A stretch of DNA of 50,000 nt from Terrabacter sp. Root181 (GTDB lineage Bacteria > Actinomycetota > Actinomycetes > Actinomycetales > Dermatophilaceae). The position numbers were made by a program, and so were the translations under genes. Under the pieces are notes generated by a model. That model made no database searches. It saw nothing but the letters and a program-made list of their open reading frames with translations, and was not told the origin of the DNA. The stretch is taken from positions 579,298 to 629,297 of the forward strand of contig NZ_LMHU01000005.1 of the NCBI RefSeq assembly GCF_001428505.1, written 5' to 3'. Positions 1 through 50,000 of the stretch are shown piece after piece. Every line of letters begins with the position of its first letter. Within the stretch, counting starts at the first letter, position 1.

Positions 1-135
1 CGAGCACGTCTCGAGCACGCCGAGCAGGCCGAGCAGGCCGAGCGGGCCGACGTGGGTCCCGTCGGGGGGCCGATCCCTGTCGACGACGAACGTGCTCTGG
101 CCCGGGTCGAGACCGAGGAGGTGCTTCGACGATGA
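1..135 (+). CDS. 3' end of an unrecognised CDS (partial)
   Basis: Frame 1 is open from the window edge to a TGA at 133-135, and the next gene's ATG (132-134) overlaps that stop in an ATGA junction. The visible tail is 44 residues, acidic and helical-looking, starting with a Glu-Ala-Gln-rich stretch (HAEQAEQAERAD) and ending ETEEVLRR. The nucleotide sequence here contains 9-bp repeats of the type GAGCAGGCC. No family can be assigned from this fragment. The ATGA overlap suggests it is the upstream member of the same exopolysaccharide operon. Confidence 0.6.
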   Translation, partial: RARLEHAEQAEQAERADVGPVGGPIPVDDERALARVETEEVLRR

Positions 136-1169
136 GCGAGCACATGCGTACCGCTGGGGTGGTCGTCGACGTCGACGCCGACACCGAGGACTGGTTGGAG
201 GTCGTGCACGAGGCCTGGGGCGGCCCGGAGCCCTCCGACGCCGACAGCCGTGCACCGCGGGACGGCGGTGCGGCAGCGGCAGTCGCCGACGTTCGCGTCA
301 CCGTGGCGCGCACGGGGACGACCGAGCCCGGGCCGCACCACCGCCCGCTGACGCGGGGGGCCTGGTCCGACGGCCGGGAGGTGATCCTCCTCGACGCGTG
401 TGCGAGTGGGCTCGACCTGACGATCCGCCCGTCCGACTCGGGGCTCGACATCGTTGCCCGGGCTCGGCCGGGGTGGCGCCACCGAGCCCTCGGTGCGCTG
501 GCTCCCGATCGTCGCGTGCTGCTCCACCGAGCCGTCTTGGTGCAGTACCCGGCCATGTGGTGGGCCGGTGTCATGGGCCATGTGCCGTTGCACGTGTCTG
601 CCGCCACGGTCGGCGGATCCGCCATCGTCCTGGCGGGTCCGGGTGGCGTGGGCAAGTCGACGTTGGTCGCCACCCTCGACGGAGCGTCCGACGTGCCCGT
701 GAGCGACAACCTCTGCGTCAGCGACGGACACACGGTGCACGGCCTGCTGGAGCCGGCCCGCGCCCTCGGAGGCTCGGGACGTCGGATGCCGCACGGCCGA
801 CGCGAGTCGTCGTGGGCGCGTCGAGTCGAGTCCGTGGTGCCCGATGCCGTGGTCGTGCTGCGCCGTGGTGACCGGGCAGACCCGGTGGTCCGGCGGCTGG
901 ACGCGAGCAGCGCCGCTCGTGAGCTCGTCGGTGGCACCTACGCCGCAGGCGAGCTGCGTCGCTACTGGGCGTTCGCTGCCACGCTCGCGCTCGGGACGGC
1001 GCGCGGCCCGGCCCATCCTCCGGTCGCGGGCGTCGCCGAGTCCATGGCTCGGACGCGTCCCGCATACGAAGTCCTGCTTCCCTCGTCGCCCGGGGTCACC
1101 CTGCGGGAGATCGCTGCCCAGCTGCGCGTGACGGCGGAGCCGGCTGTCGACGGAGCACATCGCCCATGA
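132..1169 (+). CDS. HPr-kinase-like P-loop protein of exopolysaccharide cluster
   Basis: This 345-aa protein has a clear Walker A motif, GPGGVGKST, at residues 169-177, preceded by a hydrophobic strand. That layout matches the HPr kinase/PEP carboxykinase-like fold often found in actinobacterial polysaccharide and peptide-modification clusters. The N-terminal 160 residues look like a substrate or capping domain and carry no motif I recognise. It overlaps both the upstream CDS and the downstream glycosyltransferase by 4 bp (ATGA at 1166), so it is translated as part of the operon. In known clusters such proteins are thought to act as small-molecule kinases or ATPases; the substrate here is unknown. 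The Walker A motif is direct evidence, the family assignment is recognition of overall layout. Confidence 0.7.
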   Translation: MSEHMRTAGVVVDVDADTEDWLEVVHEAWGGPEPSDADSRAPRDGGAAAAVADVRVTVARTGTTEPGPHHRPLTRGAWSDGREVILLDACASGLDLTIRPSDSGLDIVARARPGWRHRALGALAPDRRVLLHRAVLVQYPAMWWAGVMGHVPLHVSAATVGGSAIVLAGPGGVGKSTLVATLDGASDVPVSDNLCVSDGHTVHGLLEPARALGGSGRRMPHGRRESSWARRVESVVPDAVVVLRRGDRADPVVRRLDASSAARELVGGTYAAGELRRYWAFAATLALGTARGPAHPPVAGVAESMARTRPAYEVLLPSSPGVTLREIAAQLRVTAEPAVDGAHRP

Positions 1170-2341
1170 AGCGGCGGGTCGTGCACGTGGTCACCCGGTG
1201 CGTCGCCGGCGCCGGAGGCGTGGCGGTGCGGGGCGCCACCGCCCTGGAGCCGTCGCGCTACGACAGCGTCCTCGTCACCGGAACCAGGGATGGACCCCTG
1301 CTGGACCGCGCCCGAGCCGGCGGGGTGGAGGTCGTGGTCGTCCCCGAGCTCGTCTCCCCGATCAGCCCTCGGGCCGATGCCGTGGCGCTCGACCGGCTCA
1401 CCGACCTCGTGCGCACCCGCGAGGCCGACATCGTGCACACGCACAGTGCCAAGGCGGGGGCTCTGGGTCGGCTGGCGGCCCATCGGGCGGGCGTGCCCCT
1501 CATCGTCCACACGCTCCACGGATTCCCCTTCCACGAGTTCCAGAACCCCGTGTCGCGCGCCGCCTACATCGGCATCGAACGCCGGCTCTCGAGGATCACC
1601 GACGCCTACCTCGCGGTGGGCACCGGTGTGGCGGTCGAGGCGCTGCGGCGTGGACTGGCCCGGCCGGAGCAGATCCACACGATCGGCCCGGCGGTGGACG
1701 ACCCGAGTGTCGTCCTCACCCCGGAGACGCGGGCGCGGGCCCGGGAACGGCTGGGTCTCGGGCCCGACGTGCCCGTGGTCGGAACCGTCGGTCGACTCGA
1801 CTACCAGAAGGCTCCCGAGGTGATGCTGCGCGCGCTGAGCCGGCTCTCCACGCCGGCGACCCTCGTCTGGATCGGGGACGGCGAGCTGGCCGCGCGCGCT
1901 GCCCGTGAGGTCCAAGCGCTCGGGATCGGCGATCGGGTGCTGCTGCTCGGCAACCGCTCGGACGTCCCCGAGCTGCTGCCCGCCTTCGACGTCTTCGCGT
2001 TGGCCAGCCGTTACGAGGGGCTCCCGTGCGTCGTCGTCGAGGCCCAGCAGTGCGGCATACCCGTCGTCGCGACTGCCGTGAACGCCGTCCCGGACGTGGT
2101 CATCCCGGGTGACACGGGGCTGCTCGTCCCACCCATGCGCCCGGACCTGCTGGCCGCCGCCCTCGACCATGCCCTGACGCACCCGGTCGAGGCGCGCGAG
2201 TGGGCCACCCGCGCTCGTGAGCGCCTCGGCGCCCGATACGACCAGACCACGGCCGGGTCGGTGCTCGACCAGATCTACTCCGACGGGGCTGCGCGTCCGC
2301 GCGGTCGCCTCGTCGGGGCCGGAACGCGGGGGACGTCGTGA
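1166..2341 (+). CDS. GT4-family glycosyltransferase
   Basis: This 391-aa GT-B enzyme should transfer a sugar from a nucleotide donor to a lipid-linked glycan at the cytoplasmic membrane face. The N-terminal acceptor domain carries the HTHSAKAG block near residues 91-98 and a following HTLHGFPFH segment, typical of capsule and EPS GT4 enzymes. The C-terminal donor domain has VGRLDYQK and an E-x7-E motif (EGLPCVVVE, near residue 285) that binds the nucleotide sugar. Length is normal for the family. It begins in an ATGA overlap with the P-loop gene and ends in a GTGA overlap with the next ORF, so translational coupling is likely. Donor and acceptor cannot be read from sequence. Confidence 0.9.
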   Translation: MKRRVVHVVTRCVAGAGGVAVRGATALEPSRYDSVLVTGTRDGPLLDRARAGGVEVVVVPELVSPISPRADAVALDRLTDLVRTREADIVHTHSAKAGALGRLAAHRAGVPLIVHTLHGFPFHEFQNPVSRAAYIGIERRLSRITDAYLAVGTGVAVEALRRGLARPEQIHTIGPAVDDPSVVLTPETRARARERLGLGPDVPVVGTVGRLDYQKAPEVMLRALSRLSTPATLVWIGDGELAARAAREVQALGIGDRVLLLGNRSDVPELLPAFDVFALASRYEGLPCVVVEAQQCGIPVVATAVNAVPDVVIPGDTGLLVPPMRPDLLAAALDHALTHPVEAREWATRARERLGARYDQTTAGSVLDQIYSDGAARPRGRLVGAGTRGTS

Positions 2342-2775
2342 GCGTCCCCGATCCCGCCCACGTCCTGCTCTCCGCCGACACCCAGGTGGCATGGCCCACG
2401 CGGCCGGAGGACGTCGCGCGGGTCATGGTCCTCCCGCGCGGCGCGACGGTCGCCCTGGCGGATCGGCGGCCGGGTGGACGGGGCCGTCTCCGGCGGGCCG
2501 CCGGACGACTCGGTGTCCGGGTCGACGCGGAGTACATCGTGCTGCCGACCTGGGGGCATGCCACCTTCGTGGCGGCCGACGACCCCGCAACGGTGCGGTG
2601 GCTCCTGTCGACCTTCACCACGACTCCGCCGCGCGTGACGCGTGGCACGTACCTCATCGAGGCGCTGCAGCGCGCGACCCAGCGGGCCGGCGGCACGAGG
2701 GCGGGGGCGGTCGTCATCCTCCGGGTGACCGGTGCCCTCGTACCGGGTCGCATCCTCGTCGGGACCCGGCGATGA
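2338..2775 (+). CDS. hypothetical protein of the exopolysaccharide operon
   Basis: I do not recognise this 145-aa protein. It starts at a GTG overlapping the glycosyltransferase stop (GTGA) and ends in an ATGA overlap with the phosphotransferase, so its reading frame is well supported by coupling on both sides. It has no signal peptide or long membrane segment. The middle (about residues 55-75) contains an aromatic stretch, YIVLPTWGHATFVAADD, and the C-terminus is basic. The arrangement suggests a partner or accessory subunit of the APH-fold protein that follows, but this is only positional inference. Confidence 0.65.
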   Translation: MSVPDPAHVLLSADTQVAWPTRPEDVARVMVLPRGATVALADRRPGGRGRLRRAAGRLGVRVDAEYIVLPTWGHATFVAADDPATVRWLLSTFTTTPPRVTRGTYLIEALQRATQRAGGTRAGAVVILRVTGALVPGRILVGTRR

Positions 2776-3824
2776 CCACGACGTTGCTCGGGACGAGTCC
2801 CGGAGACCTGCTTCGCTCGACGCTGCGCGACCACCTCGGGACGGAGTCGCCGCCGCTCGTCGTGGTGGCGCTGTCGAGGGACGAGAACCCCAAGGCCATC
2901 ATCGTCGCGTTCTCCCCGACGGACTCGACACCGCGCCTCGTCGTCAAGGCGGCGCTCACCGAGGGGTCCGTCGCTGCCGTGCGCGCCGAGGCCGCAGCGC
3001 TCCGATCCGTTGAGGCGCTCGATCCCGGCATGGTCGGTGGCACCGTGCCGCGGCTCCTCGACGAGCGCCGGGACGAGACCGGAGCCCTGCTCGTCACGGA
3101 GGTCCTTCCGGGCGTGCCGATGTCCGTGGACTACCACCGGTGGCGGCACACGGCGAAGGCTGATGTCGTCCGGGAGGACTTCGCCGGTGCGATCTCGTGG
3201 CTGCGAGAGCTCGGACGCCTTCCGGTGGACCGGGTCCCCGGCCCCTCCGGGGACTGGCAGGCGCTCGCGACGCGCCTGCGCGAGCGGTGGCCGGCGGGCG
3301 AGGCCTCCTCGGACGTCGCCTCCGATGTCGCCCCCGATGTCGCTGAGAGGGTCACGGACCTCGACTCACGACTCCTGATGCCTCCGGGGTCGCCGCTGTC
3401 GGTGGTGCACGGCGACTTCTGGTGCGGCAACGTCCTGCGCACCGGTCGTCGCGTCACCGGGGTCGTGGACTGGGAGCATGCGGTCATCGGCGGCGACCCG
3501 GTCAGGGACCTGGCCCGTTTCGTCGTGAGCTACCTGCTCTACCTCGATCGGCACACTCGGCCGGGACGCGCGGTCCGTGGACACCCCGGCCTGACGGCGG
3601 GCGGCTGGGGGGAACCGATCCGGTATGCCGCCCACGGCGTCGGGTGGCTGCCATCACTCGTCGGGCAGGTCCTCTCCGAGGCGCTCGTCGCAACAGGGCG
3701 AGACGGTCACCTGTGGCGCGACGTGCTCGCGCTCGCCACGGTCGACGTCGCGGCGCACAGCGACCACGCCGACTTCGCGGTCCAGCACCTGCTGCTTGCC
3801 GAGGAGCTGCTGCGATGGCCGTGA
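2772..3824 (+). CDS. APH/choline-kinase-fold phosphotransferase
   Basis: This 350-aa protein has the aminoglycoside-phosphotransferase fold. It shows the Brenner catalytic loop HGDFWCGN at about residues 213-220 (catalytic Asp215) and a metal-binding aspartate in VVDWE (Asp233). The N-lobe has an ILE-like strand with a lysine (VVKAA) for ATP. The start is the ATG of an ATGA overlap at 2772; the frame stays open upstream but that stretch is antisense-like and lies inside the neighbouring genes. In an EPS operon this enzyme is more likely to phosphorylate a sugar, polyol or glycan end than an antibiotic. Substrate is unknown. Confidence 0.85.
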   Translation: MTTTLLGTSPGDLLRSTLRDHLGTESPPLVVVALSRDENPKAIIVAFSPTDSTPRLVVKAALTEGSVAAVRAEAAALRSVEALDPGMVGGTVPRLLDERRDETGALLVTEVLPGVPMSVDYHRWRHTAKADVVREDFAGAISWLRELGRLPVDRVPGPSGDWQALATRLRERWPAGEASSDVASDVAPDVAERVTDLDSRLLMPPGSPLSVVHGDFWCGNVLRTGRRVTGVVDWEHAVIGGDPVRDLARFVVSYLLYLDRHTRPGRAVRGHPGLTAGGWGEPIRYAAHGVGWLPSLVGQVLSEALVATGRDGHLWRDVLALATVDVAAHSDHADFAVQHLLLAEELLRWP

Positions 3825-5221
3825 CCACGCGTCCAGCGCCGCCCCTGACGCCGACGTCCCGTGCGGGCCGGCGACCGTCGCCTGCCCGTCGCGCGGACGC
3901 GGGCAGCACGAGCGGCGTGCCGACACGAGCCGTTACCGGGCATCCGGCCGACCGGCTCGCGCTCGACGACCCGTACTTCGCGCGCGGGCCACGCCACGTC
4001 GGATACGTCCTCGCCGCATCCGTGGTGATGCTCCCCCTCCTCGTGCCGAGCGGTCCCGGCAACACGGCACTCGCCGATGTCGGGATCCTCGCGCTCGTCG
4101 TGGTCGTCGTCCTGTGGTTGCGGCACGAGCACGTCCCCGTCGGGGTGCCGTACCTGCTGCCCATGGGCCTGCTCGTGACGGCGGGCGCCACGTCGGCCTT
4201 TCAGTCCGGTGCCGAGTCGGCGGTCCTGGCGGTCCTCCAGGACATCTTCTGCCTGCTGTGGGCTGCTGCGATCGCGAATGCCGTCCGTCGCCGGCGGTGG
4301 CTGCTCGACGTGCTGCTCCGCGCCTGGGTGTGGTCCGGCGTCTTCTGGGCCGGCGTGCTCTGTGCCGGTCGCATCGCCGGCATCTCGTGGATGGCCGGTC
4401 TCAGCGCCAAGGACGGCGGGCGTGCCTCGCTCACGTTCGACGACCCCAACCTCGCGGCCAACTACTTCCTCGTGTGCATCGCCCTCATCCTCGCGACGTC
4501 CGTCATCCAACACCGGGTGGCCCGGGGCCTCGCCGTCCTCCTGGTCCTCCTGGCCATCGTCTTCACGGGGTCGAACGGCGCCGCCGTCGGCCTCGCGGTG
4601 ATGGCCGGTGTGGGAGTGCTTCTGCGACTCCGACGACGGCAAGGCGTCCTGGCGGCCCTGGCAGCCGCGTTCCTGGCCGCGGCCGGTGTGGCCCTCGTCG
4701 CCCCGCAGGTGAACCTCTCCGCGATCGGGCAGAAGGCCGCCGACAGCGTCCAGATCCTCAAGGACTCCCTGGGTCGGTCGGACGAGTCGAGTGGATCGCG
4801 CGAGGCACTGGCCTCGGAGACCCTCGGCCTCTACCTCGGCGGGGACCTCGTGGGCGTGGGGCCGGGGCGGACCAAGGCCGCCCTGAAGGGGGAGGCCGCT
4901 CCGTACGTCAAGGAGGCCCACAACGACTACCTCGCCACGCTCGTCGAACGAGGCGCGCTCGGAGGGCTCGGGCTGGTCGCCCTCATCGCGGTGACCGCCG
5001 TCAGGCTCGGGCGGGTCGCGACGTGGACCCAGTCCCGCTGGGTGAGCCACGTCGTGCCGCGCCCCGAGTTCCTGCTCGCGCTCGGCTGCGCTCTCGCCGC
5101 GGCTGCCCTGTTCTACGAGGTGCTGCACTTCCGTCACATCTGGGCCCTGCTGGGCCTCGTCGCCGGGATCGACCCAGCGGCGTGGGGCTTCGAGCGCCGA
5201 AACCCGGGGCCGGTCCGATGA
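3815..5221 (+). CDS. O-antigen ligase/Wzy-type polysaccharide polymerase
   Basis: This 468-aa polytopic membrane protein matches the Wzy_C/O-antigen ligase family. It has about ten hydrophobic segments and the typical large periplasmic loop ending in EAHNDYLATLVERGALG (about residues 367-383), followed by further membrane helices. It should polymerise lipid-linked repeat units on the outer face of the membrane. The ATG at 3815 has GAGGAG 8 nt upstream; an in-frame GTG at 3821 would give a GTGA overlap with the preceding stop but is farther from that ribosome binding site. The first 45 residues are basic and Pro/Thr-rich, presumably cytoplasmic. It ends in an ATGA overlap with the flippase gene. 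Confidence 0.88.
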   Translation: MAVTTRPAPPLTPTSRAGRRPSPARRADAGSTSGVPTRAVTGHPADRLALDDPYFARGPRHVGYVLAASVVMLPLLVPSGPGNTALADVGILALVVVVVLWLRHEHVPVGVPYLLPMGLLVTAGATSAFQSGAESAVLAVLQDIFCLLWAAAIANAVRRRRWLLDVLLRAWVWSGVFWAGVLCAGRIAGISWMAGLSAKDGGRASLTFDDPNLAANYFLVCIALILATSVIQHRVARGLAVLLVLLAIVFTGSNGAAVGLAVMAGVGVLLRLRRRQGVLAALAAAFLAAAGVALVAPQVNLSAIGQKAADSVQILKDSLGRSDESSGSREALASETLGLYLGGDLVGVGPGRTKAALKGEAAPYVKEAHNDYLATLVERGALGGLGLVALIAVTAVRLGRVATWTQSRWVSHVVPRPEFLLALGCALAAAALFYEVLHFRHIWALLGLVAGIDPAAWGFERRNPGPVR

Positions 5222-6549
5222 ACCGGGGTCGGCCCGGCGTCCTGCGCCGTAGGGCGTTCCGGGGCACGGCGGCGCGATCCGTGGTGGGCAACATCGGCGC
5301 CCGGCTCGTGGCGCTGGTCTCGGTGGCGCTGGTGACCGTGCTCGTGGCCAGGTCGGGCGGCGCCGAGGACGTCGGGCTGCTCGCCCTGATGCGTGTCCTC
5401 CCAGGCCTTGTCGGCGTCGTCGCGGCATGTGGGTTGCCCGGGTCGATGGGGTTCTTCGTGGCGGGCCCCGAGGCGGCACACCCACGGCTGTGGCCGACGA
5501 TTCACGCCGCGCTGCTTGCCGGCGCTCTCGTCGGCACGGCCGTGTGGCTCGTGCTGACGCCCGTCATCCACGACCACCTCATGAGCTCGACCTCGTATGC
5601 CGTCGTCGCCGTCACCGGCATCACCGTGGCCACCCAGCTCCCTGTCGCTGTCGGGAAGGCATGCCTCCAGGCCCTCGACGACTCACGCGGTTCGAACATC
5701 GTCACCGCCGCGGAAGAGGCCGCCTTCGTACCCGTCTACCTGCTCCTCTGGGTCTGGGGAGTGCGCGGTGGATGGCTGCTGCTCCTGTCCCTGCTGGTCG
5801 CAGACGTCGTCGTCGCGGCACACGCCTGGGTGCGCATCGGTCGCAGGGTGCACCTGCGAGGAGCCGCGCTCATCGGGCGCCCGGACCTGGCGCTCGGCCG
5901 GCGGATGGCTGCCTTCGGGCTCCGCAGCCAGGTGGGCGGCATCCTCAACCTGCTCAACCTGCGTCTCGACGTCGTCGTCCTCGGGGCGATGGCCGGCCCT
6001 GCCCAGGTCGGTGTCTACGTCGTGGCCTCGAAGTACGCGGAGCTGTTGCGCCTGCCGGGTCTGGCGCTGACGTGGGTCACGTATCCGAACTTCTCTCGCC
6101 GAGCCGCATCGGTCGCGTCGGCTGGCTCTGTGGCTCCGGCGGCTCGGGCGCCAGCCCCTCCGGCGCGGCGGCCGTTCCCGACCGTCGGCCAGCTCCTCGC
6201 GTTCGGCGTGCTCGCCGGGGTGCTCCTGGCCGCCAGTGCCTTCGTGGTGCTGCCGGCCGTCTACGGGGAGCAGTTCAGTGCCGCCGCGTTGCCGGCGGCC
6301 GTCATCTCGCTCGGCCTCGTGGCCGAGCCCGCGGCAGGAGTCGCGTCCGGGTTCCTGCTCGGGTCGGGTCGACCTGGGCTCAACTCCGTCATCCTCGGCG
6401 GCGGCTTCGCGGTCACGCTGGTGCTGGACCTTCTGCTCATCCCGCGCCACGGCTCGTTGGGTGCGGCCTGGGCAAGCGCCGTGGCCTATCTGACGACGGA
6501 CGTGCTCCTCATCCGGGCCTGGAGACGACTTTCACAGGAGCAGCCATGA
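5218..6549 (+). CDS. Wzx-like polysaccharide flippase
   Basis: This 443-aa polytopic protein resembles the MOP-superfamily polysaccharide flippases. Hydrophobic segments run throughout, beginning with the typical N-terminal block (ARSVVGNIGARLVALVSVAL) and ending with a helix pair around residues 400-435. A polar Ala/Pro-rich cytoplasmic loop near residues 300-320 separates the two bundles. It would move undecaprenyl-linked repeat units across the membrane before the Wzy-like neighbour polymerises them. Both junctions are ATGA overlaps (5218 and 6546). Confidence 0.88.
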   Translation: MNRGRPGVLRRRAFRGTAARSVVGNIGARLVALVSVALVTVLVARSGGAEDVGLLALMRVLPGLVGVVAACGLPGSMGFFVAGPEAAHPRLWPTIHAALLAGALVGTAVWLVLTPVIHDHLMSSTSYAVVAVTGITVATQLPVAVGKACLQALDDSRGSNIVTAAEEAAFVPVYLLLWVWGVRGGWLLLLSLLVADVVVAAHAWVRIGRRVHLRGAALIGRPDLALGRRMAAFGLRSQVGGILNLLNLRLDVVVLGAMAGPAQVGVYVVASKYAELLRLPGLALTWVTYPNFSRRAASVASAGSVAPAARAPAPPARRPFPTVGQLLAFGVLAGVLLAASAFVVLPAVYGEQFSAAALPAAVISLGLVAEPAAGVASGFLLGSGRPGLNSVILGGGFAVTLVLDLLLIPRHGSLGAAWASAVAYLTTDVLLIRAWRRLSQEQP

Positions 6550-7577
6550 GCAGCAGGATCCCGCGCTCCCTCCGCGCCGCTCTGCGCGGGGGCCTGCTCG
6601 TCCTCGTCGTGTCCTCGGCCGCCTGCACGACAGCCGGGGGCCAGGCCGGTCCGGCCGCCCCGATCCCCGCACCGTCCACCGTGCGACCTCAGTACGTCGC
6701 CCTGGCGCAGGCCGTGGTCGCCCAGCACGCCACCGCCTGGGTCGAGACCGACCTGCTCGCGGCCTGGGTCAAGGGACCCTCGCGCTACGAGGCGGTGCTC
6801 GCCACGGTCATCCAGCTCGCCGACCGCCCGGGCGTGGCCGGAGTCAAGATCGCGGACGAGCTGGGCTACGACGACGGGACGGACCCGGCCACTGCACTCG
6901 CCTTCCTCAAGGCGACGACCGCTGCGCTGCACGCGCGGCTGCCCGGCCGCAAGGTGCTCATCGACGTCATCGTGCCGCAGCTCGGCTGCCTCGGGTGGCA
7001 GCGCGACACCGTGCCTTCGGTGTCCACCGAGTGCGCCGCTCGGGAGGTATCGAAGAACCCGGCGACCTCGCTCGCGGCCGTCGACTCGTACGTCGCACAG
7101 GGTGGCCTCGACGTCATCGACCTGAGCCCGGGCCTGCGGTCGAGCGCGGAGTATGCGGCCTGGGGCACGACGCGGGACGAGGCGATGGCCGCGGTGTGGG
7201 ACGAGGCGACGCGTCGTTGGGGCGGCACGGTGCGGTTGCAGGCGCGCAAGGCGCTGGCCCATCCCGGGCGCTATGACGGCACCGCTGCCGATGCCGCCGC
7301 GGACGTCCACACCTTCGTGGACATCCCGCTCGCGCACGGGGCGAAGGCCGTCGACATCTGGGCGTGGAGCCAGCCCTACAAGGGTGGCACCTACACGATC
7401 ACGGACCCCGGCCTCCGGACGAACCCGCTCGTGGAGGCCCTTCGCGCCCGTCGTGCTCGTGGAGCCCAGCTGTGGACCCACATGACCCCGTCGTCGCTCC
7501 AGGTGGGGCTCGAGGCGGACGTCGCGTCGATGCGGACCATGTTCGGCACCGTCTTCGTCGCGTCAGGGACGGGGTGA
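6546..7577 (+). CDS. putative lipoprotein of the exopolysaccharide operon
   Basis: This 343-aa protein has a basic N-terminus, a hydrophobic segment (LLVLVVSSAAC) and a likely lipidated cysteine at residue 27, so it is predicted to sit on the outer face of the membrane. The mature part reads like a soluble alpha/beta barrel, with repeated strand endings such as GVAGVKIADELGY, KVLIDVIVPQLG and GLDVIDLSPGL and a late KAVDIWAWSQPYKG. That pattern resembles glycosidase-like TIM barrels, but I cannot name a family or identify catalytic acids with confidence. Its position between flippase and priming transferase suggests a role in trimming, sensing or anchoring the secreted glycan. Start is the ATG of an ATGA overlap. 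Confidence 0.7.
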   Translation: MSSRIPRSLRAALRGGLLVLVVSSAACTTAGGQAGPAAPIPAPSTVRPQYVALAQAVVAQHATAWVETDLLAAWVKGPSRYEAVLATVIQLADRPGVAGVKIADELGYDDGTDPATALAFLKATTAALHARLPGRKVLIDVIVPQLGCLGWQRDTVPSVSTECAAREVSKNPATSLAAVDSYVAQGGLDVIDLSPGLRSSAEYAAWGTTRDEAMAAVWDEATRRWGGTVRLQARKALAHPGRYDGTAADAAADVHTFVDIPLAHGAKAVDIWAWSQPYKGGTYTITDPGLRTNPLVEALRARRARGAQLWTHMTPSSLQVGLEADVASMRTMFGTVFVASGTG

Positions 7578-7580
7578 CTT

Positions 7581-8252
7581 GTGACTGGATTGACCCGGCA
7601 CGCCGCGCTGCGGACGCCGCGGGTGGGAGCCATCTCGACGGGACGACGAGCGCTCGACCTCGTCGTGGCCCTGACCGCTCTCGTCCTGCTGTGGCCGGTT
7701 CTTCTCGGTCTCGCCCTCGTCGTGCGTCTGTCGAGCCCGGGGCCCGTCATCTTCCGCCAGCAGCGACTCACGAGGGGGCACGCGGCCTTCACCATGTACA
7801 AGTTCCGCACGATGCGGGTGGGTGTCGGCGGCCCTGAGGTCACGAGGGCCGGCGACTCACGAGTGACCGGGCCGGGTCGTCTCATGAGGCGCACCAGCCT
7901 CGACGAGCTCCCGCAGCTCATCAACGTCCTTCGTGGTCAGATGACCCTCGTCGGGCCGCGTCCGGAGACGCCGGCGCTCGCGGCCAAGTACCCCGCCGCG
8001 CTCCAATGGGTCCTCGACGAGACGCCCGGCCTGACCGGTCCGGCCCAGATCACCCTGCGTGACGACGTGACCATCTCGGGGTCGGCGGACGACGTCGAGC
8101 AGTGGTACATCGAGCGCCTGGTGCCCCGACGGGTCGCGGCCGACCTGACCTTCCTGTGCCGCCCGACGCTGCTGGCGACGCTGCACGTCATCGCGATGAC
8201 GGTCCGCTACCTGCTCAGGGGACGACGGCCGGGGATCCGAGCGGGCGCGTGA
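7581..8252 (+). CDS. bacterial sugar transferase (priming phosphoglycosyltransferase)
   Basis: This 223-aa enzyme belongs to the monotopic phosphoglycosyltransferase family (PglC/WcaJ catalytic domain). It should load a sugar-1-phosphate onto undecaprenyl phosphate as the first step of repeat-unit synthesis. It has one N-terminal re-entrant hydrophobic segment (about residues 25-48), the basic PGPVIFRQQR turn, the YKFRTM motif (73-78), SLDELPQL, and VGPRPE. Length is that of the short PglC-like form without the WcaJ N-terminal membrane domain. The start is a GTG only 3 nt after the lipoprotein stop. Its last 38 bp overlap, tail to tail, the end of the opposite-strand gene. Confidence 0.93.
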   Translation: MTGLTRHAALRTPRVGAISTGRRALDLVVALTALVLLWPVLLGLALVVRLSSPGPVIFRQQRLTRGHAAFTMYKFRTMRVGVGGPEVTRAGDSRVTGPGRLMRRTSLDELPQLINVLRGQMTLVGPRPETPALAAKYPAALQWVLDETPGLTGPAQITLRDDVTISGSADDVEQWYIERLVPRRVAADLTFLCRPTLLATLHVIAMTVRYLLRGRRPGIRAGA

Positions 8253-9891
8253 CGAGGGGATCGCAGCGGGCGTTGAGACACTCGCCCGTCGCGAGGTCGA
8301 AGTCGAAGTTGTGACCCAGACACCGCAGCACACCGTCGCGGATGACCGCGCCGTGCGTGAGGTCCTCTCCTGCATGCGGGCAGTACCTGCTGACCTGCCA
8401 CCCGTGGTCGCCGTCGGTGAGGACGACGCTGTCGTTCGGGTTCCGCTCGGCCTCGAACGACTCCACGGCCGCGAGGGCGCCGGCATCCGCGTGCTTGAGC
8501 AACCCGACCAGGTAGTCGTTGTAGCGGTCCGGATCGCGCCACGCGGAGATGCGGAGGGAGAGGAACAGGTCCTCCCAGCGCACCCGGCCCATCAGCACCG
8601 CGTCGAGCCAGCGGGCCTCGACCGTGATCTGGTAGCCGGGGTGCGACGTGCTGCCGGTCAGGTCGACCCGGCACTCCGACGGTCCGAGCTCGACGTCCCA
8701 CGTCCCGCCGTCGTCGCCCGTGACGACGAAACGGACCGTCATCCCGATGCGGTGCAGGAAGTAGTCAGAGAGCGTCCCGAGCTCGGTGAAGTGGTCGGCG
8801 AAGCGTTGCGAGAGCCCACTGCCCCGGGGCGGATCGGGGTTGGCGGCATACACCGCGGCCACCTCGTGCGCCCGCCGCTCCGCATACTCACGCAGGTAGT
8901 CCCGCAGGGGGTCGGGCAGCCCCGCGTCGAGCGTGCCGTCGAGCGTGCCGTCGTGAGCGCCGCCCGCGAGGCTGAAACCGTCCCAGCGCGGGTCTCGGTC
9001 GACCACGCCGGTGCCCACGTCGATCCGGTCGCCGGGCATGAGCGGCTCGACGGCCATTCCGGGGAGCCTCGACCGGAGGAAGGCGGCGGCCTGGGCGGTG
9101 TCGGGGAAGATGCCGGGCGGTGCCATGCGCTCGTTGTGGTGGACGAGCACGGGATCGAGGAAGCAGGGCGGCCCGGCATACGGCATCACGGTCCGGGGCG
9201 GTGCCGCCCGCAGGAGCCGACTGACGGCCTTGAACTTGCCCATGCGCTTGTCCGCGCTGATCGAGGCGACGACCTCGGGTGGGTACTCGTAGCAGATGGG
9301 GTGCCACGACGCGCCCGACATCTGCACGCCCATGAGGTCGAGGGGGCGTCCAGCCTCCTGGGCGGCCCGCCGCAGCTGCGCCACCGAGAGGCGCGCGTCG
9401 TTCGTGTGGAGGATCGCGTGGCCGGCCGCGACGACGAGGATCGCCGAGTCGTGGCACATCGGCGACAGCTCCTGGATGACGGTGACCCAGTCCCCGCGGT
9501 CGTTGAGCGCCAGCCGCTCCCAGCTGCGGAGCTCGATGAGGACGTTGCGGATGCCGGCCGCGCGGATGCGTTGGACCATCTCCGGCGCGGGATAGCGAGG
9601 GACGACGATGCGCACACGCTCGGGAAGCTCCCGGAGGAGGTCGAGATCGAGGTGGTCGAGGTGCTCGTGCGAGATGGCCACCCAGTCGGCGTTCAGCACA
9701 TCCGCTCGTCGCAGGTGCGAGTTGTCGGGGAACGGGAACCATGAGCCGAGGAAGGCCCCTCCGGGCGACATCCACGGATCACACAGCATGGTGAGGTGGG
9801 GAGCGTCGATCCGCAGCCCAGCGTGCCCGAGAGAAGTGACAACAGGTGCGACCACGCGGCCATCGTCACGGACGGCGGGTGCAGCGGCCAC
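8215..9891 (-). CDS. metallo-beta-lactamase / SCP2-like / Rieske fusion protein
   Basis: This 558-aa protein joins three modules. Residues about 15-290 form a metallo-beta-lactamase fold with HEHLDH (His75, His77, Asp79, His80). Residues about 370-480 resemble a small SCP2-like lipid-binding fold. The C-terminus carries a Rieske [2Fe-2S] site: Cys504-x-His506 and Cys524-x-x-His527. The metallo-lactamase plus Rieske pairing recalls CMP-N-acetylneuraminate hydroxylase, but there the Rieske domain is N-terminal, so order is reversed here. The GTG start at 9891 is preceded by an AGGGGA ribosome binding site; later in-frame starts lack one. It is probably a redox monooxygenase or hydrolase of unknown substrate. 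It lies convergent to the EPS operon and overlaps its last gene. Confidence 0.82.
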   Translation of the reverse strand: MAAAPAVRDDGRVVAPVVTSLGHAGLRIDAPHLTMLCDPWMSPGGAFLGSWFPFPDNSHLRRADVLNADWVAISHEHLDHLDLDLLRELPERVRIVVPRYPAPEMVQRIRAAGIRNVLIELRSWERLALNDRGDWVTVIQELSPMCHDSAILVVAAGHAILHTNDARLSVAQLRRAAQEAGRPLDLMGVQMSGASWHPICYEYPPEVVASISADKRMGKFKAVSRLLRAAPPRTVMPYAGPPCFLDPVLVHHNERMAPPGIFPDTAQAAAFLRSRLPGMAVEPLMPGDRIDVGTGVVDRDPRWDGFSLAGGAHDGTLDGTLDAGLPDPLRDYLREYAERRAHEVAAVYAANPDPPRGSGLSQRFADHFTELGTLSDYFLHRIGMTVRFVVTGDDGGTWDVELGPSECRVDLTGSTSHPGYQITVEARWLDAVLMGRVRWEDLFLSLRISAWRDPDRYNDYLVGLLKHADAGALAAVESFEAERNPNDSVVLTDGDHGWQVSRYCPHAGEDLTHGAVIRDGVLRCLGHNFDFDLATGECLNARCDPLVTRPLGSPAVVP

Positions 9892-9950
9892 CGTCCCCTG
9901 TGTGACTCGCTTCTACGGCAGGTGCTGTACGCGACGCCTCGACACCTGTG

Positions 9951-9990
9951 CCCACGCCCGAGCCCGCTGGCGGGTAGGCACCGGCGTGGG
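9951..9990. terminator. nested hairpin between ThrE-like remnant and Rieske gene
   Basis: An 8-bp stem, CCCACGCC (9951-9958) with GGCGTGGG (9983-9990), encloses a second stem CCCGC/GCGGG (9963-9974). It lies between two minus-strand genes and could end transcription of the upstream remnant. There is no T-tract, as is usual in very GC-rich actinobacteria. Confidence 0.5.
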
Positions 9991-10004
9991 TCACCCGGTC
10001 ACGT

Positions 10005-10038
10005 GGTCACCCGGGTGACCCGGGTGACCCGGGTGACC
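10005..10038. repeat. CGGGTGACC 9-bp tandem repeat with palindromic head
   Basis: Three perfect CGGGTGACC units (10012-10038) are preceded by GGTCACC, so positions 10005-10020 form the 16-bp palindrome GGTCACCCGGGTGACC. In the ThrE-like reading frame the repeats encode a Gly-Ser-Pro tail. The sequence could be a slippage-prone minisatellite or a multimeric protein-binding site; nothing distinguishes these here. Confidence 0.7.
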
Positions 10039-10465
10039 AGGGAACGGTCGGAGGAGCACTCGGGTGCGCGCGGCGGGTGGTCGAGGGCAGTCGCTCGGTC
10101 GCGAGCAGGCCGATGGCGAGCGAGATCGCGACGGACGCCATCTGGACGAGGAAGTCACGCAGGTCGCCGAACCCGGAGACGACGTCGTCGCCGAGGAGCG
10201 CGGTGGCGCCGCGCAGGCCCAGGCCCCCGACGGTGAGCACGAAGAAGCCACCGAGGAGCAGCACGAGACGCGGTGGCCGGCCGGCCGGCCGCGACGCGAT
10301 CCCCGCGAAGGTGCCGAGGGCGATACCGGCCAGGAGGGTGCCGGTGATGTCTCCCACGAGCCGCGTGGCGCCCTGCTGGACCAGGTAGGTGCCGATGATG
10401 GTCGGGACGAGCCAGGGCAGCGTCGAGAGCGGGGCGAAGGCGCCGCCGAAACCACGCGAGTCCGG
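10007..10465 (-). pseudogene. truncated threonine/serine exporter (ThrE/YjjB C-terminal domain)
   Basis: The recognisable stretch is about 120 residues with four hydrophobic helices. It includes LLLGGFFVLTVGGLGLRGATAL, which fits the ThrE C-terminal domain (the YjjB half of YjjP/YjjB exporters) where the family has a conserved PG..GLRG turn. No convincing start codon or ribosome binding site precedes it. The frame stays open upstream only by running antisense through the promoter of the divergent hydrolase. The N-terminal ThrE half is absent. I therefore call it a remnant rather than a working exporter. A stand-alone YjjB-like protein using a non-standard start is the alternative. The 5' boundary is approximate. 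Confidence 0.5.
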
Positions 10466-10540
10466 GAAATCTCGGTGTCTATGCCCTGGATTCCCACGCT
10501 GGTCGATAGCGTGCGAGGCACCCTGAGGTGAGGAGAGTCC

Positions 10541-10642
10541 ATGTCGAACCAGTCGCATACGGACCGGCACGGGCACGGTTCTCGTGTTGATCGCCCGTTG
10601 ACGGCCGGCGCGCCGTTCTCCACGGCGCGCGGGGAGGTGTGA
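10541..10642 (+). CDS. 33-aa small ORF coupled to alpha/beta hydrolase
   Basis: An ATG at 10541 is preceded by GAGGAGAG at good spacing and opens a 33-codon frame ending at TGA 10640-10642. The predicted peptide is polar and His/Arg-rich (begins MSNQSHTDRHGHG), without a signal or membrane segment. Its last codons, GGG-GAG-GTG, double as the ribosome binding site of the hydrolase that starts 5 nt later, so translation of the two is likely linked. It may be a small protein or only a translational leader. I do not recognise a family. Confidence 0.5.
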   Translation: MSNQSHTDRHGHGSRVDRPLTAGAPFSTARGEV

Positions 10643-10646
10643 CGCG

Positions 10647-11516
10647 GTGACCACCTCCGGGCTGGCCGAGCGATGGACGTCCAACGACGGCGTCAAGGTC
10701 TTCTACCGCGAGTCGTCGGGGCCGCCGGGTGCGGCCCCGATGATGCACCTGCACGGCTTCGGGCTCTCAGGTCGTTACCTGCTCCCGACGGCCGAGCTGC
10801 TCGCCGGCGAGTTCCGGACGCTCGTGCCCGACCTCCCGGGCTTCGGGCGCAGCGGACGGCCGCGTCAGCCCCTAGACGTGCCCGAGCTGGCCCAGGCGGC
10901 AGCGGAGTTCCTCGACGACCGGGGCATCGAGAAGGTGACGCTCGTCGGCAACTCGATGGGCTGCGCCGTCATCTGCGAGTTCGCGCACCTCTACCCGGAG
11001 CGGCTCGAGCGGGCCGTGCTCGTCGCGCCTGCGGGTGGGCTCCACAACCAGCCGCTGCCCCGGGCGCTCCGACAGCTCGCGCGGGACGGCATACGCGAGC
11101 CGTTGGGGCTCATGCAGGTGGCGGTGCCGGACTACTTGAGGTTCGGGGTGCCGAGCACGCTGCGGATGTTCCGCGCCCTGACCCGCTACCCGGCGCTCGA
11201 CCGGCTGCTGCAGCTGCACATCCCGACCCTCGTCGTGCTCGGGAGCGCCGATCCGCTCATGCCCGCGCCGCCGAGGGTCAAGGAGGTGGCTGGGCAGATC
11301 GACAACTCGGTCCTGCTCGTCGTCATCCACGGAGCCGCCCACGCCATCAACTTCAGCCACCCGGGCGAGCTGGCCAACGTCATCCGGCAGTTCATGTCCG
11401 ACGAGCCGATCGTCGACGACCCGGACTCACCGGGGCAGGCCCGCGTCTACGAGATCCACCGGGGTGTCCACCTGCCCGGCCCGACGGACGGGCAGGTGGA
11501 CGACGGCTCGGCGTGA
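10647..11516 (+). CDS. alpha/beta-fold hydrolase
   Basis: This 289-aa protein has a complete alpha/beta hydrolase triad: nucleophile elbow GNSMG (Ser103), acid in GSADP (Asp202), and His232 in GAAHAINFSHP. The HLHGFGLSG segment near residue 33 supplies the oxyanion hole. It resembles the ester or C-C bond hydrolases of aromatic degradation (MhpC/BphD-like), but the substrate cannot be assigned. The GTG start is chosen because GGAGG lies 9 nt upstream, inside the tail of the 33-aa ORF. The gene ends one base before the stop of the convergent secreted protein, and a 12-bp hairpin sits inside its last 50 bp. Confidence 0.88.
   Translation: MTTSGLAERWTSNDGVKVFYRESSGPPGAAPMMHLHGFGLSGRYLLPTAELLAGEFRTLVPDLPGFGRSGRPRQPLDVPELAQAAAEFLDDRGIEKVTLVGNSMGCAVICEFAHLYPERLERAVLVAPAGGLHNQPLPRALRQLARDGIREPLGLMQVAVPDYLRFGVPSTLRMFRALTRYPALDRLLQLHIPTLVVLGSADPLMPAPPRVKEVAGQIDNSVLLVVIHGAAHAINFSHPGELANVIRQFMSDEPIVDDPDSPGQARVYEIHRGVHLPGPTDGQVDDGSA
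11467..11500. terminator. perfect 12-bp hairpin inside 3' end of hydrolase gene
   Basis: TCCACCTGCCCG (11467-11478) pairs perfectly with CGGGCAGGTGGA (11489-11500) across a 10-nt loop. It lies in the last codons of the hydrolase and 20 bp before the convergent gene's stop. The two genes leave no intergenic space, so a coding-embedded bidirectional terminator is a reasonable reading. No T-tract follows. Confidence 0.55.
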
Positions 11517-11517
11517 C

Positions 11518-12375
11518 TCAGGCGCGCGGCCTGCGCAGGCGGAACGAGTCCGAGTCGGTCGCCTGGACCTGCTGACCGGTGAAGGCGTCGTTGGCCGTCG
11601 CCGTCGTGCTCACCGTGACGCTGCCGGCCTGGAACCGCTCGGCGCCGACGTAGACGGGGAAGTCCCAGGTATACGTCCGCCCCACCCAGCAGTCGACGTA
11701 CACCGAGGCGGAGCCGGCCACGGTCGTCTTGCGGACGGTCTGCGAGACGACCCCACCGACGACGGTCGGTGCGTCGGAGGAGCACGTCAGCGTGCCGGTG
11801 ACGACGACGCCGCCCTCCTGGGTGAGGGTGGCCTCGGTGTTCGCGACGGTGAGCTGCAGCAGCGGCGCGGCGGTGGCCAGCCCGACGTCGATCTGGCCGC
11901 GGGCCGCCGGCGTCTGGTCGTCGCAGTGCTGCTCGAAGGTGGCCGCGAACCGCGTCACCGCGCCCGAGGTGTCGGTGGTGATCGTCTGGACCGTGAAGGT
12001 CGAGGACGACGTGTTGCACCCACGGCCGTTGCCGCCGTAGTCGAACCCGGCCACCCCGACGTCGTTGAACGGGTATCGGGTGGCCGTATAGGTCGTGCCG
12101 GACGTCAGCGCCTGGCCGGTGGGTGCGGCGGCGTCGATGGTCCAGCCGTCGCCGTTCGCGGCCTGGATCGTGACGGCGACGTGCTGGGCGTCGCCGGACA
12201 GTGAGATCCGGTCACCGGGGGTGCTGTACGCGTACGACAGCCCTTCGGTGATGTAGTCGCCGGCATCCCCCTGGATGGCGACGGTGCCCGCCCCCGGAGC
12301 GGCGTGGACCGGAGCGGCCAGCGTGACCGCTGCGACGACGGCGAGGCTGAGTGCGGATGTGAGTGTGCGCAGCAA
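11518..12375 (-). CDS. secreted beta-rich protein of unknown function
   Basis: This 285-aa protein starts with a classical signal peptide (hydrophobic core TSALSLAVVAAVTLA, likely cleavage after VHA near residue 25). The mature part is rich in Thr, Val, Gly and Asp and reads as beta strands. Cysteines occur in GRGCNT, EQHCDD, TLTCSS and VDCWVG and could form two disulfides. The start is a TTG at 12375 with AGGGGAG at ideal spacing; no ATG or GTG start lies near the signal peptide. It is probably an extracellular protein. I see no catalytic motif, sortase signal or membrane anchor. Confidence 0.75.
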   Translation of the reverse strand: MLRTLTSALSLAVVAAVTLAAPVHAAPGAGTVAIQGDAGDYITEGLSYAYSTPGDRISLSGDAQHVAVTIQAANGDGWTIDAAAPTGQALTSGTTYTATRYPFNDVGVAGFDYGGNGRGCNTSSSTFTVQTITTDTSGAVTRFAATFEQHCDDQTPAARGQIDVGLATAAPLLQLTVANTEATLTQEGGVVVTGTLTCSSDAPTVVGGVVSQTVRKTTVAGSASVYVDCWVGRTYTWDFPVYVGAERFQAGSVTVSTTATANDAFTGQQVQATDSDSFRLRRPRA

Positions 12376-12520
12376 GAGGTGCTCCCCTGCTCGGTGCCCG
12401 TTGGGGCTGATCCGTCCGACCCCTGCTTGATCGGTGGACGAACGCTATGCCTGTGACGGGTCTCCGTGGGGCCTTGTGGGGTCGCCGTCTTCGAACGGCC
12501 CGCGTGTCGTCCGGGTCGGC

Positions 12521-12964
12521 TCACGCGTCGTCGCGGTAGGGGTCGGTGATCTCGCGCAGGAGGGTGAGCGCGTCGCGCAGCTCCCGCATGCGCCTCGGGC
12601 CGAGGTGGCGCTCCCACTCCTGCTCGATGCGTCGCTCCTCGGCGCGGGCGATCGGCAACAGGGCCTCGGCCTTCCCGGTGAGCCGGACGAGGCGGGCCCG
12701 GCCGTCCGTCGGGTCAGGCACCCGCTCGACGTAGCCGGCGTGCTCGAGCCGGTCGACGATCGCGGTGGCCGTCTGCTTCGTGACCTGTGCCTGCTCGGCG
12801 AGGTCCGTGAGGCGGGTCCCGTGTGGTCCGATGCGCGCGGCGACGCGCGCCTGGGCCAGGGTGATGTCGTCGATGCCGGCGCGGCGCATCGCCGCGACGA
12901 CTCGCGTCTCGACGTCGCGCGACGCGATGAACATGAGGAGGCCGACGAACGGCTCGGATGTCAT
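12521..12964 (-). CDS. MarR-family transcriptional regulator
   Basis: This 147-aa protein is a normal-length MarR winged-helix repressor. The recognition region LTDLAEQAQVTKQTATAIVDRLEHAGYVER (split around residues 52-82) and the wing DPTDGRARLVRLT are clear, flanked by dimerisation helices. It is divergent from the DsbA-like nitroreductase-family gene, with 80 bp between starts containing a palindrome and phased repeats. By the usual MarR logic it should repress itself and that neighbour until a phenolic, oxidant or electrophile ligand is bound. The ligand is not known. The adjacent mycothiol-dependent genes suggest a thiol or xenobiotic stress role. Confidence 0.92.
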   Translation of the reverse strand: MTSEPFVGLLMFIASRDVETRVVAAMRRAGIDDITLAQARVAARIGPHGTRLTDLAEQAQVTKQTATAIVDRLEHAGYVERVPDPTDGRARLVRLTGKAEALLPIARAEERRIEQEWERHLGPRRMRELRDALTLLREITDPYRDDA

Positions 12965-12984
12965 GACACCTCTTGAAACTAGTC

Positions 12985-13028
12985 ATATAGTCGAACTATA
13001 TTGGTCAGGCTATCGAACTAGATGATAG
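12985..13028. promoter_or_regulatory. probable MarR operator in divergent promoter
   Basis: The palindrome ATATAGTCGAACTATAT (12985-13001) is 7-3-7 and perfect. A second element, CTATC-9-GATAG, spans 13010-13028. The octamer TCGAACTA is repeated at 12991 and 13013, exactly 22 bp or two helical turns apart. This AT-rich block stands out in a very GC-rich region and sits between the MarR gene and its divergent partner, as expected for an operator. Confidence 0.75.
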
Positions 13029-13044
13029 CGAGAGGAGTAGAGCG

Positions 13045-13671
13045 ATGAGCGCTCGACCTGCCGTCGTCGACCTGTGGTTCGACCCCGTGTGCCCGTACTC
13101 GTGGACCGCGTCTCGCTGGCTCGAGGAGGTCCGGGCGCGCCTGCCCCTCGAGGTCCACCACCACGTCATGAGCCTCTACCTGCTCAACGAGCGCCGCACC
13201 GACGTCGCTCCGGAGTACCGCCGGAACGTGGAGGACTCGCGAGGGCCGTCACGCGTCGCCACCGCGCTGGTGGAACGCTGCGGCGAGGAGGCCCTGGGTG
13301 CCTTCTACACCGCGTTCGGCACCCTGGTCTTCGACGTGTGGCGCCGCCCCACGAGTGCGGAGTACCACGTCGCGGTGCGGTCGACGCTCGCCTCGCTCGG
13401 TCTCTCCGCCGACCTCGAGGACGCCATGGAGACCGACGAGCACGACGAGGCCATGCGCCGCAGCCACGACGCGGGACTCGCCCGGGTCGGTGGAGAGGTC
13501 GGCACTCCGACGATCCACCTCGACGGCACGGCCTTCTACGGGCCCGTGCTCAACGCGATCCCGCGCGGCGACGACGCGCTGCGTGTCTTCGAGGGTGCTC
13601 GGCTGCTCGCCGGCTACCCCGAGTTCTTCGAGCTGAAGCGGACCCGGTCGCGGCCGCCCGTCTTCACCTGA
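13045..13671 (+). CDS. DsbA-fold mycothiol-dependent nitroreductase family protein
   Basis: This 208-aa protein closely follows the layout of Mycobacterium Rv2466c. It starts VDLWFDPVCPYSW (Cys16 at the redox site), has the cis-Pro loop VGTPTIHLDG, and ends GYPEFFELKRTRSRPPVF. The fold is a thioredoxin domain with a helical insertion. The active site is CPYS rather than the CPWC of Rv2466c, so the second cysteine is missing (Ser19). It would then work as a monothiol enzyme with mycothiol as partner. Start is an ATG with GAGAGGAG upstream. It is divergent from the MarR gene and probably under its control. Confidence 0.85.
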   Translation: MSARPAVVDLWFDPVCPYSWTASRWLEEVRARLPLEVHHHVMSLYLLNERRTDVAPEYRRNVEDSRGPSRVATALVERCGEEALGAFYTAFGTLVFDVWRRPTSAEYHVAVRSTLASLGLSADLEDAMETDEHDEAMRRSHDAGLARVGGEVGTPTIHLDGTAFYGPVLNAIPRGDDALRVFEGARLLAGYPEFFELKRTRSRPPVFT

Positions 13672-13726
13672 TCCAGACCATGCCGCGCGCGCAGCTGCGC
13701 CACGATGACAGACAGGAGGGATCGAC

Positions 13727-14410
13727 ATGGGACCTGACGTCACACGACCGGACCTCGACGAGATCTGGACCGCGATCGACGACCAACGCGTCCGCACCGT
13801 GGAGATGCTCGAGGAGCTCACCGACGAGCAGTGGGAGCATCCGTCGCTCTGCGAGGGCTGGACGGTGCGGCACGTCGCGGCGCACCTGACCCTCCAGCGC
13901 CAGCACCTGTCGGACGTCGTCCGTCTCCTGGTCGAGCACCCGCGCCTGCTGCGCAGCGTCGGTCTCAACCGCATGATCCGCGACTCGGCCGTGGTCCGGG
14001 CCGCGCTGCCGACCGACGAGATCGTCGCGCGCATCCGGGCCGGCATCGGGTCACGACGGCACAACTCCTTCGTGACGCCACGCGAGACCCTGACCGACAG
14101 TCTCGTCCACGCCCAGGACATGGCGATCCCGCTCGGCATCGACCTCGAGATGCAGACGGGCGGCGCGCTGATCGCCCTCGACCGCACGTGGGCGACCCGA
14201 CACACCTGGCTCGGCATGGTGGTCCGACAGCTGCCGATCGACGGCTACCGACTCGTGGCCACCGACGCGGACTGGACGGCAGGCAGTGGTCCACCGGTCA
14301 TCGGACCCGTCGCCGCGCTCCTACTGCTCGTCACCGGTCGTCCGGTCGCGCTCGCGCGACTCGAGGGGGACGGCGCCGCCCAGCTGAAGATGCAGGCGCA
14401 GCCCGCCTGA
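13727..14410 (+). CDS. maleylpyruvate isomerase family mycothiol-dependent enzyme
   Basis: This 227-aa protein has the DinB-like four-helix metal-binding fold of the mycothiol-dependent maleylpyruvate isomerase family. The expected pattern is present: the tryptophan block SLCEGWTVRHVAAHL with His49 and His53, then a downstream metal ligand His128 in DSLVHAQDMAIPLG. AGGAGGGATC provides a strong ribosome binding site for the ATG at 13727. It follows the DsbA-like gene by 55 bp and probably shares its transcript. Members act in thiol-dependent isomerisation or thiol transfer; the specific reaction is unknown. Confidence 0.85.
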   Translation: MGPDVTRPDLDEIWTAIDDQRVRTVEMLEELTDEQWEHPSLCEGWTVRHVAAHLTLQRQHLSDVVRLLVEHPRLLRSVGLNRMIRDSAVVRAALPTDEIVARIRAGIGSRRHNSFVTPRETLTDSLVHAQDMAIPLGIDLEMQTGGALIALDRTWATRHTWLGMVVRQLPIDGYRLVATDADWTAGSGPPVIGPVAALLLLVTGRPVALARLEGDGAAQLKMQAQPA

Positions 14411-14455
14411 CGGCATACCTCCGGGGGTGGCGACGGCCACGGCGGACATCCCTTG

Positions 14456-14475
14456 CGCCCGCGGGGACGCGGGCG
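14456..14475. terminator. hairpin between isomerase-family gene and acyl-CoA synthetase
   Basis: CGCCCGC (14456-14462) pairs with GCGGGCG (14469-14475) over a 6-nt loop. It lies in the 112-bp gap after the mycothiol-dependent enzyme gene. It may be that gene's terminator or a leader hairpin of the acyl-CoA synthetase mRNA. The gap also contains one CGGCATAC octamer at 14411-14418. Confidence 0.45.
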
Positions 14476-14522
14476 GTTGGGTGTGGTGAGACCGTCCACC
14501 GCCGCACGCCGGGAGGCCACCG

Positions 14523-16166
14523 ATGACCGCCGCACCGCCCGCCACGCTCGACCCGAGCCTCTCGCACACGCGGGGCGAGACCGACACCCCACTGCTCGAG
14601 ACGACGATCGGCGACAGCTTCGACGCCACGGTCGAGCGATTCGGCGAGCGTGACGCCCTCGTCGACGTCACGCAGGGCCGTCGCTGGACGTACGCCGAGC
14701 TGCGGGGCGACGTGGACCGGCTGGCTCGCGCGCTGCTCGCCGTGGGCGTCGTCACGGGGGACCGCGTCGGCATCTGGGCCCCCAACTGCTCCGAGTGGAC
14801 GCTCGTGCAGTACGCGACCGCGAAGATCGGCGCCATCCTCGTCAACATCAACCCGGCCTACCGGTCCCACGAGCTGCAGTACGTCCTCGGCCAGGCCGGC
14901 ATCTCGACGCTCGTCGCGGCCGAGTCGTTCAAGACGAGCAACTACCGGCAGATGATCGACGAGGTGCGCGACGAGGTCGGCGGCCTCGAGCGGGTCGTCT
15001 ACATCGGCACCTCGGACTGGGACGAGCTCGTCGCCCGCGCCGACGAGGTGGCGCCCGAGGAGCTCGCGCGCGTGCAGGCCGGGCTCGCGAACACCGACCC
15101 GATCAACATCCAGTACACCTCCGGCACAACGGGATTCCCCAAAGGCGCGACGCTGAGCCACCGCAACATCCTCAACAACGGCTACTTCGTCGGCGAGCTG
15201 TGCGACTACACCGAGGCCGACCGGGTCTGCATCCCCGTGCCCTTCTACCACTGCTTCGGGATGGTCATGGGCAACCTCGCCTGCACGACGCACGGCGCCT
15301 GCATGGTCATCCCGGCACCCGGCTTCGACCCCGCCCTGACCCTGCAGGCGACCCAGGACGAGAAGGTCACCTCGCTCTACGGCGTGCCGACGATGTTCAT
15401 CGCGGAGTGGAACCTGCCGTCGTTCGCCGACTTCGACCTGTCCACCGTGCGCACCGGCATCATGGCCGGATCTCCTTGTCCCGCAGAGCTGATGAAGAAG
15501 CTCATCGCGGCCGGCATCGAGGAGATGACGATCTGCTACGGCATGACGGAGACGTCGCCGGTGTCGACGCAGAACCGCACCGACGACTCGTTCGAGCAGA
15601 AGGTCGGCACGGTCGGCCGCGTCGGACCGCACCTCGAGATCAAGATCGTGGATCCCGTGACGGGAGAGACCCTTCCGCGGGGCACGGCCGGCGAGTTCCT
15701 GACCAAGGGCTACTCGGTCATGCTCGGCTACTGGGAGCAGCCGGACAAGACGGCCGAGGCCATCGAGGACGGGTGGATGCACACCGGCGACATCGGCGTC
15801 ATGCACGACGACGGCTACGTCGAGATCACCGGCCGCATCAAGGACATGGTCATCCGCGGCGGCGAGAACGTCTATCCCCGAGAGATCGAAGAGTTCCTCT
15901 ACACGCACCCTGACATCCTCGACGCCCAGGTCATCGGCGTCCCGGACGAGAAGTACGGCGAGGAGCTCTGCGCGTGGGTGCGGATGAAGGACGGTGCGAC
16001 GCCGCTCACCGCCGAGTCGCTGCGCGAGTTCTGCACGGGTCAGCTCGCCCACTACAAGATCCCGCGCTACGTCGAGATCGTCGACGAGTTCCCGATGACG
16101 GTGACCGGCAAGATCCGCAAGGTCGAGATGCGTGAGACCACCGCCAAGAAGCTCGGCCTCGGCTGA
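14523..16166 (+). CDS. AMP-dependent fatty-acyl-CoA synthetase family
   Basis: This 547-aa ANL-superfamily enzyme activates a carboxylic acid with ATP and transfers it to CoA. Motifs in order are the P-loop YTSGTTGFPKG (about 197-207), YGMTETSPVS (about 339-348), the hinge block TGDIGVM...GRIKDM, the GGENVYPREIEEFL segment, and the catalytic lysine in TGKIRK near residue 530. The overall sequence is typical of medium- to long-chain FadD-like enzymes and lacks carrier-protein domains. The ATG at 14523 has GGGAGG upstream. A 13-bp terminator follows at 16252, so it is probably monocistronic. Confidence 0.92.
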   Translation: MTAAPPATLDPSLSHTRGETDTPLLETTIGDSFDATVERFGERDALVDVTQGRRWTYAELRGDVDRLARALLAVGVVTGDRVGIWAPNCSEWTLVQYATAKIGAILVNINPAYRSHELQYVLGQAGISTLVAAESFKTSNYRQMIDEVRDEVGGLERVVYIGTSDWDELVARADEVAPEELARVQAGLANTDPINIQYTSGTTGFPKGATLSHRNILNNGYFVGELCDYTEADRVCIPVPFYHCFGMVMGNLACTTHGACMVIPAPGFDPALTLQATQDEKVTSLYGVPTMFIAEWNLPSFADFDLSTVRTGIMAGSPCPAELMKKLIAAGIEEMTICYGMTETSPVSTQNRTDDSFEQKVGTVGRVGPHLEIKIVDPVTGETLPRGTAGEFLTKGYSVMLGYWEQPDKTAEAIEDGWMHTGDIGVMHDDGYVEITGRIKDMVIRGGENVYPREIEEFLYTHPDILDAQVIGVPDEKYGEELCAWVRMKDGATPLTAESLREFCTGQLAHYKIPRYVEIVDEFPMTVTGKIRKVEMRETTAKKLGLG

Positions 16167-16251
16167 GTGCCGGGGTCGGCCTGCGGGCGCGTCCGTGGAG
16201 CAAGCGGATTCGCGGACGCAGGCGTCTCGGGAGGTCGTGCCGCCCGGCGAT

Positions 16252-16287
16252 GGCGTATGCCGTCGGGCCGGCCGGACGGCATACGCC
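16252..16287. terminator. perfect 13-bp hairpin built from CGGCATAC motifs
   Basis: GGCGTATGCCGTC (16252-16264) pairs perfectly with GACGGCATACGCC (16275-16287) across a 10-nt loop. Each arm contains the over-represented octamer (GTATGCCG and CGGCATAC). It lies 85 bp after the acyl-CoA synthetase stop and should act as its terminator. The remaining 16288-16438 shows no other strong element apart from the leader of the next gene. Confidence 0.75.
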
Positions 16288-16438
16288 CGCTCGCGAGGGA
16301 GCGAACCCGGGCAGCCGCGCGCGGCGGATCGGGGTAAGTCCGTGACGAGGGCGGCGCGCTGGGTGCCACCGGGGTCCCTCAGCGCAGTAGGTTTCGGGGG
16401 AAGCGGTCGTGAGGGCCCGTAATCCGTAAGGGGATGGC

Positions 16439-18337
16439 ATGTCCGACTCAGGCAAGACGATTCTGTGGATCGTGGTGGCGATCGTCGTCATTGCAGTGAT
16501 CATCTGGTTGTTCGTCTCGGCAGGACGGCGCCGCGAGGTCGAGGCGCGCCGCTTCGAGGCCGGCGAGCTCCGGGCCAAGGTCGAGGAGCGCCTGCCCGAG
16601 GTGCAGGACACCGAGGACCGCGCGTCGGTGACGGCGGCCATGGCCGCCGACGCGCGCGCCGAGGCCGAGCGGCAGGCCGCCGAGGCGAGGCGCCTCGAGG
16701 AGCAGGCCCAGGCGCACCGGGCCACCGCCGAGTCCGCGCGTGTCGAGCACGCGGGCCTCGAGCGCGAGGCCGACCGCGTCGACCCCGACGTCCCGACCGA
16801 CGACGAGGGCTACCGCGTCGACGACGCCGGCAACCGCCTGCCCGGCCAGGAGCCGCCACGCGCTGCCGGGGTCGCTGCTGGTGCCGCCGGCGCTGCAGCC
16901 GTCGGTGCGGCGGCATTCACGCACGACGACGACGAGGACGACCTCGCCGACGCCGAGAACCCCTTTGCGCCCAGCGGTGCGGTCACCGACGACGAGCAGG
17001 CCGACGAGACCGCGGACACCGAGCCCGTCGCGTCCGAGGACTCTGAGCCGCCGCTCGTCGAGGGCACGGACCTCGCGAGCGACGCCGACCGCCAGGCCGA
17101 CGTCGAGCAGTCGTCCTACGCCGCCGAGGAGTCCGACGTGGCGGGCGAGCCGTCGACGACCGCGGTGTCCACCGGTGCCGATGCCGATGCTGGTGCCGAT
17201 GCTGGCGCGATCGCGTCAGAGGAGACGGGCGACCACGACTGGTCCACGACCGACGCTGACGCCGACGCTGACTCGGGCGCTGACGCCGGTGCCGACGGTG
17301 GTGCCCACGTCGGCGAGGAGACCGGCGACCACGACTGGTCCGCGACCGACGCGGATGCCGGTGCCGACGCGGGAGCGGATGCGGGTGCCGATGCCGGTGC
17401 CGGTGCGGGCACCGATGACCGTGGCGAGGCACCCGAGCCCGGGAGCCCAGCGCTCGGCGGGGCCGCGGCCGGAGCGGCCGCCGTGGGTGCGGCGGCGTCG
17501 CACCACGACGACGATGACGAGACGGCGGACGGTGGCGCGCCTGCCGACGCGTCGACCGACGACCTGCCGGGTACGGGGGCTGCGACGCACGAGCCCTCGG
17601 ACGAAAGGCCCACGACGGTGGACGACACGCAGACGGACGACACGACCGACGCCGCTGGAACCGCCGACACGTCGGAGGTGCAGGAGACGACGCCGCCCGT
17701 GGCGGACGAGCATGAACCGCACGACGTCGCCGTGCCCGCCCTCGACGAGCGCGACGAGGTGGTGACGGACGGAGGCACGCCGACCGAGGACCCCGGCGAC
17801 CACCGCGGCCAGCCGTGGGCGACCACGCCGGGCGAGCCCGGACCCGATGAGGGCACTGACCTCGACGACGACACCGTCGACGACGGCCTCGACGTCGACA
17901 TGGCTCCGCACTCGCACGCCAGCGAGCAGGACGACGAGCTCGCGGAGCCGGCGCACGAGCCCGACACCGAGCCCGAGACGGCGACCGCCACCGACACCGA
18001 GCCCGAAACCGCGACCGCCACCGACACCGAGACCGAGACCGAGACGGCGACCGCCACCGACACCGAGACCCCGGACTCCGCGGACGAGGAGGAGCCGGCC
18101 ACCTCGGGTCGACGGGTCTCCGGCTTCGACGAGGTCGTCGACGGCGGCTTCGGACTGGGCTCGGCTGCCCCCATCGAGGACGGCGCGCAACCGCTCGGCC
18201 ACGCCGTCAAGGGCACGCGTGAGGGGACGGCCTTCGTCCGTCCCGACGACGCCGGCTACGACGACGTCGAGCCCGACGTGTGGTTCTACAGCGAGGAGGC
18301 GGCCCGCCGAGCGGGTTTCCACCGACACGGGGAGTGA
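16439..18337 (+). CDS. membrane-anchored acidic repeat protein with sunset-like C-terminus
   Basis: This 632-aa protein has a short N-terminus, one membrane helix (residues 8-27), then a basic and charged coiled-coil-like region (about 30-105). About 450 residues of very acidic low-complexity sequence follow. Within it, Asp-Ala-Gly-Ala runs (about 240-320) contain two ETGDHDWS blocks, and TATDTEPE-type repeats occupy about 505-545. The last 60 residues are compact and ordered, with PLGHAVKGTREG and DVWFYSEEAARRAGF. This matches the sunset-like C-terminal module of actinobacterial surface or channel-accessory proteins. The ATG is preceded by AAGGGG. The acidic region is probably a flexible spacer. 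Function is unknown. Confidence 0.8.
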   Translation: MSDSGKTILWIVVAIVVIAVIIWLFVSAGRRREVEARRFEAGELRAKVEERLPEVQDTEDRASVTAAMAADARAEAERQAAEARRLEEQAQAHRATAESARVEHAGLEREADRVDPDVPTDDEGYRVDDAGNRLPGQEPPRAAGVAAGAAGAAAVGAAAFTHDDDEDDLADAENPFAPSGAVTDDEQADETADTEPVASEDSEPPLVEGTDLASDADRQADVEQSSYAAEESDVAGEPSTTAVSTGADADAGADAGAIASEETGDHDWSTTDADADADSGADAGADGGAHVGEETGDHDWSATDADAGADAGADAGADAGAGAGTDDRGEAPEPGSPALGGAAAGAAAVGAAASHHDDDDETADGGAPADASTDDLPGTGAATHEPSDERPTTVDDTQTDDTTDAAGTADTSEVQETTPPVADEHEPHDVAVPALDERDEVVTDGGTPTEDPGDHRGQPWATTPGEPGPDEGTDLDDDTVDDGLDVDMAPHSHASEQDDELAEPAHEPDTEPETATATDTEPETATATDTETETETATATDTETPDSADEEEPATSGRRVSGFDEVVDGGFGLGSAAPIEDGAQPLGHAVKGTREGTAFVRPDDAGYDDVEPDVWFYSEEAARRAGFHRHGE

Positions 18338-18439
18338 CCGCTCCCTGACGGACAGTGGCCACGTGCACAACGGTGTGCGCGTGGCCACGCTCCTGTCCGG
18401 GGGCTCGTCGCCGCCGGCGCACACCGGCGCCGGCGCGCG

Positions 18440-18479
18440 GTCCGGGGCACACGGCATACGCCCTCGGTCGGCCCCGGAC
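18440..18479. terminator. 9-bp hairpin between acidic repeat gene and argS
   Basis: GTCCGGGGC (18440-18448) pairs with GCCCCGGAC (18471-18479). The 22-nt loop contains one CGGCATAC octamer. It lies about 100 bp after the repeat-protein stop and 46 bp before the argS start, so it should end the upstream transcript. Confidence 0.55.
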
Positions 18480-18512
18480 GAAACGGTGGCGCGGGCACCC
18501 GGTCGGCGCAAA

Positions 18513-18518
18513 TAGACT
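18513..18518 (+). promoter_or_regulatory. -10 element of a probable leaderless argS transcript
   Basis: TAGACT matches the TANNNT -10 consensus and ends 7 nt before the argS ATG, where transcription would start at or next to the start codon. There is no Shine-Dalgarno sequence in front of the ATG, which supports leaderless expression. No clear -35 box is visible. Confidence 0.6.
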
Positions 18519-18525
18519 TGCCGGC

Positions 18526-20286
18526 ATGGTTTCCCCGCTCGTCGCGCTCACGCCCAAGGTCCAGTCCGCGATCGCCACCGCCCTCGGTGACGACTTCCGC
18601 GAGGCCGACCCGGTGCTGCGTCCGTCGCAGTTCGCCGACGTGCAGGTCAACGCCGCGCTCGCGCTGGCCAAGAAGGTCGGGCTGCCGCCGCGCGAGGTCG
18701 CCGCCAAGATCGTCGACGCCCTCGAGCTCGACGGCGTGTGCGACGCCGTCGAGGTGAGCGGGCCCGGCTTCATCAACCTCACCTTCTCCGACGCCTGGAT
18801 CGCCGGCCTGCTGCAGGACGTCGAGGCCGACGAGCGGGGCGGTGTCGCGCTCCAGCCGACGCAGAACATCCCGATCGACTACTCCGCGCCCAACGTCGCC
18901 AAGGAGATGCACGTCGGCCACCTGCGCACGACCGTCGTCGGCGACTCGCTGGCCCGCACGCTCGAGCACCTCGGGCACCAGGTCATCCGCCAGAACCACA
19001 TCGGTGACTGGGGCACGCCCTTCGGCATGCTCATCGAGCACCTGCTCGACGTCGGCCGCGACTCCGAGGAGGCCGACCTCCTCGTCACCGACCCCAACGC
19101 CTTCTACCAGGCGGCCCGTGTCAAGTTCGACCGCGCCGACAAGGCCGAGCCGGCCGGCAGCGAGGGCGACTTCAACGTGCGGGCGCGCACCCGCGTCGTC
19201 AAGCTCCAGGCCGGCGACCCCGACACGCTCGCCCTGTGGCGTGAGCTCGTCGACCTGTCGAAGATCTACTTCAACAAGATCTACTCGACGCTCGGCATCA
19301 CGCTCACCGACGACGACCTCGCCGGTGAGTCCACCTACAACGACGTGCTCGCCGACCTCTGCGCCGAGCTCGAGGCCAAGGGCATCGCGACCGTGTCGGA
19401 CGGAGCGCTCTGCGTGTTCCTCGACGGCTACACCGGCCGTGAGGGCAAGCCCGTGCCGCTCATCATCCGCAAGAGCGACGGCGGCTACAACTACGGCACG
19501 ACCGATCTCGCGACGATCCGGCACCGCGTCGAGGACCTCAAGGCGCACCGCGTGCTCTACGTCATCGGCGCCCCGCAGGCCCTGCACCTCAACATGGTGT
19601 GGGACACCGCCCGCAAGGCCGGCTGGCTGCCCGACGACGTCGTGCCCGTCCACGTCCAGATCGGCAACGTGCTGGGCGACGACCGCAAGATCCTCAAGAC
19701 CCGCTCCGGCAAGCCGCTGCGGCTCATGGCCCTGCTCGACGAGGCCGTCGAGAAGGCCCGCACCGTCATCGACGGCACGCGCCCCGACCTCGACGACACC
19801 GTGCGCGCGACGATCGCCCGCCAGATCGGCATCGGCGCCGTGAAGTACGCCGACCTGTCCGTGGCGCACGACAGCGAGTACGTCTTCGACCTCGACCGCA
19901 TGGTGGCGCTCACCGGCAACACGGGCCCGTACCTCCAGTACGTCGTCGCGCGCATCCGGTCGATCTTCCGTCAGGTCGGGCTCGAGCCGGTGGCGCAGCA
20001 CGCGCCGATCCTGCTCGGCGAGCCCCACGAGCGCGCCCTCGCGATGCACCTGCTCGGGTTCGGCGACGTCGTCGCCGAGGTCGGCGACACCTACGAGCCG
20101 CACCGGCTCGCCGGCTACCTCTTCGAGCTGGCGCAGGCGTTCTCGGCGTTCTACGAGAACTGCCCCGTGCTCAAGGCCGAGCTCGACGAGGTCAGGGAGT
20201 CGCGGCTGACGCTGTGCGCGTTGGTCTTCCGGGTCATGACCACGGGCCTCGACCTGCTCGGACTGGAGTCCCCCGAGCAGATGTGA
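18526..20286 (+). CDS. argS: arginyl-tRNA synthetase
   Basis: This 586-aa class I synthetase charges tRNA-Arg in the cytoplasm. The HIGH-type signature is HVGH (129-132) inside SAPNVAKEMHVGHLRTT. The KMSKS equivalent is the degenerate KTRSG near residue 391, as is normal for ArgS. The N-terminal tRNA-recognition domain (about 1-100) and the C-terminal anticodon-binding domain with YADLSVAHDSEYVFDL and NTGPYLQYV are present. Length is typical. The frame is open further upstream, but the ATG at 18526 gives the standard N-terminus and has a -10 box 7 nt before it. The two winged-helix/hydrolase genes follow 55 bp later. Confidence 0.97.
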   Translation: MVSPLVALTPKVQSAIATALGDDFREADPVLRPSQFADVQVNAALALAKKVGLPPREVAAKIVDALELDGVCDAVEVSGPGFINLTFSDAWIAGLLQDVEADERGGVALQPTQNIPIDYSAPNVAKEMHVGHLRTTVVGDSLARTLEHLGHQVIRQNHIGDWGTPFGMLIEHLLDVGRDSEEADLLVTDPNAFYQAARVKFDRADKAEPAGSEGDFNVRARTRVVKLQAGDPDTLALWRELVDLSKIYFNKIYSTLGITLTDDDLAGESTYNDVLADLCAELEAKGIATVSDGALCVFLDGYTGREGKPVPLIIRKSDGGYNYGTTDLATIRHRVEDLKAHRVLYVIGAPQALHLNMVWDTARKAGWLPDDVVPVHVQIGNVLGDDRKILKTRSGKPLRLMALLDEAVEKARTVIDGTRPDLDDTVRATIARQIGIGAVKYADLSVAHDSEYVFDLDRMVALTGNTGPYLQYVVARIRSIFRQVGLEPVAQHAPILLGEPHERALAMHLLGFGDVVAEVGDTYEPHRLAGYLFELAQAFSAFYENCPVLKAELDEVRESRLTLCALVFRVMTTGLDLLGLESPEQM

Positions 20287-20330
20287 CCGCTCGCGGGGAG
20301 CGACGACCCCGCGACCGGGCCGGAGCCTGC

Positions 20331-20336
20331 GACAAT
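20331..20336 (+). promoter_or_regulatory. -10-like element before first winged-helix/hydrolase gene
   Basis: GACAAT lies 5 nt before the GTG at 20342, and the paralogue has CACAAT 7 nt before its ATG at 21611. Neither gene has a Shine-Dalgarno sequence. The shared ACAAT suggests that both copies are transcribed from their own promoters as leaderless mRNAs. Confidence 0.4.
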
Positions 20337-20341
20337 CGAGC

Positions 20342-21553
20342 GTGCGGTTCACGTTCGGGGAGCACGTCCTCGACACCGACAGGTACCTGCTCGAGCGGGG
20401 CGGCGAGTCGTTGCACGTCCAGCCGCAGGTCTTCGACGTCCTCAGCCACCTCGTCCTGAACCGCGAGCGGGTCGTCCCGAAGACCGAGCTGCTCGACACG
20501 GTCTGGGGTGACCGCTTCGTCAGCGAGTCCACGCTGACGAGTCGCATCAAGGCCGCCCGGCAGTCGGTCGGAGACGACGGCATCCTGCAGACCGTCATCC
20601 AGACCGTGCACGGCCGTGGCTACCGCTGGGTGGCCGCCGTCGACGTCGACACCGACCAGCCCGCGACCACACGCGAGGCCGCGGGCGCCGGCTCGGCAGC
20701 CCCACTGCTCGAGCAGAAGATCCACTTCTGCCGGACACCGGACGGCGCGCGCCTCGCGTACGCCACCGTCGGCGACGGGCCCCCACTCGTCCGGGCCGCG
20801 CACTGGGTGACCCATCTCGACTACGAGTGGGAGAGCCCCGTGTGGAGGCACTGGATGGAGGGGCTGTCGCGCGGCCGGATGCTCGTGCGCTACGACGAGC
20901 GCGGCTGCGGTCTCTCCGAGGCCGACCCCGAGGACATCTCGTTCGAGGCGTTCGTCCGTGACCTGGAGACGGTCGTCGACGAGCTCGGCCTCGATCGCTT
21001 CCCGCTCATGGGCCTGTCGCAGGGTGGCCCGGTGGCGATCGAGTATACCGTTCGCTACCCCGAGCGGGTGAGCCGCCTCGTGCTCGTGGGCGCCTTCATG
21101 CAGGGCCGGATCGTGCGCGCCCGCACGGAGGAGGAGAGCCGCGAGGCCGAGCTGCAGCGCGACCTCATCCGGATGGGTTGGGGGCGCGACGACCCGTCGT
21201 TCCGGCTCTACTTCTCGTCGACGTTCATGCCCGACGCGCCGCCCCAGCTGTGGAGCGACTTCGCCGAGCTCATGCGGCGCACCACCTCGGCCGAGAACGC
21301 CCTGAGACTCAATGACGTCTCCGTCCGGTTGGACGTGTCGGAGTCGGCGACCCGAGTCGACGTGCCGACGCTGATCCTGCACGGGCGCCACGACACCCGC
21401 ATCCCGTTCAGTCAGGGCGTCGAGCTCGCGACCCGGATCCGGGGCAGCCGACTCGTGCCCCTCGACACGCGCAACCACCTGCTCCAGCCCGACGAGCCGG
21501 CCTGGCACGACCTCCTCCGCGAGCTGGAGACGTTCCTCGCCGAGGATGAGTAG
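20342..21553 (+). CDS. winged-helix DNA-binding / alpha-beta hydrolase fusion (copy 1)
   Basis: This 403-aa protein fuses an OmpR/CadC-type winged-helix domain (about residues 1-100) to a complete alpha/beta hydrolase (about 125-400). The winged helix shows VFDVLSHLVLNRERVVPKTEL, SESTLTSRIKAARQSVGD and a GRGYRW wing. In the hydrolase, nucleophile Ser226 sits in GLSQGG, the acid is Asp351 in GRHDTR, and the base is His379 in TRNHLL. The protein therefore looks like a transcription factor carrying an enzyme as its sensor. A very similar copy follows 57 bp downstream. No receiver domain or membrane segment is present. The GTG start has no ribosome binding site but has a -10-like box just upstream. 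Confidence 0.87.
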   Translation: MRFTFGEHVLDTDRYLLERGGESLHVQPQVFDVLSHLVLNRERVVPKTELLDTVWGDRFVSESTLTSRIKAARQSVGDDGILQTVIQTVHGRGYRWVAAVDVDTDQPATTREAAGAGSAAPLLEQKIHFCRTPDGARLAYATVGDGPPLVRAAHWVTHLDYEWESPVWRHWMEGLSRGRMLVRYDERGCGLSEADPEDISFEAFVRDLETVVDELGLDRFPLMGLSQGGPVAIEYTVRYPERVSRLVLVGAFMQGRIVRARTEEESREAELQRDLIRMGWGRDDPSFRLYFSSTFMPDAPPQLWSDFAELMRRTTSAENALRLNDVSVRLDVSESATRVDVPTLILHGRHDTRIPFSQGVELATRIRGSRLVPLDTRNHLLQPDEPAWHDLLRELETFLAEDE

Positions 21554-21597
21554 CCGCTGTCCCACTTTGTCCATGTCACCCGGCGGGGCGGCCCTGT

Positions 21598-21603
21598 CAC
21601 AAT
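21598..21603 (+). promoter_or_regulatory. -10-like element before second winged-helix/hydrolase gene
   Basis: CACAAT ends 7 nt before the ATG at 21611 and parallels the GACAAT box in front of copy 1. With no ribosome binding site present, a leaderless start is likely. Confidence 0.4.
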
Positions 21604-21610
21604 CCGTCGT

Positions 21611-22855
21611 ATGCGGTTCACGTTCGGGGACGTGGTCCTCGACACCGACCGGTTCCTGCTCGAGCGGGACGGGCAGCCGGTGCACGTCCAGCCGCAGGTC
21701 TTCGACGTGCTGAGCCACCTCGTGGCGAACCGGGAGCGCGTCGTCCCGAAGACGGAGCTGCTCGACTGCGTCTGGGGCGACCGCTTCGTCAGCGAGTCGA
21801 CCCTGACGAGCCGGATCAAGGCCGCGCGCCGGGTCGTCGGTGACGACGGTGTGCTGCAGCGGGTGATCCAGACGGTGCACGGGCGTGGGTACCGATGGGT
21901 GGCGACCGTTGCCACGGAGCCCGGCCCGACCGAGCGGGCAGGCTCCTCCGCATCCGCACCGGCATCCGCGGCGGACGGCCGGCTGGAGCAGCGCCTCCAC
22001 TTCTGCCGTACTCCCGACGGGTCGCGGATCGCCTATGCGACGGTGGGCGAGGGACCGCCGCTCGTGCGGGCCGCGCACTGGCTCACACACCTGGTCTACG
22101 AGTGGGACAGCCCCGTCTGGCGGCACTGGATGGAGGGTCTGTCGCGCGGCCGGATGCTCGTGCGCTACGACGAGCGCGGGTGCGGACTGTCCGACCAGGA
22201 TCCGACGGAGGTCACGCTGAACGCCTTCGTCGAGGACCTTGAGACCGTGGTCGACGACCTGGGCCTGGAACGCTTTCCCCTCATGGGAGTTTCGCAAGGT
22301 GGCGCCGTGGCCGTCGCGTACGCGCACCGTCACCCCGAGCGGGTCAGCCGCCTCGTGCTGGTGGGCGCCTTCGTCAAGGGAGGCCGGCTCGCCACGTCAC
22401 CCGAGAAGCGCGCCGAGTTCGAGATGGAGCGGGACCTGATCAACGTGGGGTGGGGACGCGACGAGCCTTACTTCCGGCTGTTCTTCTCGTCGCTGTTCAT
22501 GCCCGACGTGCCACCCCAGCTGTGGTCGGACTTCGCCGAGCTGATGCGCCGCACGACCTCCAGCGAGAACGCGGTGAGGATCTTCGACGCCCACCTCGCG
22601 ATGGACGTCCGCGAAGCCGCTGCCGAGCTCGATGTGCCGACCCTCATCCTCCACGCGAGGGACGACCAGCGCGTGCCCTTCAGCCAAGGGGTCGCGTACG
22701 CCTCGCTCATCCGCGGCAGTCGGCTCGTTCCGCTCGACACGCGCAACCACCTCATGCGCCCCGACGAGCCGGCGTGGGGCCAGTTCCTCCACGAGGTGGA
22801 CAGCTTCCTCGGCGAGGACGTGTCCACGCAGGGTCCACGGGAAGTCCACGACTAG
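21611..22855 (+). CDS. winged-helix DNA-binding / alpha-beta hydrolase fusion (copy 2)
   Basis: This 414-aa protein is a clear tandem paralogue of the upstream gene, nearly collinear from the opening MRFTFG to the last helix. It has the same OmpR/CadC-like winged helix (about 1-100), an Ala/Ser-rich linker (about 110-125), and an alpha/beta hydrolase with Ser228 in GVSQGG, DDQRVPFSQG and TRNHLMRPDEPAW. Both catalytic triads are intact, so both copies probably still bind or turn over a ligand. Differences concentrate in the linker and in the cap region around PDVPPQLW. Targets may include the paralogue itself or the divergently regulated redox genes that follow. Confidence 0.87.
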   Translation: MRFTFGDVVLDTDRFLLERDGQPVHVQPQVFDVLSHLVANRERVVPKTELLDCVWGDRFVSESTLTSRIKAARRVVGDDGVLQRVIQTVHGRGYRWVATVATEPGPTERAGSSASAPASAADGRLEQRLHFCRTPDGSRIAYATVGEGPPLVRAAHWLTHLVYEWDSPVWRHWMEGLSRGRMLVRYDERGCGLSDQDPTEVTLNAFVEDLETVVDDLGLERFPLMGVSQGGAVAVAYAHRHPERVSRLVLVGAFVKGGRLATSPEKRAEFEMERDLINVGWGRDEPYFRLFFSSLFMPDVPPQLWSDFAELMRRTTSSENAVRIFDAHLAMDVREAAAELDVPTLILHARDDQRVPFSQGVAYASLIRGSRLVPLDTRNHLMRPDEPAWGQFLHEVDSFLGEDVSTQGPREVHD

Positions 22856-22889
22856 TCCAAGGTCAGCTCGCCGCCCGGGGCGATCGTGG

Positions 22890-22912
22890 TCCTCACAACT
22901 CATCTGTGAGGA
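22890..22912 (+). promoter_or_regulatory. inverted repeat overlapping the ribosome binding site of the FAD oxidoreductase gene
   Basis: TCCTCACA (22890-22897) and TGTGAGGA (22905-22912) form a perfect 8-bp inverted repeat with a 7-nt centre. The right arm overlaps the AGGAGG ribosome binding site at 22909-22914, which serves the GTG at 22921. It may be a repressor operator or an RNA hairpin that hides the ribosome binding site. Confidence 0.6.
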
Positions 22913-22920
22913 GGACGACC

Positions 22921-24147
22921 GTGCCTGGGACCGCCACGACACGTGAGACCCACCGACCCGACGGGAGGATGCAGACACACGACGTCGACGTCGTCGTCGT
23001 CGGAGCCCGCTGCGCCGGGGCCGGGACGGCCCTGCTGCTCGCGCGAGCGGGTCACGACGTGCTCCTCCTCGACCGGGCGACGTTTCCCAGCGACACCGTC
23101 TCGACGCACGTCATCGCCCGGTCCGGCATGGTGCAGCTGCACCGTTGGGGTCTTCTCGAGGCCGTCGTCGCCAGTGGGGCACCGCGACTGTGCCGGGTCG
23201 AGTTCACGAGCGAGCTCGGCTTCATGGCGCGTGAGGTGAAGGACCGCTACGGCGTCGACTTCCTGCTCGCGCCGCGCCGCGTCGTGCTCGACGAGATCCT
23301 GCTCGAGGCGGCGCGTGCTGCAGGAGTCCACGTGCGCACAGGAGTGTCGGTCGACGGCGTCGTCCGTGACGGCGAGGGCCGGGTCACCGGCGTGCACGCG
23401 CATGACGTCCACGGTCCCGTGGAGGCACGAGCGCGATACGTCGTGGGCGCGGACGGGCTCGGTTCACGGGTGGCACGTGCGGTGGGAGCGCCGCTGCTCC
23501 TCGTGCGGCCGTCATCGGGAGCAGCGCAGTACGCGTACCACGCCGGCAACTGGCCGGCCATCGAGCACCACCTCGCCGATGACGCCTTTGCGGGCATCTT
23601 CCCGACGCACGGGGGCCAGGCGTGCGTCTGGGTCTGCGCCCCCGAGCAGGTGGTTCGCGCGCACCGACGGAAGGCGGGCCGGGCCGGGGACCCGCTGCTG
23701 CAGATGCTGGAGGTCGCAGCGCCGGGGATCGCGGCGCGGGTCGACGCGACGACCCGCCGCTCTCCGGTGCGCGGGATGCTCCGCATGCCCAACCACATTC
23801 GCCTGGCGTCCGGTCCCGGCTGGGCACTCGTCGGCGACGCCGGCTGCCACCGCGACGCGATCACCGGTCACGGCATCAGTGACGCCTTCCGTGACGCCGA
23901 GCTGCTCGCCACCGCCCTCGGCACGGCACTGCGCGACCCCGCCTGCGAGACGGACGCCCTCACGGCATACGGGCTCGAGCGCGACCGCATGGCGCGCGAC
24001 GTGTTCGACCTGACGTGCGAGCTCTCGACGTTCCCGCGGCAGGCTCGCTTCCTCGAGCTGCAGAAGCGGCTCGCACTCGCGATCGACGTGATGGCCGGCG
24101 AGCTGAGCGGCCGCCGGCTGCCCGGTGCCGCGACGGCCGCGGCCTGA
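22921..24147 (+). CDS. NAD(P)/FAD-dependent oxidoreductase
   Basis: This 408-aa protein is a group A flavoprotein of the geranylgeranyl-reductase/PHBH-like family. It has an N-terminal Rossmann motif (VVVVGARCAGAGTALLLARAG), an acidic ribose-binding end (LLLDRATFP), and the second FAD motif ALVGDAGCHRDAITGHGISDAF near residue 305. Substrate is unknown; relatives reduce or hydroxylate isoprenoid or aromatic compounds. I chose GTG 22921 because AGGAGG lies 6 nt upstream. The in-frame ATG at 22969 has GGGAGG directly abutting it, which is too close. The start is controlled by an inverted repeat. The OsmC and flavodoxin-fold genes follow on the same strand. Confidence 0.85.
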   Translation: MPGTATTRETHRPDGRMQTHDVDVVVVGARCAGAGTALLLARAGHDVLLLDRATFPSDTVSTHVIARSGMVQLHRWGLLEAVVASGAPRLCRVEFTSELGFMAREVKDRYGVDFLLAPRRVVLDEILLEAARAAGVHVRTGVSVDGVVRDGEGRVTGVHAHDVHGPVEARARYVVGADGLGSRVARAVGAPLLLVRPSSGAAQYAYHAGNWPAIEHHLADDAFAGIFPTHGGQACVWVCAPEQVVRAHRRKAGRAGDPLLQMLEVAAPGIAARVDATTRRSPVRGMLRMPNHIRLASGPGWALVGDAGCHRDAITGHGISDAFRDAELLATALGTALRDPACETDALTAYGLERDRMARDVFDLTCELSTFPRQARFLELQKRLALAIDVMAGELSGRRLPGAATAAA

Positions 24148-24215
24148 CCCACGACCTCCTCGAACCCGAGGACCGCCGGATCCCGGCACCACCACCATGA
24201 AGGAAAGAGACCACC

Positions 24216-24776
24216 ATGAGCACGGACACCGCCCACCGCAACGGCGTGGACACCGCGACCCTCTTCGCGACCCTCGACGCCGTCAAGCAGATGCCCGCAG
24301 CAGCCAGCTTCCAGTTCCGCGCCCACAACGACTGGGTGGACGGCACCAGCAGCAGAACCACGATCTCCGACTTCTTCGGCGTCGGTGAGGAGCGCTCGCA
24401 CGCAAGGGAGTTCGTCTTCGACGCCGACCACCCGGCCGTGCTCGTCGGACAGGACCGCGGTCCCACGCCGGTCGAGTTCCTGCTCCACGCCCTCGCGGCC
24501 TGCCTCACCGCCGGCATCGCCAACATCGCCTCGGCGCGCAAGGTCACCCTGACCGAGGTGCGGTCGACGGTGACCGGCGACATCGACCTCAACGGCATCC
24601 TCGGACTCCAGGACGTCCGCAACGGCTACCAGCAGGTCAGCGTCAGCTTCGTCATCAAGGGCGACGCACCCGAGGACGTGCTCCGTCAGATCGTCGAGCA
24701 GTCCCGGCAGCGGTCGGCCGTCTTCGACGTCCTGACGAACGGCGTCCCGGTCGACATCGAGGTCGAGGTCGCCTGA
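24216..24776 (+). CDS. OsmC-family protein
   Basis: This 186-aa protein fits the OsmC/Ohr fold used for thiol-dependent peroxide reduction. The conserved FLLHALAACLTAG helix carries the peroxidatic-type Cys96, and a GPTPVEF turn precedes it. The second conserved cysteine of Ohr/OsmC proteins appears to be replaced: the region reads RQRSAVFDVLTNG. It may therefore be a one-cysteine OsmC relative rather than a true organic hydroperoxide reductase. AAGGAAAGAG precedes the ATG at good spacing. It follows the FAD oxidoreductase by 68 bp, so co-transcription is plausible. Confidence 0.88.
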   Translation: MSTDTAHRNGVDTATLFATLDAVKQMPAAASFQFRAHNDWVDGTSSRTTISDFFGVGEERSHAREFVFDADHPAVLVGQDRGPTPVEFLLHALAACLTAGIANIASARKVTLTEVRSTVTGDIDLNGILGLQDVRNGYQQVSVSFVIKGDAPEDVLRQIVEQSRQRSAVFDVLTNGVPVDIEVEVA

Positions 24777-24854
24777 CGTCGACGTCACGACTTCGTCAGC
24801 GGTTCGTCATCTCCGAACCCGTTGTGGGGCCGCGAGCGGGAGGACAGTCGTCGC

Positions 24855-25565
24855 ATGAGCGACTGGGACTTCAGCGGCCTCAAGGCCACGTACGTCAACT
24901 GCACCCTCAAGAAGAGCCCCGAGATGAGCCACACGCAGGGGCTCGTCGACGCGAGCGCCGCCATCATGCGTGAGCACGGGGTCACCGTCGACGAGATCCG
25001 CTTCGTCGACCACGACGTCGCCGCCGGCGTCCATCCCGACATGCGCGAGCACGGCTGGGAGACCGACGCGTGGCCCGACCTCTACCCCGGGATCCTCGAC
25101 AGCCAGATCCTCGTCGTCGCCGGACCCATCTGGCTCGGCGACAACTCGAGTGTCACGAAGCGTTTCATCGAGCGCATCTACTCCCTCAGCGGGCTGCTCA
25201 ACGACCGGGGCCAGTACCTCTTCTACGGCAGGGTCGCCGGCTGCCTCATCACCGGCAACGAGGACGGCATCAAGCACTGCGCGCAGAACGTGCTCTACAG
25301 CCTCCAGCACGTGGGCTACACGATCCCGCCCAACGCCGACGCGGGCTGGATCGGCGAAGCCGGCCCCGGACCGAGCTACCTCGACGCCGGGAGCGGCGGC
25401 CCCGAGAACGACTTCACCAACCGCAACACGACGTTCATGACGTGGAACCTCATGCACCTCGGGAGGATGCTCCACGACGCGGGCGGCGTGCCGGCATACG
25501 GCAACCTGCGCTCCGCCTGGAACGCCGGCGAGCACTTCGGCTGGCACAACCCGGAGTACCGCTGA
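24855..25565 (+). CDS. flavodoxin-fold NAD(P)H-dependent FMN reductase family protein
   Basis: This 236-aa protein has the FMN-reductase/flavodoxin core. After the first strand (LKATYVNCTLKKSPEMSHT) come the phosphate-binding turn, ILVVAGPIWLGDNSSVTKRFIER and GRVAGCLITGNEDGIKH. The C-terminal extension (about 170-236) is specific to this subgroup and includes NRNTTFMTWNLMHLGRML. The ATG at 24855 has GGGAGGA about 10 nt upstream; the frame is open for 11 more codons without a better start. Next to an OsmC protein and an FAD oxidoreductase, a quinone- or electrophile-reducing role is likely. Confidence 0.85.
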   Translation: MSDWDFSGLKATYVNCTLKKSPEMSHTQGLVDASAAIMREHGVTVDEIRFVDHDVAAGVHPDMREHGWETDAWPDLYPGILDSQILVVAGPIWLGDNSSVTKRFIERIYSLSGLLNDRGQYLFYGRVAGCLITGNEDGIKHCAQNVLYSLQHVGYTIPPNADAGWIGEAGPGPSYLDAGSGGPENDFTNRNTTFMTWNLMHLGRMLHDAGGVPAYGNLRSAWNAGEHFGWHNPEYR

Positions 25566-25674
25566 GTCGCCCCGAGTGGGCAGTCACCCCGTGCGGATGA
25601 TGCCGAGGGCGACGGCGGGTGGCGACCATGGAGCGAGCACCGATGAGGTGCTGCCCTCCGAGAAAGGTCGCCCC

Positions 25675-26058
25675 ATGTCGTTCTGGGACATCGTCTGGTT
25701 CATCATCATCTTCTTCGCGTTCGCGTCCTACCTCCTGGTTCTGTTCTCGATCGTCGCCGACCTGTTCCGCGACCCCGAGGTCTCGGGCGGGATGAAGGCC
25801 GTCTGGGTCGTGTGTCTCATCTTCTTCAGCTTCATCACCGCGATCGTCTACCTCATCGTCCGCGGTCGCGGCATGAACGAGCGCTCGGCGAAGAAGTACG
25901 CCGAGGCCCGCCAGGCGCAGGACGAGTACGTCCGAGATGTCGCGGGGGGCTCGACCATCTCGGCACCCGAGCAGATCGCCAAGGCGAAGGAGCTGCTCGA
26001 CGCGGGCACCATCACCTCCGACGAGTTCACCGCCCTCAAGGCGAAGGCCCTGGCCTGA
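25675..26058 (+). CDS. SHOCT-domain membrane protein
   Basis: This 127-aa protein has two membrane helices (about residues 5-27 and 40-62), separated by a short acidic loop, in the PLDc_N-like arrangement. A charged linker follows, then a C-terminal SHOCT helix hairpin, IAKAKELLDAGTITSDEFTALKAKAL. SHOCT modules occur widely as oligomerisation or peptide-binding tails in actinobacterial membrane proteins. The ATG has GAGAAAGG upstream. A strong hairpin 43 bp after the stop separates it from the convergent xylulokinase gene. Specific function is unknown. Confidence 0.85.
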   Translation: MSFWDIVWFIIIFFAFASYLLVLFSIVADLFRDPEVSGGMKAVWVVCLIFFSFITAIVYLIVRGRGMNERSAKKYAEARQAQDEYVRDVAGGSTISAPEQIAKAKELLDAGTITSDEFTALKAKALA

Positions 26059-26100
26059 CCGCTGGGCCCGCCGCTCGTTGACGGCACCACTCGCAGGCGC

Positions 26101-26144
26101 CCTCCCGGAGGACTCGGCCGAACGCGCCGAGCGCCTCCGGGAGG
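26101..26144. terminator. long bidirectional hairpin between SHOCT gene and xylB
   Basis: CCTCCCGGAGG (26101-26111) pairs with CCTCCGGGAGG (26134-26144), and inside it CTCGGC (26113-26118) pairs with GCCGAG (26126-26131) over a 7-nt loop. Only a small internal bulge interrupts the 17-bp stem. It lies between convergent genes and is followed by a GTATGCCG octamer at 26153. Confidence 0.75.
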
Positions 26145-26182
26145 CAGAGGGCGTATGCCGCCCGCTTCCCGGTGCGCCTCGC

Positions 26183-27604
26183 TCAGACTCCGTGGCTCGC
26201 GGCGACGAGGGCCTGGTAGCGCGCCACGACGTCGGTGCGCGCCTGCTCGTCCCCGGGCGGGACGGCATACTCCGAGTCGATCTCGAGGGCCCACGTCGGC
26301 GGGTCCTGCTCTCCCGACAGGGCCCACGCCGCCTGGCGGGCAGCCCCGACCCCCACGTACTCGGCCGGCGCCGGCACGACGACCGGCGCGCGGAAGAGGC
26401 CCGGTGCGATCTCGCGGACGGCGCGTGAGGCGGCCGCTCCGCCGATGAGCATGACGCGTCCGACCTCGACGTCGTGGTCGCGGAGGGCGTCGACGCCGGC
26501 GACGAGGTTGCACAGCATCCCCTCGACCGCGGCACGGGCGAGGTTCTCCGGCGTCGCGTTCGAGCGGGTGAGCCCGCTCAGCGTGCCCGTCGCGTCGGGC
26601 AGGTCGGGGGTGCGCTCACCGTCGAGGTAGGGCAGGAGGGTGAGGCCGCCGGCACCCGGGCTCGCCTGCAGGGCAAGGCGATCGAGCTCGGCCAGGTCGA
26701 CGCCGAGCATCGAGGCGGCTGCCGTCAGCACCCGGGCCGCGTTGAGCGTGCACATGAGTGGGAGGTGGTGGCCGGTCGCGTCGGCGAAGCCCGCGATGGC
26801 ACCGGTCTCGTCGCGGATCGCCGAGCGGTGCGGCGTGAAGACCGTGCCGCTCGTGCCGACCGAGACGACGACGTCACCGGGATGGAGCGTCAGGCCGAGG
26901 GCAGCGCCCATGTTGTCGCCCGTGCCGGCGGCCACGAGCAGGCCTTCTGAGGTGCGACCGGCGGCCTGGTTGGGCGCGAGGACCTCGGGCACCTCGAGGG
27001 ACCGGCCGAAGGCCCGCTCGAGCAGGTCGAGCCGGTAGTCGCCGTCGGCGGCCGACCAGTATCCGGTGCCCGACGCGTCCCCACGGTCGGTGCTCCATCG
27101 CTCGAAACCCTTGCCCTGCTGGAGGATCCGACCGGTCATCCAGTCGTGGGGGAGGACGACACGGGCCACGCGTGCGGCGTGGTCGGGCTCGTGCTCGGCG
27201 AGCCACCGCAGCTTCGTCACGGTGAAGCTCGCGACGGGGACGAGGCCCACGGCGTCGACCCAGGCGCCGACACCGCCGAGCTCGGCCGTGAGGTCCGCGG
27301 CCGCGCCGGCGCTGCGGGTGTCGTTCCAGAGCAGGGCGTCTCGCACGACGGTGTCGTCCTCGTCGAGCGTGACCATGCCGTGCTGCTGGCCACCGACGGC
27401 GAGCGCCGAGACCCCGTCGAGGATGCCGTCGCCGGCGGCCTGCGCGTAGGCCTCCCACCAGCGGTCGGGGTGCACCTCGGTGCGGTCGGGGTGTGGGGCC
27501 CGGGCCGTGCGCACGACCTGCCCCGTCTCGGCGTCGCAGACGACGATCTTCGTCGACTGGGTCGAGCTGTCGACCCCCGCGACGAGCGTCCGGCCTTCGG
27601 TCAC
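26183..27604 (-). CDS. xylB: xylulokinase
   Basis: This FGGY-family kinase (473 aa from GTG 27604) phosphorylates D-xylulose to D-xylulose 5-phosphate, the entry into the pentose phosphate pathway. It begins [19 protein letters not shown], contains GGQQHGMV (substrate loop), WNDTRS, and the ATP-binding GTSGTVF and [12 protein letters not shown] segments. The start is the GTG in a GTGA overlap with the upstream polyol dehydrogenase stop, with GGAG 9 nt before it. An in-frame ATG at 27628 is possible. It is the last gene of the polyol operon. The neighbouring mannitol-dehydrogenase-family enzyme points to D-arabitol or xylitol as the parent sugar alcohol. Confidence 0.93.
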
Positions 27605-29127
27605 GAGGTGCTGCTCCGCCCGGTCCATGACTGCAGCGTCTCCCGGGAGCCCCTGCTGCGCAAGGCCCCCAGCGCTCTCGTGAACACGGAGGTGAAGCGT
27701 GCGTCGTCGACCAGCGCCCCGAAGAGGTCGCGGTCGCGCAGGAAGGCGAGCGGGTCGTCCCCCTGTCTGGCCGCAGCGGCCATGACGCGTTCCTTGATGC
27801 GGTCGACGACCTCGATCGGCTCGCCCTGCTCGTCGACGCCTTCCGCGTAGCGTGCCCACGAGGCGACGACGAGAGCCGACCGGTCGATCTCGCCGCCCGT
27901 CTCGAGGTTGCGGTTGATGACGGGCACGAGCCATTTGGGGATGCGGTCCGAGCTCTCGGCGCAGAGCCGGGCCAGGGTGTCGCGCACCTCGGGGTTGGCG
28001 AAGCGAGAGACGAGCTCGTGACGGTACGCATCGAGGTCTACCCCCGGTACCTCCGGCAGCGTCGGGCTGCCCTCGTGCTCCATGTAGCCGAGGAGGAAGT
28101 CGACGAAGAGCGGGTCCTGGCACACCTCGTGCGCGTAGCGGTAGCCGGCGAGGTAGCCGAGGTAGCACAGCGCCTGGTGGCTCGCATTGAGCAGGCGCAG
28201 CTTCATCAGCTCGTAGGGCACGACGTCGTCGACGACCTGCACGCCGGCGTCCTCGAAGCGTGGCCGCCCGTCGGTGAAGTGGTCCTCGAGGACCCACTGC
28301 GTGAAGGGCTCGGACACCACGGGCCAGCCGTCCACGACCCCGACCTCCTCGGCCAGCCGGTCGACGTCGTCCTGGGAGGTGACCGGTGTGATGCGGTCGA
28401 CCATGCCGTTCGGGAACGACACGTGCTGCGCCATCCAGTCGGCGAGGTCGGGATCCTTGAGCCGGGCGAAGGCCGTCATCATCCTCCGCGCGACGTCACC
28501 GTTGCCGGGCAGGTTGTCGCACGACATGACCGTGAAGGGCCGCTCGCCGGCCGCCCGCCTCGCCGCGAGACCCGCGACGACGTAGCCGAAGACGGTGCGC
28601 GGGACGGCACCCTCCTCGAGGTCGGCCCGGATCGACGGGTCGTCGGCGTCGAACTCGCCCGTCACCTGGTTGACGAGGTAGCCGCCCTCGGTGATCGTCA
28701 GCGACACGATGCGGGTGCGCGGGTCGGCCAGGCGGTCGACGACGGCCTGCGGGTCGTCCGGCGCGAACATCATCTCGACGATGCTCCCGATGACGCGTGG
28801 CTCCCGGTGACCGTCCGGGTGCTTGACGACGAGCGTGTAGAGGCCGTCCTGCGCCGTCAGGGTGTCGACGATCCGCCGGTCGTGGGGCAGGGCGCCGACG
28901 CCGCAGATGCCCCAGCCGAGTGCCCCGTCGACGCCCTGCTCCATCAGCCGGTCGACGTACATCGCCTGGTGGGCCCGGTGGAAGCCGCCCACGCCGAAGT
29001 GCACGATGCCCGCCGTGACGGCCGCGCGGTCGTAGGTGGGCCGGCCCACCCCGTCGGGGAGGTCGTCGAGGGTCGCGCCGTTGAGGGCGGTGGGCCGCGG
29101 GGGCGAGGGGGCGGGCGTGGTGGTCAT
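27601..29127 (-). CDS. mannitol-dehydrogenase-family polyol dehydrogenase
   Basis: This 508-aa enzyme belongs to the long-chain polyol dehydrogenases that oxidise mannitol, arabitol or related sugar alcohols with NAD(P). The nucleotide-binding start is [16 protein letters not shown] (about 39-54). The catalytic block [10 protein letters not shown] places Lys309, Asn314 and His317 as in known family members. Length is normal. Pairing with xylulokinase in a 4-bp overlap suggests D-arabitol to D-xylulose as the likely reaction, rather than mannitol to fructose. The ATG at 29127 has GAGAGGA upstream. A 97-bp gap separates it from the SDR gene. Confidence 0.92.
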
Positions 29128-29224
29128 GGTCGTCTGGTCCTCTCGGAGGTGTCTGAGGCGTCGGCGCCGGGGCGGCCGGTCATCGGGGTGGTGCCGGTCG
29201 TCGTCGACGCGCGGCTGACCGTGG

Positions 29225-30010
29225 TCAGTGCGTCTCGGACAGGCTCCACATCGTCCACAGCTCGGTCCGCATGCGTCGTGGCTGTCGCAGGGTGTAGGTG
29301 ACGGCCTGCGCGATGTCCTCCGGCTCCATGAAGTCGCCCTCGGACGGGTCCCGGTCGCCGAAGCGGCCGTCGGCGGCGGCAAAGGGGGTGTTGACGCCGG
29401 CCGGAGCGATCGTCGTCGTGCGGATCCCCTCGGACCGCAGCTCGCGGTCGAGGGCGTAGCCGAGGTTGATCTGGGCCGCCTTGGTCGCGGAGTAGACCGC
29501 CTCCTTGCCGCCCCCGATGAGGAGACCGGCGACCGAGCCGATGATGACGATGTCGCCACCGTCGCCCTGGGCGCGGAACTGGCGCACGGCGGCCCGCGCG
29601 AGCCACACGGTCCCCTTGACGTTGACGTCGACCATGAGCGAGACCTCGTCGGCCGAGTAGTCGAGGACGCCGCCGTAGAAGCCGACGGCGGCGTTGGCCA
29701 CGACGGAGTCGATCCGGCCGAAGGCCTGCACGCCCGCGGCGACGAGCGCATCGGCCGTGGCCTCGTCCCGGACGTCGCCGAGGCCGGTGGCCAGCCGGTC
29801 CTCGCCCCAGGCGTCGCGCAGCGGGGCCAGGGCCTCGGGCCGGACGTCACCCGCGACGACGCGGCCGCCCGCCTCGAGGACGAGCCTGGCGATCGCGCCA
29901 CCGATGCCACCCCCGGCACCGGTGACGACGACGACCGTGTCCTCGAGGCTCCGTCCGCGGTCGACGGTACGGAGGGTGGTCGGACCCGGCGCGGAAACGA
30001 TGCCGGTCAC
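29225..30010 (-). CDS. short-chain dehydrogenase/reductase
   Basis: This 261-aa classical SDR has the TGAGGGIG dinucleotide motif (30-37), an NAA motif (VVANAAV), and the Ser159-Tyr173-Lys177 triad (IGSVAG, YSATK). It probably oxidises a second polyol position or isomeric polyol in the same pathway, such as xylitol or sorbitol. The start is the GTG of a GTGA overlap with the upstream permease stop. This tight coupling supports its place in the polyol operon even though SDR specificity cannot be read from sequence. Confidence 0.92.
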   Translation of the reverse strand: MTGIVSAPGPTTLRTVDRGRSLEDTVVVVTGAGGGIGGAIARLVLEAGGRVVAGDVRPEALAPLRDAWGEDRLATGLGDVRDEATADALVAAGVQAFGRIDSVVANAAVGFYGGVLDYSADEVSLMVDVNVKGTVWLARAAVRQFRAQGDGGDIVIIGSVAGLLIGGGKEAVYSATKAAQINLGYALDRELRSEGIRTTTIAPAGVNTPFAAADGRFGDRDPSEGDFMEPEDIAQAVTYTLRQPRRMRTELWTMWSLSETH

Positions 30011-30858
30011 TTGATGGCTCCCATCGACAGGCCGCGGACGAGCTGCTTCTGGGCGGCCCAGCCGGCGAGGATGACAGGGAGGGCGGCGATGGTCGCTGCG
30101 GCGGACAGGACCGCGAGGAACTGGCCTCTGCCGTCGACGAAGCTGCCGAGGAAGGGTGGTGTGGTGCGGGCGGCGGAGCTGGTCAGCAGCAGTGCGAGGA
30201 AGTACTCGTTCCAGGCGAAGATGAAGCTGATGAGCGCCGCGGCCGCGACTCCGGGCAGCACGAGCGGCAGGACGATCCGCACGATCTCGCGGAACATGCC
30301 GGCCCCGTCGACCCGGGCCGCCTCGATGATCTCGTAGGGGACCTCGAGGAAGAACGAGCGCATCATCCACACCGTGACGGGCAGGTTCATCGCGCCGTAG
30401 ACGATGCCGAGCATGTAGATGTTGTCGAGCAGCCCGATGGTCTTGAAGATCATGAAGAGCGGCAGCACGATCGCGGCGAGCGGCATGAACCGGGTCGAGA
30501 TGAAGAAGGACAGGGAGTTCTCGACGTTCTTGACCCGGCGGATCGACAGCGCGTACGCGGCGGGGATGGCGAGCGTCACCGAGATGATCGTCGCGATGAC
30601 CGCGGCGGTCAGCGAGTTCTGGAGATAGCCGGCCATCCCGCGGTCCATCGCGAGCTGGTAGCCCTCCGTGACGGGCTTGAAGATGAACGTCGGGTCGACC
30701 GACGACGCGAGGGACTCCGGCTTGAACCCGTTGAGGACCATCCAGAAGACCGGGAAGAAGAAGATGAGCACGAGGATCCACGTGACGAGGGTCGTGAGGG
30801 CCCCCCGGGCCGACCGGGTCGACCGGGTCGAGCTGGTGGTGTCGTTACGGCTGTTCAT
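30007..30858 (-). CDS. carbohydrate ABC transporter permease (MalG-like)
   Basis: This 283-aa inner-membrane permease has six predicted helices and the cytoplasmic EAA loop EAARVDGAGMFREIVRIVLP that docks the ATPase. The C-terminal helices after AWNEYFLALLL are typical of the CUT1 MalG family. Its first residues are Ser/Thr/Arg-rich, with a 9-bp nucleotide repeat near 30813. It starts in an ATGA overlap with the preceding permease gene and ends in a GTGA overlap with the SDR gene. It should form the channel with the MalF-like partner. Confidence 0.94.
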   Translation of the reverse strand: MNSRNDTTSSTRSTRSARGALTTLVTWILVLIFFFPVFWMVLNGFKPESLASSVDPTFIFKPVTEGYQLAMDRGMAGYLQNSLTAAVIATIISVTLAIPAAYALSIRRVKNVENSLSFFISTRFMPLAAIVLPLFMIFKTIGLLDNIYMLGIVYGAMNLPVTVWMMRSFFLEVPYEIIEAARVDGAGMFREIVRIVLPLVLPGVAAAALISFIFAWNEYFLALLLTSSAARTTPPFLGSFVDGRGQFLAVLSAAATIAALPVILAGWAAQKQLVRGLSMGAIK

Positions 30859-31802
30859 CGGCTTCCTCCTGCCATGAAGACCTTGAAGACGCTCTTGAGA
30901 GCGATGGTCGCGACGATGATCGTGAGGACGACGGTCACGACGCCGTATGCCGCTGCCTGCCCGACGTCGAGGCCGATGAAGGCTCGCTCGTAGAGGAGGT
31001 ACGCCAGGGTCTTCGTGCCGCCGGTTCCCTTGGTGAGGATGGCGATCGGGTCGAAGACCTGCAGGATGATGACCGAGCCGAGGAGCACCCCGATCTCGAT
31101 GTACATCCGCAGGTGGGGCAGCGTGATCCACGTGAAGGTCCGCCACGTGCCGGCCCCGTCGACCTGGGCCGCCTCGAGGATGCCCTTGTCCTGGCCCTGC
31201 AGCCCGGCCAGCAGGATCAGCATCATGAACGGCGTGAACTGCCAGGTCAGCACGATGACGACCGTGGCCATCGGGTGCTCGGTGCTCCACGCCACGACCG
31301 GCAGGTGCAGGGACCGGAAGACCCAGTTGATCATCCCGATGTTGGTGTCGAACATCGAGTACTTCCAGATGAGCGAGGCGGCCGCCGGCATGATGAGGAA
31401 CGGCGTGATCATCAGGGTGCGGGCGAGGGCGCGACCGCGGAACTGGCGGTCGAGCAGGACGGCGAAGAGCAGGCCGAACAGGACGGCCAGGGTGACCGAG
31501 AAGGCCGTGATGAGCACCGTGGCCCGGATCGAGGGCCACAGGTCACCGGAGGTCAGCGCACTGGTGTAGTTGTCGAACCCCGCGAAGGCGCGGTCGTTGG
31601 GGTAGAGCAGGTTCCACTTCGTCAGCGAGAACCCGATCGTCGTCAGGAACGGGATCTGCGTCAGCAGGATGAGGAAGACGACGGCCGGCAGCAGCAGGCC
31701 CCGGTTGCGCCAGAGCTCCTTCTTCTGCACGCGCCGCTTGTCCGTCGCTGTGGCGGCTCGGACGTCCTCGAGCTCGATGGGTTGTGTGGTGGTGGTGGTC
31801 AT
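30855..31802 (-). CDS. carbohydrate ABC transporter permease (MalF/UgpA-like)
   Basis: This 315-aa permease has about six membrane helices and the EAA loop EAAQVDGAGTWRTFTWITLP. It resembles the MalF/UgpA subunits of CUT1 importers for polyols and oligosaccharides. The ATG at 31802 has GAGGGAG 8 nt upstream; the frame is open farther upstream but only through a hairpin and tandem-repeat region. A 121-bp intercistronic segment separates it from the binding-protein gene, unlike the overlapping junctions downstream. No ATPase gene is present in the operon, so a shared MsiK/UgpC-type ATPase encoded elsewhere is expected. Confidence 0.94.
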   Translation of the reverse strand: MTTTTTQPIELEDVRAATATDKRRVQKKELWRNRGLLLPAVVFLILLTQIPFLTTIGFSLTKWNLLYPNDRAFAGFDNYTSALTSGDLWPSIRATVLITAFSVTLAVLFGLLFAVLLDRQFRGRALARTLMITPFLIMPAAASLIWKYSMFDTNIGMINWVFRSLHLPVVAWSTEHPMATVVIVLTWQFTPFMMLILLAGLQGQDKGILEAAQVDGAGTWRTFTWITLPHLRMYIEIGVLLGSVIILQVFDPIAILTKGTGGTKTLAYLLYERAFIGLDVGQAAAYGVVTVVLTIIVATIALKSVFKVFMAGGSR

Positions 31803-31816
31803 GTCGGCACTCCCTC

Positions 31817-31843
31817 GTGCGACTGGTGCGACTGGTGCGACTG
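31817..31843. repeat. GTGCGACTG 9-bp tandem repeat (three units)
   Basis: Three perfect 9-bp units lie in the non-coding gap between the binding-protein and permease genes, directly upstream of the permease ribosome binding site. Being non-coding, the 9-bp period is not explained by codons. Confidence 0.8.
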
Positions 31844-31859
31844 CAGGGTGGAGAAGGTG

Positions 31860-31899
31860 GGTGGTGCCGGGTCCGGGGCGTGCCGGACCCGGCACCACC
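31860..31899 (-). terminator. 17-bp intercistronic hairpin after the binding-protein gene
   Basis: The arms 31860-31876 and 31883-31899 pair perfectly over a 6-nt loop (arm core GTGGTGCCGGGTCCGG). It lies just after the solute-binding protein stop within the operon. Such hairpins usually protect the binding-protein mRNA or terminate part of the transcripts, so that binding protein exceeds permease. Confidence 0.75.
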
Positions 31900-31923
31900 T
31901 GTCATCGGGGCTTCATCGGGGCG

Positions 31924-33288
31924 TCACTTCTTGTGCTTGTCCCCGGCCGTCTGGGCGATGGTCTGGCACTTGCCGAGCGCGTCGTCGATCGTGCCGCGGT
32001 TGGCCAGGTAGTCCGCGACGAGCTGGGCGCACTGGTTGCCGACGTCCTGGAACTCGGGGATCGAGACGTACTGGATGCCGACCCAGGGCTGCGGGTTCAC
32101 GCCCGGCTGCTTCGGGTTGACCGAGCTCATGACGTCGAGGGTGATCGGCGCGTACGCCTTGGCGGCGTCCTTGTACTCGGGCAGCTCGTAGGTCGAGGTG
32201 CGCGAGCCCGGCGGGACGTTGGACCAGCCGATCTTCGTGCCGACGAGCTTGATGTACTCCTTGCTCGTGGCCCACTTGACGAACTTGACCGCCGCGTCCT
32301 TCTGCTTGGTCGAGGTCGGGATGGCCAGGTTCCAGCTCCAGAGCCAGCCGGACTCCTTCGTCTTGTCGACCGGCATGTGGGCGTAGCCCATCTTGCCCTT
32401 CACGGGCGAGTCGGCTGCCTCGAGCATCGAGGCGGCGACGGAGGCGTCGGCCCACATCGCGGCCTTGCCCTCCTTGAGCGCGGTGAGGCACTCGTTGAAG
32501 CTGTAGGAGACGGGGTCCTTCTCACCGGACTCGTCGAGCATCGTCTTGTAGAAGGTGACGGCTTCCTTCCACTCCGGGGTGTTGACGGTGGCCTTCCAGC
32601 TGCTGTCGTACCAGTTGCCCCCGAAGGTCTGCACGACCGTGGTGAGCGGAGCGAAGAGGTCACCCCAGCCGGGCTTGCCGCGCATGCAGATGCCGGCCAT
32701 GTCGGCGGTGTTGACCTTCTTGGCCGCGGCCGCGACCTCCTGCCACGTGGGGGTCTGCGAGATCGTGACGCCGGCCTTGTCCAGGACCTCCTTGTTGTAC
32801 ATGAGGATCGAGGACTCGCCGTAGAACGGGACGGCGAAGAGCTTGTTGTCGAAGGTGTTGACGTCGCGCACCGGAGGGAGCAGGTCGTTGACGTCGTACG
32901 ACGCGTCGGACTGCAGCTCGGGGGTGAGGTCGACGAGCCACCCGTTGGCGCCCCACTGGGGAGTCTCGTAGGCGCCGATGGTGACGATGTCGTACTGCCC
33001 GGCCCCGCTCGCGACGTCGGCGGTCACCGCCGCACGGAGGTCGCCCTCCTCCATGACCTGGAAGTTGACCGTGACGCCGGGGTTCGCCGACTCGTACTCG
33101 GTCTTGAGCTTCTCCATGTCCTTCATCTGGCCGTTGTTCACGGTGGCCACCTTGAGGGTGACGGCCCCGCCGGCGGCGCCGGTCGAGCCGCTGCCGGACT
33201 GCACCGCCCCGGAGGAGCAGGCAGTCACCGTCATGGCGACCGCGACCGCCCCCGTCCCCAGCGCGAGCATGCGCTTGTTCGCAAGCAT
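31924..33288 (-). CDS. ABC transporter solute-binding lipoprotein for sugar/polyol
   Basis: This 454-aa extracytoplasmic binding protein has a lipoprotein signal with the lipidated Cys24 (MTVTACSS), a Gly/Ser/Ala-rich linker, then a family 1 periplasmic-binding fold starting VTLKVATVNNGQMKDMEKL. Conserved segments include DIVTIGAYETPQW and the later WSWNLAIPTSTKQKDAAVKFV. It should capture a sugar alcohol at the cell surface for the two permeases downstream. AAGGAG lies 7 nt before the ATG. It is the first gene of the six-gene minus-strand operon and is divergent from the AraC regulator. Confidence 0.93.
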   Translation of the reverse strand: MLANKRMLALGTGAVAVAMTVTACSSGAVQSGSGSTGAAGGAVTLKVATVNNGQMKDMEKLKTEYESANPGVTVNFQVMEEGDLRAAVTADVASGAGQYDIVTIGAYETPQWGANGWLVDLTPELQSDASYDVNDLLPPVRDVNTFDNKLFAVPFYGESSILMYNKEVLDKAGVTISQTPTWQEVAAAAKKVNTADMAGICMRGKPGWGDLFAPLTTVVQTFGGNWYDSSWKATVNTPEWKEAVTFYKTMLDESGEKDPVSYSFNECLTALKEGKAAMWADASVAASMLEAADSPVKGKMGYAHMPVDKTKESGWLWSWNLAIPTSTKQKDAAVKFVKWATSKEYIKLVGTKIGWSNVPPGSRTSTYELPEYKDAAKAYAPITLDVMSSVNPKQPGVNPQPWVGIQYVSIPEFQDVGNQCAQLVADYLANRGTIDDALGKCQTIAQTAGDKHKK

Positions 33289-33510
33289 TCCCAACTCCTT
33301 TGGTAGGCATATCTCGTTCCGTCGGCCCGGTTCGACCGGCCCTCGCGGTGTGATCTCCGCTTGGTTCTCTTGACGGGAACTTGCCGGAACGGTATTGAGC
33401 CCGGAGCCGGGCCAACAAGCACCATCAGCCCTCTGTCGTTGATACGATCTTGCGCAGGGGATGGTGTCGGCAAAGACATTTCGGGCACCGCCCCGCATGA
33501 ACTGGTGACG
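33289..33510. promoter_or_regulatory. divergent control region of polyol operon and AraC regulator
   Basis: This 222-bp gap carries several candidate signals. Direct repeats GGGAAC and CGGAAC lie exactly 10 bp apart (33375-33390), and an inverted copy CGTTCCG lies at 33315-33321, a spacing suited to an AraC-type activator. The palindrome GCCCGG-AG-CCGGGC spans 33399-33412. A TACGAT -10-like box (33443-33448) could serve the regulator gene. On the minus strand, TTGTTG and TACCGT about 18 bp apart could serve the operon. Confidence 0.45.
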
Positions 33511-34548
33511 ATGAGGTCCCGCGCGGCAAAGGAGACGAAGATTTCGTATCGATCCGGCCAGTCTTCCGATGGCGAGCCACGCACGCCCGACCACGAGTCG
33601 GCGCGCTCGGTACCGTCCAGCCTCATGCTGGGGCAGCCGGTGCGGCGCGAGTACATCCCGCACCACCCGCAGGCCTCCGTGCGCGTCCTCACCCATGACT
33701 TCCCGAGCGAGATCTGCGGTTGGGGGTCGCATCCCGAGTACGAGATCCACCTCATCACCAAGACGCGTGGCAGCTTCATCGCGGGCGACCACATCGGCAC
33801 GTTCGCGCCGGGCCACGTCAGCCTGATCGGGCCCAACCTCCCGCACGACTGGGTCAGCGACCTCGCCGAGGGGCAGGTGGCGGTCGACCGTGACGCCGTC
33901 ATCCAGTTCAGTGACGAGTGGATCCGGGCGGCCATGGAGCACCTGCCCGAGCTCGCCGAGGTCTCCGAGGTGCTCGCGCGCTCGACCCGGGGCATCGTCT
34001 TCTCGGGGGCGACTGCCTGGCGCGCGGCCGAGACGATCATCGCGTGCGTCCACAGCCAGGGGGTCGAGCAGCTCGGCCACCTCTTCAAGCTCCTCGCTCT
34101 CTTCGCCCACGCCCAGACCGACGAGTACGAGCTCGTGGCGAGCGAGTGGATGGGGCGTCCCACCGACGCCGCGTCACGCGACGCCGGCGAGGCCGGGCTC
34201 AGCTACATCTTCGACAACCTGACGGGCGACATCCGCCTGTCGACCGCTGCACGGCTGGCATACATGTCCGAGCCGACGTTCTCGAAGTACTTCAAGACCG
34301 CCACGGGCATGACCTTCTCGAGCATGGTCAAGAAGCTGCGGATCGCCTACGCCCGTCGCCTGCTCGACACGACCGAGCACTCCGTGGCCCAGGTCGCCGA
34401 GATGAGCGGCTACCACAACATGGCGAACTTCAACCGTCAGTTCCTCGCCGAGGTGGGGACGACGCCGACCGCCTACCGCCGGCTCGAGTCCGACCAGAAG
34501 CCGCCGCCCGAGCTCTTCAGCCTGGGTCGACGGGCGCCGTCGCACTGA
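33511..34548 (+). CDS. AraC-family transcriptional regulator
   Basis: This 345-aa regulator (from the ATG at 33511) has an N-terminal cupin-like sensor domain, with HPEYEIHLITKTRGSF and FAPGHVSLIGPNLPHDW, and a C-terminal AraC double helix-turn-helix. The second helix-turn-helix reads VAQVAEMSGYHNMANFNRQF followed by GTTPTAYRR. It should activate or repress the divergent polyol operon on binding the sugar alcohol or a pathway sugar. The start is uncertain: GTG 33505 is also in frame and neither has a clear ribosome binding site. The frame stays open to 33361, but that stretch is the promoter region. Confidence 0.88.
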   Translation: MRSRAAKETKISYRSGQSSDGEPRTPDHESARSVPSSLMLGQPVRREYIPHHPQASVRVLTHDFPSEICGWGSHPEYEIHLITKTRGSFIAGDHIGTFAPGHVSLIGPNLPHDWVSDLAEGQVAVDRDAVIQFSDEWIRAAMEHLPELAEVSEVLARSTRGIVFSGATAWRAAETIIACVHSQGVEQLGHLFKLLALFAHAQTDEYELVASEWMGRPTDAASRDAGEAGLSYIFDNLTGDIRLSTAARLAYMSEPTFSKYFKTATGMTFSSMVKKLRIAYARRLLDTTEHSVAQVAEMSGYHNMANFNRQFLAEVGTTPTAYRRLESDQKPPPELFSLGRRAPSH

Positions 34549-34649
34549 CCGCACCCACCCGTTGCCCACGATCAGAGACGTTCGGGTCCGGTCGCGCGTC
34601 ATTTGTGTGACGTGCCCGGCAGAGCCGCCGCTACCCGCGGGTCGTGCCC

Positions 34650-34655
34650 TAGGTT
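34650..34655 (+). promoter_or_regulatory. possible -10 element of pntAB
   Basis: TAGGTT fits the TANNNT consensus and lies about 43 bp before the pntA GTG, leaving room for a short leader with its AAGGAG ribosome binding site at 34686-34691. I see no convincing -35 box, so this is tentative. Confidence 0.35.
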
Positions 34656-34697
34656 CGTGAACCAGTGCCCACACCCCTCCGTGCGAAGGAGCCCAGC

Positions 34698-36263
34698 GTG
34701 CAGATCGGTGTCCCCCGTGAGACCCGCGCCCGCGAGACGCGCATCGCCGCGACGCCCAAGACCGTCGAGCAGCTGATCGGGCTCGGCTACGACGTCGCCG
34801 TCGAGAGCGGTGCGGGGGAGCGGGCCAGCTTCTCCGACGAGGCGTATGCCGCCGCGGGGGCTCGTGTCGTCACCGCCGAGGACGCGTGGGGCTCGCCGAT
34901 CGTCCACCAGGTCAACGCGCCCTCCGACGAGGACATCGCGCGGCTCCGCCCCGGCACCGTCCTCGTCTCGCTCCTGGCGCCGGCGATCAGCCCCGACCTC
35001 GTCGAGAAGCTGCGTGCCGCGGGTGTCACCGCGATGGCGATGGACGCCGTCCCGCGCATCAGCCGGGCCCAGTCGCTCGACGTCCTGTCGTCGATGGCCA
35101 ACATCGCCGGCTACCGCGCCGTCGTCGAGGCTGCCCACGAGTTCGGTTCCTTCTTCACCGGCCAGGTCACGGCGGCCGGCAAGGTGCCGCCGGCGAAGGT
35201 GCTCGTCGCCGGGGCCGGCGTGGCCGGCCTCGCCGCGATCGGCACGGCCCGTTCGCTCGGGGCCATCGTCCGCGCGACCGATGCCCGAGCCGAGGTGGCC
35301 GAGCAGGTCGAGTCGATGGGCGCCGACTTCCTGGCCGTGCAGCTGCCCGAGGTCGATGCCGCCGCTGCGTCGAGCGACGGCTACGCCAAGGAGATGGGCG
35401 AGGAGTACAACCGGCGGGCCGCCGAGCTGTATGCCGCCCAGGCTCCTGACGTCGACATCATCGTCACGACCGCGCTCATCCCCGGACGCCCCGCGCCGCG
35501 ACTCATCACCGGCGAGATGGTCGCCTCGATGAAGCCGGGCTCGGTCATCGTCGACATGGCGGCGGCCAACGGCGGCAACGTCGAGGGCTCCGTGGCCGAC
35601 GAGCTCGTCGTCACCGACCACGGCGTCACGATCATCGGCTACACCGATCTCGCGGCCCGGCTGCCCACGCAGGCGTCGCAGCTCTACGGCACGAACCTCG
35701 TCAACCTCATGAAGCTGCTGACGCCGGGCAAGGACGGCCAGCTCGTCCTCGACTTCGACGACGTCGTGCAGCGCAACATGACCGTGGCGCGTGACGGCGA
35801 GCTGCTCTGGCCCCCGCCCGCCATCCCGGTGAGCGCGGCTCCCGTCGCGCAGACGGCGGTCGGCACCAAGGTCGTCAAAGAGCCTGAGCCACCGAAGGAT
35901 CCACGACGAAGGTATGCCGCGATGGTGATCGGCGCGGGCGTGTTCGCCGCGGTGGCGGCCGTCTCGCCACCGAGCTTCCTCGGGCACTTCACGGTGTTCG
36001 CGCTCGCCGTGGTCATCGGCTACTACGTCATCGGCAACGTCCACCACGCGCTGCACACGCCGCTGATGTCGGTCACCAACGCGATCAGCGGCATCATCGT
36101 CGTCGGCGCCCTGCTCCAGCTCGGTGCGGCCGGGTCGATCGGCGGCACCAAGGGCGTGGTCATCATGGTGCTCGGCTTCGTGGCCGCGCTCCTGGCGAGC
36201 ATCAACATCTTCGGTGGCTTCACCGTGACCCGCCGCATGCTGACGATGTTCCGGAAGGGCTGA
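34698..36263 (+). CDS. pntA: NAD(P) transhydrogenase subunit alpha
   Basis: This 521-aa protein couples the proton gradient to hydride transfer from NADH to NADP+. The N-terminal alanine-dehydrogenase-like NAD(H) domain (about 1-370) includes [37 protein letters not shown] and [10 protein letters not shown] charged linker follows. The C-terminal part (about 410-521) has four membrane helices ending in a conserved MTRRMLTMF-like tail. Full-length single-chain PntA is present, not the split PntAA/PntAB form. The GTG start has AAGGAG 6 nt upstream and gives the standard MQIGVPRE N-terminus. pntB follows after 6 bp. Confidence 0.96.
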
Positions 36264-36269
36264 CCGCAC

Positions 36270-37658
36270 ATGGACATCGCACTCATCCAGGCGGCATACA
36301 TCGTCGCGGCGCTGCTCTTCATCATGTCGCTCGCCGGGCTGTCGAAGCACGAGACCGCCCGCGACGGCAATGTCCTCGGCATGGTCGGCATGGGCATCGC
36401 CCTCGTCGCCACGCTCTGGCTCTCCCTGCGCGATGCCGCGTGGTCGGCCTGGCTGCTCATCGGTGTGGCGATGGTCATCGGTGCCGCGATCGGCATCGCC
36501 CGGGCCCGCAAGGTCGAGATGACCGGGATGCCGGAGCTCATCGCGATGCTCCACTCCTTCGTCGGCGCGGCGGCGGTGCTCGTCGGCATCAACACGTTCG
36601 TCGCCACGTCCGATCTCGTCGGCGTCGAGGGCGAGGCGGTCCACCTCGTCGAGATCTTCCTCGGCGTCTTCATCGGAGCCGTGACCTTCACCGGGTCGAT
36701 CGTGGCGTTCCTCAAGCTGTCGGCCCGCATCTCGAGCAAGCCGCTGATGCTGCCGGCGCGCCACTGGCTCAACCTCGCTGCGCTCGTCGTCTCCGCGGGC
36801 CTGCTCGTGTGGTTCGTGGCGGCGCACTCGATCGTGCCGCTGCTCGTCATGACCGCTATCGCGCTCGCCTTCGGCTGGCACCTCGTCGCCTCGATCGGCG
36901 GCGGTGACATGCCCGTCGTCGTGTCGATGCTCAACAGCTACTCGGGTTGGGCGGCTGCCGCGGCGGGCTTCATGCTCGGCAACGACCTGCTCATCGTCAC
37001 CGGCGCGCTCGTCGGCTCGTCGGGTGCCTACCTCTCGTACATCATGTGCAAGGCCATGAACCGGTCGTTCGTCTCGGTCATCGCCGGGGGGTTCGGCTCC
37101 GACGGCGCGGTCTTCGACTCGGACGTCGACTACGGCGACCACCGCGAGACGAACGCATCAGAGGTCGCCGACCTGCTCAAGAACGCGTCGTCGGTCGTCA
37201 TCACGCCCGGCTACGGCATGGCGGTCGCACAGGCGCAGTACCCCGTCGCCGAGCTGACGGCCAAGCTCCGGGAGCGCGGCGTGGACGTCCGGTTCGGCAT
37301 CCACCCGGTGGCCGGCCGCCTCCCCGGCCACATGAACGTGCTCCTCGCGGAGGCTCGCGTACCCTACGACATCGTCCTCGAGATGGACGAGGTCAATGAC
37401 GACTTCCCCGCCACGGACGTGGTGCTCGTCATCGGCGCCAACGACACCGTCAACCCGGCGGCCGCAGAGGACCCGACGTCGCCGATCGCCGGCATGCCGG
37501 TCCTGCAGGTGTGGAACGCCAAGGACGTCGTCGTCTTCAAGCGCTCGATGAACGCCGGCTACGCGGGCGTCCAGAACCCGCTCTTCTTCCGCGACAACTC
37601 CGCGATGCTCTTCGGCGACGCCAAGGAACGCGTCGAGGACATCATCAAGGCCCTCTGA
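36270..37658 (+). CDS. pntB: NAD(P) transhydrogenase subunit beta
   Basis: This 462-aa membrane protein completes the proton-translocating transhydrogenase. About nine N-terminal helices (residues 1-260) are followed by the cytosolic NADP(H)-binding domain III. That domain shows [15 protein letters not shown], the [20 protein letters not shown] loop, [14 protein letters not shown] and [17 protein letters not shown]. Length and motifs are standard. It is 6 bp after pntA with AGGG-type ribosome binding sequence in between. Two copies of a 37-bp hairpin repeat follow the gene and may terminate the operon. Confidence 0.96.
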
Positions 37659-37684
37659 CCAACGCCGAGCTCTGCGCGACCCCG

Positions 37685-37745
37685 ATCCCCGCGACCATCG
37701 GATCCTGCTCCGTTTTCGGGAGCAGCTTCCGAGTCGCGCGGGGAT
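37685..37745. repeat. first copy of 37-bp hairpin repeat with enclosing stem
   Basis: The 37-bp repeat unit spans 37697-37733 and folds as CGGA, a 2x2 internal loop, then CTGCTCC/GGAGCAG around a T-rich loop. An outer 9-bp stem, ATCCCCGCG (37685-37693) with CGCGGGGAT (37737-37745), encloses it. The unit follows pntB by 39 bp. It may be a terminator or a small repeat element. Confidence 0.75.
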
Positions 37746-37763
37746 TGGTCCGGGACGTTGCGT

Positions 37764-37800
37764 ATCGGATCCTGCTCCGTTTTCGGGAGCAGCTTCCGAG
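37764..37800. repeat. second copy of 37-bp hairpin repeat
   Basis: This copy is identical to 37697-37733 over all 37 bp and starts 67 bp after it. It keeps the CTGCTCC/GGAGCAG stem but lacks the outer stem of the first copy. It lies 54 bp before the XRE regulator start. Confidence 0.85.
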
Positions 37801-37854
37801 GCGCCCACTGTCACCGGTCACTGTCAGCATCCCCGGATGGAGGAGGTGGGGTCG

Positions 37855-38526
37855 ATGGGCGACACGCAGCGAGAGACTCCGGCCGCCGACGTCGGTGGCG
37901 GTGACCTGGACGAGGTCTTCGACGGAGCGCGCTACATCGTGCGGGCACGTCGCCTCGCTGATCTCAGCCAGCGCGAGCTGGCCGACTCGATCGGCGTGTC
38001 GAGGGCGACCGTCGGCCGGCTCGAGTCAGGGGCAGCCCGGGTCGACACGGGCACGCTCTCGGTCATTCTCGCGAGAGCCGGTCTCCGTCTCGCAGTCCTG
38101 GATCGCAAGGGGCGTGAGATCGCGCCGTTCCCAGTCGATGTCCTGCGAGACCATGCCGATCGGCGTTTTCCCGGGCATCTCGACGCCAGGCCCCCACAGG
38201 ATGCGCCAGCCGACCGCGTCCACCCTCGGCGCGGTGCACCGGAGCCGTTGGGCTGGTACCAGCAGCGCCCGTCTCGGGCCCGTCGACGCGTCCGGTTGGG
38301 GATCCCCGCCGACCATCCGACGGTCAGCGGGCTGCGCGAGAGCCGACAGGCGGCGTACTGGAAGGGCGTGGCGAGGGCGGAGGCCCGTCGAGCTGCCGAC
38401 CCCGAGCCCGAGTGCTCGTGCTTCGACGGCTGCTTCGAACGCGCGTGCCTGACCAACTGCCCGTGCCAGTGCGAGCCGGACCACCGGTCTAGCCTCCGAC
38501 CGGTGCGCCCGACGGACCCGGACTAG
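37855..38526 (+). CDS. XRE-type helix-turn-helix protein with cysteine-rich tail
   Basis: This 223-aa protein has a lambda-repressor-like helix-turn-helix (about 25-75, LSQRELADSIGVSRATVGRLESGAARV region) and an unusual C-terminus. After an Arg/Pro-rich linker, seven cysteines are packed into residues 187-206 as C-x-C-x3-C-x4-C-x3-C-x-C-x-C. That spacing could bind zinc or an iron-sulfur cluster, so the protein may be a metal- or redox-sensing regulator. The ATG at 37855 is preferred because GGAGGAGG lies 8 nt upstream; the earlier in-frame ATG at 37837 has no ribosome binding site. Its targets are unknown; nearby repeats at 37697 and 37764 are candidates. Confidence 0.8.
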   Translation: MGDTQRETPAADVGGGDLDEVFDGARYIVRARRLADLSQRELADSIGVSRATVGRLESGAARVDTGTLSVILARAGLRLAVLDRKGREIAPFPVDVLRDHADRRFPGHLDARPPQDAPADRVHPRRGAPEPLGWYQQRPSRARRRVRLGIPADHPTVSGLRESRQAAYWKGVARAEARRAADPEPECSCFDGCFERACLTNCPCQCEPDHRSSLRPVRPTDPD

Positions 38527-38543
38527 GCCACAGCGGACAGCCG

Positions 38544-38575
38544 ACAGCCCGCCCGTGACGTCACGAGCGGGCTGT
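38544..38575. terminator. near-perfect 32-nt palindrome between convergent genes
   Basis: ACAGCCCGC (38544-38552) pairs with GCGGGCTGT (38567-38575). Inside, CGTGACGTCACG (38554-38565) is itself palindromic; only one mismatch interrupts the stem. It sits between the XRE gene and the convergent permease gene and should terminate both. Confidence 0.75.
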
Positions 38576-38596
38576 GCAGGCGTACGTGCCGCCCGG

Positions 38597-40096
38597 TCAG
38601 CGTTCGCTGAGGACCTCGGGGGCTTCTCGGCTGCCTGCTTCCTCCTCGCCCGTCGCCAGCTTGCTGTGCTGGCGGGAGTAGAGGAAGTAGATGAGGAAGC
38701 CCAGCAGCATCCAGATGACGAACCGGATCCACGTCTCGACCGAGAGGTTGAGCACGAGGTAGAAGCAGGCGGCCGCGGACAGCCACGGCACGACCGGGTT
38801 GCCCGGCACCTTGAACGAACGCTTGAGGTCGGGACGCCGCTTGCGCAGGATCGGGACGGCGAGCGAGACGAGCATGAACGCCGTCAGGGTGCCGATGTTG
38901 ACCATCTCCTCGAGCTTGCCGATGGGGGTCAACGAGGCGATGAGGGCGACGACCGTGCCGATGATGAGCGTGAGCCTGACCGGGGTGCTCGTGCGCGGGT
39001 TGGTCCGGCCCAGTCCGGCCGGGATCAGGCGGTCACGGCTCATCGCGAACGTGACGCGGGTCGCGCCGATGATGAGGGTCATGACCACTGTGGTGAGGCC
39101 GGCGACGGCGCCGGCCGAGATGAGCGTGGCGTAGCCCTCCTTGCCCACGGACTTGAACGCCGTGGCGAGCGCCGCATCGGGGTCGATGTCCTTGTAGTTC
39201 TGCATGCCGGTGATGACGAGCGTGACGGCCACGTAGAGCAGGGTGCAGATGGCGAGCGAGCCGAGGATGCCACGGGGCAGGTCACGCTGCGGGTTCTTGG
39301 CCTCTTCGGCCGTCGTCGCGACGACGTCGAAGCCGATGTAGGCGAAGAAGACGATGGCGGCGCCGGCCATGATGCCCATGACGCCGTACGTCGCGGGAGT
39401 CATGCCGGTGATGACCTGGAGCAGCGGCGTCGTCAGGCCCTCTGCGGCCTTGCCCGGCTGGGACGGCGGGATGAACGGCGACCAGTTGTCGCGGTTGATG
39501 AACTGGATGCCCGCGAAGATGACGAAGAGCACGATGAAGAGCTTGACGCCGACGAGCACGAGGTTGACGCGCAGCGACTCCTTGATGCCCCAGGCGATGA
39601 GCAGCGTCAGGCCGGCGATGAGCAGGAACGCCGGCAGGTCGAAGTGCGACCCCGGCCCGACCGATTCCGGCCAGGTCACTCCCAGCTGCTCCAGGAAGGT
39701 GACGAAGTACTGTGACCACCCCTGGGCGACCACGCTCGCGCCGAGCATGAGCTCGAGCAGCAGGTCCCAGCCGATGATCCACGCGATGAGCTCGCCCAGC
39801 GTCGCGTAGGAGAACGTGTAGGCCGACCCGGAGACGGGGACCGTCGACGCGAACTCGGCGTAGCAGAGAGCTGCCAGACCGCAGACGATCGCACCGATGA
39901 CGAACGACAGTGCGATGGACGGACCGGCGTAGTCCTTGGCGGCTCTGCCGGTCAGCGTGAAGATGCCGGCGCCGATGATGACACCGATGCCGAAGACCGT
40001 GAGGTCAAGGGCGCTGAGTGTCCTCTTCAGCTTGTGGTCGGCCTCTTCGGACGAGGCCATCGAGGCCTCGACCGACTTGGTGCGGAACACGCTCAT
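38597..40096 (-). CDS. APC-superfamily amino acid permease (cationic amino acid transporter type)
   Basis: This 499-aa permease has about 12-13 hydrophobic helices. It opens with the APC helix 1 signature LDLTVFGIGVIIGAGIFTLTG and the following ALSFVIGAIVCGLAALCYAEFA segment. GFDVVATTAEEAKNPQRDLP is characteristic of the cationic amino acid transporter (CAT) subfamily. It should import a cationic or other amino acid using the proton gradient. The ATG at 40096 has GGAGGA 6 nt upstream. A minus-strand -10-like TAGTTT lies at 40135-40140. The C-terminus is acidic and cytoplasmic. Confidence 0.92.
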   Translation of the reverse strand: MSVFRTKSVEASMASSEEADHKLKRTLSALDLTVFGIGVIIGAGIFTLTGRAAKDYAGPSIALSFVIGAIVCGLAALCYAEFASTVPVSGSAYTFSYATLGELIAWIIGWDLLLELMLGASVVAQGWSQYFVTFLEQLGVTWPESVGPGSHFDLPAFLLIAGLTLLIAWGIKESLRVNLVLVGVKLFIVLFVIFAGIQFINRDNWSPFIPPSQPGKAAEGLTTPLLQVITGMTPATYGVMGIMAGAAIVFFAYIGFDVVATTAEEAKNPQRDLPRGILGSLAICTLLYVAVTLVITGMQNYKDIDPDAALATAFKSVGKEGYATLISAGAVAGLTTVVMTLIIGATRVTFAMSRDRLIPAGLGRTNPRTSTPVRLTLIIGTVVALIASLTPIGKLEEMVNIGTLTAFMLVSLAVPILRKRRPDLKRSFKVPGNPVVPWLSAAACFYLVLNLSVETWIRFVIWMLLGFLIYFLYSRQHSKLATGEEEAGSREAPEVLSER

Positions 40097-40134
40097 GCTG
40101 TCCTCCGAGCGGTCGGTGACGGGCGGATCATCAC

Positions 40135-40140
40135 AAACTA
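40135..40140 (-). promoter_or_regulatory. possible -10 element of the amino acid permease gene
   Basis: TAGTTT on the minus strand fits TANNNT and lies 38 bp before the permease ATG, giving a short leader that includes its GGAGGA ribosome binding site. The -35 region is not clear. Confidence 0.35.
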
Positions 40141-40272
40141 GCGGTGAGCGCGACCGCCTGCGAGTCCTGCCCGGGCGTCGTGGGCCGCGCGGCGCGGGGA
40201 GGCCGCGGCTACCCAGTGGTACCCGCCCGGCCCACATCTGTGTCACCCGGAGCCGGGACCCCGGAGGACCGG

Positions 40273-41073
40273 TCAGTCGTCGGAGCGCGGCGAGATCGGG
40301 CCGGTGTCGGCCCCGCGGCGGCGGCGCTTGAGGTCGTCGCTCTCGTAGACCGTCTCGGACCGGTCGGACGGCCGCTGGATCGGGACGGCCCGGGAGTAGG
40401 AGTCGAGGCGGTCCTGGATCGGGTTGTGGGTGCGGTGGACATCGGGGTACGCCGAGCCACCGCTGGGAGCGATCGGGCTGACGGGCGGCGTCGGCCCGCC
40501 GGGTTGCCCTGTGTCGTCGGGGAACTCGCCGTCGAGCTCCTCGAAGTCCTCATCGCCGGGGGGCGGCACGATGTGGAAGATCTCGGCGCAGATGTCGCGG
40601 TAGGTCTGGTCGGGGTTGGGCACCCACTTGACCTCGCGCAGGGCCTGGTCCTGGCCGGCGCTCTCGAGGACGAACTTGCCGTAGCCGAGGAACTGGCCCG
40701 GGATGGAGCGGACGTAGCTCATGTCGGTGACCTTGAGCAGCGGCATCATCGCGACCTTGTGCGAGATGAGGCCGTAGCGCAGCAGCAGCCGCTTGTCGGT
40801 GGCCACGAACCAGTTGTGGCTCCAGTCGAGCAGGCACCAGAGGAGCCGGGCGAGCAGGGCGAAGAAGAGCCACCAGAAGATCGTGCCGAGGGCCTGCGTG
40901 GCCTTGGTGACGTTGGAGTCGACCCACACCGCCGCGATGAGACCGAGCAGGGTCGTGGCCACGGGCTCGGCGAGCTTGCCCCAGTGGGCCCGCACGGCGG
41001 TGACCAGCTTCTCGCCCGGGAGCAGGATCGGCGCCAGTCCCGCCGGTACCTCCGTGCTCCGCATGAACGCCAT
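40273..41073 (-). CDS. bacterial PH-domain membrane protein
   Basis: This 266-aa protein has two membrane helices (about residues 38-52 and 62-85) followed by a bacterial PH (YdbS-like) domain. That domain is marked by NWFVATDKRLLLRYGLISHKVAMMPLLKVTDM and IPGQFLGYGKFVLESAGQDQALREVKWV. The C-terminal 95 residues are Pro/Ser/Asp-rich and probably disordered. The ATG at 41073 is 18 bp after the stop of a 56-aa membrane protein, so the pair forms a small operon. PH-domain proteins of this type are linked to envelope stress or membrane organisation; the exact role is unknown. Confidence 0.85.
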   Translation of the reverse strand: MAFMRSTEVPAGLAPILLPGEKLVTAVRAHWGKLAEPVATTLLGLIAAVWVDSNVTKATQALGTIFWWLFFALLARLLWCLLDWSHNWFVATDKRLLLRYGLISHKVAMMPLLKVTDMSYVRSIPGQFLGYGKFVLESAGQDQALREVKWVPNPDQTYRDICAEIFHIVPPPGDEDFEELDGEFPDDTGQPGGPTPPVSPIAPSGGSAYPDVHRTHNPIQDRLDSYSRAVPIQRPSDRSETVYESDDLKRRRRGADTGPISPRSDD

Positions 41074-41091
41074 GAGCTCAGTGTGCTCGCA

Positions 41092-41262
41092 TCATCGGTT
41101 GAGCAGGGACCCGAAGAACTCGAGGATCGCGTTGAAGCCGTCGACGAGGACACCCCAGATGTTGGTGACGATGTCGGCAGCCTTGTCGGGGGACGTGAAC
41201 ACGGCGTAGGCGAAGAACGCGAGCACGATGATCAGGATGATCTTCTTGGCCTTGGGGCCCAT
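41092..41262 (-). CDS. 56-aa small membrane protein
   Basis: This short gene starts at the ATG at 41262, with AAGGAG about 9 nt upstream, and ends at TGA 41092-41094. The protein has a lysine-rich start (MGPKAKK), a hydrophobic helix (IILIIVLAFFAYAVF, residues 8-22) and a second amphipathic segment ending in ILEFFGSLLNR. Codon use is strongly GC3-biased as in real genes here. It precedes the PH-domain gene by 18 bp. I know no name for it; it may be an assembly or regulatory partner of that protein. Confidence 0.72.
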   Translation of the reverse strand: MGPKAKKIILIIVLAFFAYAVFTSPDKAADIVTNIWGVLVDGFNAILEFFGSLLNR

Positions 41263-41286
41263 GGTGTGTCGCTCCTTGGAGGGAAG

Positions 41287-41317
41287 GTGCTGGGGCTGCC
41301 TGACAGCCCCACGGCAC
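41287..41317. promoter_or_regulatory. hairpin in the leader of the small membrane protein gene
   Basis: TGGGGCTG (41291-41298) pairs with CAGCCCCA (41304-41311) over 5 nt, extended by GTGC/GCAC with a 2-nt bulge. It lies about 25-55 nt upstream of the minus-strand start at 41262, so it is more likely a leader structure than a terminator. Confidence 0.45.
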
Positions 41318-41375
41318 AGGGGTGGGACCAGTGTGCCGTACGTGGCTGGTGGGGTGCGTCACCGGCGTCCGCGTG

Positions 41376-41420
41376 TCGGTCCGGTCGGTCCGGTGGGTCC
41401 GGTCGGTCCGGTGGGTCCGG
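41376..41420. repeat. five 9-bp tandem units (TCGGTCCGG / TGGGTCCGG)
   Basis: Five units in the order TCGGTCCGG, TCGGTCCGG, TGGGTCCGG, TCGGTCCGG, TGGGTCCGG occupy the divergent intergenic region, ending 10 bp before the -10 box of the Rsm22-family gene. The repeat is non-coding and could tune promoter strength by changing copy number. Confidence 0.85.
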
Positions 41421-41429
41421 CCGCGCCGC

Positions 41430-41435
41430 TATCCT
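41430..41435 (+). promoter_or_regulatory. -10 element of a probable leaderless Rsm22-family transcript
   Basis: TATCCT fits TANNNT and ends 6 nt before the GTG at 41442. No Shine-Dalgarno sequence is present. The 9-bp tandem repeats lie where the -35 region would be. Confidence 0.5.
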
Positions 41436-41441
41436 CCTCGC

Positions 41442-42431
41442 GTGTCGCGAACGCCAGCGTATGCCGCCGAGCTGCGCACCGCGCTGACCCGCGCCGTGCG
41501 CGGGATCGACGAGCGTGACCTGACCCGCGCGACCGAGTCCCTCGTGTCGCGCTACCGGTCCGTGGCGCCCGCCTCGGCGCCGATCCTCGCATCGCGGGTG
41601 CACGTGGCGGCCTATGCCGCCTACCGGATGCCGGCGACGCACGCCGCCCTGTCGAGGGTCCTCGTCGACGTCGCAGGTCGGGGTCTGGAGCCGCGCTCGA
41701 TGCTCGACCTCGGAGGGGGCACCGGCGCGGCGGCGTGGGCGGCGGCGGGCGCCTTCGAGTCGCTCGAGACGATCATGGTGCTCGACCAGGTCGAGGACGC
41801 GCTGGACCTCGGGCGCGAGCTCGTTGCCGACGCGTCGTCGCCCGCGCTCGCGAGCGCGACGTTCCGGCGCGCCGTCGCCGGCTCCTGGCCTGAGCTCGAC
41901 GCCGACCTCGTGACGGTGTCCTACGTGCTCAGCGAGCTCGACGAGGCGCAGCAGGACGCCCTCGTCGCCGATGCGATGCGTCGGGGCCGTGCCGTCGTGG
42001 TCGCCGAGCCTGGGACGCCCGACGGGTACGCCCGCATGCTCCGCGTCCGGTCGGTCCTGCTCCGAGCCGGCTGGGCCCTGCTGGGACCGTGCCCACACTC
42101 CGCGGACTGCCCTCTCGCGCGAGGCGACTGGTGCCACTTCGCGGCACGCGTGAGCCGCTCCGCCGAGCACCGTCGCCTCAAGGGAGGGGAGCTGTCCTAC
42201 GAGGACGAGAAGTTCTCATGGGTCGCAGCTGCCGCACCCGGGGTCCTCGACACCCTTACCGCAGAGGTGAGTTCGGGTCGCATCCTCCGACATCCCTTGA
42301 AGCGCAAGGGGTTCGTCGAGTTCCAGGTGTGCCGGCCCGACGGGACCGCGGGCCGCGAGGTGGTCTCGAAGAAGGCAGGGGAGCGCTACCGGGGGGCGCG
42401 CGACGCCGACTGGGGCGACGCGCTGCCCTGA
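41442..42431 (+). CDS. Rsm22-family small-ribosomal-subunit methyltransferase-like protein
   Basis: This 329-aa protein has the SAM-binding motif MLDLGGGTGAAAW (residues 88-100) and the Rsm22/METTL17 family features. These include VSYVLSELDEA, VVAEPGTPDGY and a cysteine cluster, GPCPHSADCPLARGDWCHF (Cys217, Cys223, Cys231), that in relatives binds an iron-sulfur cluster. KLLKRKGFV-like basic sequence follows. It probably acts on the small ribosomal subunit, as an assembly factor or rRNA methyltransferase. The GTG at 41442 fits a leaderless start; the open frame upstream runs through tandem repeats and is unlikely to be coding. Confidence 0.85.
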   Translation: MSRTPAYAAELRTALTRAVRGIDERDLTRATESLVSRYRSVAPASAPILASRVHVAAYAAYRMPATHAALSRVLVDVAGRGLEPRSMLDLGGGTGAAAWAAAGAFESLETIMVLDQVEDALDLGRELVADASSPALASATFRRAVAGSWPELDADLVTVSYVLSELDEAQQDALVADAMRRGRAVVVAEPGTPDGYARMLRVRSVLLRAGWALLGPCPHSADCPLARGDWCHFAARVSRSAEHRRLKGGELSYEDEKFSWVAAAAPGVLDTLTAEVSSGRILRHPLKRKGFVEFQVCRPDGTAGREVVSKKAGERYRGARDADWGDALP

Positions 42432-42462
42432 CCCGGCGGCATACGCCAACGGTGGGGTGGGC

Positions 42463-43101
42463 TCAGACGACACCGTAGAGGCGGTCGCCGGCGTCACCGA
42501 GACCGGGGACGATGTAGCCCTTCTCGTTGAGCTTCTCGTCGATGGTGCCGAGGACGACCTTGACGGGGATGTCGGAGTCGGCGAGCTCGTCCTCGAGGTG
42601 CTTGATGCCCTCGGGAGCGGCGAGCAGGCAGACGGCCGTGATGTCGCGGGCGCCCTTGGCGGTGAGGTAGTCGATCGCCATGACGAGCGTGCCACCGGTG
42701 GCGAGCATCGGGTCGAGGATGAACACCTGTCGGCCGTTGAGGTCGTCGGGCAGGCGGTTCGCGTAGGTCGAGACCTCGAGCGTCTCCTCGTTGCGGATCA
42801 TCCCGAGGAAGCCGACCTCGGCGCTGGGGAGCAGCTTGACCATGCCGTCGAGCATGCCGAGGCCGGCCCGCAGGATCGGGACGATGATCGGCTTGGGGTT
42901 GGAGAGCTTGATGCCGGTCGTCGGCGCGACCGGTGTCTCGATCTCGAACGGCTCGACGCGGACGTCGCGCGTCGCCTCGTAGGCGAGCAGCGTGACGAGC
43001 TCCTCGGCGAGGCGCCGGAAGGTGGGACTGTCGGTCCGCTTGTCGCGCAGGTAGGTCAGCTTGTGGGCGATGAGCGGGTGGTCTGCGACATGGACGTCCA
43101 T
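42463..43101 (-). CDS. upp: uracil phosphoribosyltransferase
   Basis: This 212-aa enzyme salvages uracil to UMP using PRPP. The PRPP loop is [33 protein letters not shown] and the C-terminal [15 protein letters not shown] uracil-binding segment are standard. The ATG at 43101 gives the normal N-terminus ([15 protein letters not shown]). TAAGTT 7 nt upstream suggests a leaderless transcript. It is divergent from tadA with only 17 bp between start codons and converges with the Rsm22-family gene. Confidence 0.97.
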
Positions 43102-43108
43102 GGGTGGA

Positions 43109-43114
43109 AACTTA
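43109..43114 (-). promoter_or_regulatory. -10 element of a probable leaderless upp transcript
   Basis: TAAGTT on the minus strand ends 7 nt before the upp ATG and no ribosome binding site is present. The whole space to the divergent tadA start is 17 bp, so the upp -35 region must lie inside the tadA coding start. Confidence 0.55.
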
Positions 43115-43118
43115 GCGC

Positions 43119-43625
43119 GTGGCGAAGAGATCCGAGACCCCCGGCAAGAGCTCCGTCCCGACACCGGAGACGTATGCCGCGTGGGTCGGCCAGGCGCTCG
43201 ACCTCGCGGCGGCGACCGTGCGCTCGCAGGACGTGCCCGTCGGGGCGCTCGTCGTCGACCCCGAGGGAGGCGTGGTCGGCCGCGGGCGCAACGTGCGCGA
43301 GGAGCGGGGCGACCCGACGGGGCACGCCGAGGTGGTCGCGCTGCGCGAGGCCGCGCAGGCGGTGGGCTCGTGGCGGCTGGACGGCTGCACGCTCGTGGTC
43401 ACGCTCGAACCGTGCGTCATGTGCGCGGGTGCGGCGATGGCGGCGCGGGTCGAACGGGTCGTGTTCGGCGCCTGGGACCCGAAGGCGGGGGCGTGCGGAT
43501 CGGTCTGGGACCTGACGCGGGACCCCCTCGCGACGCACATCGTGGACGTCGTCGGTGGGGTGCGGGCGGAGGAGTCGGCGGCCCTGCTGGTCGATTTCTT
43601 CGAGGGCCGGAGGCTCGGCGACTGA
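43119..43625 (+). CDS. tadA: tRNA adenosine(34) deaminase
   Basis: This 168-aa deaminase converts A34 to inosine in tRNA-Arg(ACG). The zinc site is complete: His69-Ala-Glu71 in the first motif and Pro98-Cys99-x-x-Cys102 in the second. The RNGREE-type loop reads [16 protein letters not shown]. The N-terminus has about 15 extra residues compared with typical TadA. The GTG at 43119 is the only plausible start. Its 3' end (43587-43618) is duplicated at 45133-45164, just in front of tRNA-Ser. Confidence 0.95.
43587..43618. repeat. tadA-tail direct repeat, left copy
   Basis: These 32 bp are the last codons of tadA. They match 45133-45164 at 31 of 32 positions; the single difference is C at 43601 against G at 45147. 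Together the copies flank the sigma2-like gene. Confidence 0.85.
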
Positions 43626-43658
43626 GACCAGCGGTGCTCGTAGAGCGGCCGCGTGTCG

Positions 43659-45020
43659 TCAGCGTCCCGGTGGCCGCTTCTTGAGCGCCGTCACGGTCAT
43701 GCCGGGTGGACCGGCGACCGGCAGCGAGGTGTACGACGAGGCGCTCCAGCCGTCAGCCGGGTTGGCCCAGTGAATCGTCCACGAGCGTCCCCGGTCGGTC
43801 GAGACGGCAACTTGGGCGAAGCCCCACTGGCTCGAGAACCAGACCGCGACCGACCCGTCCTGCCCGTTCGCGGCGTACGGAAGGGCACCGTCCTCGCTCG
43901 GGGACTTGACCGTGACGTCGACGGTGGCGAACGTCTCGTCGTCCTGCTGGATGAACACGCGCGCGGACCCGCTGGAGTTGTCGAGGTGCTGAGTGCCCAC
44001 CCAGCCCTTGGTCGTGTTCGAGTCCCACTGGACGTCGCCCGGGAGATCGAGTGCGTGCACCGTCCCGTGGAGGTCGACGAGGCAGGGCCCCGAGGCGCAG
44101 GTGCTGAACTGCTGCCCCGGTCGGGCTCGAGCACCGGTCTTGACCTCGAACGGCTGTGGTTCCTTCATGGTCGGTGAGATCAAGGCGTAGTCGTCGCCGG
44201 CCCACGCGGCGATGATGGCGAAGTTGCCGGCGAAGGCTGGCCTCACGACCTGCTCGCTCTGCAGCAGGTGGGTCAGGCGGTGGCCCTTGCCGTCCACCAC
44301 CTCGACGGCCAGCGCTGCGTTCTCCTGGTCACACGTGGGGGAGCTGCCGGAACCGGGGCGGCACCGTTGCCAGACGATCGCTCGCCGGGACGCGACCTGT
44401 GGTGACGTCACCACATAAGCCTGCCGGGCGTCGGGGTGGCCGACGACCGCTTGAGGGGTCACGGGCGGCCATGGCTCCGGTGCCGACGTCGAGGGTGACG
44501 GGATGGCGTGGGTCGGGATGAGGGGCGGTGAGCTGCGGACCCGCGACGGGGTGGGGGAGGTCGTCGGTAGCGCGCTCGTCGGCGCCCACGGTGAGACGGA
44601 CGTGGCGGCGAACAGGGCGACCACGGCAAGCACGGTGCCGGCCGCGCCCAGACCCACTCGGCGCGCCATGTGCCGTCGGTGCGCGCGCGCGGCCCGGCTC
44701 AGGCTGCCCGAGAGCGAGGGCCGCTCGAAGCTTGCCGCGGCCGGGAGACCCCGACTGCCGTCGAGGTCGTCGCGGCGGAAGGAACGCCGCACGACCTGGT
44801 TGCGGGCGGTCACGCGCAGCCAGTCGAGCGGGCGCCCGATCTCGGCGAAGTCGGGCAGTGCGGCGGCCCGGCGGAAGGCCTCGTCGACCGCGGCCTCGGC
44901 GGCCCCCGCGCTCCCGCAGATCGCGGTGAGCTCGCCGACGAGCTCCGCGTGGTACCGGTCGAAGGCCTCCTGCACGGCGACCGGCGCCGGGCTCGGCATC
45001 AGTGGCGAGGCGTCAGCCAT
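43659..45020 (-). CDS. sigma-region-2-like / transmembrane / beta-propeller-like protein
   Basis: This 453-aa protein joins three parts. Residues about 15-85 look like region 2 of an ECF sigma factor (FDRYHAELVGELTAIC, AAVDEAFRRAAALPDF, WLRVTARNQVVRRSFRR). No region 4 follows. One membrane helix (about 122-143) leads into a Pro/Thr/Ser-rich stalk. The C-terminal 270 residues are beta-rich, with Trp repeats and one Asp-box-like STDRGRSWTIHW, as in extracellular propellers. Cysteines in WQRCRPGS/PTCDQ and STCASGPCLV may form disulfides. It may be a membrane-tethered, degenerate sigma-like sensor. AAGG precedes the ATG at 45020. The gene lies between two copies of the tadA tail. Confidence 0.7.
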   Translation of the reverse strand: MADASPLMPSPAPVAVQEAFDRYHAELVGELTAICGSAGAAEAAVDEAFRRAAALPDFAEIGRPLDWLRVTARNQVVRRSFRRDDLDGSRGLPAAASFERPSLSGSLSRAARAHRRHMARRVGLGAAGTVLAVVALFAATSVSPWAPTSALPTTSPTPSRVRSSPPLIPTHAIPSPSTSAPEPWPPVTPQAVVGHPDARQAYVVTSPQVASRRAIVWQRCRPGSGSSPTCDQENAALAVEVVDGKGHRLTHLLQSEQVVRPAFAGNFAIIAAWAGDDYALISPTMKEPQPFEVKTGARARPGQQFSTCASGPCLVDLHGTVHALDLPGDVQWDSNTTKGWVGTQHLDNSSGSARVFIQQDDETFATVDVTVKSPSEDGALPYAANGQDGSVAVWFSSQWGFAQVAVSTDRGRSWTIHWANPADGWSASSYTSLPVAGPPGMTVTALKKRPPGR

Positions 45021-45132
45021 GGTTTCCAGCCTTCTGCGGTCTCCGTCGTGATTTCCGTGGCCCTCTGATCGTGACCCGTCGGCGGGGTCTCGCGTGGGGG
45101 ATTGGCTATGTCCGGGCTGCTCGGGGACGCCA

Positions 45133-45164
45133 CTGGTCGATTTCTTGGAGGGCCGGAGGCTCGG
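45133..45164. repeat. tadA-tail direct repeat, right copy
   Basis: This copy of the tadA 3' end lies 15 bp before tRNA-Ser and contains TTGGAG at 45145-45150, where tadA itself has TTCGAG. The one-base change produces a better -35 box for the tRNA promoter. Confidence 0.85.
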
Positions 45165-45171
45165 GTAAGGT
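45145..45171 (+). promoter_or_regulatory. probable tRNA-Ser promoter
   Basis: TTGGAG (45145-45150) and TAAGGT (45166-45171) lie 15 bp apart, and the -10 box ends 8 nt before the mature tRNA 5' end at 45180. The -35 box lies within the duplicated tadA tail. Spacing is slightly short for a housekeeping promoter. Confidence 0.45.
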
Positions 45172-45179
45172 CTCCTCTC

Positions 45180-45269
45180 GGTGGCGTGTCCGAGCGGCCT
45201 AAGGAGCACGCCTCGAAAGCGTGTGTGGGGGTAACTCCACCGTGGGTTCAAATCCCACCGCCACCGCCA
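45180..45269 (+). tRNA. tRNA-Ser(CGA)
   Basis: The 90-nt gene folds as a class II tRNA. The acceptor stem is GGTGGCG with CGCCACC, discriminator G and encoded CCA. The anticodon arm is CACGC-CTCGAAA-GCGTG, giving anticodon CGA, which reads UCG serine codons. There is a long variable arm (GTGGGGG...ACTCCAC) and a T arm GTGGG-TTCAAAT-CCCAC. The element that begins just downstream carries a tyrosine integrase pointing towards it, so this tRNA 3' end is the likely attachment site. Confidence 0.96.
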
Positions 45270-45278
45270 GTCACCTGC

Positions 45279-45320
45279 AGAAACGCCGGTCCGAGCCTCA
45301 CGGCCCGGACCGGCGTTTCT
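45279..45320. terminator. 15-bp hairpin after tRNA-Ser
   Basis: AGAAACGCCGGTCCG (45279-45293) pairs perfectly with CGGACCGGCGTTTCT (45306-45320), with a further GCC/GGC inside the loop. The right arm ends in a T-rich run. It should terminate the tRNA transcript and also the convergent integrase gene, whose stop lies at 45343. Confidence 0.85.
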
Positions 45321-45342
45321 CGTGGTGGTCTCAGTTGTGGTC

Positions 45343-46611
45343 TCATTCGAGGTCCGCCGGGCTCTCGAGCCCCGGCCACAGGAGCTCGTCGACCTGACGT
45401 GCGACGTCGTCCCGGATCGGTGCGACAACGTGGGCGTAGCGCTGGGCCATGGCGGGGTTGGACCAGCCCATGATGCTCATCATCGTGGTTTGGCTCACCC
45501 CGAGCATGAGCAGCACGGTCGCTGCGGTGTGGCGAGCGTCGTGAAGTCGTCCATCACGGATGCCTGCCCGCCGGAGCAGGACCTTCCAGTGAGACCAGTC
45601 GGTGCGGGGGTTGATGGGGTCGCCCGTCTCGGTGGTGAACACCCACCCGTCCTCATGCCATGCGTTGCCGGCGTGGACGTGCTCTTCCTGTTGGACGTGC
45701 AAGTGGTGCTGGAGAAGGGTGACGAGCTGCGGTGGTAAACCGACCTGCCGGTTGCCGGCGCGGGACTTCGTCGTGTCTGTCTCCGGGTTGATGCGGACAC
45801 GCTCTGGGCAGTGGCCGGCCTGCGCCTTGCCGCACGTGCCTCCGCAGCCGTGGGCGTACTTGGGGCGCAGGAGTGAGCGGCGAGCGGTCAGGACCCCGTC
45901 GTCGAGGTCGATGTCGGTCCACTTGAGGCCAAGTACCTCGCCCTGGCGCAGGCCAAGGGCGAGGGCCATGACCCAGCGGACGCCGTTGCGTGACTCAGCG
46001 GCCGCGACGAACAGTCTGCGGATCTCATCAACGGTGAACGGCTCGATGTCGGGTGGGACGACCCGGGGTGCTCGGGCGATGGTGGCCGGATTCCGAGGTA
46101 GATGGCCACGGCGGACGGCTTCATTGAGCGCGGCTCGGATGGTGCGGTGAACCTGGTGGACGGTTGCGGGCTTCGTCTCGGCGCTGAACTTGGTGGGCTG
46201 GGTCAGGATCCGGCGATAGAGGGATTCGAGGTGCTCGGGCTCGAGGAGCTCGAGACGGTGTGCGCCTATCCCGGGGATGAGGTGGTGACGTACGGCGACG
46301 CGGTACGCCGACAGCGTCGTGGCTTTGACGTGCCCGGTCACGACGTTGTCGAGCCAGTGCGTGAGCCAACTCTCAACCGTCCACCGGGTGCCGGCTGTCG
46401 GAACCGTGCGCTGCTCACGGTGCTTCTCGAGCCTACGCACCTTCTCGGTCACGCCAGCCTTCGTCGCGGACCGGACGTGGCGACGGTCAGGTCTTCCATC
46501 GTCGCGAATGCCGACGGTCACACGTCCATGCCATGATCCGTCGCTGCCCTTGTAGATAGACGAGCGGCCATTTGGCTGTCGTGACATTGACGAGGTCATC
46601 GTCAATGTCAT
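45343..46611 (-). CDS. tyrosine-type site-specific integrase
   Basis: This 422-aa phage-type recombinase has an N-terminal arm-binding region (SSIYKGSDGSWHGRVTVG), a SAM-like core-binding domain (WLTHWLDNVV...TTLSAYRVAVRHHLIPGIG), and the catalytic domain. Active-site residues are visible: Arg222 (LALGLRQGEVLGLKW), His357 and Arg360 (LHDARHTAAT), and Tyr392 (AQRYAHV). A cysteine-containing insertion (HGCGGTCGKAQAGHCPERV, near residue 265) is seen in many actinobacterial integrases. The ATG at 46611 overlaps the excisionase stop (ATGA). Two further in-frame ATGs (46599, 46587) follow within a perfect inverted repeat. Its target is probably the adjacent tRNA-Ser gene. Confidence 0.95.
   Translation of the reverse strand: MTLTMTSSMSRQPNGRSSIYKGSDGSWHGRVTVGIRDDGRPDRRHVRSATKAGVTEKVRRLEKHREQRTVPTAGTRWTVESWLTHWLDNVVTGHVKATTLSAYRVAVRHHLIPGIGAHRLELLEPEHLESLYRRILTQPTKFSAETKPATVHQVHRTIRAALNEAVRRGHLPRNPATIARAPRVVPPDIEPFTVDEIRRLFVAAAESRNGVRWVMALALGLRQGEVLGLKWTDIDLDDGVLTARRSLLRPKYAHGCGGTCGKAQAGHCPERVRINPETDTTKSRAGNRQVGLPPQLVTLLQHHLHVQQEEHVHAGNAWHEDGWVFTTETGDPINPRTDWSHWKVLLRRAGIRDGRLHDARHTAATVLLMLGVSQTTMMSIMGWSNPAMAQRYAHVVAPIRDDVARQVDELLWPGLESPADLE
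46582..46610. promoter_or_regulatory. perfect 12-bp inverted repeat over the integrase start
   Basis: TGACATTGACGA (46582-46593) and TCGTCAATGTCA (46599-46610) are perfect inverted copies separated by 5 bp. They lie across the first codons of the integrase and the last codons of the excisionase. This could be an operator for an integrase/excisionase-type protein, or an mRNA hairpin limiting integrase translation. Confidence 0.75.
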
Positions 46612-46832
46612 CCGATGCCGGAGTCGCCACTGTCGCCGGGCGAAGAAGCAAGCGCGCGAAGGCGGGCCACGAAGTCGTCGAGGGCGTCGCACGGGATGCG
46701 ACGCAGGCGACCGATGGCGATGGACTCGATGTCGCCGCTGCGCACGAGCGCGTAGACAAGGGTGCGCCCGACGCCGAGCCTCTCTGCGGCTTCTTCCACC
46801 GTGTAGACGATGCGCTCCGTCTGAACGGACAT
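46608..46832 (-). CDS. excisionase-type helix-turn-helix protein
   Basis: This 74-aa protein is a MerR/AlpA-like small DNA-binding protein: YTVEEAAERLGVGRTLVYALVRSGDIESIAIGRLRRIP is the standard helix-turn-helix of excisionases (split here by description, residues about 8-45). The C-terminus ends in Ser-Gly-Asp repeats. AGGAG lies 5 nt before the ATG at 46832; upstream in-frame codons are unlikely to be used. It precedes the integrase in an ATGA overlap, so it probably controls recombination direction and may bind the inverted repeat at its own 3' end. Confidence 0.85.
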   Translation of the reverse strand: MSVQTERIVYTVEEAAERLGVGRTLVYALVRSGDIESIAIGRLRRIPCDALDDFVARLRALASSPGDSGDSGIG

Positions 46833-47128
46833 GGTGACTCCTGAACGTTGGCGTGCTGATAGAACCAAGACCGATCCGAGCGGGGCACCACGCGTTTCGT
46901 GTGCATCCTGATCTATGTGACGCGCCATCCCGACCATCGGTTGATGAGCGGGCCGGGCTCTGTCCAGGAGAGGGTGCCTCTCTGCTCAACACAGCCCGCG
47001 GATGGAGGAGCAGAAAGCGTTGTCGTCCGCATGCGTCGCCTCCCACTCGCGACGAAGTAGCCAGCTGCACATTGCGTGTGCTTCGATGCTGCCGCAGGGA
47101 TTCATCAAACAGTTGGAGAACCCAAGGC
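46833..47128. promoter_or_regulatory. divergent control region of excisionase and Lsr2 genes
   Basis: This 296-bp gap holds no convincing gene. An imperfect long hairpin spans 46954-46998: CGGGCT and TGT pair with ACA and AGCCCG, enclosing GGAGAGG-GTG-CCTCTCT. It lies about 130 nt before the Lsr2 start and may be a leader structure or attenuator. On the minus side, TATCAG near 46854 could be part of the excisionase promoter. Confidence 0.4.
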
Positions 47129-47458
47129 ATGGCACAGCGAATTCAGACGATTCTGGACGATGACATCGACGGTGGCCCCGCCGATTCCACGATTCAGTTC
47201 AGCTATCAAGGCACTCAGTACGAGATCGACCTCTCCAAGGAGAACGAGCAGAGGTTGATCGCAGCGCTCGAGCCCTTCACGAGCAGAGCCCGCAGGATCG
47301 GCGGCGGCCGCCGATCCTCGACCAAGGCGCCAGCAGGGAAGACGGACACGAACCAGCTCCAGGCTATGCGCGACTGGGCACGCTCCAACGGCCTCAAAGT
47401 CTCTGATCGGGGCCGGGTCAGCCAAGAAGTGCAGGACGCATACAACGCCTCACGCTGA
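47129..47458 (+). CDS. Lsr2-family nucleoid-associated protein
   Basis: This 109-aa protein matches Lsr2 throughout. It has the N-terminal oligomerisation domain (TILDDDIDGGPADSTIQFSYQG, YEIDLSKENEQRLIAALEPF), a basic linker with GGGRRSS, and the C-terminal AT-hook-like DNA-binding domain (MRDWARSNGLKVSDRGRVSQEVQDAY) with the RGR core. Length is close to the chromosomal protein. Lsr2 silences AT-rich foreign DNA. An Lsr2 copy on an integrative element may silence the element itself or mix with the host protein. GGAGAA lies 11 nt before the ATG and a very strong terminator follows. Confidence 0.92.
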   Translation: MAQRIQTILDDDIDGGPADSTIQFSYQGTQYEIDLSKENEQRLIAALEPFTSRARRIGGGRRSSTKAPAGKTDTNQLQAMRDWARSNGLKVSDRGRVSQEVQDAYNASR

Positions 47459-47467
47459 GACCAGCGA

Positions 47468-47505
47468 CGAAGGTCGCCCGCCCCGGCAAGGGCGGGCGAC
47501 CTTCG
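47468..47505 (+). terminator. 16-bp terminator of the Lsr2 gene
   Basis: CGAAGGTCGCCCGCCC (47468-47483) pairs perfectly with GGGCGGGCGACCTTCG (47490-47505) over a 6-nt loop. It starts 9 bp after the Lsr2 stop and is followed by a moderately T-rich stretch. Confidence 0.88.
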
Positions 47506-47817
47506 CGTTCGTCGTGCTTTCAGTGTTTCTCGCTCCCGAGGGATTAGTCCGTGCAGCGGGCCCGCTGTCGCACGTAAGACGCAAGGCCCAGACCCGACTG
47601 GTGCGCACAGCCCGCCAAGGCGGAGTTGCGTGGTCGGAGGTTGCGCCACCCGTCGGACTCAAGCGTCAGGCAGCGTGGGAGGGATGGCGCGACTTGGACG
47701 ACCTCACTTCACACGTGAGCAACCAGACCGCCGACTGTAACTCCGCGGCCTCTGCGGAGTTTCCACAACCAATCTTCCCCGAGCTGAGGAGTCGCTTCGC
47801 GGCGGTGTGACGCTGTC
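47506..47817. other. gap with no convincing gene
   Basis: After the Lsr2 terminator there are about 310 bp without a supported gene. A 98-codon plus-strand frame (47514-47810) is open, but its composition is not gene-like and no ribosome binding site precedes it. A small hairpin, AACTCCGC/GCGGAGTT, lies at 47739-47761. Base composition is less GC-rich than in the flanking chromosome. Confidence 0.5.
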
Positions 47818-47848
47818 CCGTGGGCGCCTTGATGCGAGGGGCCCACGG
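47818..47848 (-). terminator. hairpin after the DUF732-like lipoprotein gene
   Basis: CCGTGGGC (47818-47825) pairs with GCCCACGG (47841-47848), with a CC/GG pair inside. It lies 20 bp beyond the stop of the minus-strand lipoprotein gene. Confidence 0.6.
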
Positions 47849-47868
47849 TTTACCGAGGTCGACGTTAC

Positions 47869-48333
47869 CTATCCTCCGACGAGTGACTTGAACTTGGGAC
47901 ACTCCGAAAGAATCGCGACCACGGCCACCTTGGCGGCGACGTCACCCCTGAGGTGAAAGGCGTCCTTCATCCAAGGGCCTACGGTGGCCGGATTACCCGA
48001 CTCGATACGGTCACAGATGCCCCGGGCCAACTCGTCCATCTTGGTGCTGTCATCCATGCCGGCCGCCTTGGCGGCGGCGTAGAACGCGACTTTTCCGCCC
48101 AACTTCTCGCCCACGGCCTCCGCGCCGTTCGAGCTGGAAGACGTCGCAGTTGTCATGTCGGGGGTAGGTGAGCTGGCGGAGGACGAAGCTGGAACTCTAG
48201 ACGGTGTCGGCCTCGCGCTCGGAGCATCAGCGGTAGCTACCTGCGTGGGCGCGGCTGTGGACGCCGTGACCGAATTGGACGAGCAGCCGGTAGCGGCGGC
48301 GACGACGAGAGCGGCGACCACAAGATGTTTCAT
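47869..48333 (-). CDS. DUF732-like lipoprotein
   Basis: This 154-aa protein has a lipoprotein signal (MKHLVVAALVVAAATGCSS, lipidated Cys17), a long Ser/Thr/Pro/Ala linker (about 20-70), and a C-terminal helical domain resembling DUF732. In that domain LARGICDRIESG and VVAILSECPKFKSLV supply the two cysteines that form the family's disulfide. It should be anchored outside the membrane. The ATG at 48333 is chosen from the signal peptide; an in-frame ATG at 48351 lies within a TATGAC -10-like box, so a nearly leaderless start is likely. Function is unknown; it lies in the integrative element. Confidence 0.75.
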   Translation of the reverse strand: MKHLVVAALVVAAATGCSSNSVTASTAAPTQVATADAPSARPTPSRVPASSSASSPTPDMTTATSSSSNGAEAVGEKLGGKVAFYAAAKAAGMDDSTKMDELARGICDRIESGNPATVGPWMKDAFHLRGDVAAKVAVVAILSECPKFKSLVGG

Positions 48334-48733
48334 GCTCGAAGTGTCATACATTGCACTGCTTGTCCGAAGGCGGCAGGCCGTTGTCCTTGCCCTTTCGAGG
48401 AATCCAGGTGCGCCAGCTTGGCGCCCCGGCGGGCTGCATGCTGGCGGCGGCGAAATCCCGGAATCGCTCGACCGCATCGACCCAACCTGGCCGCTTGCGC
48501 ATCACGCAAGGACGCCGGCCGCAGAGGCCGGACTGGGTCGACCATGCTTGCCGCCTGTCACGCGTACGCGTGCGCCGGCAGGCGCCGGTAAGACGCAGGT
48601 ATCGATCTTGCCGAGCGAGGGCGCGGCCAAGTGAAGACATACCTCTCAGCGCGGCGCTCGAATGTACTAATTGGTTTGAGACTTGCCTCTTTGAAACGGA
48701 CGCAAGGATTAGCAAATAAGGTGCGTAAGGGAG
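48334..48733. other. structured non-coding region near the right end of the element
   Basis: I find no convincing gene in these 400 bp, although frames stay open on both strands. Three inverted repeats cluster: CTTGCG-CATCA-CGCAAG (48494-48510), CCGGCC-GCAGA-GGCCGG (48515-48531) and the palindrome CACGCGTACGCGTG (48559-48572). The last 100 bp (from about 48650) are distinctly AT-rich. The region could hold the right attachment site or a decayed gene. Confidence 0.45.
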
Positions 48734-50000
48734 TTATGCGGATTCATTTGGCCTCGTCGTGACATTGTCGCGATCAGTGCGCTCTGCAGCATGGCTCGAG
48801 TGCGGGATGCTGGCCTGCAGGCGTGTGCCACCTTCGCGCGGGCTCGTCACGACCAACCGGCCACCCATGGTCTCGATCCGGTCGGTGAGGCCGAGCAGGC
48901 CTGAGCCGGACGGATCCGCCCCACCGACCCCGTCATCCTCGACGAGGGCGACGATCAGGTGCGGTCCAGTGGTGATCACCACCTGACACCGGCTCGCGCG
49001 GGCGTGCTTCGCCACGTTGGTCACCGCCTCGGCGCAGAAGAAGAGCAGCGCCCCTTCGAGCGCGTCGGGAAGCCGTCCCGCCTCGACTCGTACATCGACC
49101 GGGAAGGGAAAGTGCCCGGCCATGTCACGGACGGCCGCGTCGAGGCCACCCTCGACGAGGGCCGCGGGGCGGACTCCCTGGACGAACCTGGTCAGGTCCT
49201 CCTGCGCCCGCACGACCTCCGCACGCACCAACGTGAGGTTCCGGTCACCCGAGAGGCCCGCAGTCGCGACATGGTCCAGGAGGTCGGCGACGTGGGCGAG
49301 CCGTCGTTGGGCGCCGCCGGCGAGCTGGTCGGCGATCCGTGCCCGCTCACCGCCGACGGCTTCGACGATGCGGCGCCTCGACTCGGTGAGGTCGCCGACA
49401 CGGGAGCGGATGTCGGCGAGCATCTGCGCGTTGGTCATCGCGAGCCTGGCCGCCGTCGCCACGCCGCTCACCAGCCGTGGGTCCTCGAGCAGGGCCCGGT
49501 CGTGGAGCAGGACGGCGACCGGCTGGCCTTCGTCGTCGATATGGGTGGCCGTGCGGTCACCATCCTGCGCCGGCAGTTCGATGGGCTCACCGCGGTCATC
49601 GACGTATGCCGTCCTTTCCGGAATCCAATAGCCGACGGTCAGGCCGGGGTCGCCCAGGGCTCGCTGCAGTCGGCCGGTCAGCCCGCTCGTGTCGGACGTC
49701 GCACCGAGGTCGGCGACGAGGTCACTCAGTGTCGACTCGGTCCAGCGACCCCACCGCAGGTCGGCTGCCAGCACGACAGCGGCGCCCCCGACGACCGCGT
49801 CGTATGCCAGCAGGACGGGTTGGTCGATGTTCCAGGCCAGCAGCTGGTTGAGAGCGCTCGTCACGAGAACGGCGGAGAACCCGAGGGCTGCCCACAGGGC
49901 CGGGCGTCCCGCCTTGCGGGCGGGGCCCGTGGTGCGCACGAAGACGTCGATCGCCGCTGCGGCGACCAGGAGCGCGAGTGCCAGGGTGAGCGCGGCAGCG
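48734..50000 (-). CDS. NarL-type sensor histidine kinase-like protein, 5' end beyond window
   Basis: The frame is open to the window edge, where it encodes another membrane helix (ALTLALALLVAAAAIDVF) before the possible GTG at 49939, so the gene continues beyond 50000. Membrane helices are followed by a GAF-like linker, a HisKA_3-type dimerisation helix and an HATPase domain with EAVTNVAKHA (N box) and GVGGADPSGSGLLGL (G box). The usual phosphoacceptor motif ELHDG reads QLAGG here: ERARIADQLAGGAQRRL. The histidine is Ala, so the protein may be a pseudokinase or act through a partner. The response regulator is not in the window. Confidence 0.85.
   Translation of the reverse strand, partial: AAALTLALALLVAAAAIDVFVRTTGPARKAGRPALWAALGFSAVLVTSALNQLLAWNIDQPVLLAYDAVVGGAAVVLAADLRWGRWTESTLSDLVADLGATSDTSGLTGRLQRALGDPGLTVGYWIPERTAYVDDRGEPIELPAQDGDRTATHIDDEGQPVAVLLHDRALLEDPRLVSGVATAARLAMTNAQMLADIRSRVGDLTESRRRIVEAVGGERARIADQLAGGAQRRLAHVADLLDHVATAGLSGDRNLTLVRAEVVRAQEDLTRFVQGVRPAALVEGGLDAAVRDMAGHFPFPVDVRVEAGRLPDALEGALLFFCAEAVTNVAKHARASRCQVVITTGPHLIVALVEDDGVGGADPSGSGLLGLTDRIETMGGRLVVTSPREGGTRLQASIPHSSHAAERTDRDNVTTRPNESA

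Follow-up and report, generated by a model that had tools for sequence, protein, structure and literature searches.

Why does one octamer, CGGCATAC, recur so often along a stretch of an actinobacterial chromosome? In the window, that is the whole 50,000-nt stretch of Terrabacter sp. Root181 DNA analysed here, the first-pass annotation had located 25 copies of the heptamer GGCATAC or GTATGCC, 23 of them extending to the octamer, and every position proved exact. These 23 octamers compare with 0.72 expected from dinucleotide shuffles, none of 100 shuffles reaching 23, and with 1.26 expected under a third-order Markov model. The over-representation therefore holds, on a chance expectation below the value of about 2 initially put forward. 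With the reversed word as yardstick, the 4.94 Mb genome contains 2,231 copies of CGGCATAC versus 250, an excess of about 9-fold, so that the genome count is not close to expectation either. We propose, with a probability of roughly 0.75, that CGGCATAC is a putative DNA uptake sequence with dialects, read in Flp-pilus-dependent transformation; both its role in uptake and the machine involved are inferred from genome comparisons.

The copies found in the window are given below. Gene context follows our own gene calls, and conservation is the number of alignable congeners carrying the exact word at the orthologous position.

2053..2060, plus strand: CGGCATAC, coding, in gene 1166-2341 (plus strand); congeners not alignable
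3623..3630, minus strand: CGGCATAC, coding, in gene 2772-3824 (plus strand); congeners not alignable
5595..5602, minus strand: CGGCATAC, coding; congeners not alignable
8844..8851, plus strand: CGGCATAC, coding; congeners not alignable
9174..9181, plus strand: CGGCATAC, coding; congeners not alignable
11087..11094, plus strand: CGGCATAC, coding; exact in 3/4
14411..14418, plus strand: CGGCATAC, intergenic, immediately 3' of a stop codon; exact in 2/2
16252..16287: inverted CGGCATAC pair with a 13-bp stem (16255-16262 minus, 16277-16284 plus), in the interval separating gene 14523-16166 from gene 16439-18337; exact in 5/5 (minus-strand copy) and 3/5 (plus-strand copy)
18452..18459, plus strand: CGGCATAC, intergenic; exact in 6/6
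23963..23970, plus strand: CGGCATAC, coding; exact in 0/1
25492..25499, plus strand: CGGCATAC, coding; exact in 2/7
26153..26160, minus strand: CGGCATAC, intergenic; exact in 4/5
26263..26270, plus strand: CGGCATAC, coding; exact in 5/7
30945..30952, minus strand: CGGCATAC, coding; exact in 3/5
34257..34263, plus strand: heptamer GGCATAC only, without the 5' C
34844..34851, minus strand: CGGCATAC, coding; exact in 7/7
35429..35436, minus strand: CGGCATAC, coding; exact in 5/7
35912..35919, minus strand: CGGCATAC, coding; exact in 2/7
36292..36299, plus strand: CGGCATAC, coding; exact in 5/7
41459..41466, minus strand: CGGCATAC, coding; exact in 7/7
42437..42444, plus strand: CGGCATAC, intergenic; exact in 7/7
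43172..43179, minus strand: CGGCATAC, coding; exact in 7/7
49604..49611, minus strand: CGGCATAC, coding; congeners not alignable
49802..49808, minus strand: heptamer GGCATAC only

Our gene calls agree with the six intergenic copies announced at first pass (14411, 16255, 16277, 18452, 26153 and 42437). At orthologous sites, the exact word was present in 73 of 96 site-species cells, whereas 8-mers with the same AT content predict 48.

An origin of CGGCATAC in the use of codons, codon pairs or amino acids, or in a family of dispersed repeats, has next to no probability: the 156 coding copies of a 450 kb sample do fall mostly in two frames, Tyr-Ala (93 read ..G TAT GCC G.., in agreement with the use of TAT remarked on earlier) and Ala-Tyr (45 read.CG GCA TAC), but synonymous-codon shuffles of this sample yield 15.3 coding copies (maximum 27 in 50 shuffles) where the real sequence has 153, tenfold more, the word is 1.7 times denser between genes than inside them (60 in 83 kb versus 156 in 367 kb, p=8e-4), and its flanks have at most one or two bases in common.

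The distribution of the word with respect to foreign DNA was then considered. A gap between 43.2 and 49.6 kb, including a presumed integrative element, had been noted in the window:

43180..49603, no strand: word-free stretch, holding integrase-like and excisionase-like ORFs
45343-46452, minus strand: tyrosine-integrase-like ORF, named by eye from sequence
46608-46832, minus strand: excisionase-like ORF, named by eye from sequence

The gap exists, yet it is not significant when the window is considered on its own, as 1.1 such gaps are expected. A Pfam scan of two window ORFs returned no family. Elsewhere, avoidance is significant in the foreign DNA examined: a foreign-looking stretch of 28.4 kb and GC 0.62 (C1:312141-340562) is devoid of CGGCATAC, and three elements lying inside tadA hold 3 copies where 19.7 are expected.

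As for hairpins, the perfect stem attributed to the two copies at 16252-16287 was recovered, with 13 bp, the 61-nt stretch folding at -41.7 kcal/mol (z -3.4). The copy at 18452 does lie within a hairpin, as had been described, but this fold is no better than those of shuffled sequences (z -0.9 and -0.3 for the two strands). Inverted pairs in the minus-plus order, 7-50 bp apart, number six versus 1.3 expected, and they are few, six among 233 heptamers. Inverted pairs of the neisserial DNA uptake sequence (DUS) are putative terminators, according to excerpts of PMC7371117.

The analysis was extended to 186 Dermatophilaceae genomes, of which 114 have more than 60 copies of CGGCATAC per Mb (median 435, maximum 1,356 per Mb). 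Other members of the family use CGGCGTAC or CGGCATCC, which are one-base variants of CGGCATAC, or the unrelated CGAAGGGG. There are 4,185 copies of CGGCGTAC in G129 and 1,463 in G126, and two congeners of the latter, G033 and G127, use CGGCATAC instead. Against synonymous shuffles of samples, CGGCATCC was found 36 times versus 5.6 (G024) and 42 versus 6.9 (G034), and CGAAGGGG 37 times versus 5.0 in g67, 35 versus 8.5 in Janibacter and 14 versus 1.8 in Marihabitans; CGGCGTAC reached only 12 versus 6.6 in the G126 sample. Among the one-mismatch neighbours of CGGCATAC in G000, the two dialect words lead in excess (53 versus 34, and 96 versus 62). Two other observations concern such neighbours: TGGCATAC lies above expectation (6 versus 1.3) and CGGCAGAC below (22 versus 35).

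The case for CGGCATCC in g2 is weak: G009 has 382 copies per Mb, compared to 93-241 in 37 other genomes, and is exceeded in its ratio to the reversed control by two CGGCATAC carriers, G011 and G019; 40 kb of g2 contain 13 copies versus 5.3. A strong word was sought in g7, g9, g10, g11 (the last three as samples), G065 and G150, and none was found. Outside the family, a surplus of CGGCGTAC/GGCGTACG suspected in L230, L221 and L264 was discarded, since these words do not rank at the top in either L230 or L264 relative to a Markov background; in L221 the surplus is weak (CGGCGTA, 14 versus 4.7 on the same background). A literature search for the octamer gave no genomic repeat word among the matches listed, and no earlier report of such an actinobacterial uptake-like word was found in the literature searched.

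Might such a word organise the chromosome, or promote recombination, in the manner of KOPS, AIMS, Chi, parS or a nucleoid-protein site? Recombination and segregation had been among the first suggestions, and CGGCATAC, being densely spaced on the chromosome and seldom interrupted by a large gap, would suit them. KOPS, AIMS and Chi are polar words, however, and the near-equal split of CGGCATAC between strands, both genome-wide (1096/1135) and within each of eight 50 kb blocks, therefore speaks against words of this type. Moreover, the near-complete replacement of the word inside one genus (G126 versus G033 and G127) makes an essential chromosome function unlikely. We consider this explanation very improbable.

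Hardly more probable, in our opinion, is a link to methylation, likewise listed as an alternative at first pass. HIP1 is an abundant cyanobacterial word linked to methylation; an orphan methyltransferase or a repair bias might similarly keep the octamer abundant, dialects tracking enzyme specificity. Abundance on both strands would be expected, a changing target recognition domain would also fit dialect switching, and the deficit of CGGCAGAC is what a mutation-fed word might show. By inspection, however, CGGCATAC is asymmetric, not palindromic as HIP1-type words are. Source words are not depleted across the board, either, the G and C variants of positions 5 and 7 occurring more often than expected, and methylation predicts neither the scarcity in foreign elements nor the hairpin pairs.

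Which machine might then read the word? Class-B tadA, one particular ATPase gene of the Tad (Flp-pilus) type, is present, whole or in pieces, in 168/186 genomes, the operon order being tadA-B-C-FlpL-TadE-TadF-TadG. In a test by genus counting only CGGCATAC or CGGCATCC, one or the other is enriched in 37 of the 47 genera with class-B tadA, compared to 0/6 without it (p=3.5e-4, uncorrected for phylogeny). No carrier-only protein emerged from the class-B operon among 36 loci, and the presence of ComEC was rejected as a means of separating carriers from non-carriers, given that comEC was found in 35/35 genomes.

Class-B tadA is not sufficient for a word. It occurs without a clear one in g9, g10, g11 (samples), g65 and g68 (only CGGCATAC and CGGCATCC counted), and also in Arsenicicoccus piscis (G065) and Ornithinicoccus halotolerans (G150). 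Neither is it strictly necessary: four of the 18 genomes without a class-B match exceed 60 copies per Mb, namely the 100% complete G154 together with G138, G158 and G205, which are incomplete, and where class-B tadA remnants were found, G160 keeps CGGCATAC and G133, with only a remnant present, keeps CGAAGGGG. These cases may stem from recent loss or from missing sequence.

Class-B tadA is split on the same contig in 16/186 genomes, Terrabacter sp. Root181 included, at about 7 sites. Three inserts were examined, and serine recombinases are present in two of them; a Pfam search with three ORFs of the Root181 insert gave no match. In 13 further genomes, the splits were probably made by elements as well. 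Analysis of 42 genomes had led to the idea that split tadA is confined to word-positive genomes, which is wrong, 4/16 same-contig splits being found without CGGCATAC. As a control, no class-A TadA among the matches listed spans fewer than 327 of the 390 profile positions, and best scores for class A are weak in 8/163 genomes (at least 90% complete); TadA outside class B is in two pieces on two contigs in G012. Hand counts gave 24/151 for class B versus 8/160 for class A (p=0.002). G075, scored as intact for class-B tadA, has only residues 3-322.

The explanation that best survives besides ours keeps the uptake word and takes the machine to be something other than the class-B Tad pilus, word and locus both tracking a third factor such as lineage. 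It would account for class-B genomes without a word and for carriers without intact class B (G154, G160, G133), and the genus test, which ignores phylogeny, leaves room for it. Because a search next to tadC revealed no pilin genes in G126 or G034, both of which use dialect words, we gave this explanation more weight, at a slight cost to our own. Against it stand the lack of CGGCATAC or CGGCATCC enrichment in all six genera without class B, the fact that the splits seen in 16 genomes affect precisely class-B tadA, and the rarity of type IVa pilins (PF07963, N_methyl type), absent from 41/42 genomes. On balance we hold it to be unlikely, if clearly less so than a methylation-linked word.

An uptake signal, the first function named in the first-pass annotation, is supported by the asymmetry of the word, its dialects, its scarcity in elements, some terminator-like hairpins and its co-occurrence with tad. 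Under this reading, cells undergoing natural transformation would favour double-stranded DNA bearing CGGCATAC. Imported fragments would recombine into the chromosome, alleles holding the word would spread, and CGGCATAC would thereby accumulate on both strands, in genes and terminators, reaching densities in the hundreds per Mb. Elements using other transfer routes would be without it. Shifts of lineages to CGGCATCC, CGGCGTAC or CGAAGGGG would be expected if the reading protein altered its specificity. By analogy with Micrococcus luteus, the machine would be a Flp/Tad pilus encoded by the class-B tad operon, together with ComEA/ComEC; our guess for the word reader is a surface TadE/TadF/TadG-type pilin. 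Somewhat less confidently, we favour a broader scenario, in which uptake sequences arose independently in Gram-positive actinobacteria and a Flp/Tad competence pilus reads them, lineages change dialect or even adopt an unrelated word, and mobile elements repeatedly hit the pilus ATPase gene tadA, at about 7 sites, stopping transformation from curing them.

To our knowledge, uptake words are known only from two Gram-negative families. If the proposal is true, a second, separate origin of DNA 'self' labels would have occurred in soil actinobacteria. It has long been asked how uptake words come about and for what reason a species should have them. With another phylum, another pilus and four words, Dermatophilaceae would offer a comparative test bed for molecular-drive, kin-recognition and curing ideas, for which congeners with different words, apparent recent losers and insert-split tadA would also be useful. 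The proposal also predicts natural transformability, hence a simple genetic tool, where tadA is intact, in Terrabacter, Knoellia, Pedococcus, Ornithinimicrobium, Janibacter and relatives.

Compared to known systems, CGGCATAC recalls the USS of Pasteurellaceae, a genome-wide self word tied to transformation, and differs from it in sequence, host phylum and pilus type. The resemblance to the DUS is closer. The DUS of Neisseriaceae has single-base dialects between relatives and a CTG core (Frye et al. 2013, PMC3630211); as here, it is a short asymmetric word with hundreds to thousands of copies, coding and intergenic. The actinobacterial words belong to another phylum and are unrelated in sequence, CTG being absent from all four on either strand (by inspection); CGAAGGGG shares nothing with the other three, and their uptake role is putative. 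Unlike the DUS-ComP pair, carriers are without type IVa pilins such as ComP, PF07963 being found in 1/42 genomes. The splitting of tadA by inserts is similar to the inactivation of the competence genes comYC, comFA, comK, comEC and comM by mobile elements (Croucher et al. 2016, PMC4774983, a text in which 'tad' does not occur), with the difference that the target is here tadA, at about 7 sites. Finally, in M. luteus, which belongs to a different family, both tad clusters are required for transformation, and the available parts of the report (PMC4322843) mention no uptake word or DUS. Dermatophilaceae have in common with it two tad clusters, comEA/comEC and no T4P genes, and, judged by eye from gene order and from the TadE/TadF/Flp N-termini in PMC6370729, class B resembles M. 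luteus tad-1 and class A resembles tad-2.

The octamer CGGCATAC occurs 23 times in the window (12 plus, 11 minus) and the heptamer GGCATAC 25 times, at the positions listed in the first-pass annotation; dinucleotide shuffles gave 0.72 and 1.66, respectively. The over-representation claimed there holds genome-wide: the 4.94 Mb of Terrabacter sp. Root181 (12 contigs) contain 1,096 copies in forward and 1,135 in reverse orientation, or roughly one every 2.2 kb, versus 250 for the reversed word. Strands are near equal, also within each of eight 50 kb blocks.

A 450 kb sample with 221 copies, made up of the window and 400 kb of one contig, was split with a purpose-written gene caller, which placed 156 copies in coding sequence, 60 between genes and 5 at edges. 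Most coding copies read Tyr-Ala (93) or Ala-Tyr (45). An origin as a coding by-product is nevertheless very unlikely, as synonymous-codon shuffles within genes gave a mean of 15.3 copies (maximum 27 in 50) versus 153 observed. Density between genes is 1.7 times the coding density (p=8e-4). These two results agree with the earlier proposal that the DNA word, rather than the protein, seems selected.

Conservation was measured by aligning the window to its syntenic regions in seven congeners, which are 82-91% identical where they aligned (18-27 kb). Of 96 site-species cells, leaving out those that would not align, 73 hold the exact octamer, and 48 are expected from 8-mers of equal AT content. The intergenic copies at 18452 and 42437 are exact in 6/6 and 7/7 congeners, and those at 25492 and 35912 in only 2/7 each. 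The window also holds an intergenic stretch of ~103 bp (37697-37800) belonging to an unnamed intergenic repeat family that recurs within the genus.

Copies of the 37697-37800 stretch (G, genome; C, contig; G000, own genome)
G007:C11 near 400 kb, three overlapping matches
G000:C5:282724
G005:C1 near 314 kb

The wider consensus around the 221 copies, aCGGCATACgcc, is weak, with A at -1 in 56% and G directly after in 65%. Other sample sets showed this A too (46-64%, or 31% in G015), except the Flexivirga/Metallococcus loci, where it was not enriched. Since flanks share no likeness past one or two bases, CGGCATAC is a word rather than a dispersed repeat unit. Fourteen pairs lie less than 80 bp apart in the sample, several of them, by eye, hairpins of the form GTATGCCG...CGGCATAC; minus-plus pairs 7-50 bp apart number six versus 1.3 expected, a modest though real excess. 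The longest word-free stretch of the sample, C1:312141-340562 (28.4 kb, GC 0.62), holds an ORF that by eye resembles a transposase; the gaps that follow in length, of 15, 12 and 11 kb, are not significant. Avoidance of a foreign island had also been suggested: the 6.4 kb gap in the window is there, without reaching significance.

The family, Dermatophilaceae in the wide sense (Intrasporangiaceae and kin), was placed by a named scan that kept the best 80 of 537 relatives. CGGCATAC exceeds 60 copies per Mb in 114 of the 186 family genomes examined (53 genera), with a median of 435 and a maximum of 1,356 per Mb; family strand sums are 104,560 and 104,171. No comparable excess was found in 22 genomes from 19 other families of the order, where the top count was 167 (control 184; G054).

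Many genomes without CGGCATAC carry a different word, such as CGGCGTAC.

Genome counts of CGGCGTAC
G129 4,185 (reversed control 207); G130 3,903; G060 2,618; G069 2,529
G059 2,366; G031 2,216; G128 2,111
Lowest listed: G126 1,463; G032 1,359; G068 1,125

In the own genome CGGCGTAC occurs 651 times (control 220). G126 is noteworthy because it uses CGGCGTAC (19 copies of CGGCATAC) and its congeners G033 and G127 use CGGCATAC (1,062 and 3,681). Compared with synonymous shuffles, CGGCGTAC numbers 36 vs 11.8 in G031, 13 vs 3.0 in G129 and just 12 vs 6.6 in G126; GGCGTACG numbers 63 vs 17.6 in G032, and CGGCATCC 36 vs 5.6 in G024 and 42 vs 6.9 in G034, its case in genus g2 being weak. A fourth word, CGAAGGGG(G), unrelated to CGGCATAC, CGGCATCC and CGGCGTAC, is found in Janibacter (coding copies 35 vs 8.5), Marihabitans (14 vs 1.8) and genus g67 (37 vs 5.0); CGAAGGGG shows no coding excess in the own genome (9 vs 8.7). 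It is over-represented in coding and intergenic DNA of the following loci, some copies being hairpins by eye.

Loci with CGAAGGGG(G)
L106, L107: G131
L198, L202, L215: Janibacter
L205: Marihabitans
L265: G133
L266: G132

With CGGCATAC masked in the own genome, the two dialect words show the greatest excess of all its one-mismatch neighbours (53 vs 34, 96 vs 62). Five CGGCATAC and seven CGGCGTAC lie within 21 kb in Terrabacter sp. Root85 (L206), possibly a mixed-dialect genome; G180 and G183 also have both. Arsenicicoccus piscis (L096-L098, L208), devoid of the four words, has CGTAGACC (36 vs 8.6) and GGGCTACC (16 vs 1.9), possibly a further word. Other repeated words were seen in 40 kb of G129 (L104/L105; AAACAAGT 13 times, 0.2 expected, and ACAAGTAG 14 times, 0.5 expected), perhaps a repeat array, and in G031:C1:1-40000 (L061/L062), where words of the CAGTTCGA and CCGTGACC types are highly repetitive, at 37 and 39 copies, and probably belong to a gene for a tandem-repeat protein.

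As to a candidate machine, ComEC was found in 35/35 genomes searched, ComEA-like ORFs upstream in some (one non-carrier among them), and N_methyl pilins in 1/42. TadA is of several classes: class A lies in an SsdA-like/TadA/TadB/TadC/Flp/TadE cluster and class B in tadA-B-C-FlpL-TadE-TadF-TadG, genes being identified from position and by eye, one ORF having a Pfam TadE match and another a TadE/G-like match below cut-off. Among the matches listed for the own tad locus, the best named is T. aerolatus (83.9% over 7.9 kb), in line with Terrabacter as the probable own genus.

A profile search of the 186 genomes found no class-B tadA in 18, and genera g7, g14, g15, g50, g55 and g64 lack it in all members examined. 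None of these six exceeds 60/Mb for CGGCATAC or 200/Mb for CGGCGTAC; class B occurs in 47 genera, of which 33 have CGGCATAC (p=0.0017) and 37 have either word (p=3.5e-4), both values uncorrected for phylogeny. Four of the 18 genomes are exceptions, above 60/Mb for CGGCATAC: G154, plus G138, G158 and G205, which are incomplete. If only genomes with a completeness of 90% or more are counted (163), class B is missing from 12, of which one (G154) exceeds 60/Mb. G160 and G133 retain CGGCATAC and CGAAGGGG, respectively, with remnants of class B left. In two loci no pilin genes were found adjoining tadC.

Loci without pilin genes after tadC
L125, G126:C1:302000-320000 (CGGCGTAC genome)
L137, G034:C1:2423000-2441000 (CGGCATCC genome)

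In G126 small foreign-looking ORFs come after tadC, so that its class-B operon may also have been hit by insertion.

Class-B tadA is split into two or three pieces, which share contig and strand and lie 3.9 to 74 kb apart, in 16/186 genomes of 9 genera (12 with CGGCATAC, four without).

Breakpoints in class-B TadA, near residue (genomes; G183 entered twice, having two inserts in one gene)
81-91 (3)
106 (1)
141 (1)
165 (1)
205 (5)
232 (3)
299 (3)

Class-B tadA is probably a hotspot for insertion, at about seven different sites; this range suggests repeated, independent hits. In 11 further genomes pieces lie on different contigs or a single piece is found; two have frameshifts and one a remnant. 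In the control matches listed, class-A tadA seems less often impaired. The own genome is among the 16: on C8, 10.0 kb separate residues 2-307 from residues 292-407 by profile (3-297 and 293-408 by tblastn).

Inserts read
G000:C8:349419-359449 (L182/L121), three ORFs searched, no Pfam match
G006:C6, Resolvase/Recombinase serine recombinase (Pfam)
G015:C43, Resolvase/Recombinase serine recombinase (Pfam)

The three contain 3 copies of CGGCATAC versus 19.7 expected, 12.4 of these in G015 (p=4e-6).

Of the hallmarks of an uptake word, those open to computation are seen here, except that for the inverted pairs a terminator role is only possible. We found no uptake word in Actinobacteria in the parts of the open-licence literature consulted. 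According to excerpts of Croucher et al. (PMC4774983), elements in comYC, comFA, comK, comEC and comM block transformation, which otherwise cures them; the same logic fits the tadA inserts, which would block a transformation that would otherwise remove them. In Micrococcus luteus, which is without T4P genes, transformation depends on each of its two tad clusters (PMC4322843), and its TadE/TadF/Flp N-termini, as given in PMC6370729, resemble by eye class B and class A, respectively. Unlike the neisserial DUS, the CGGCATAC system falls outside the ComP/type IVa system; as a putative uptake word, it would be DUS-like in its working.
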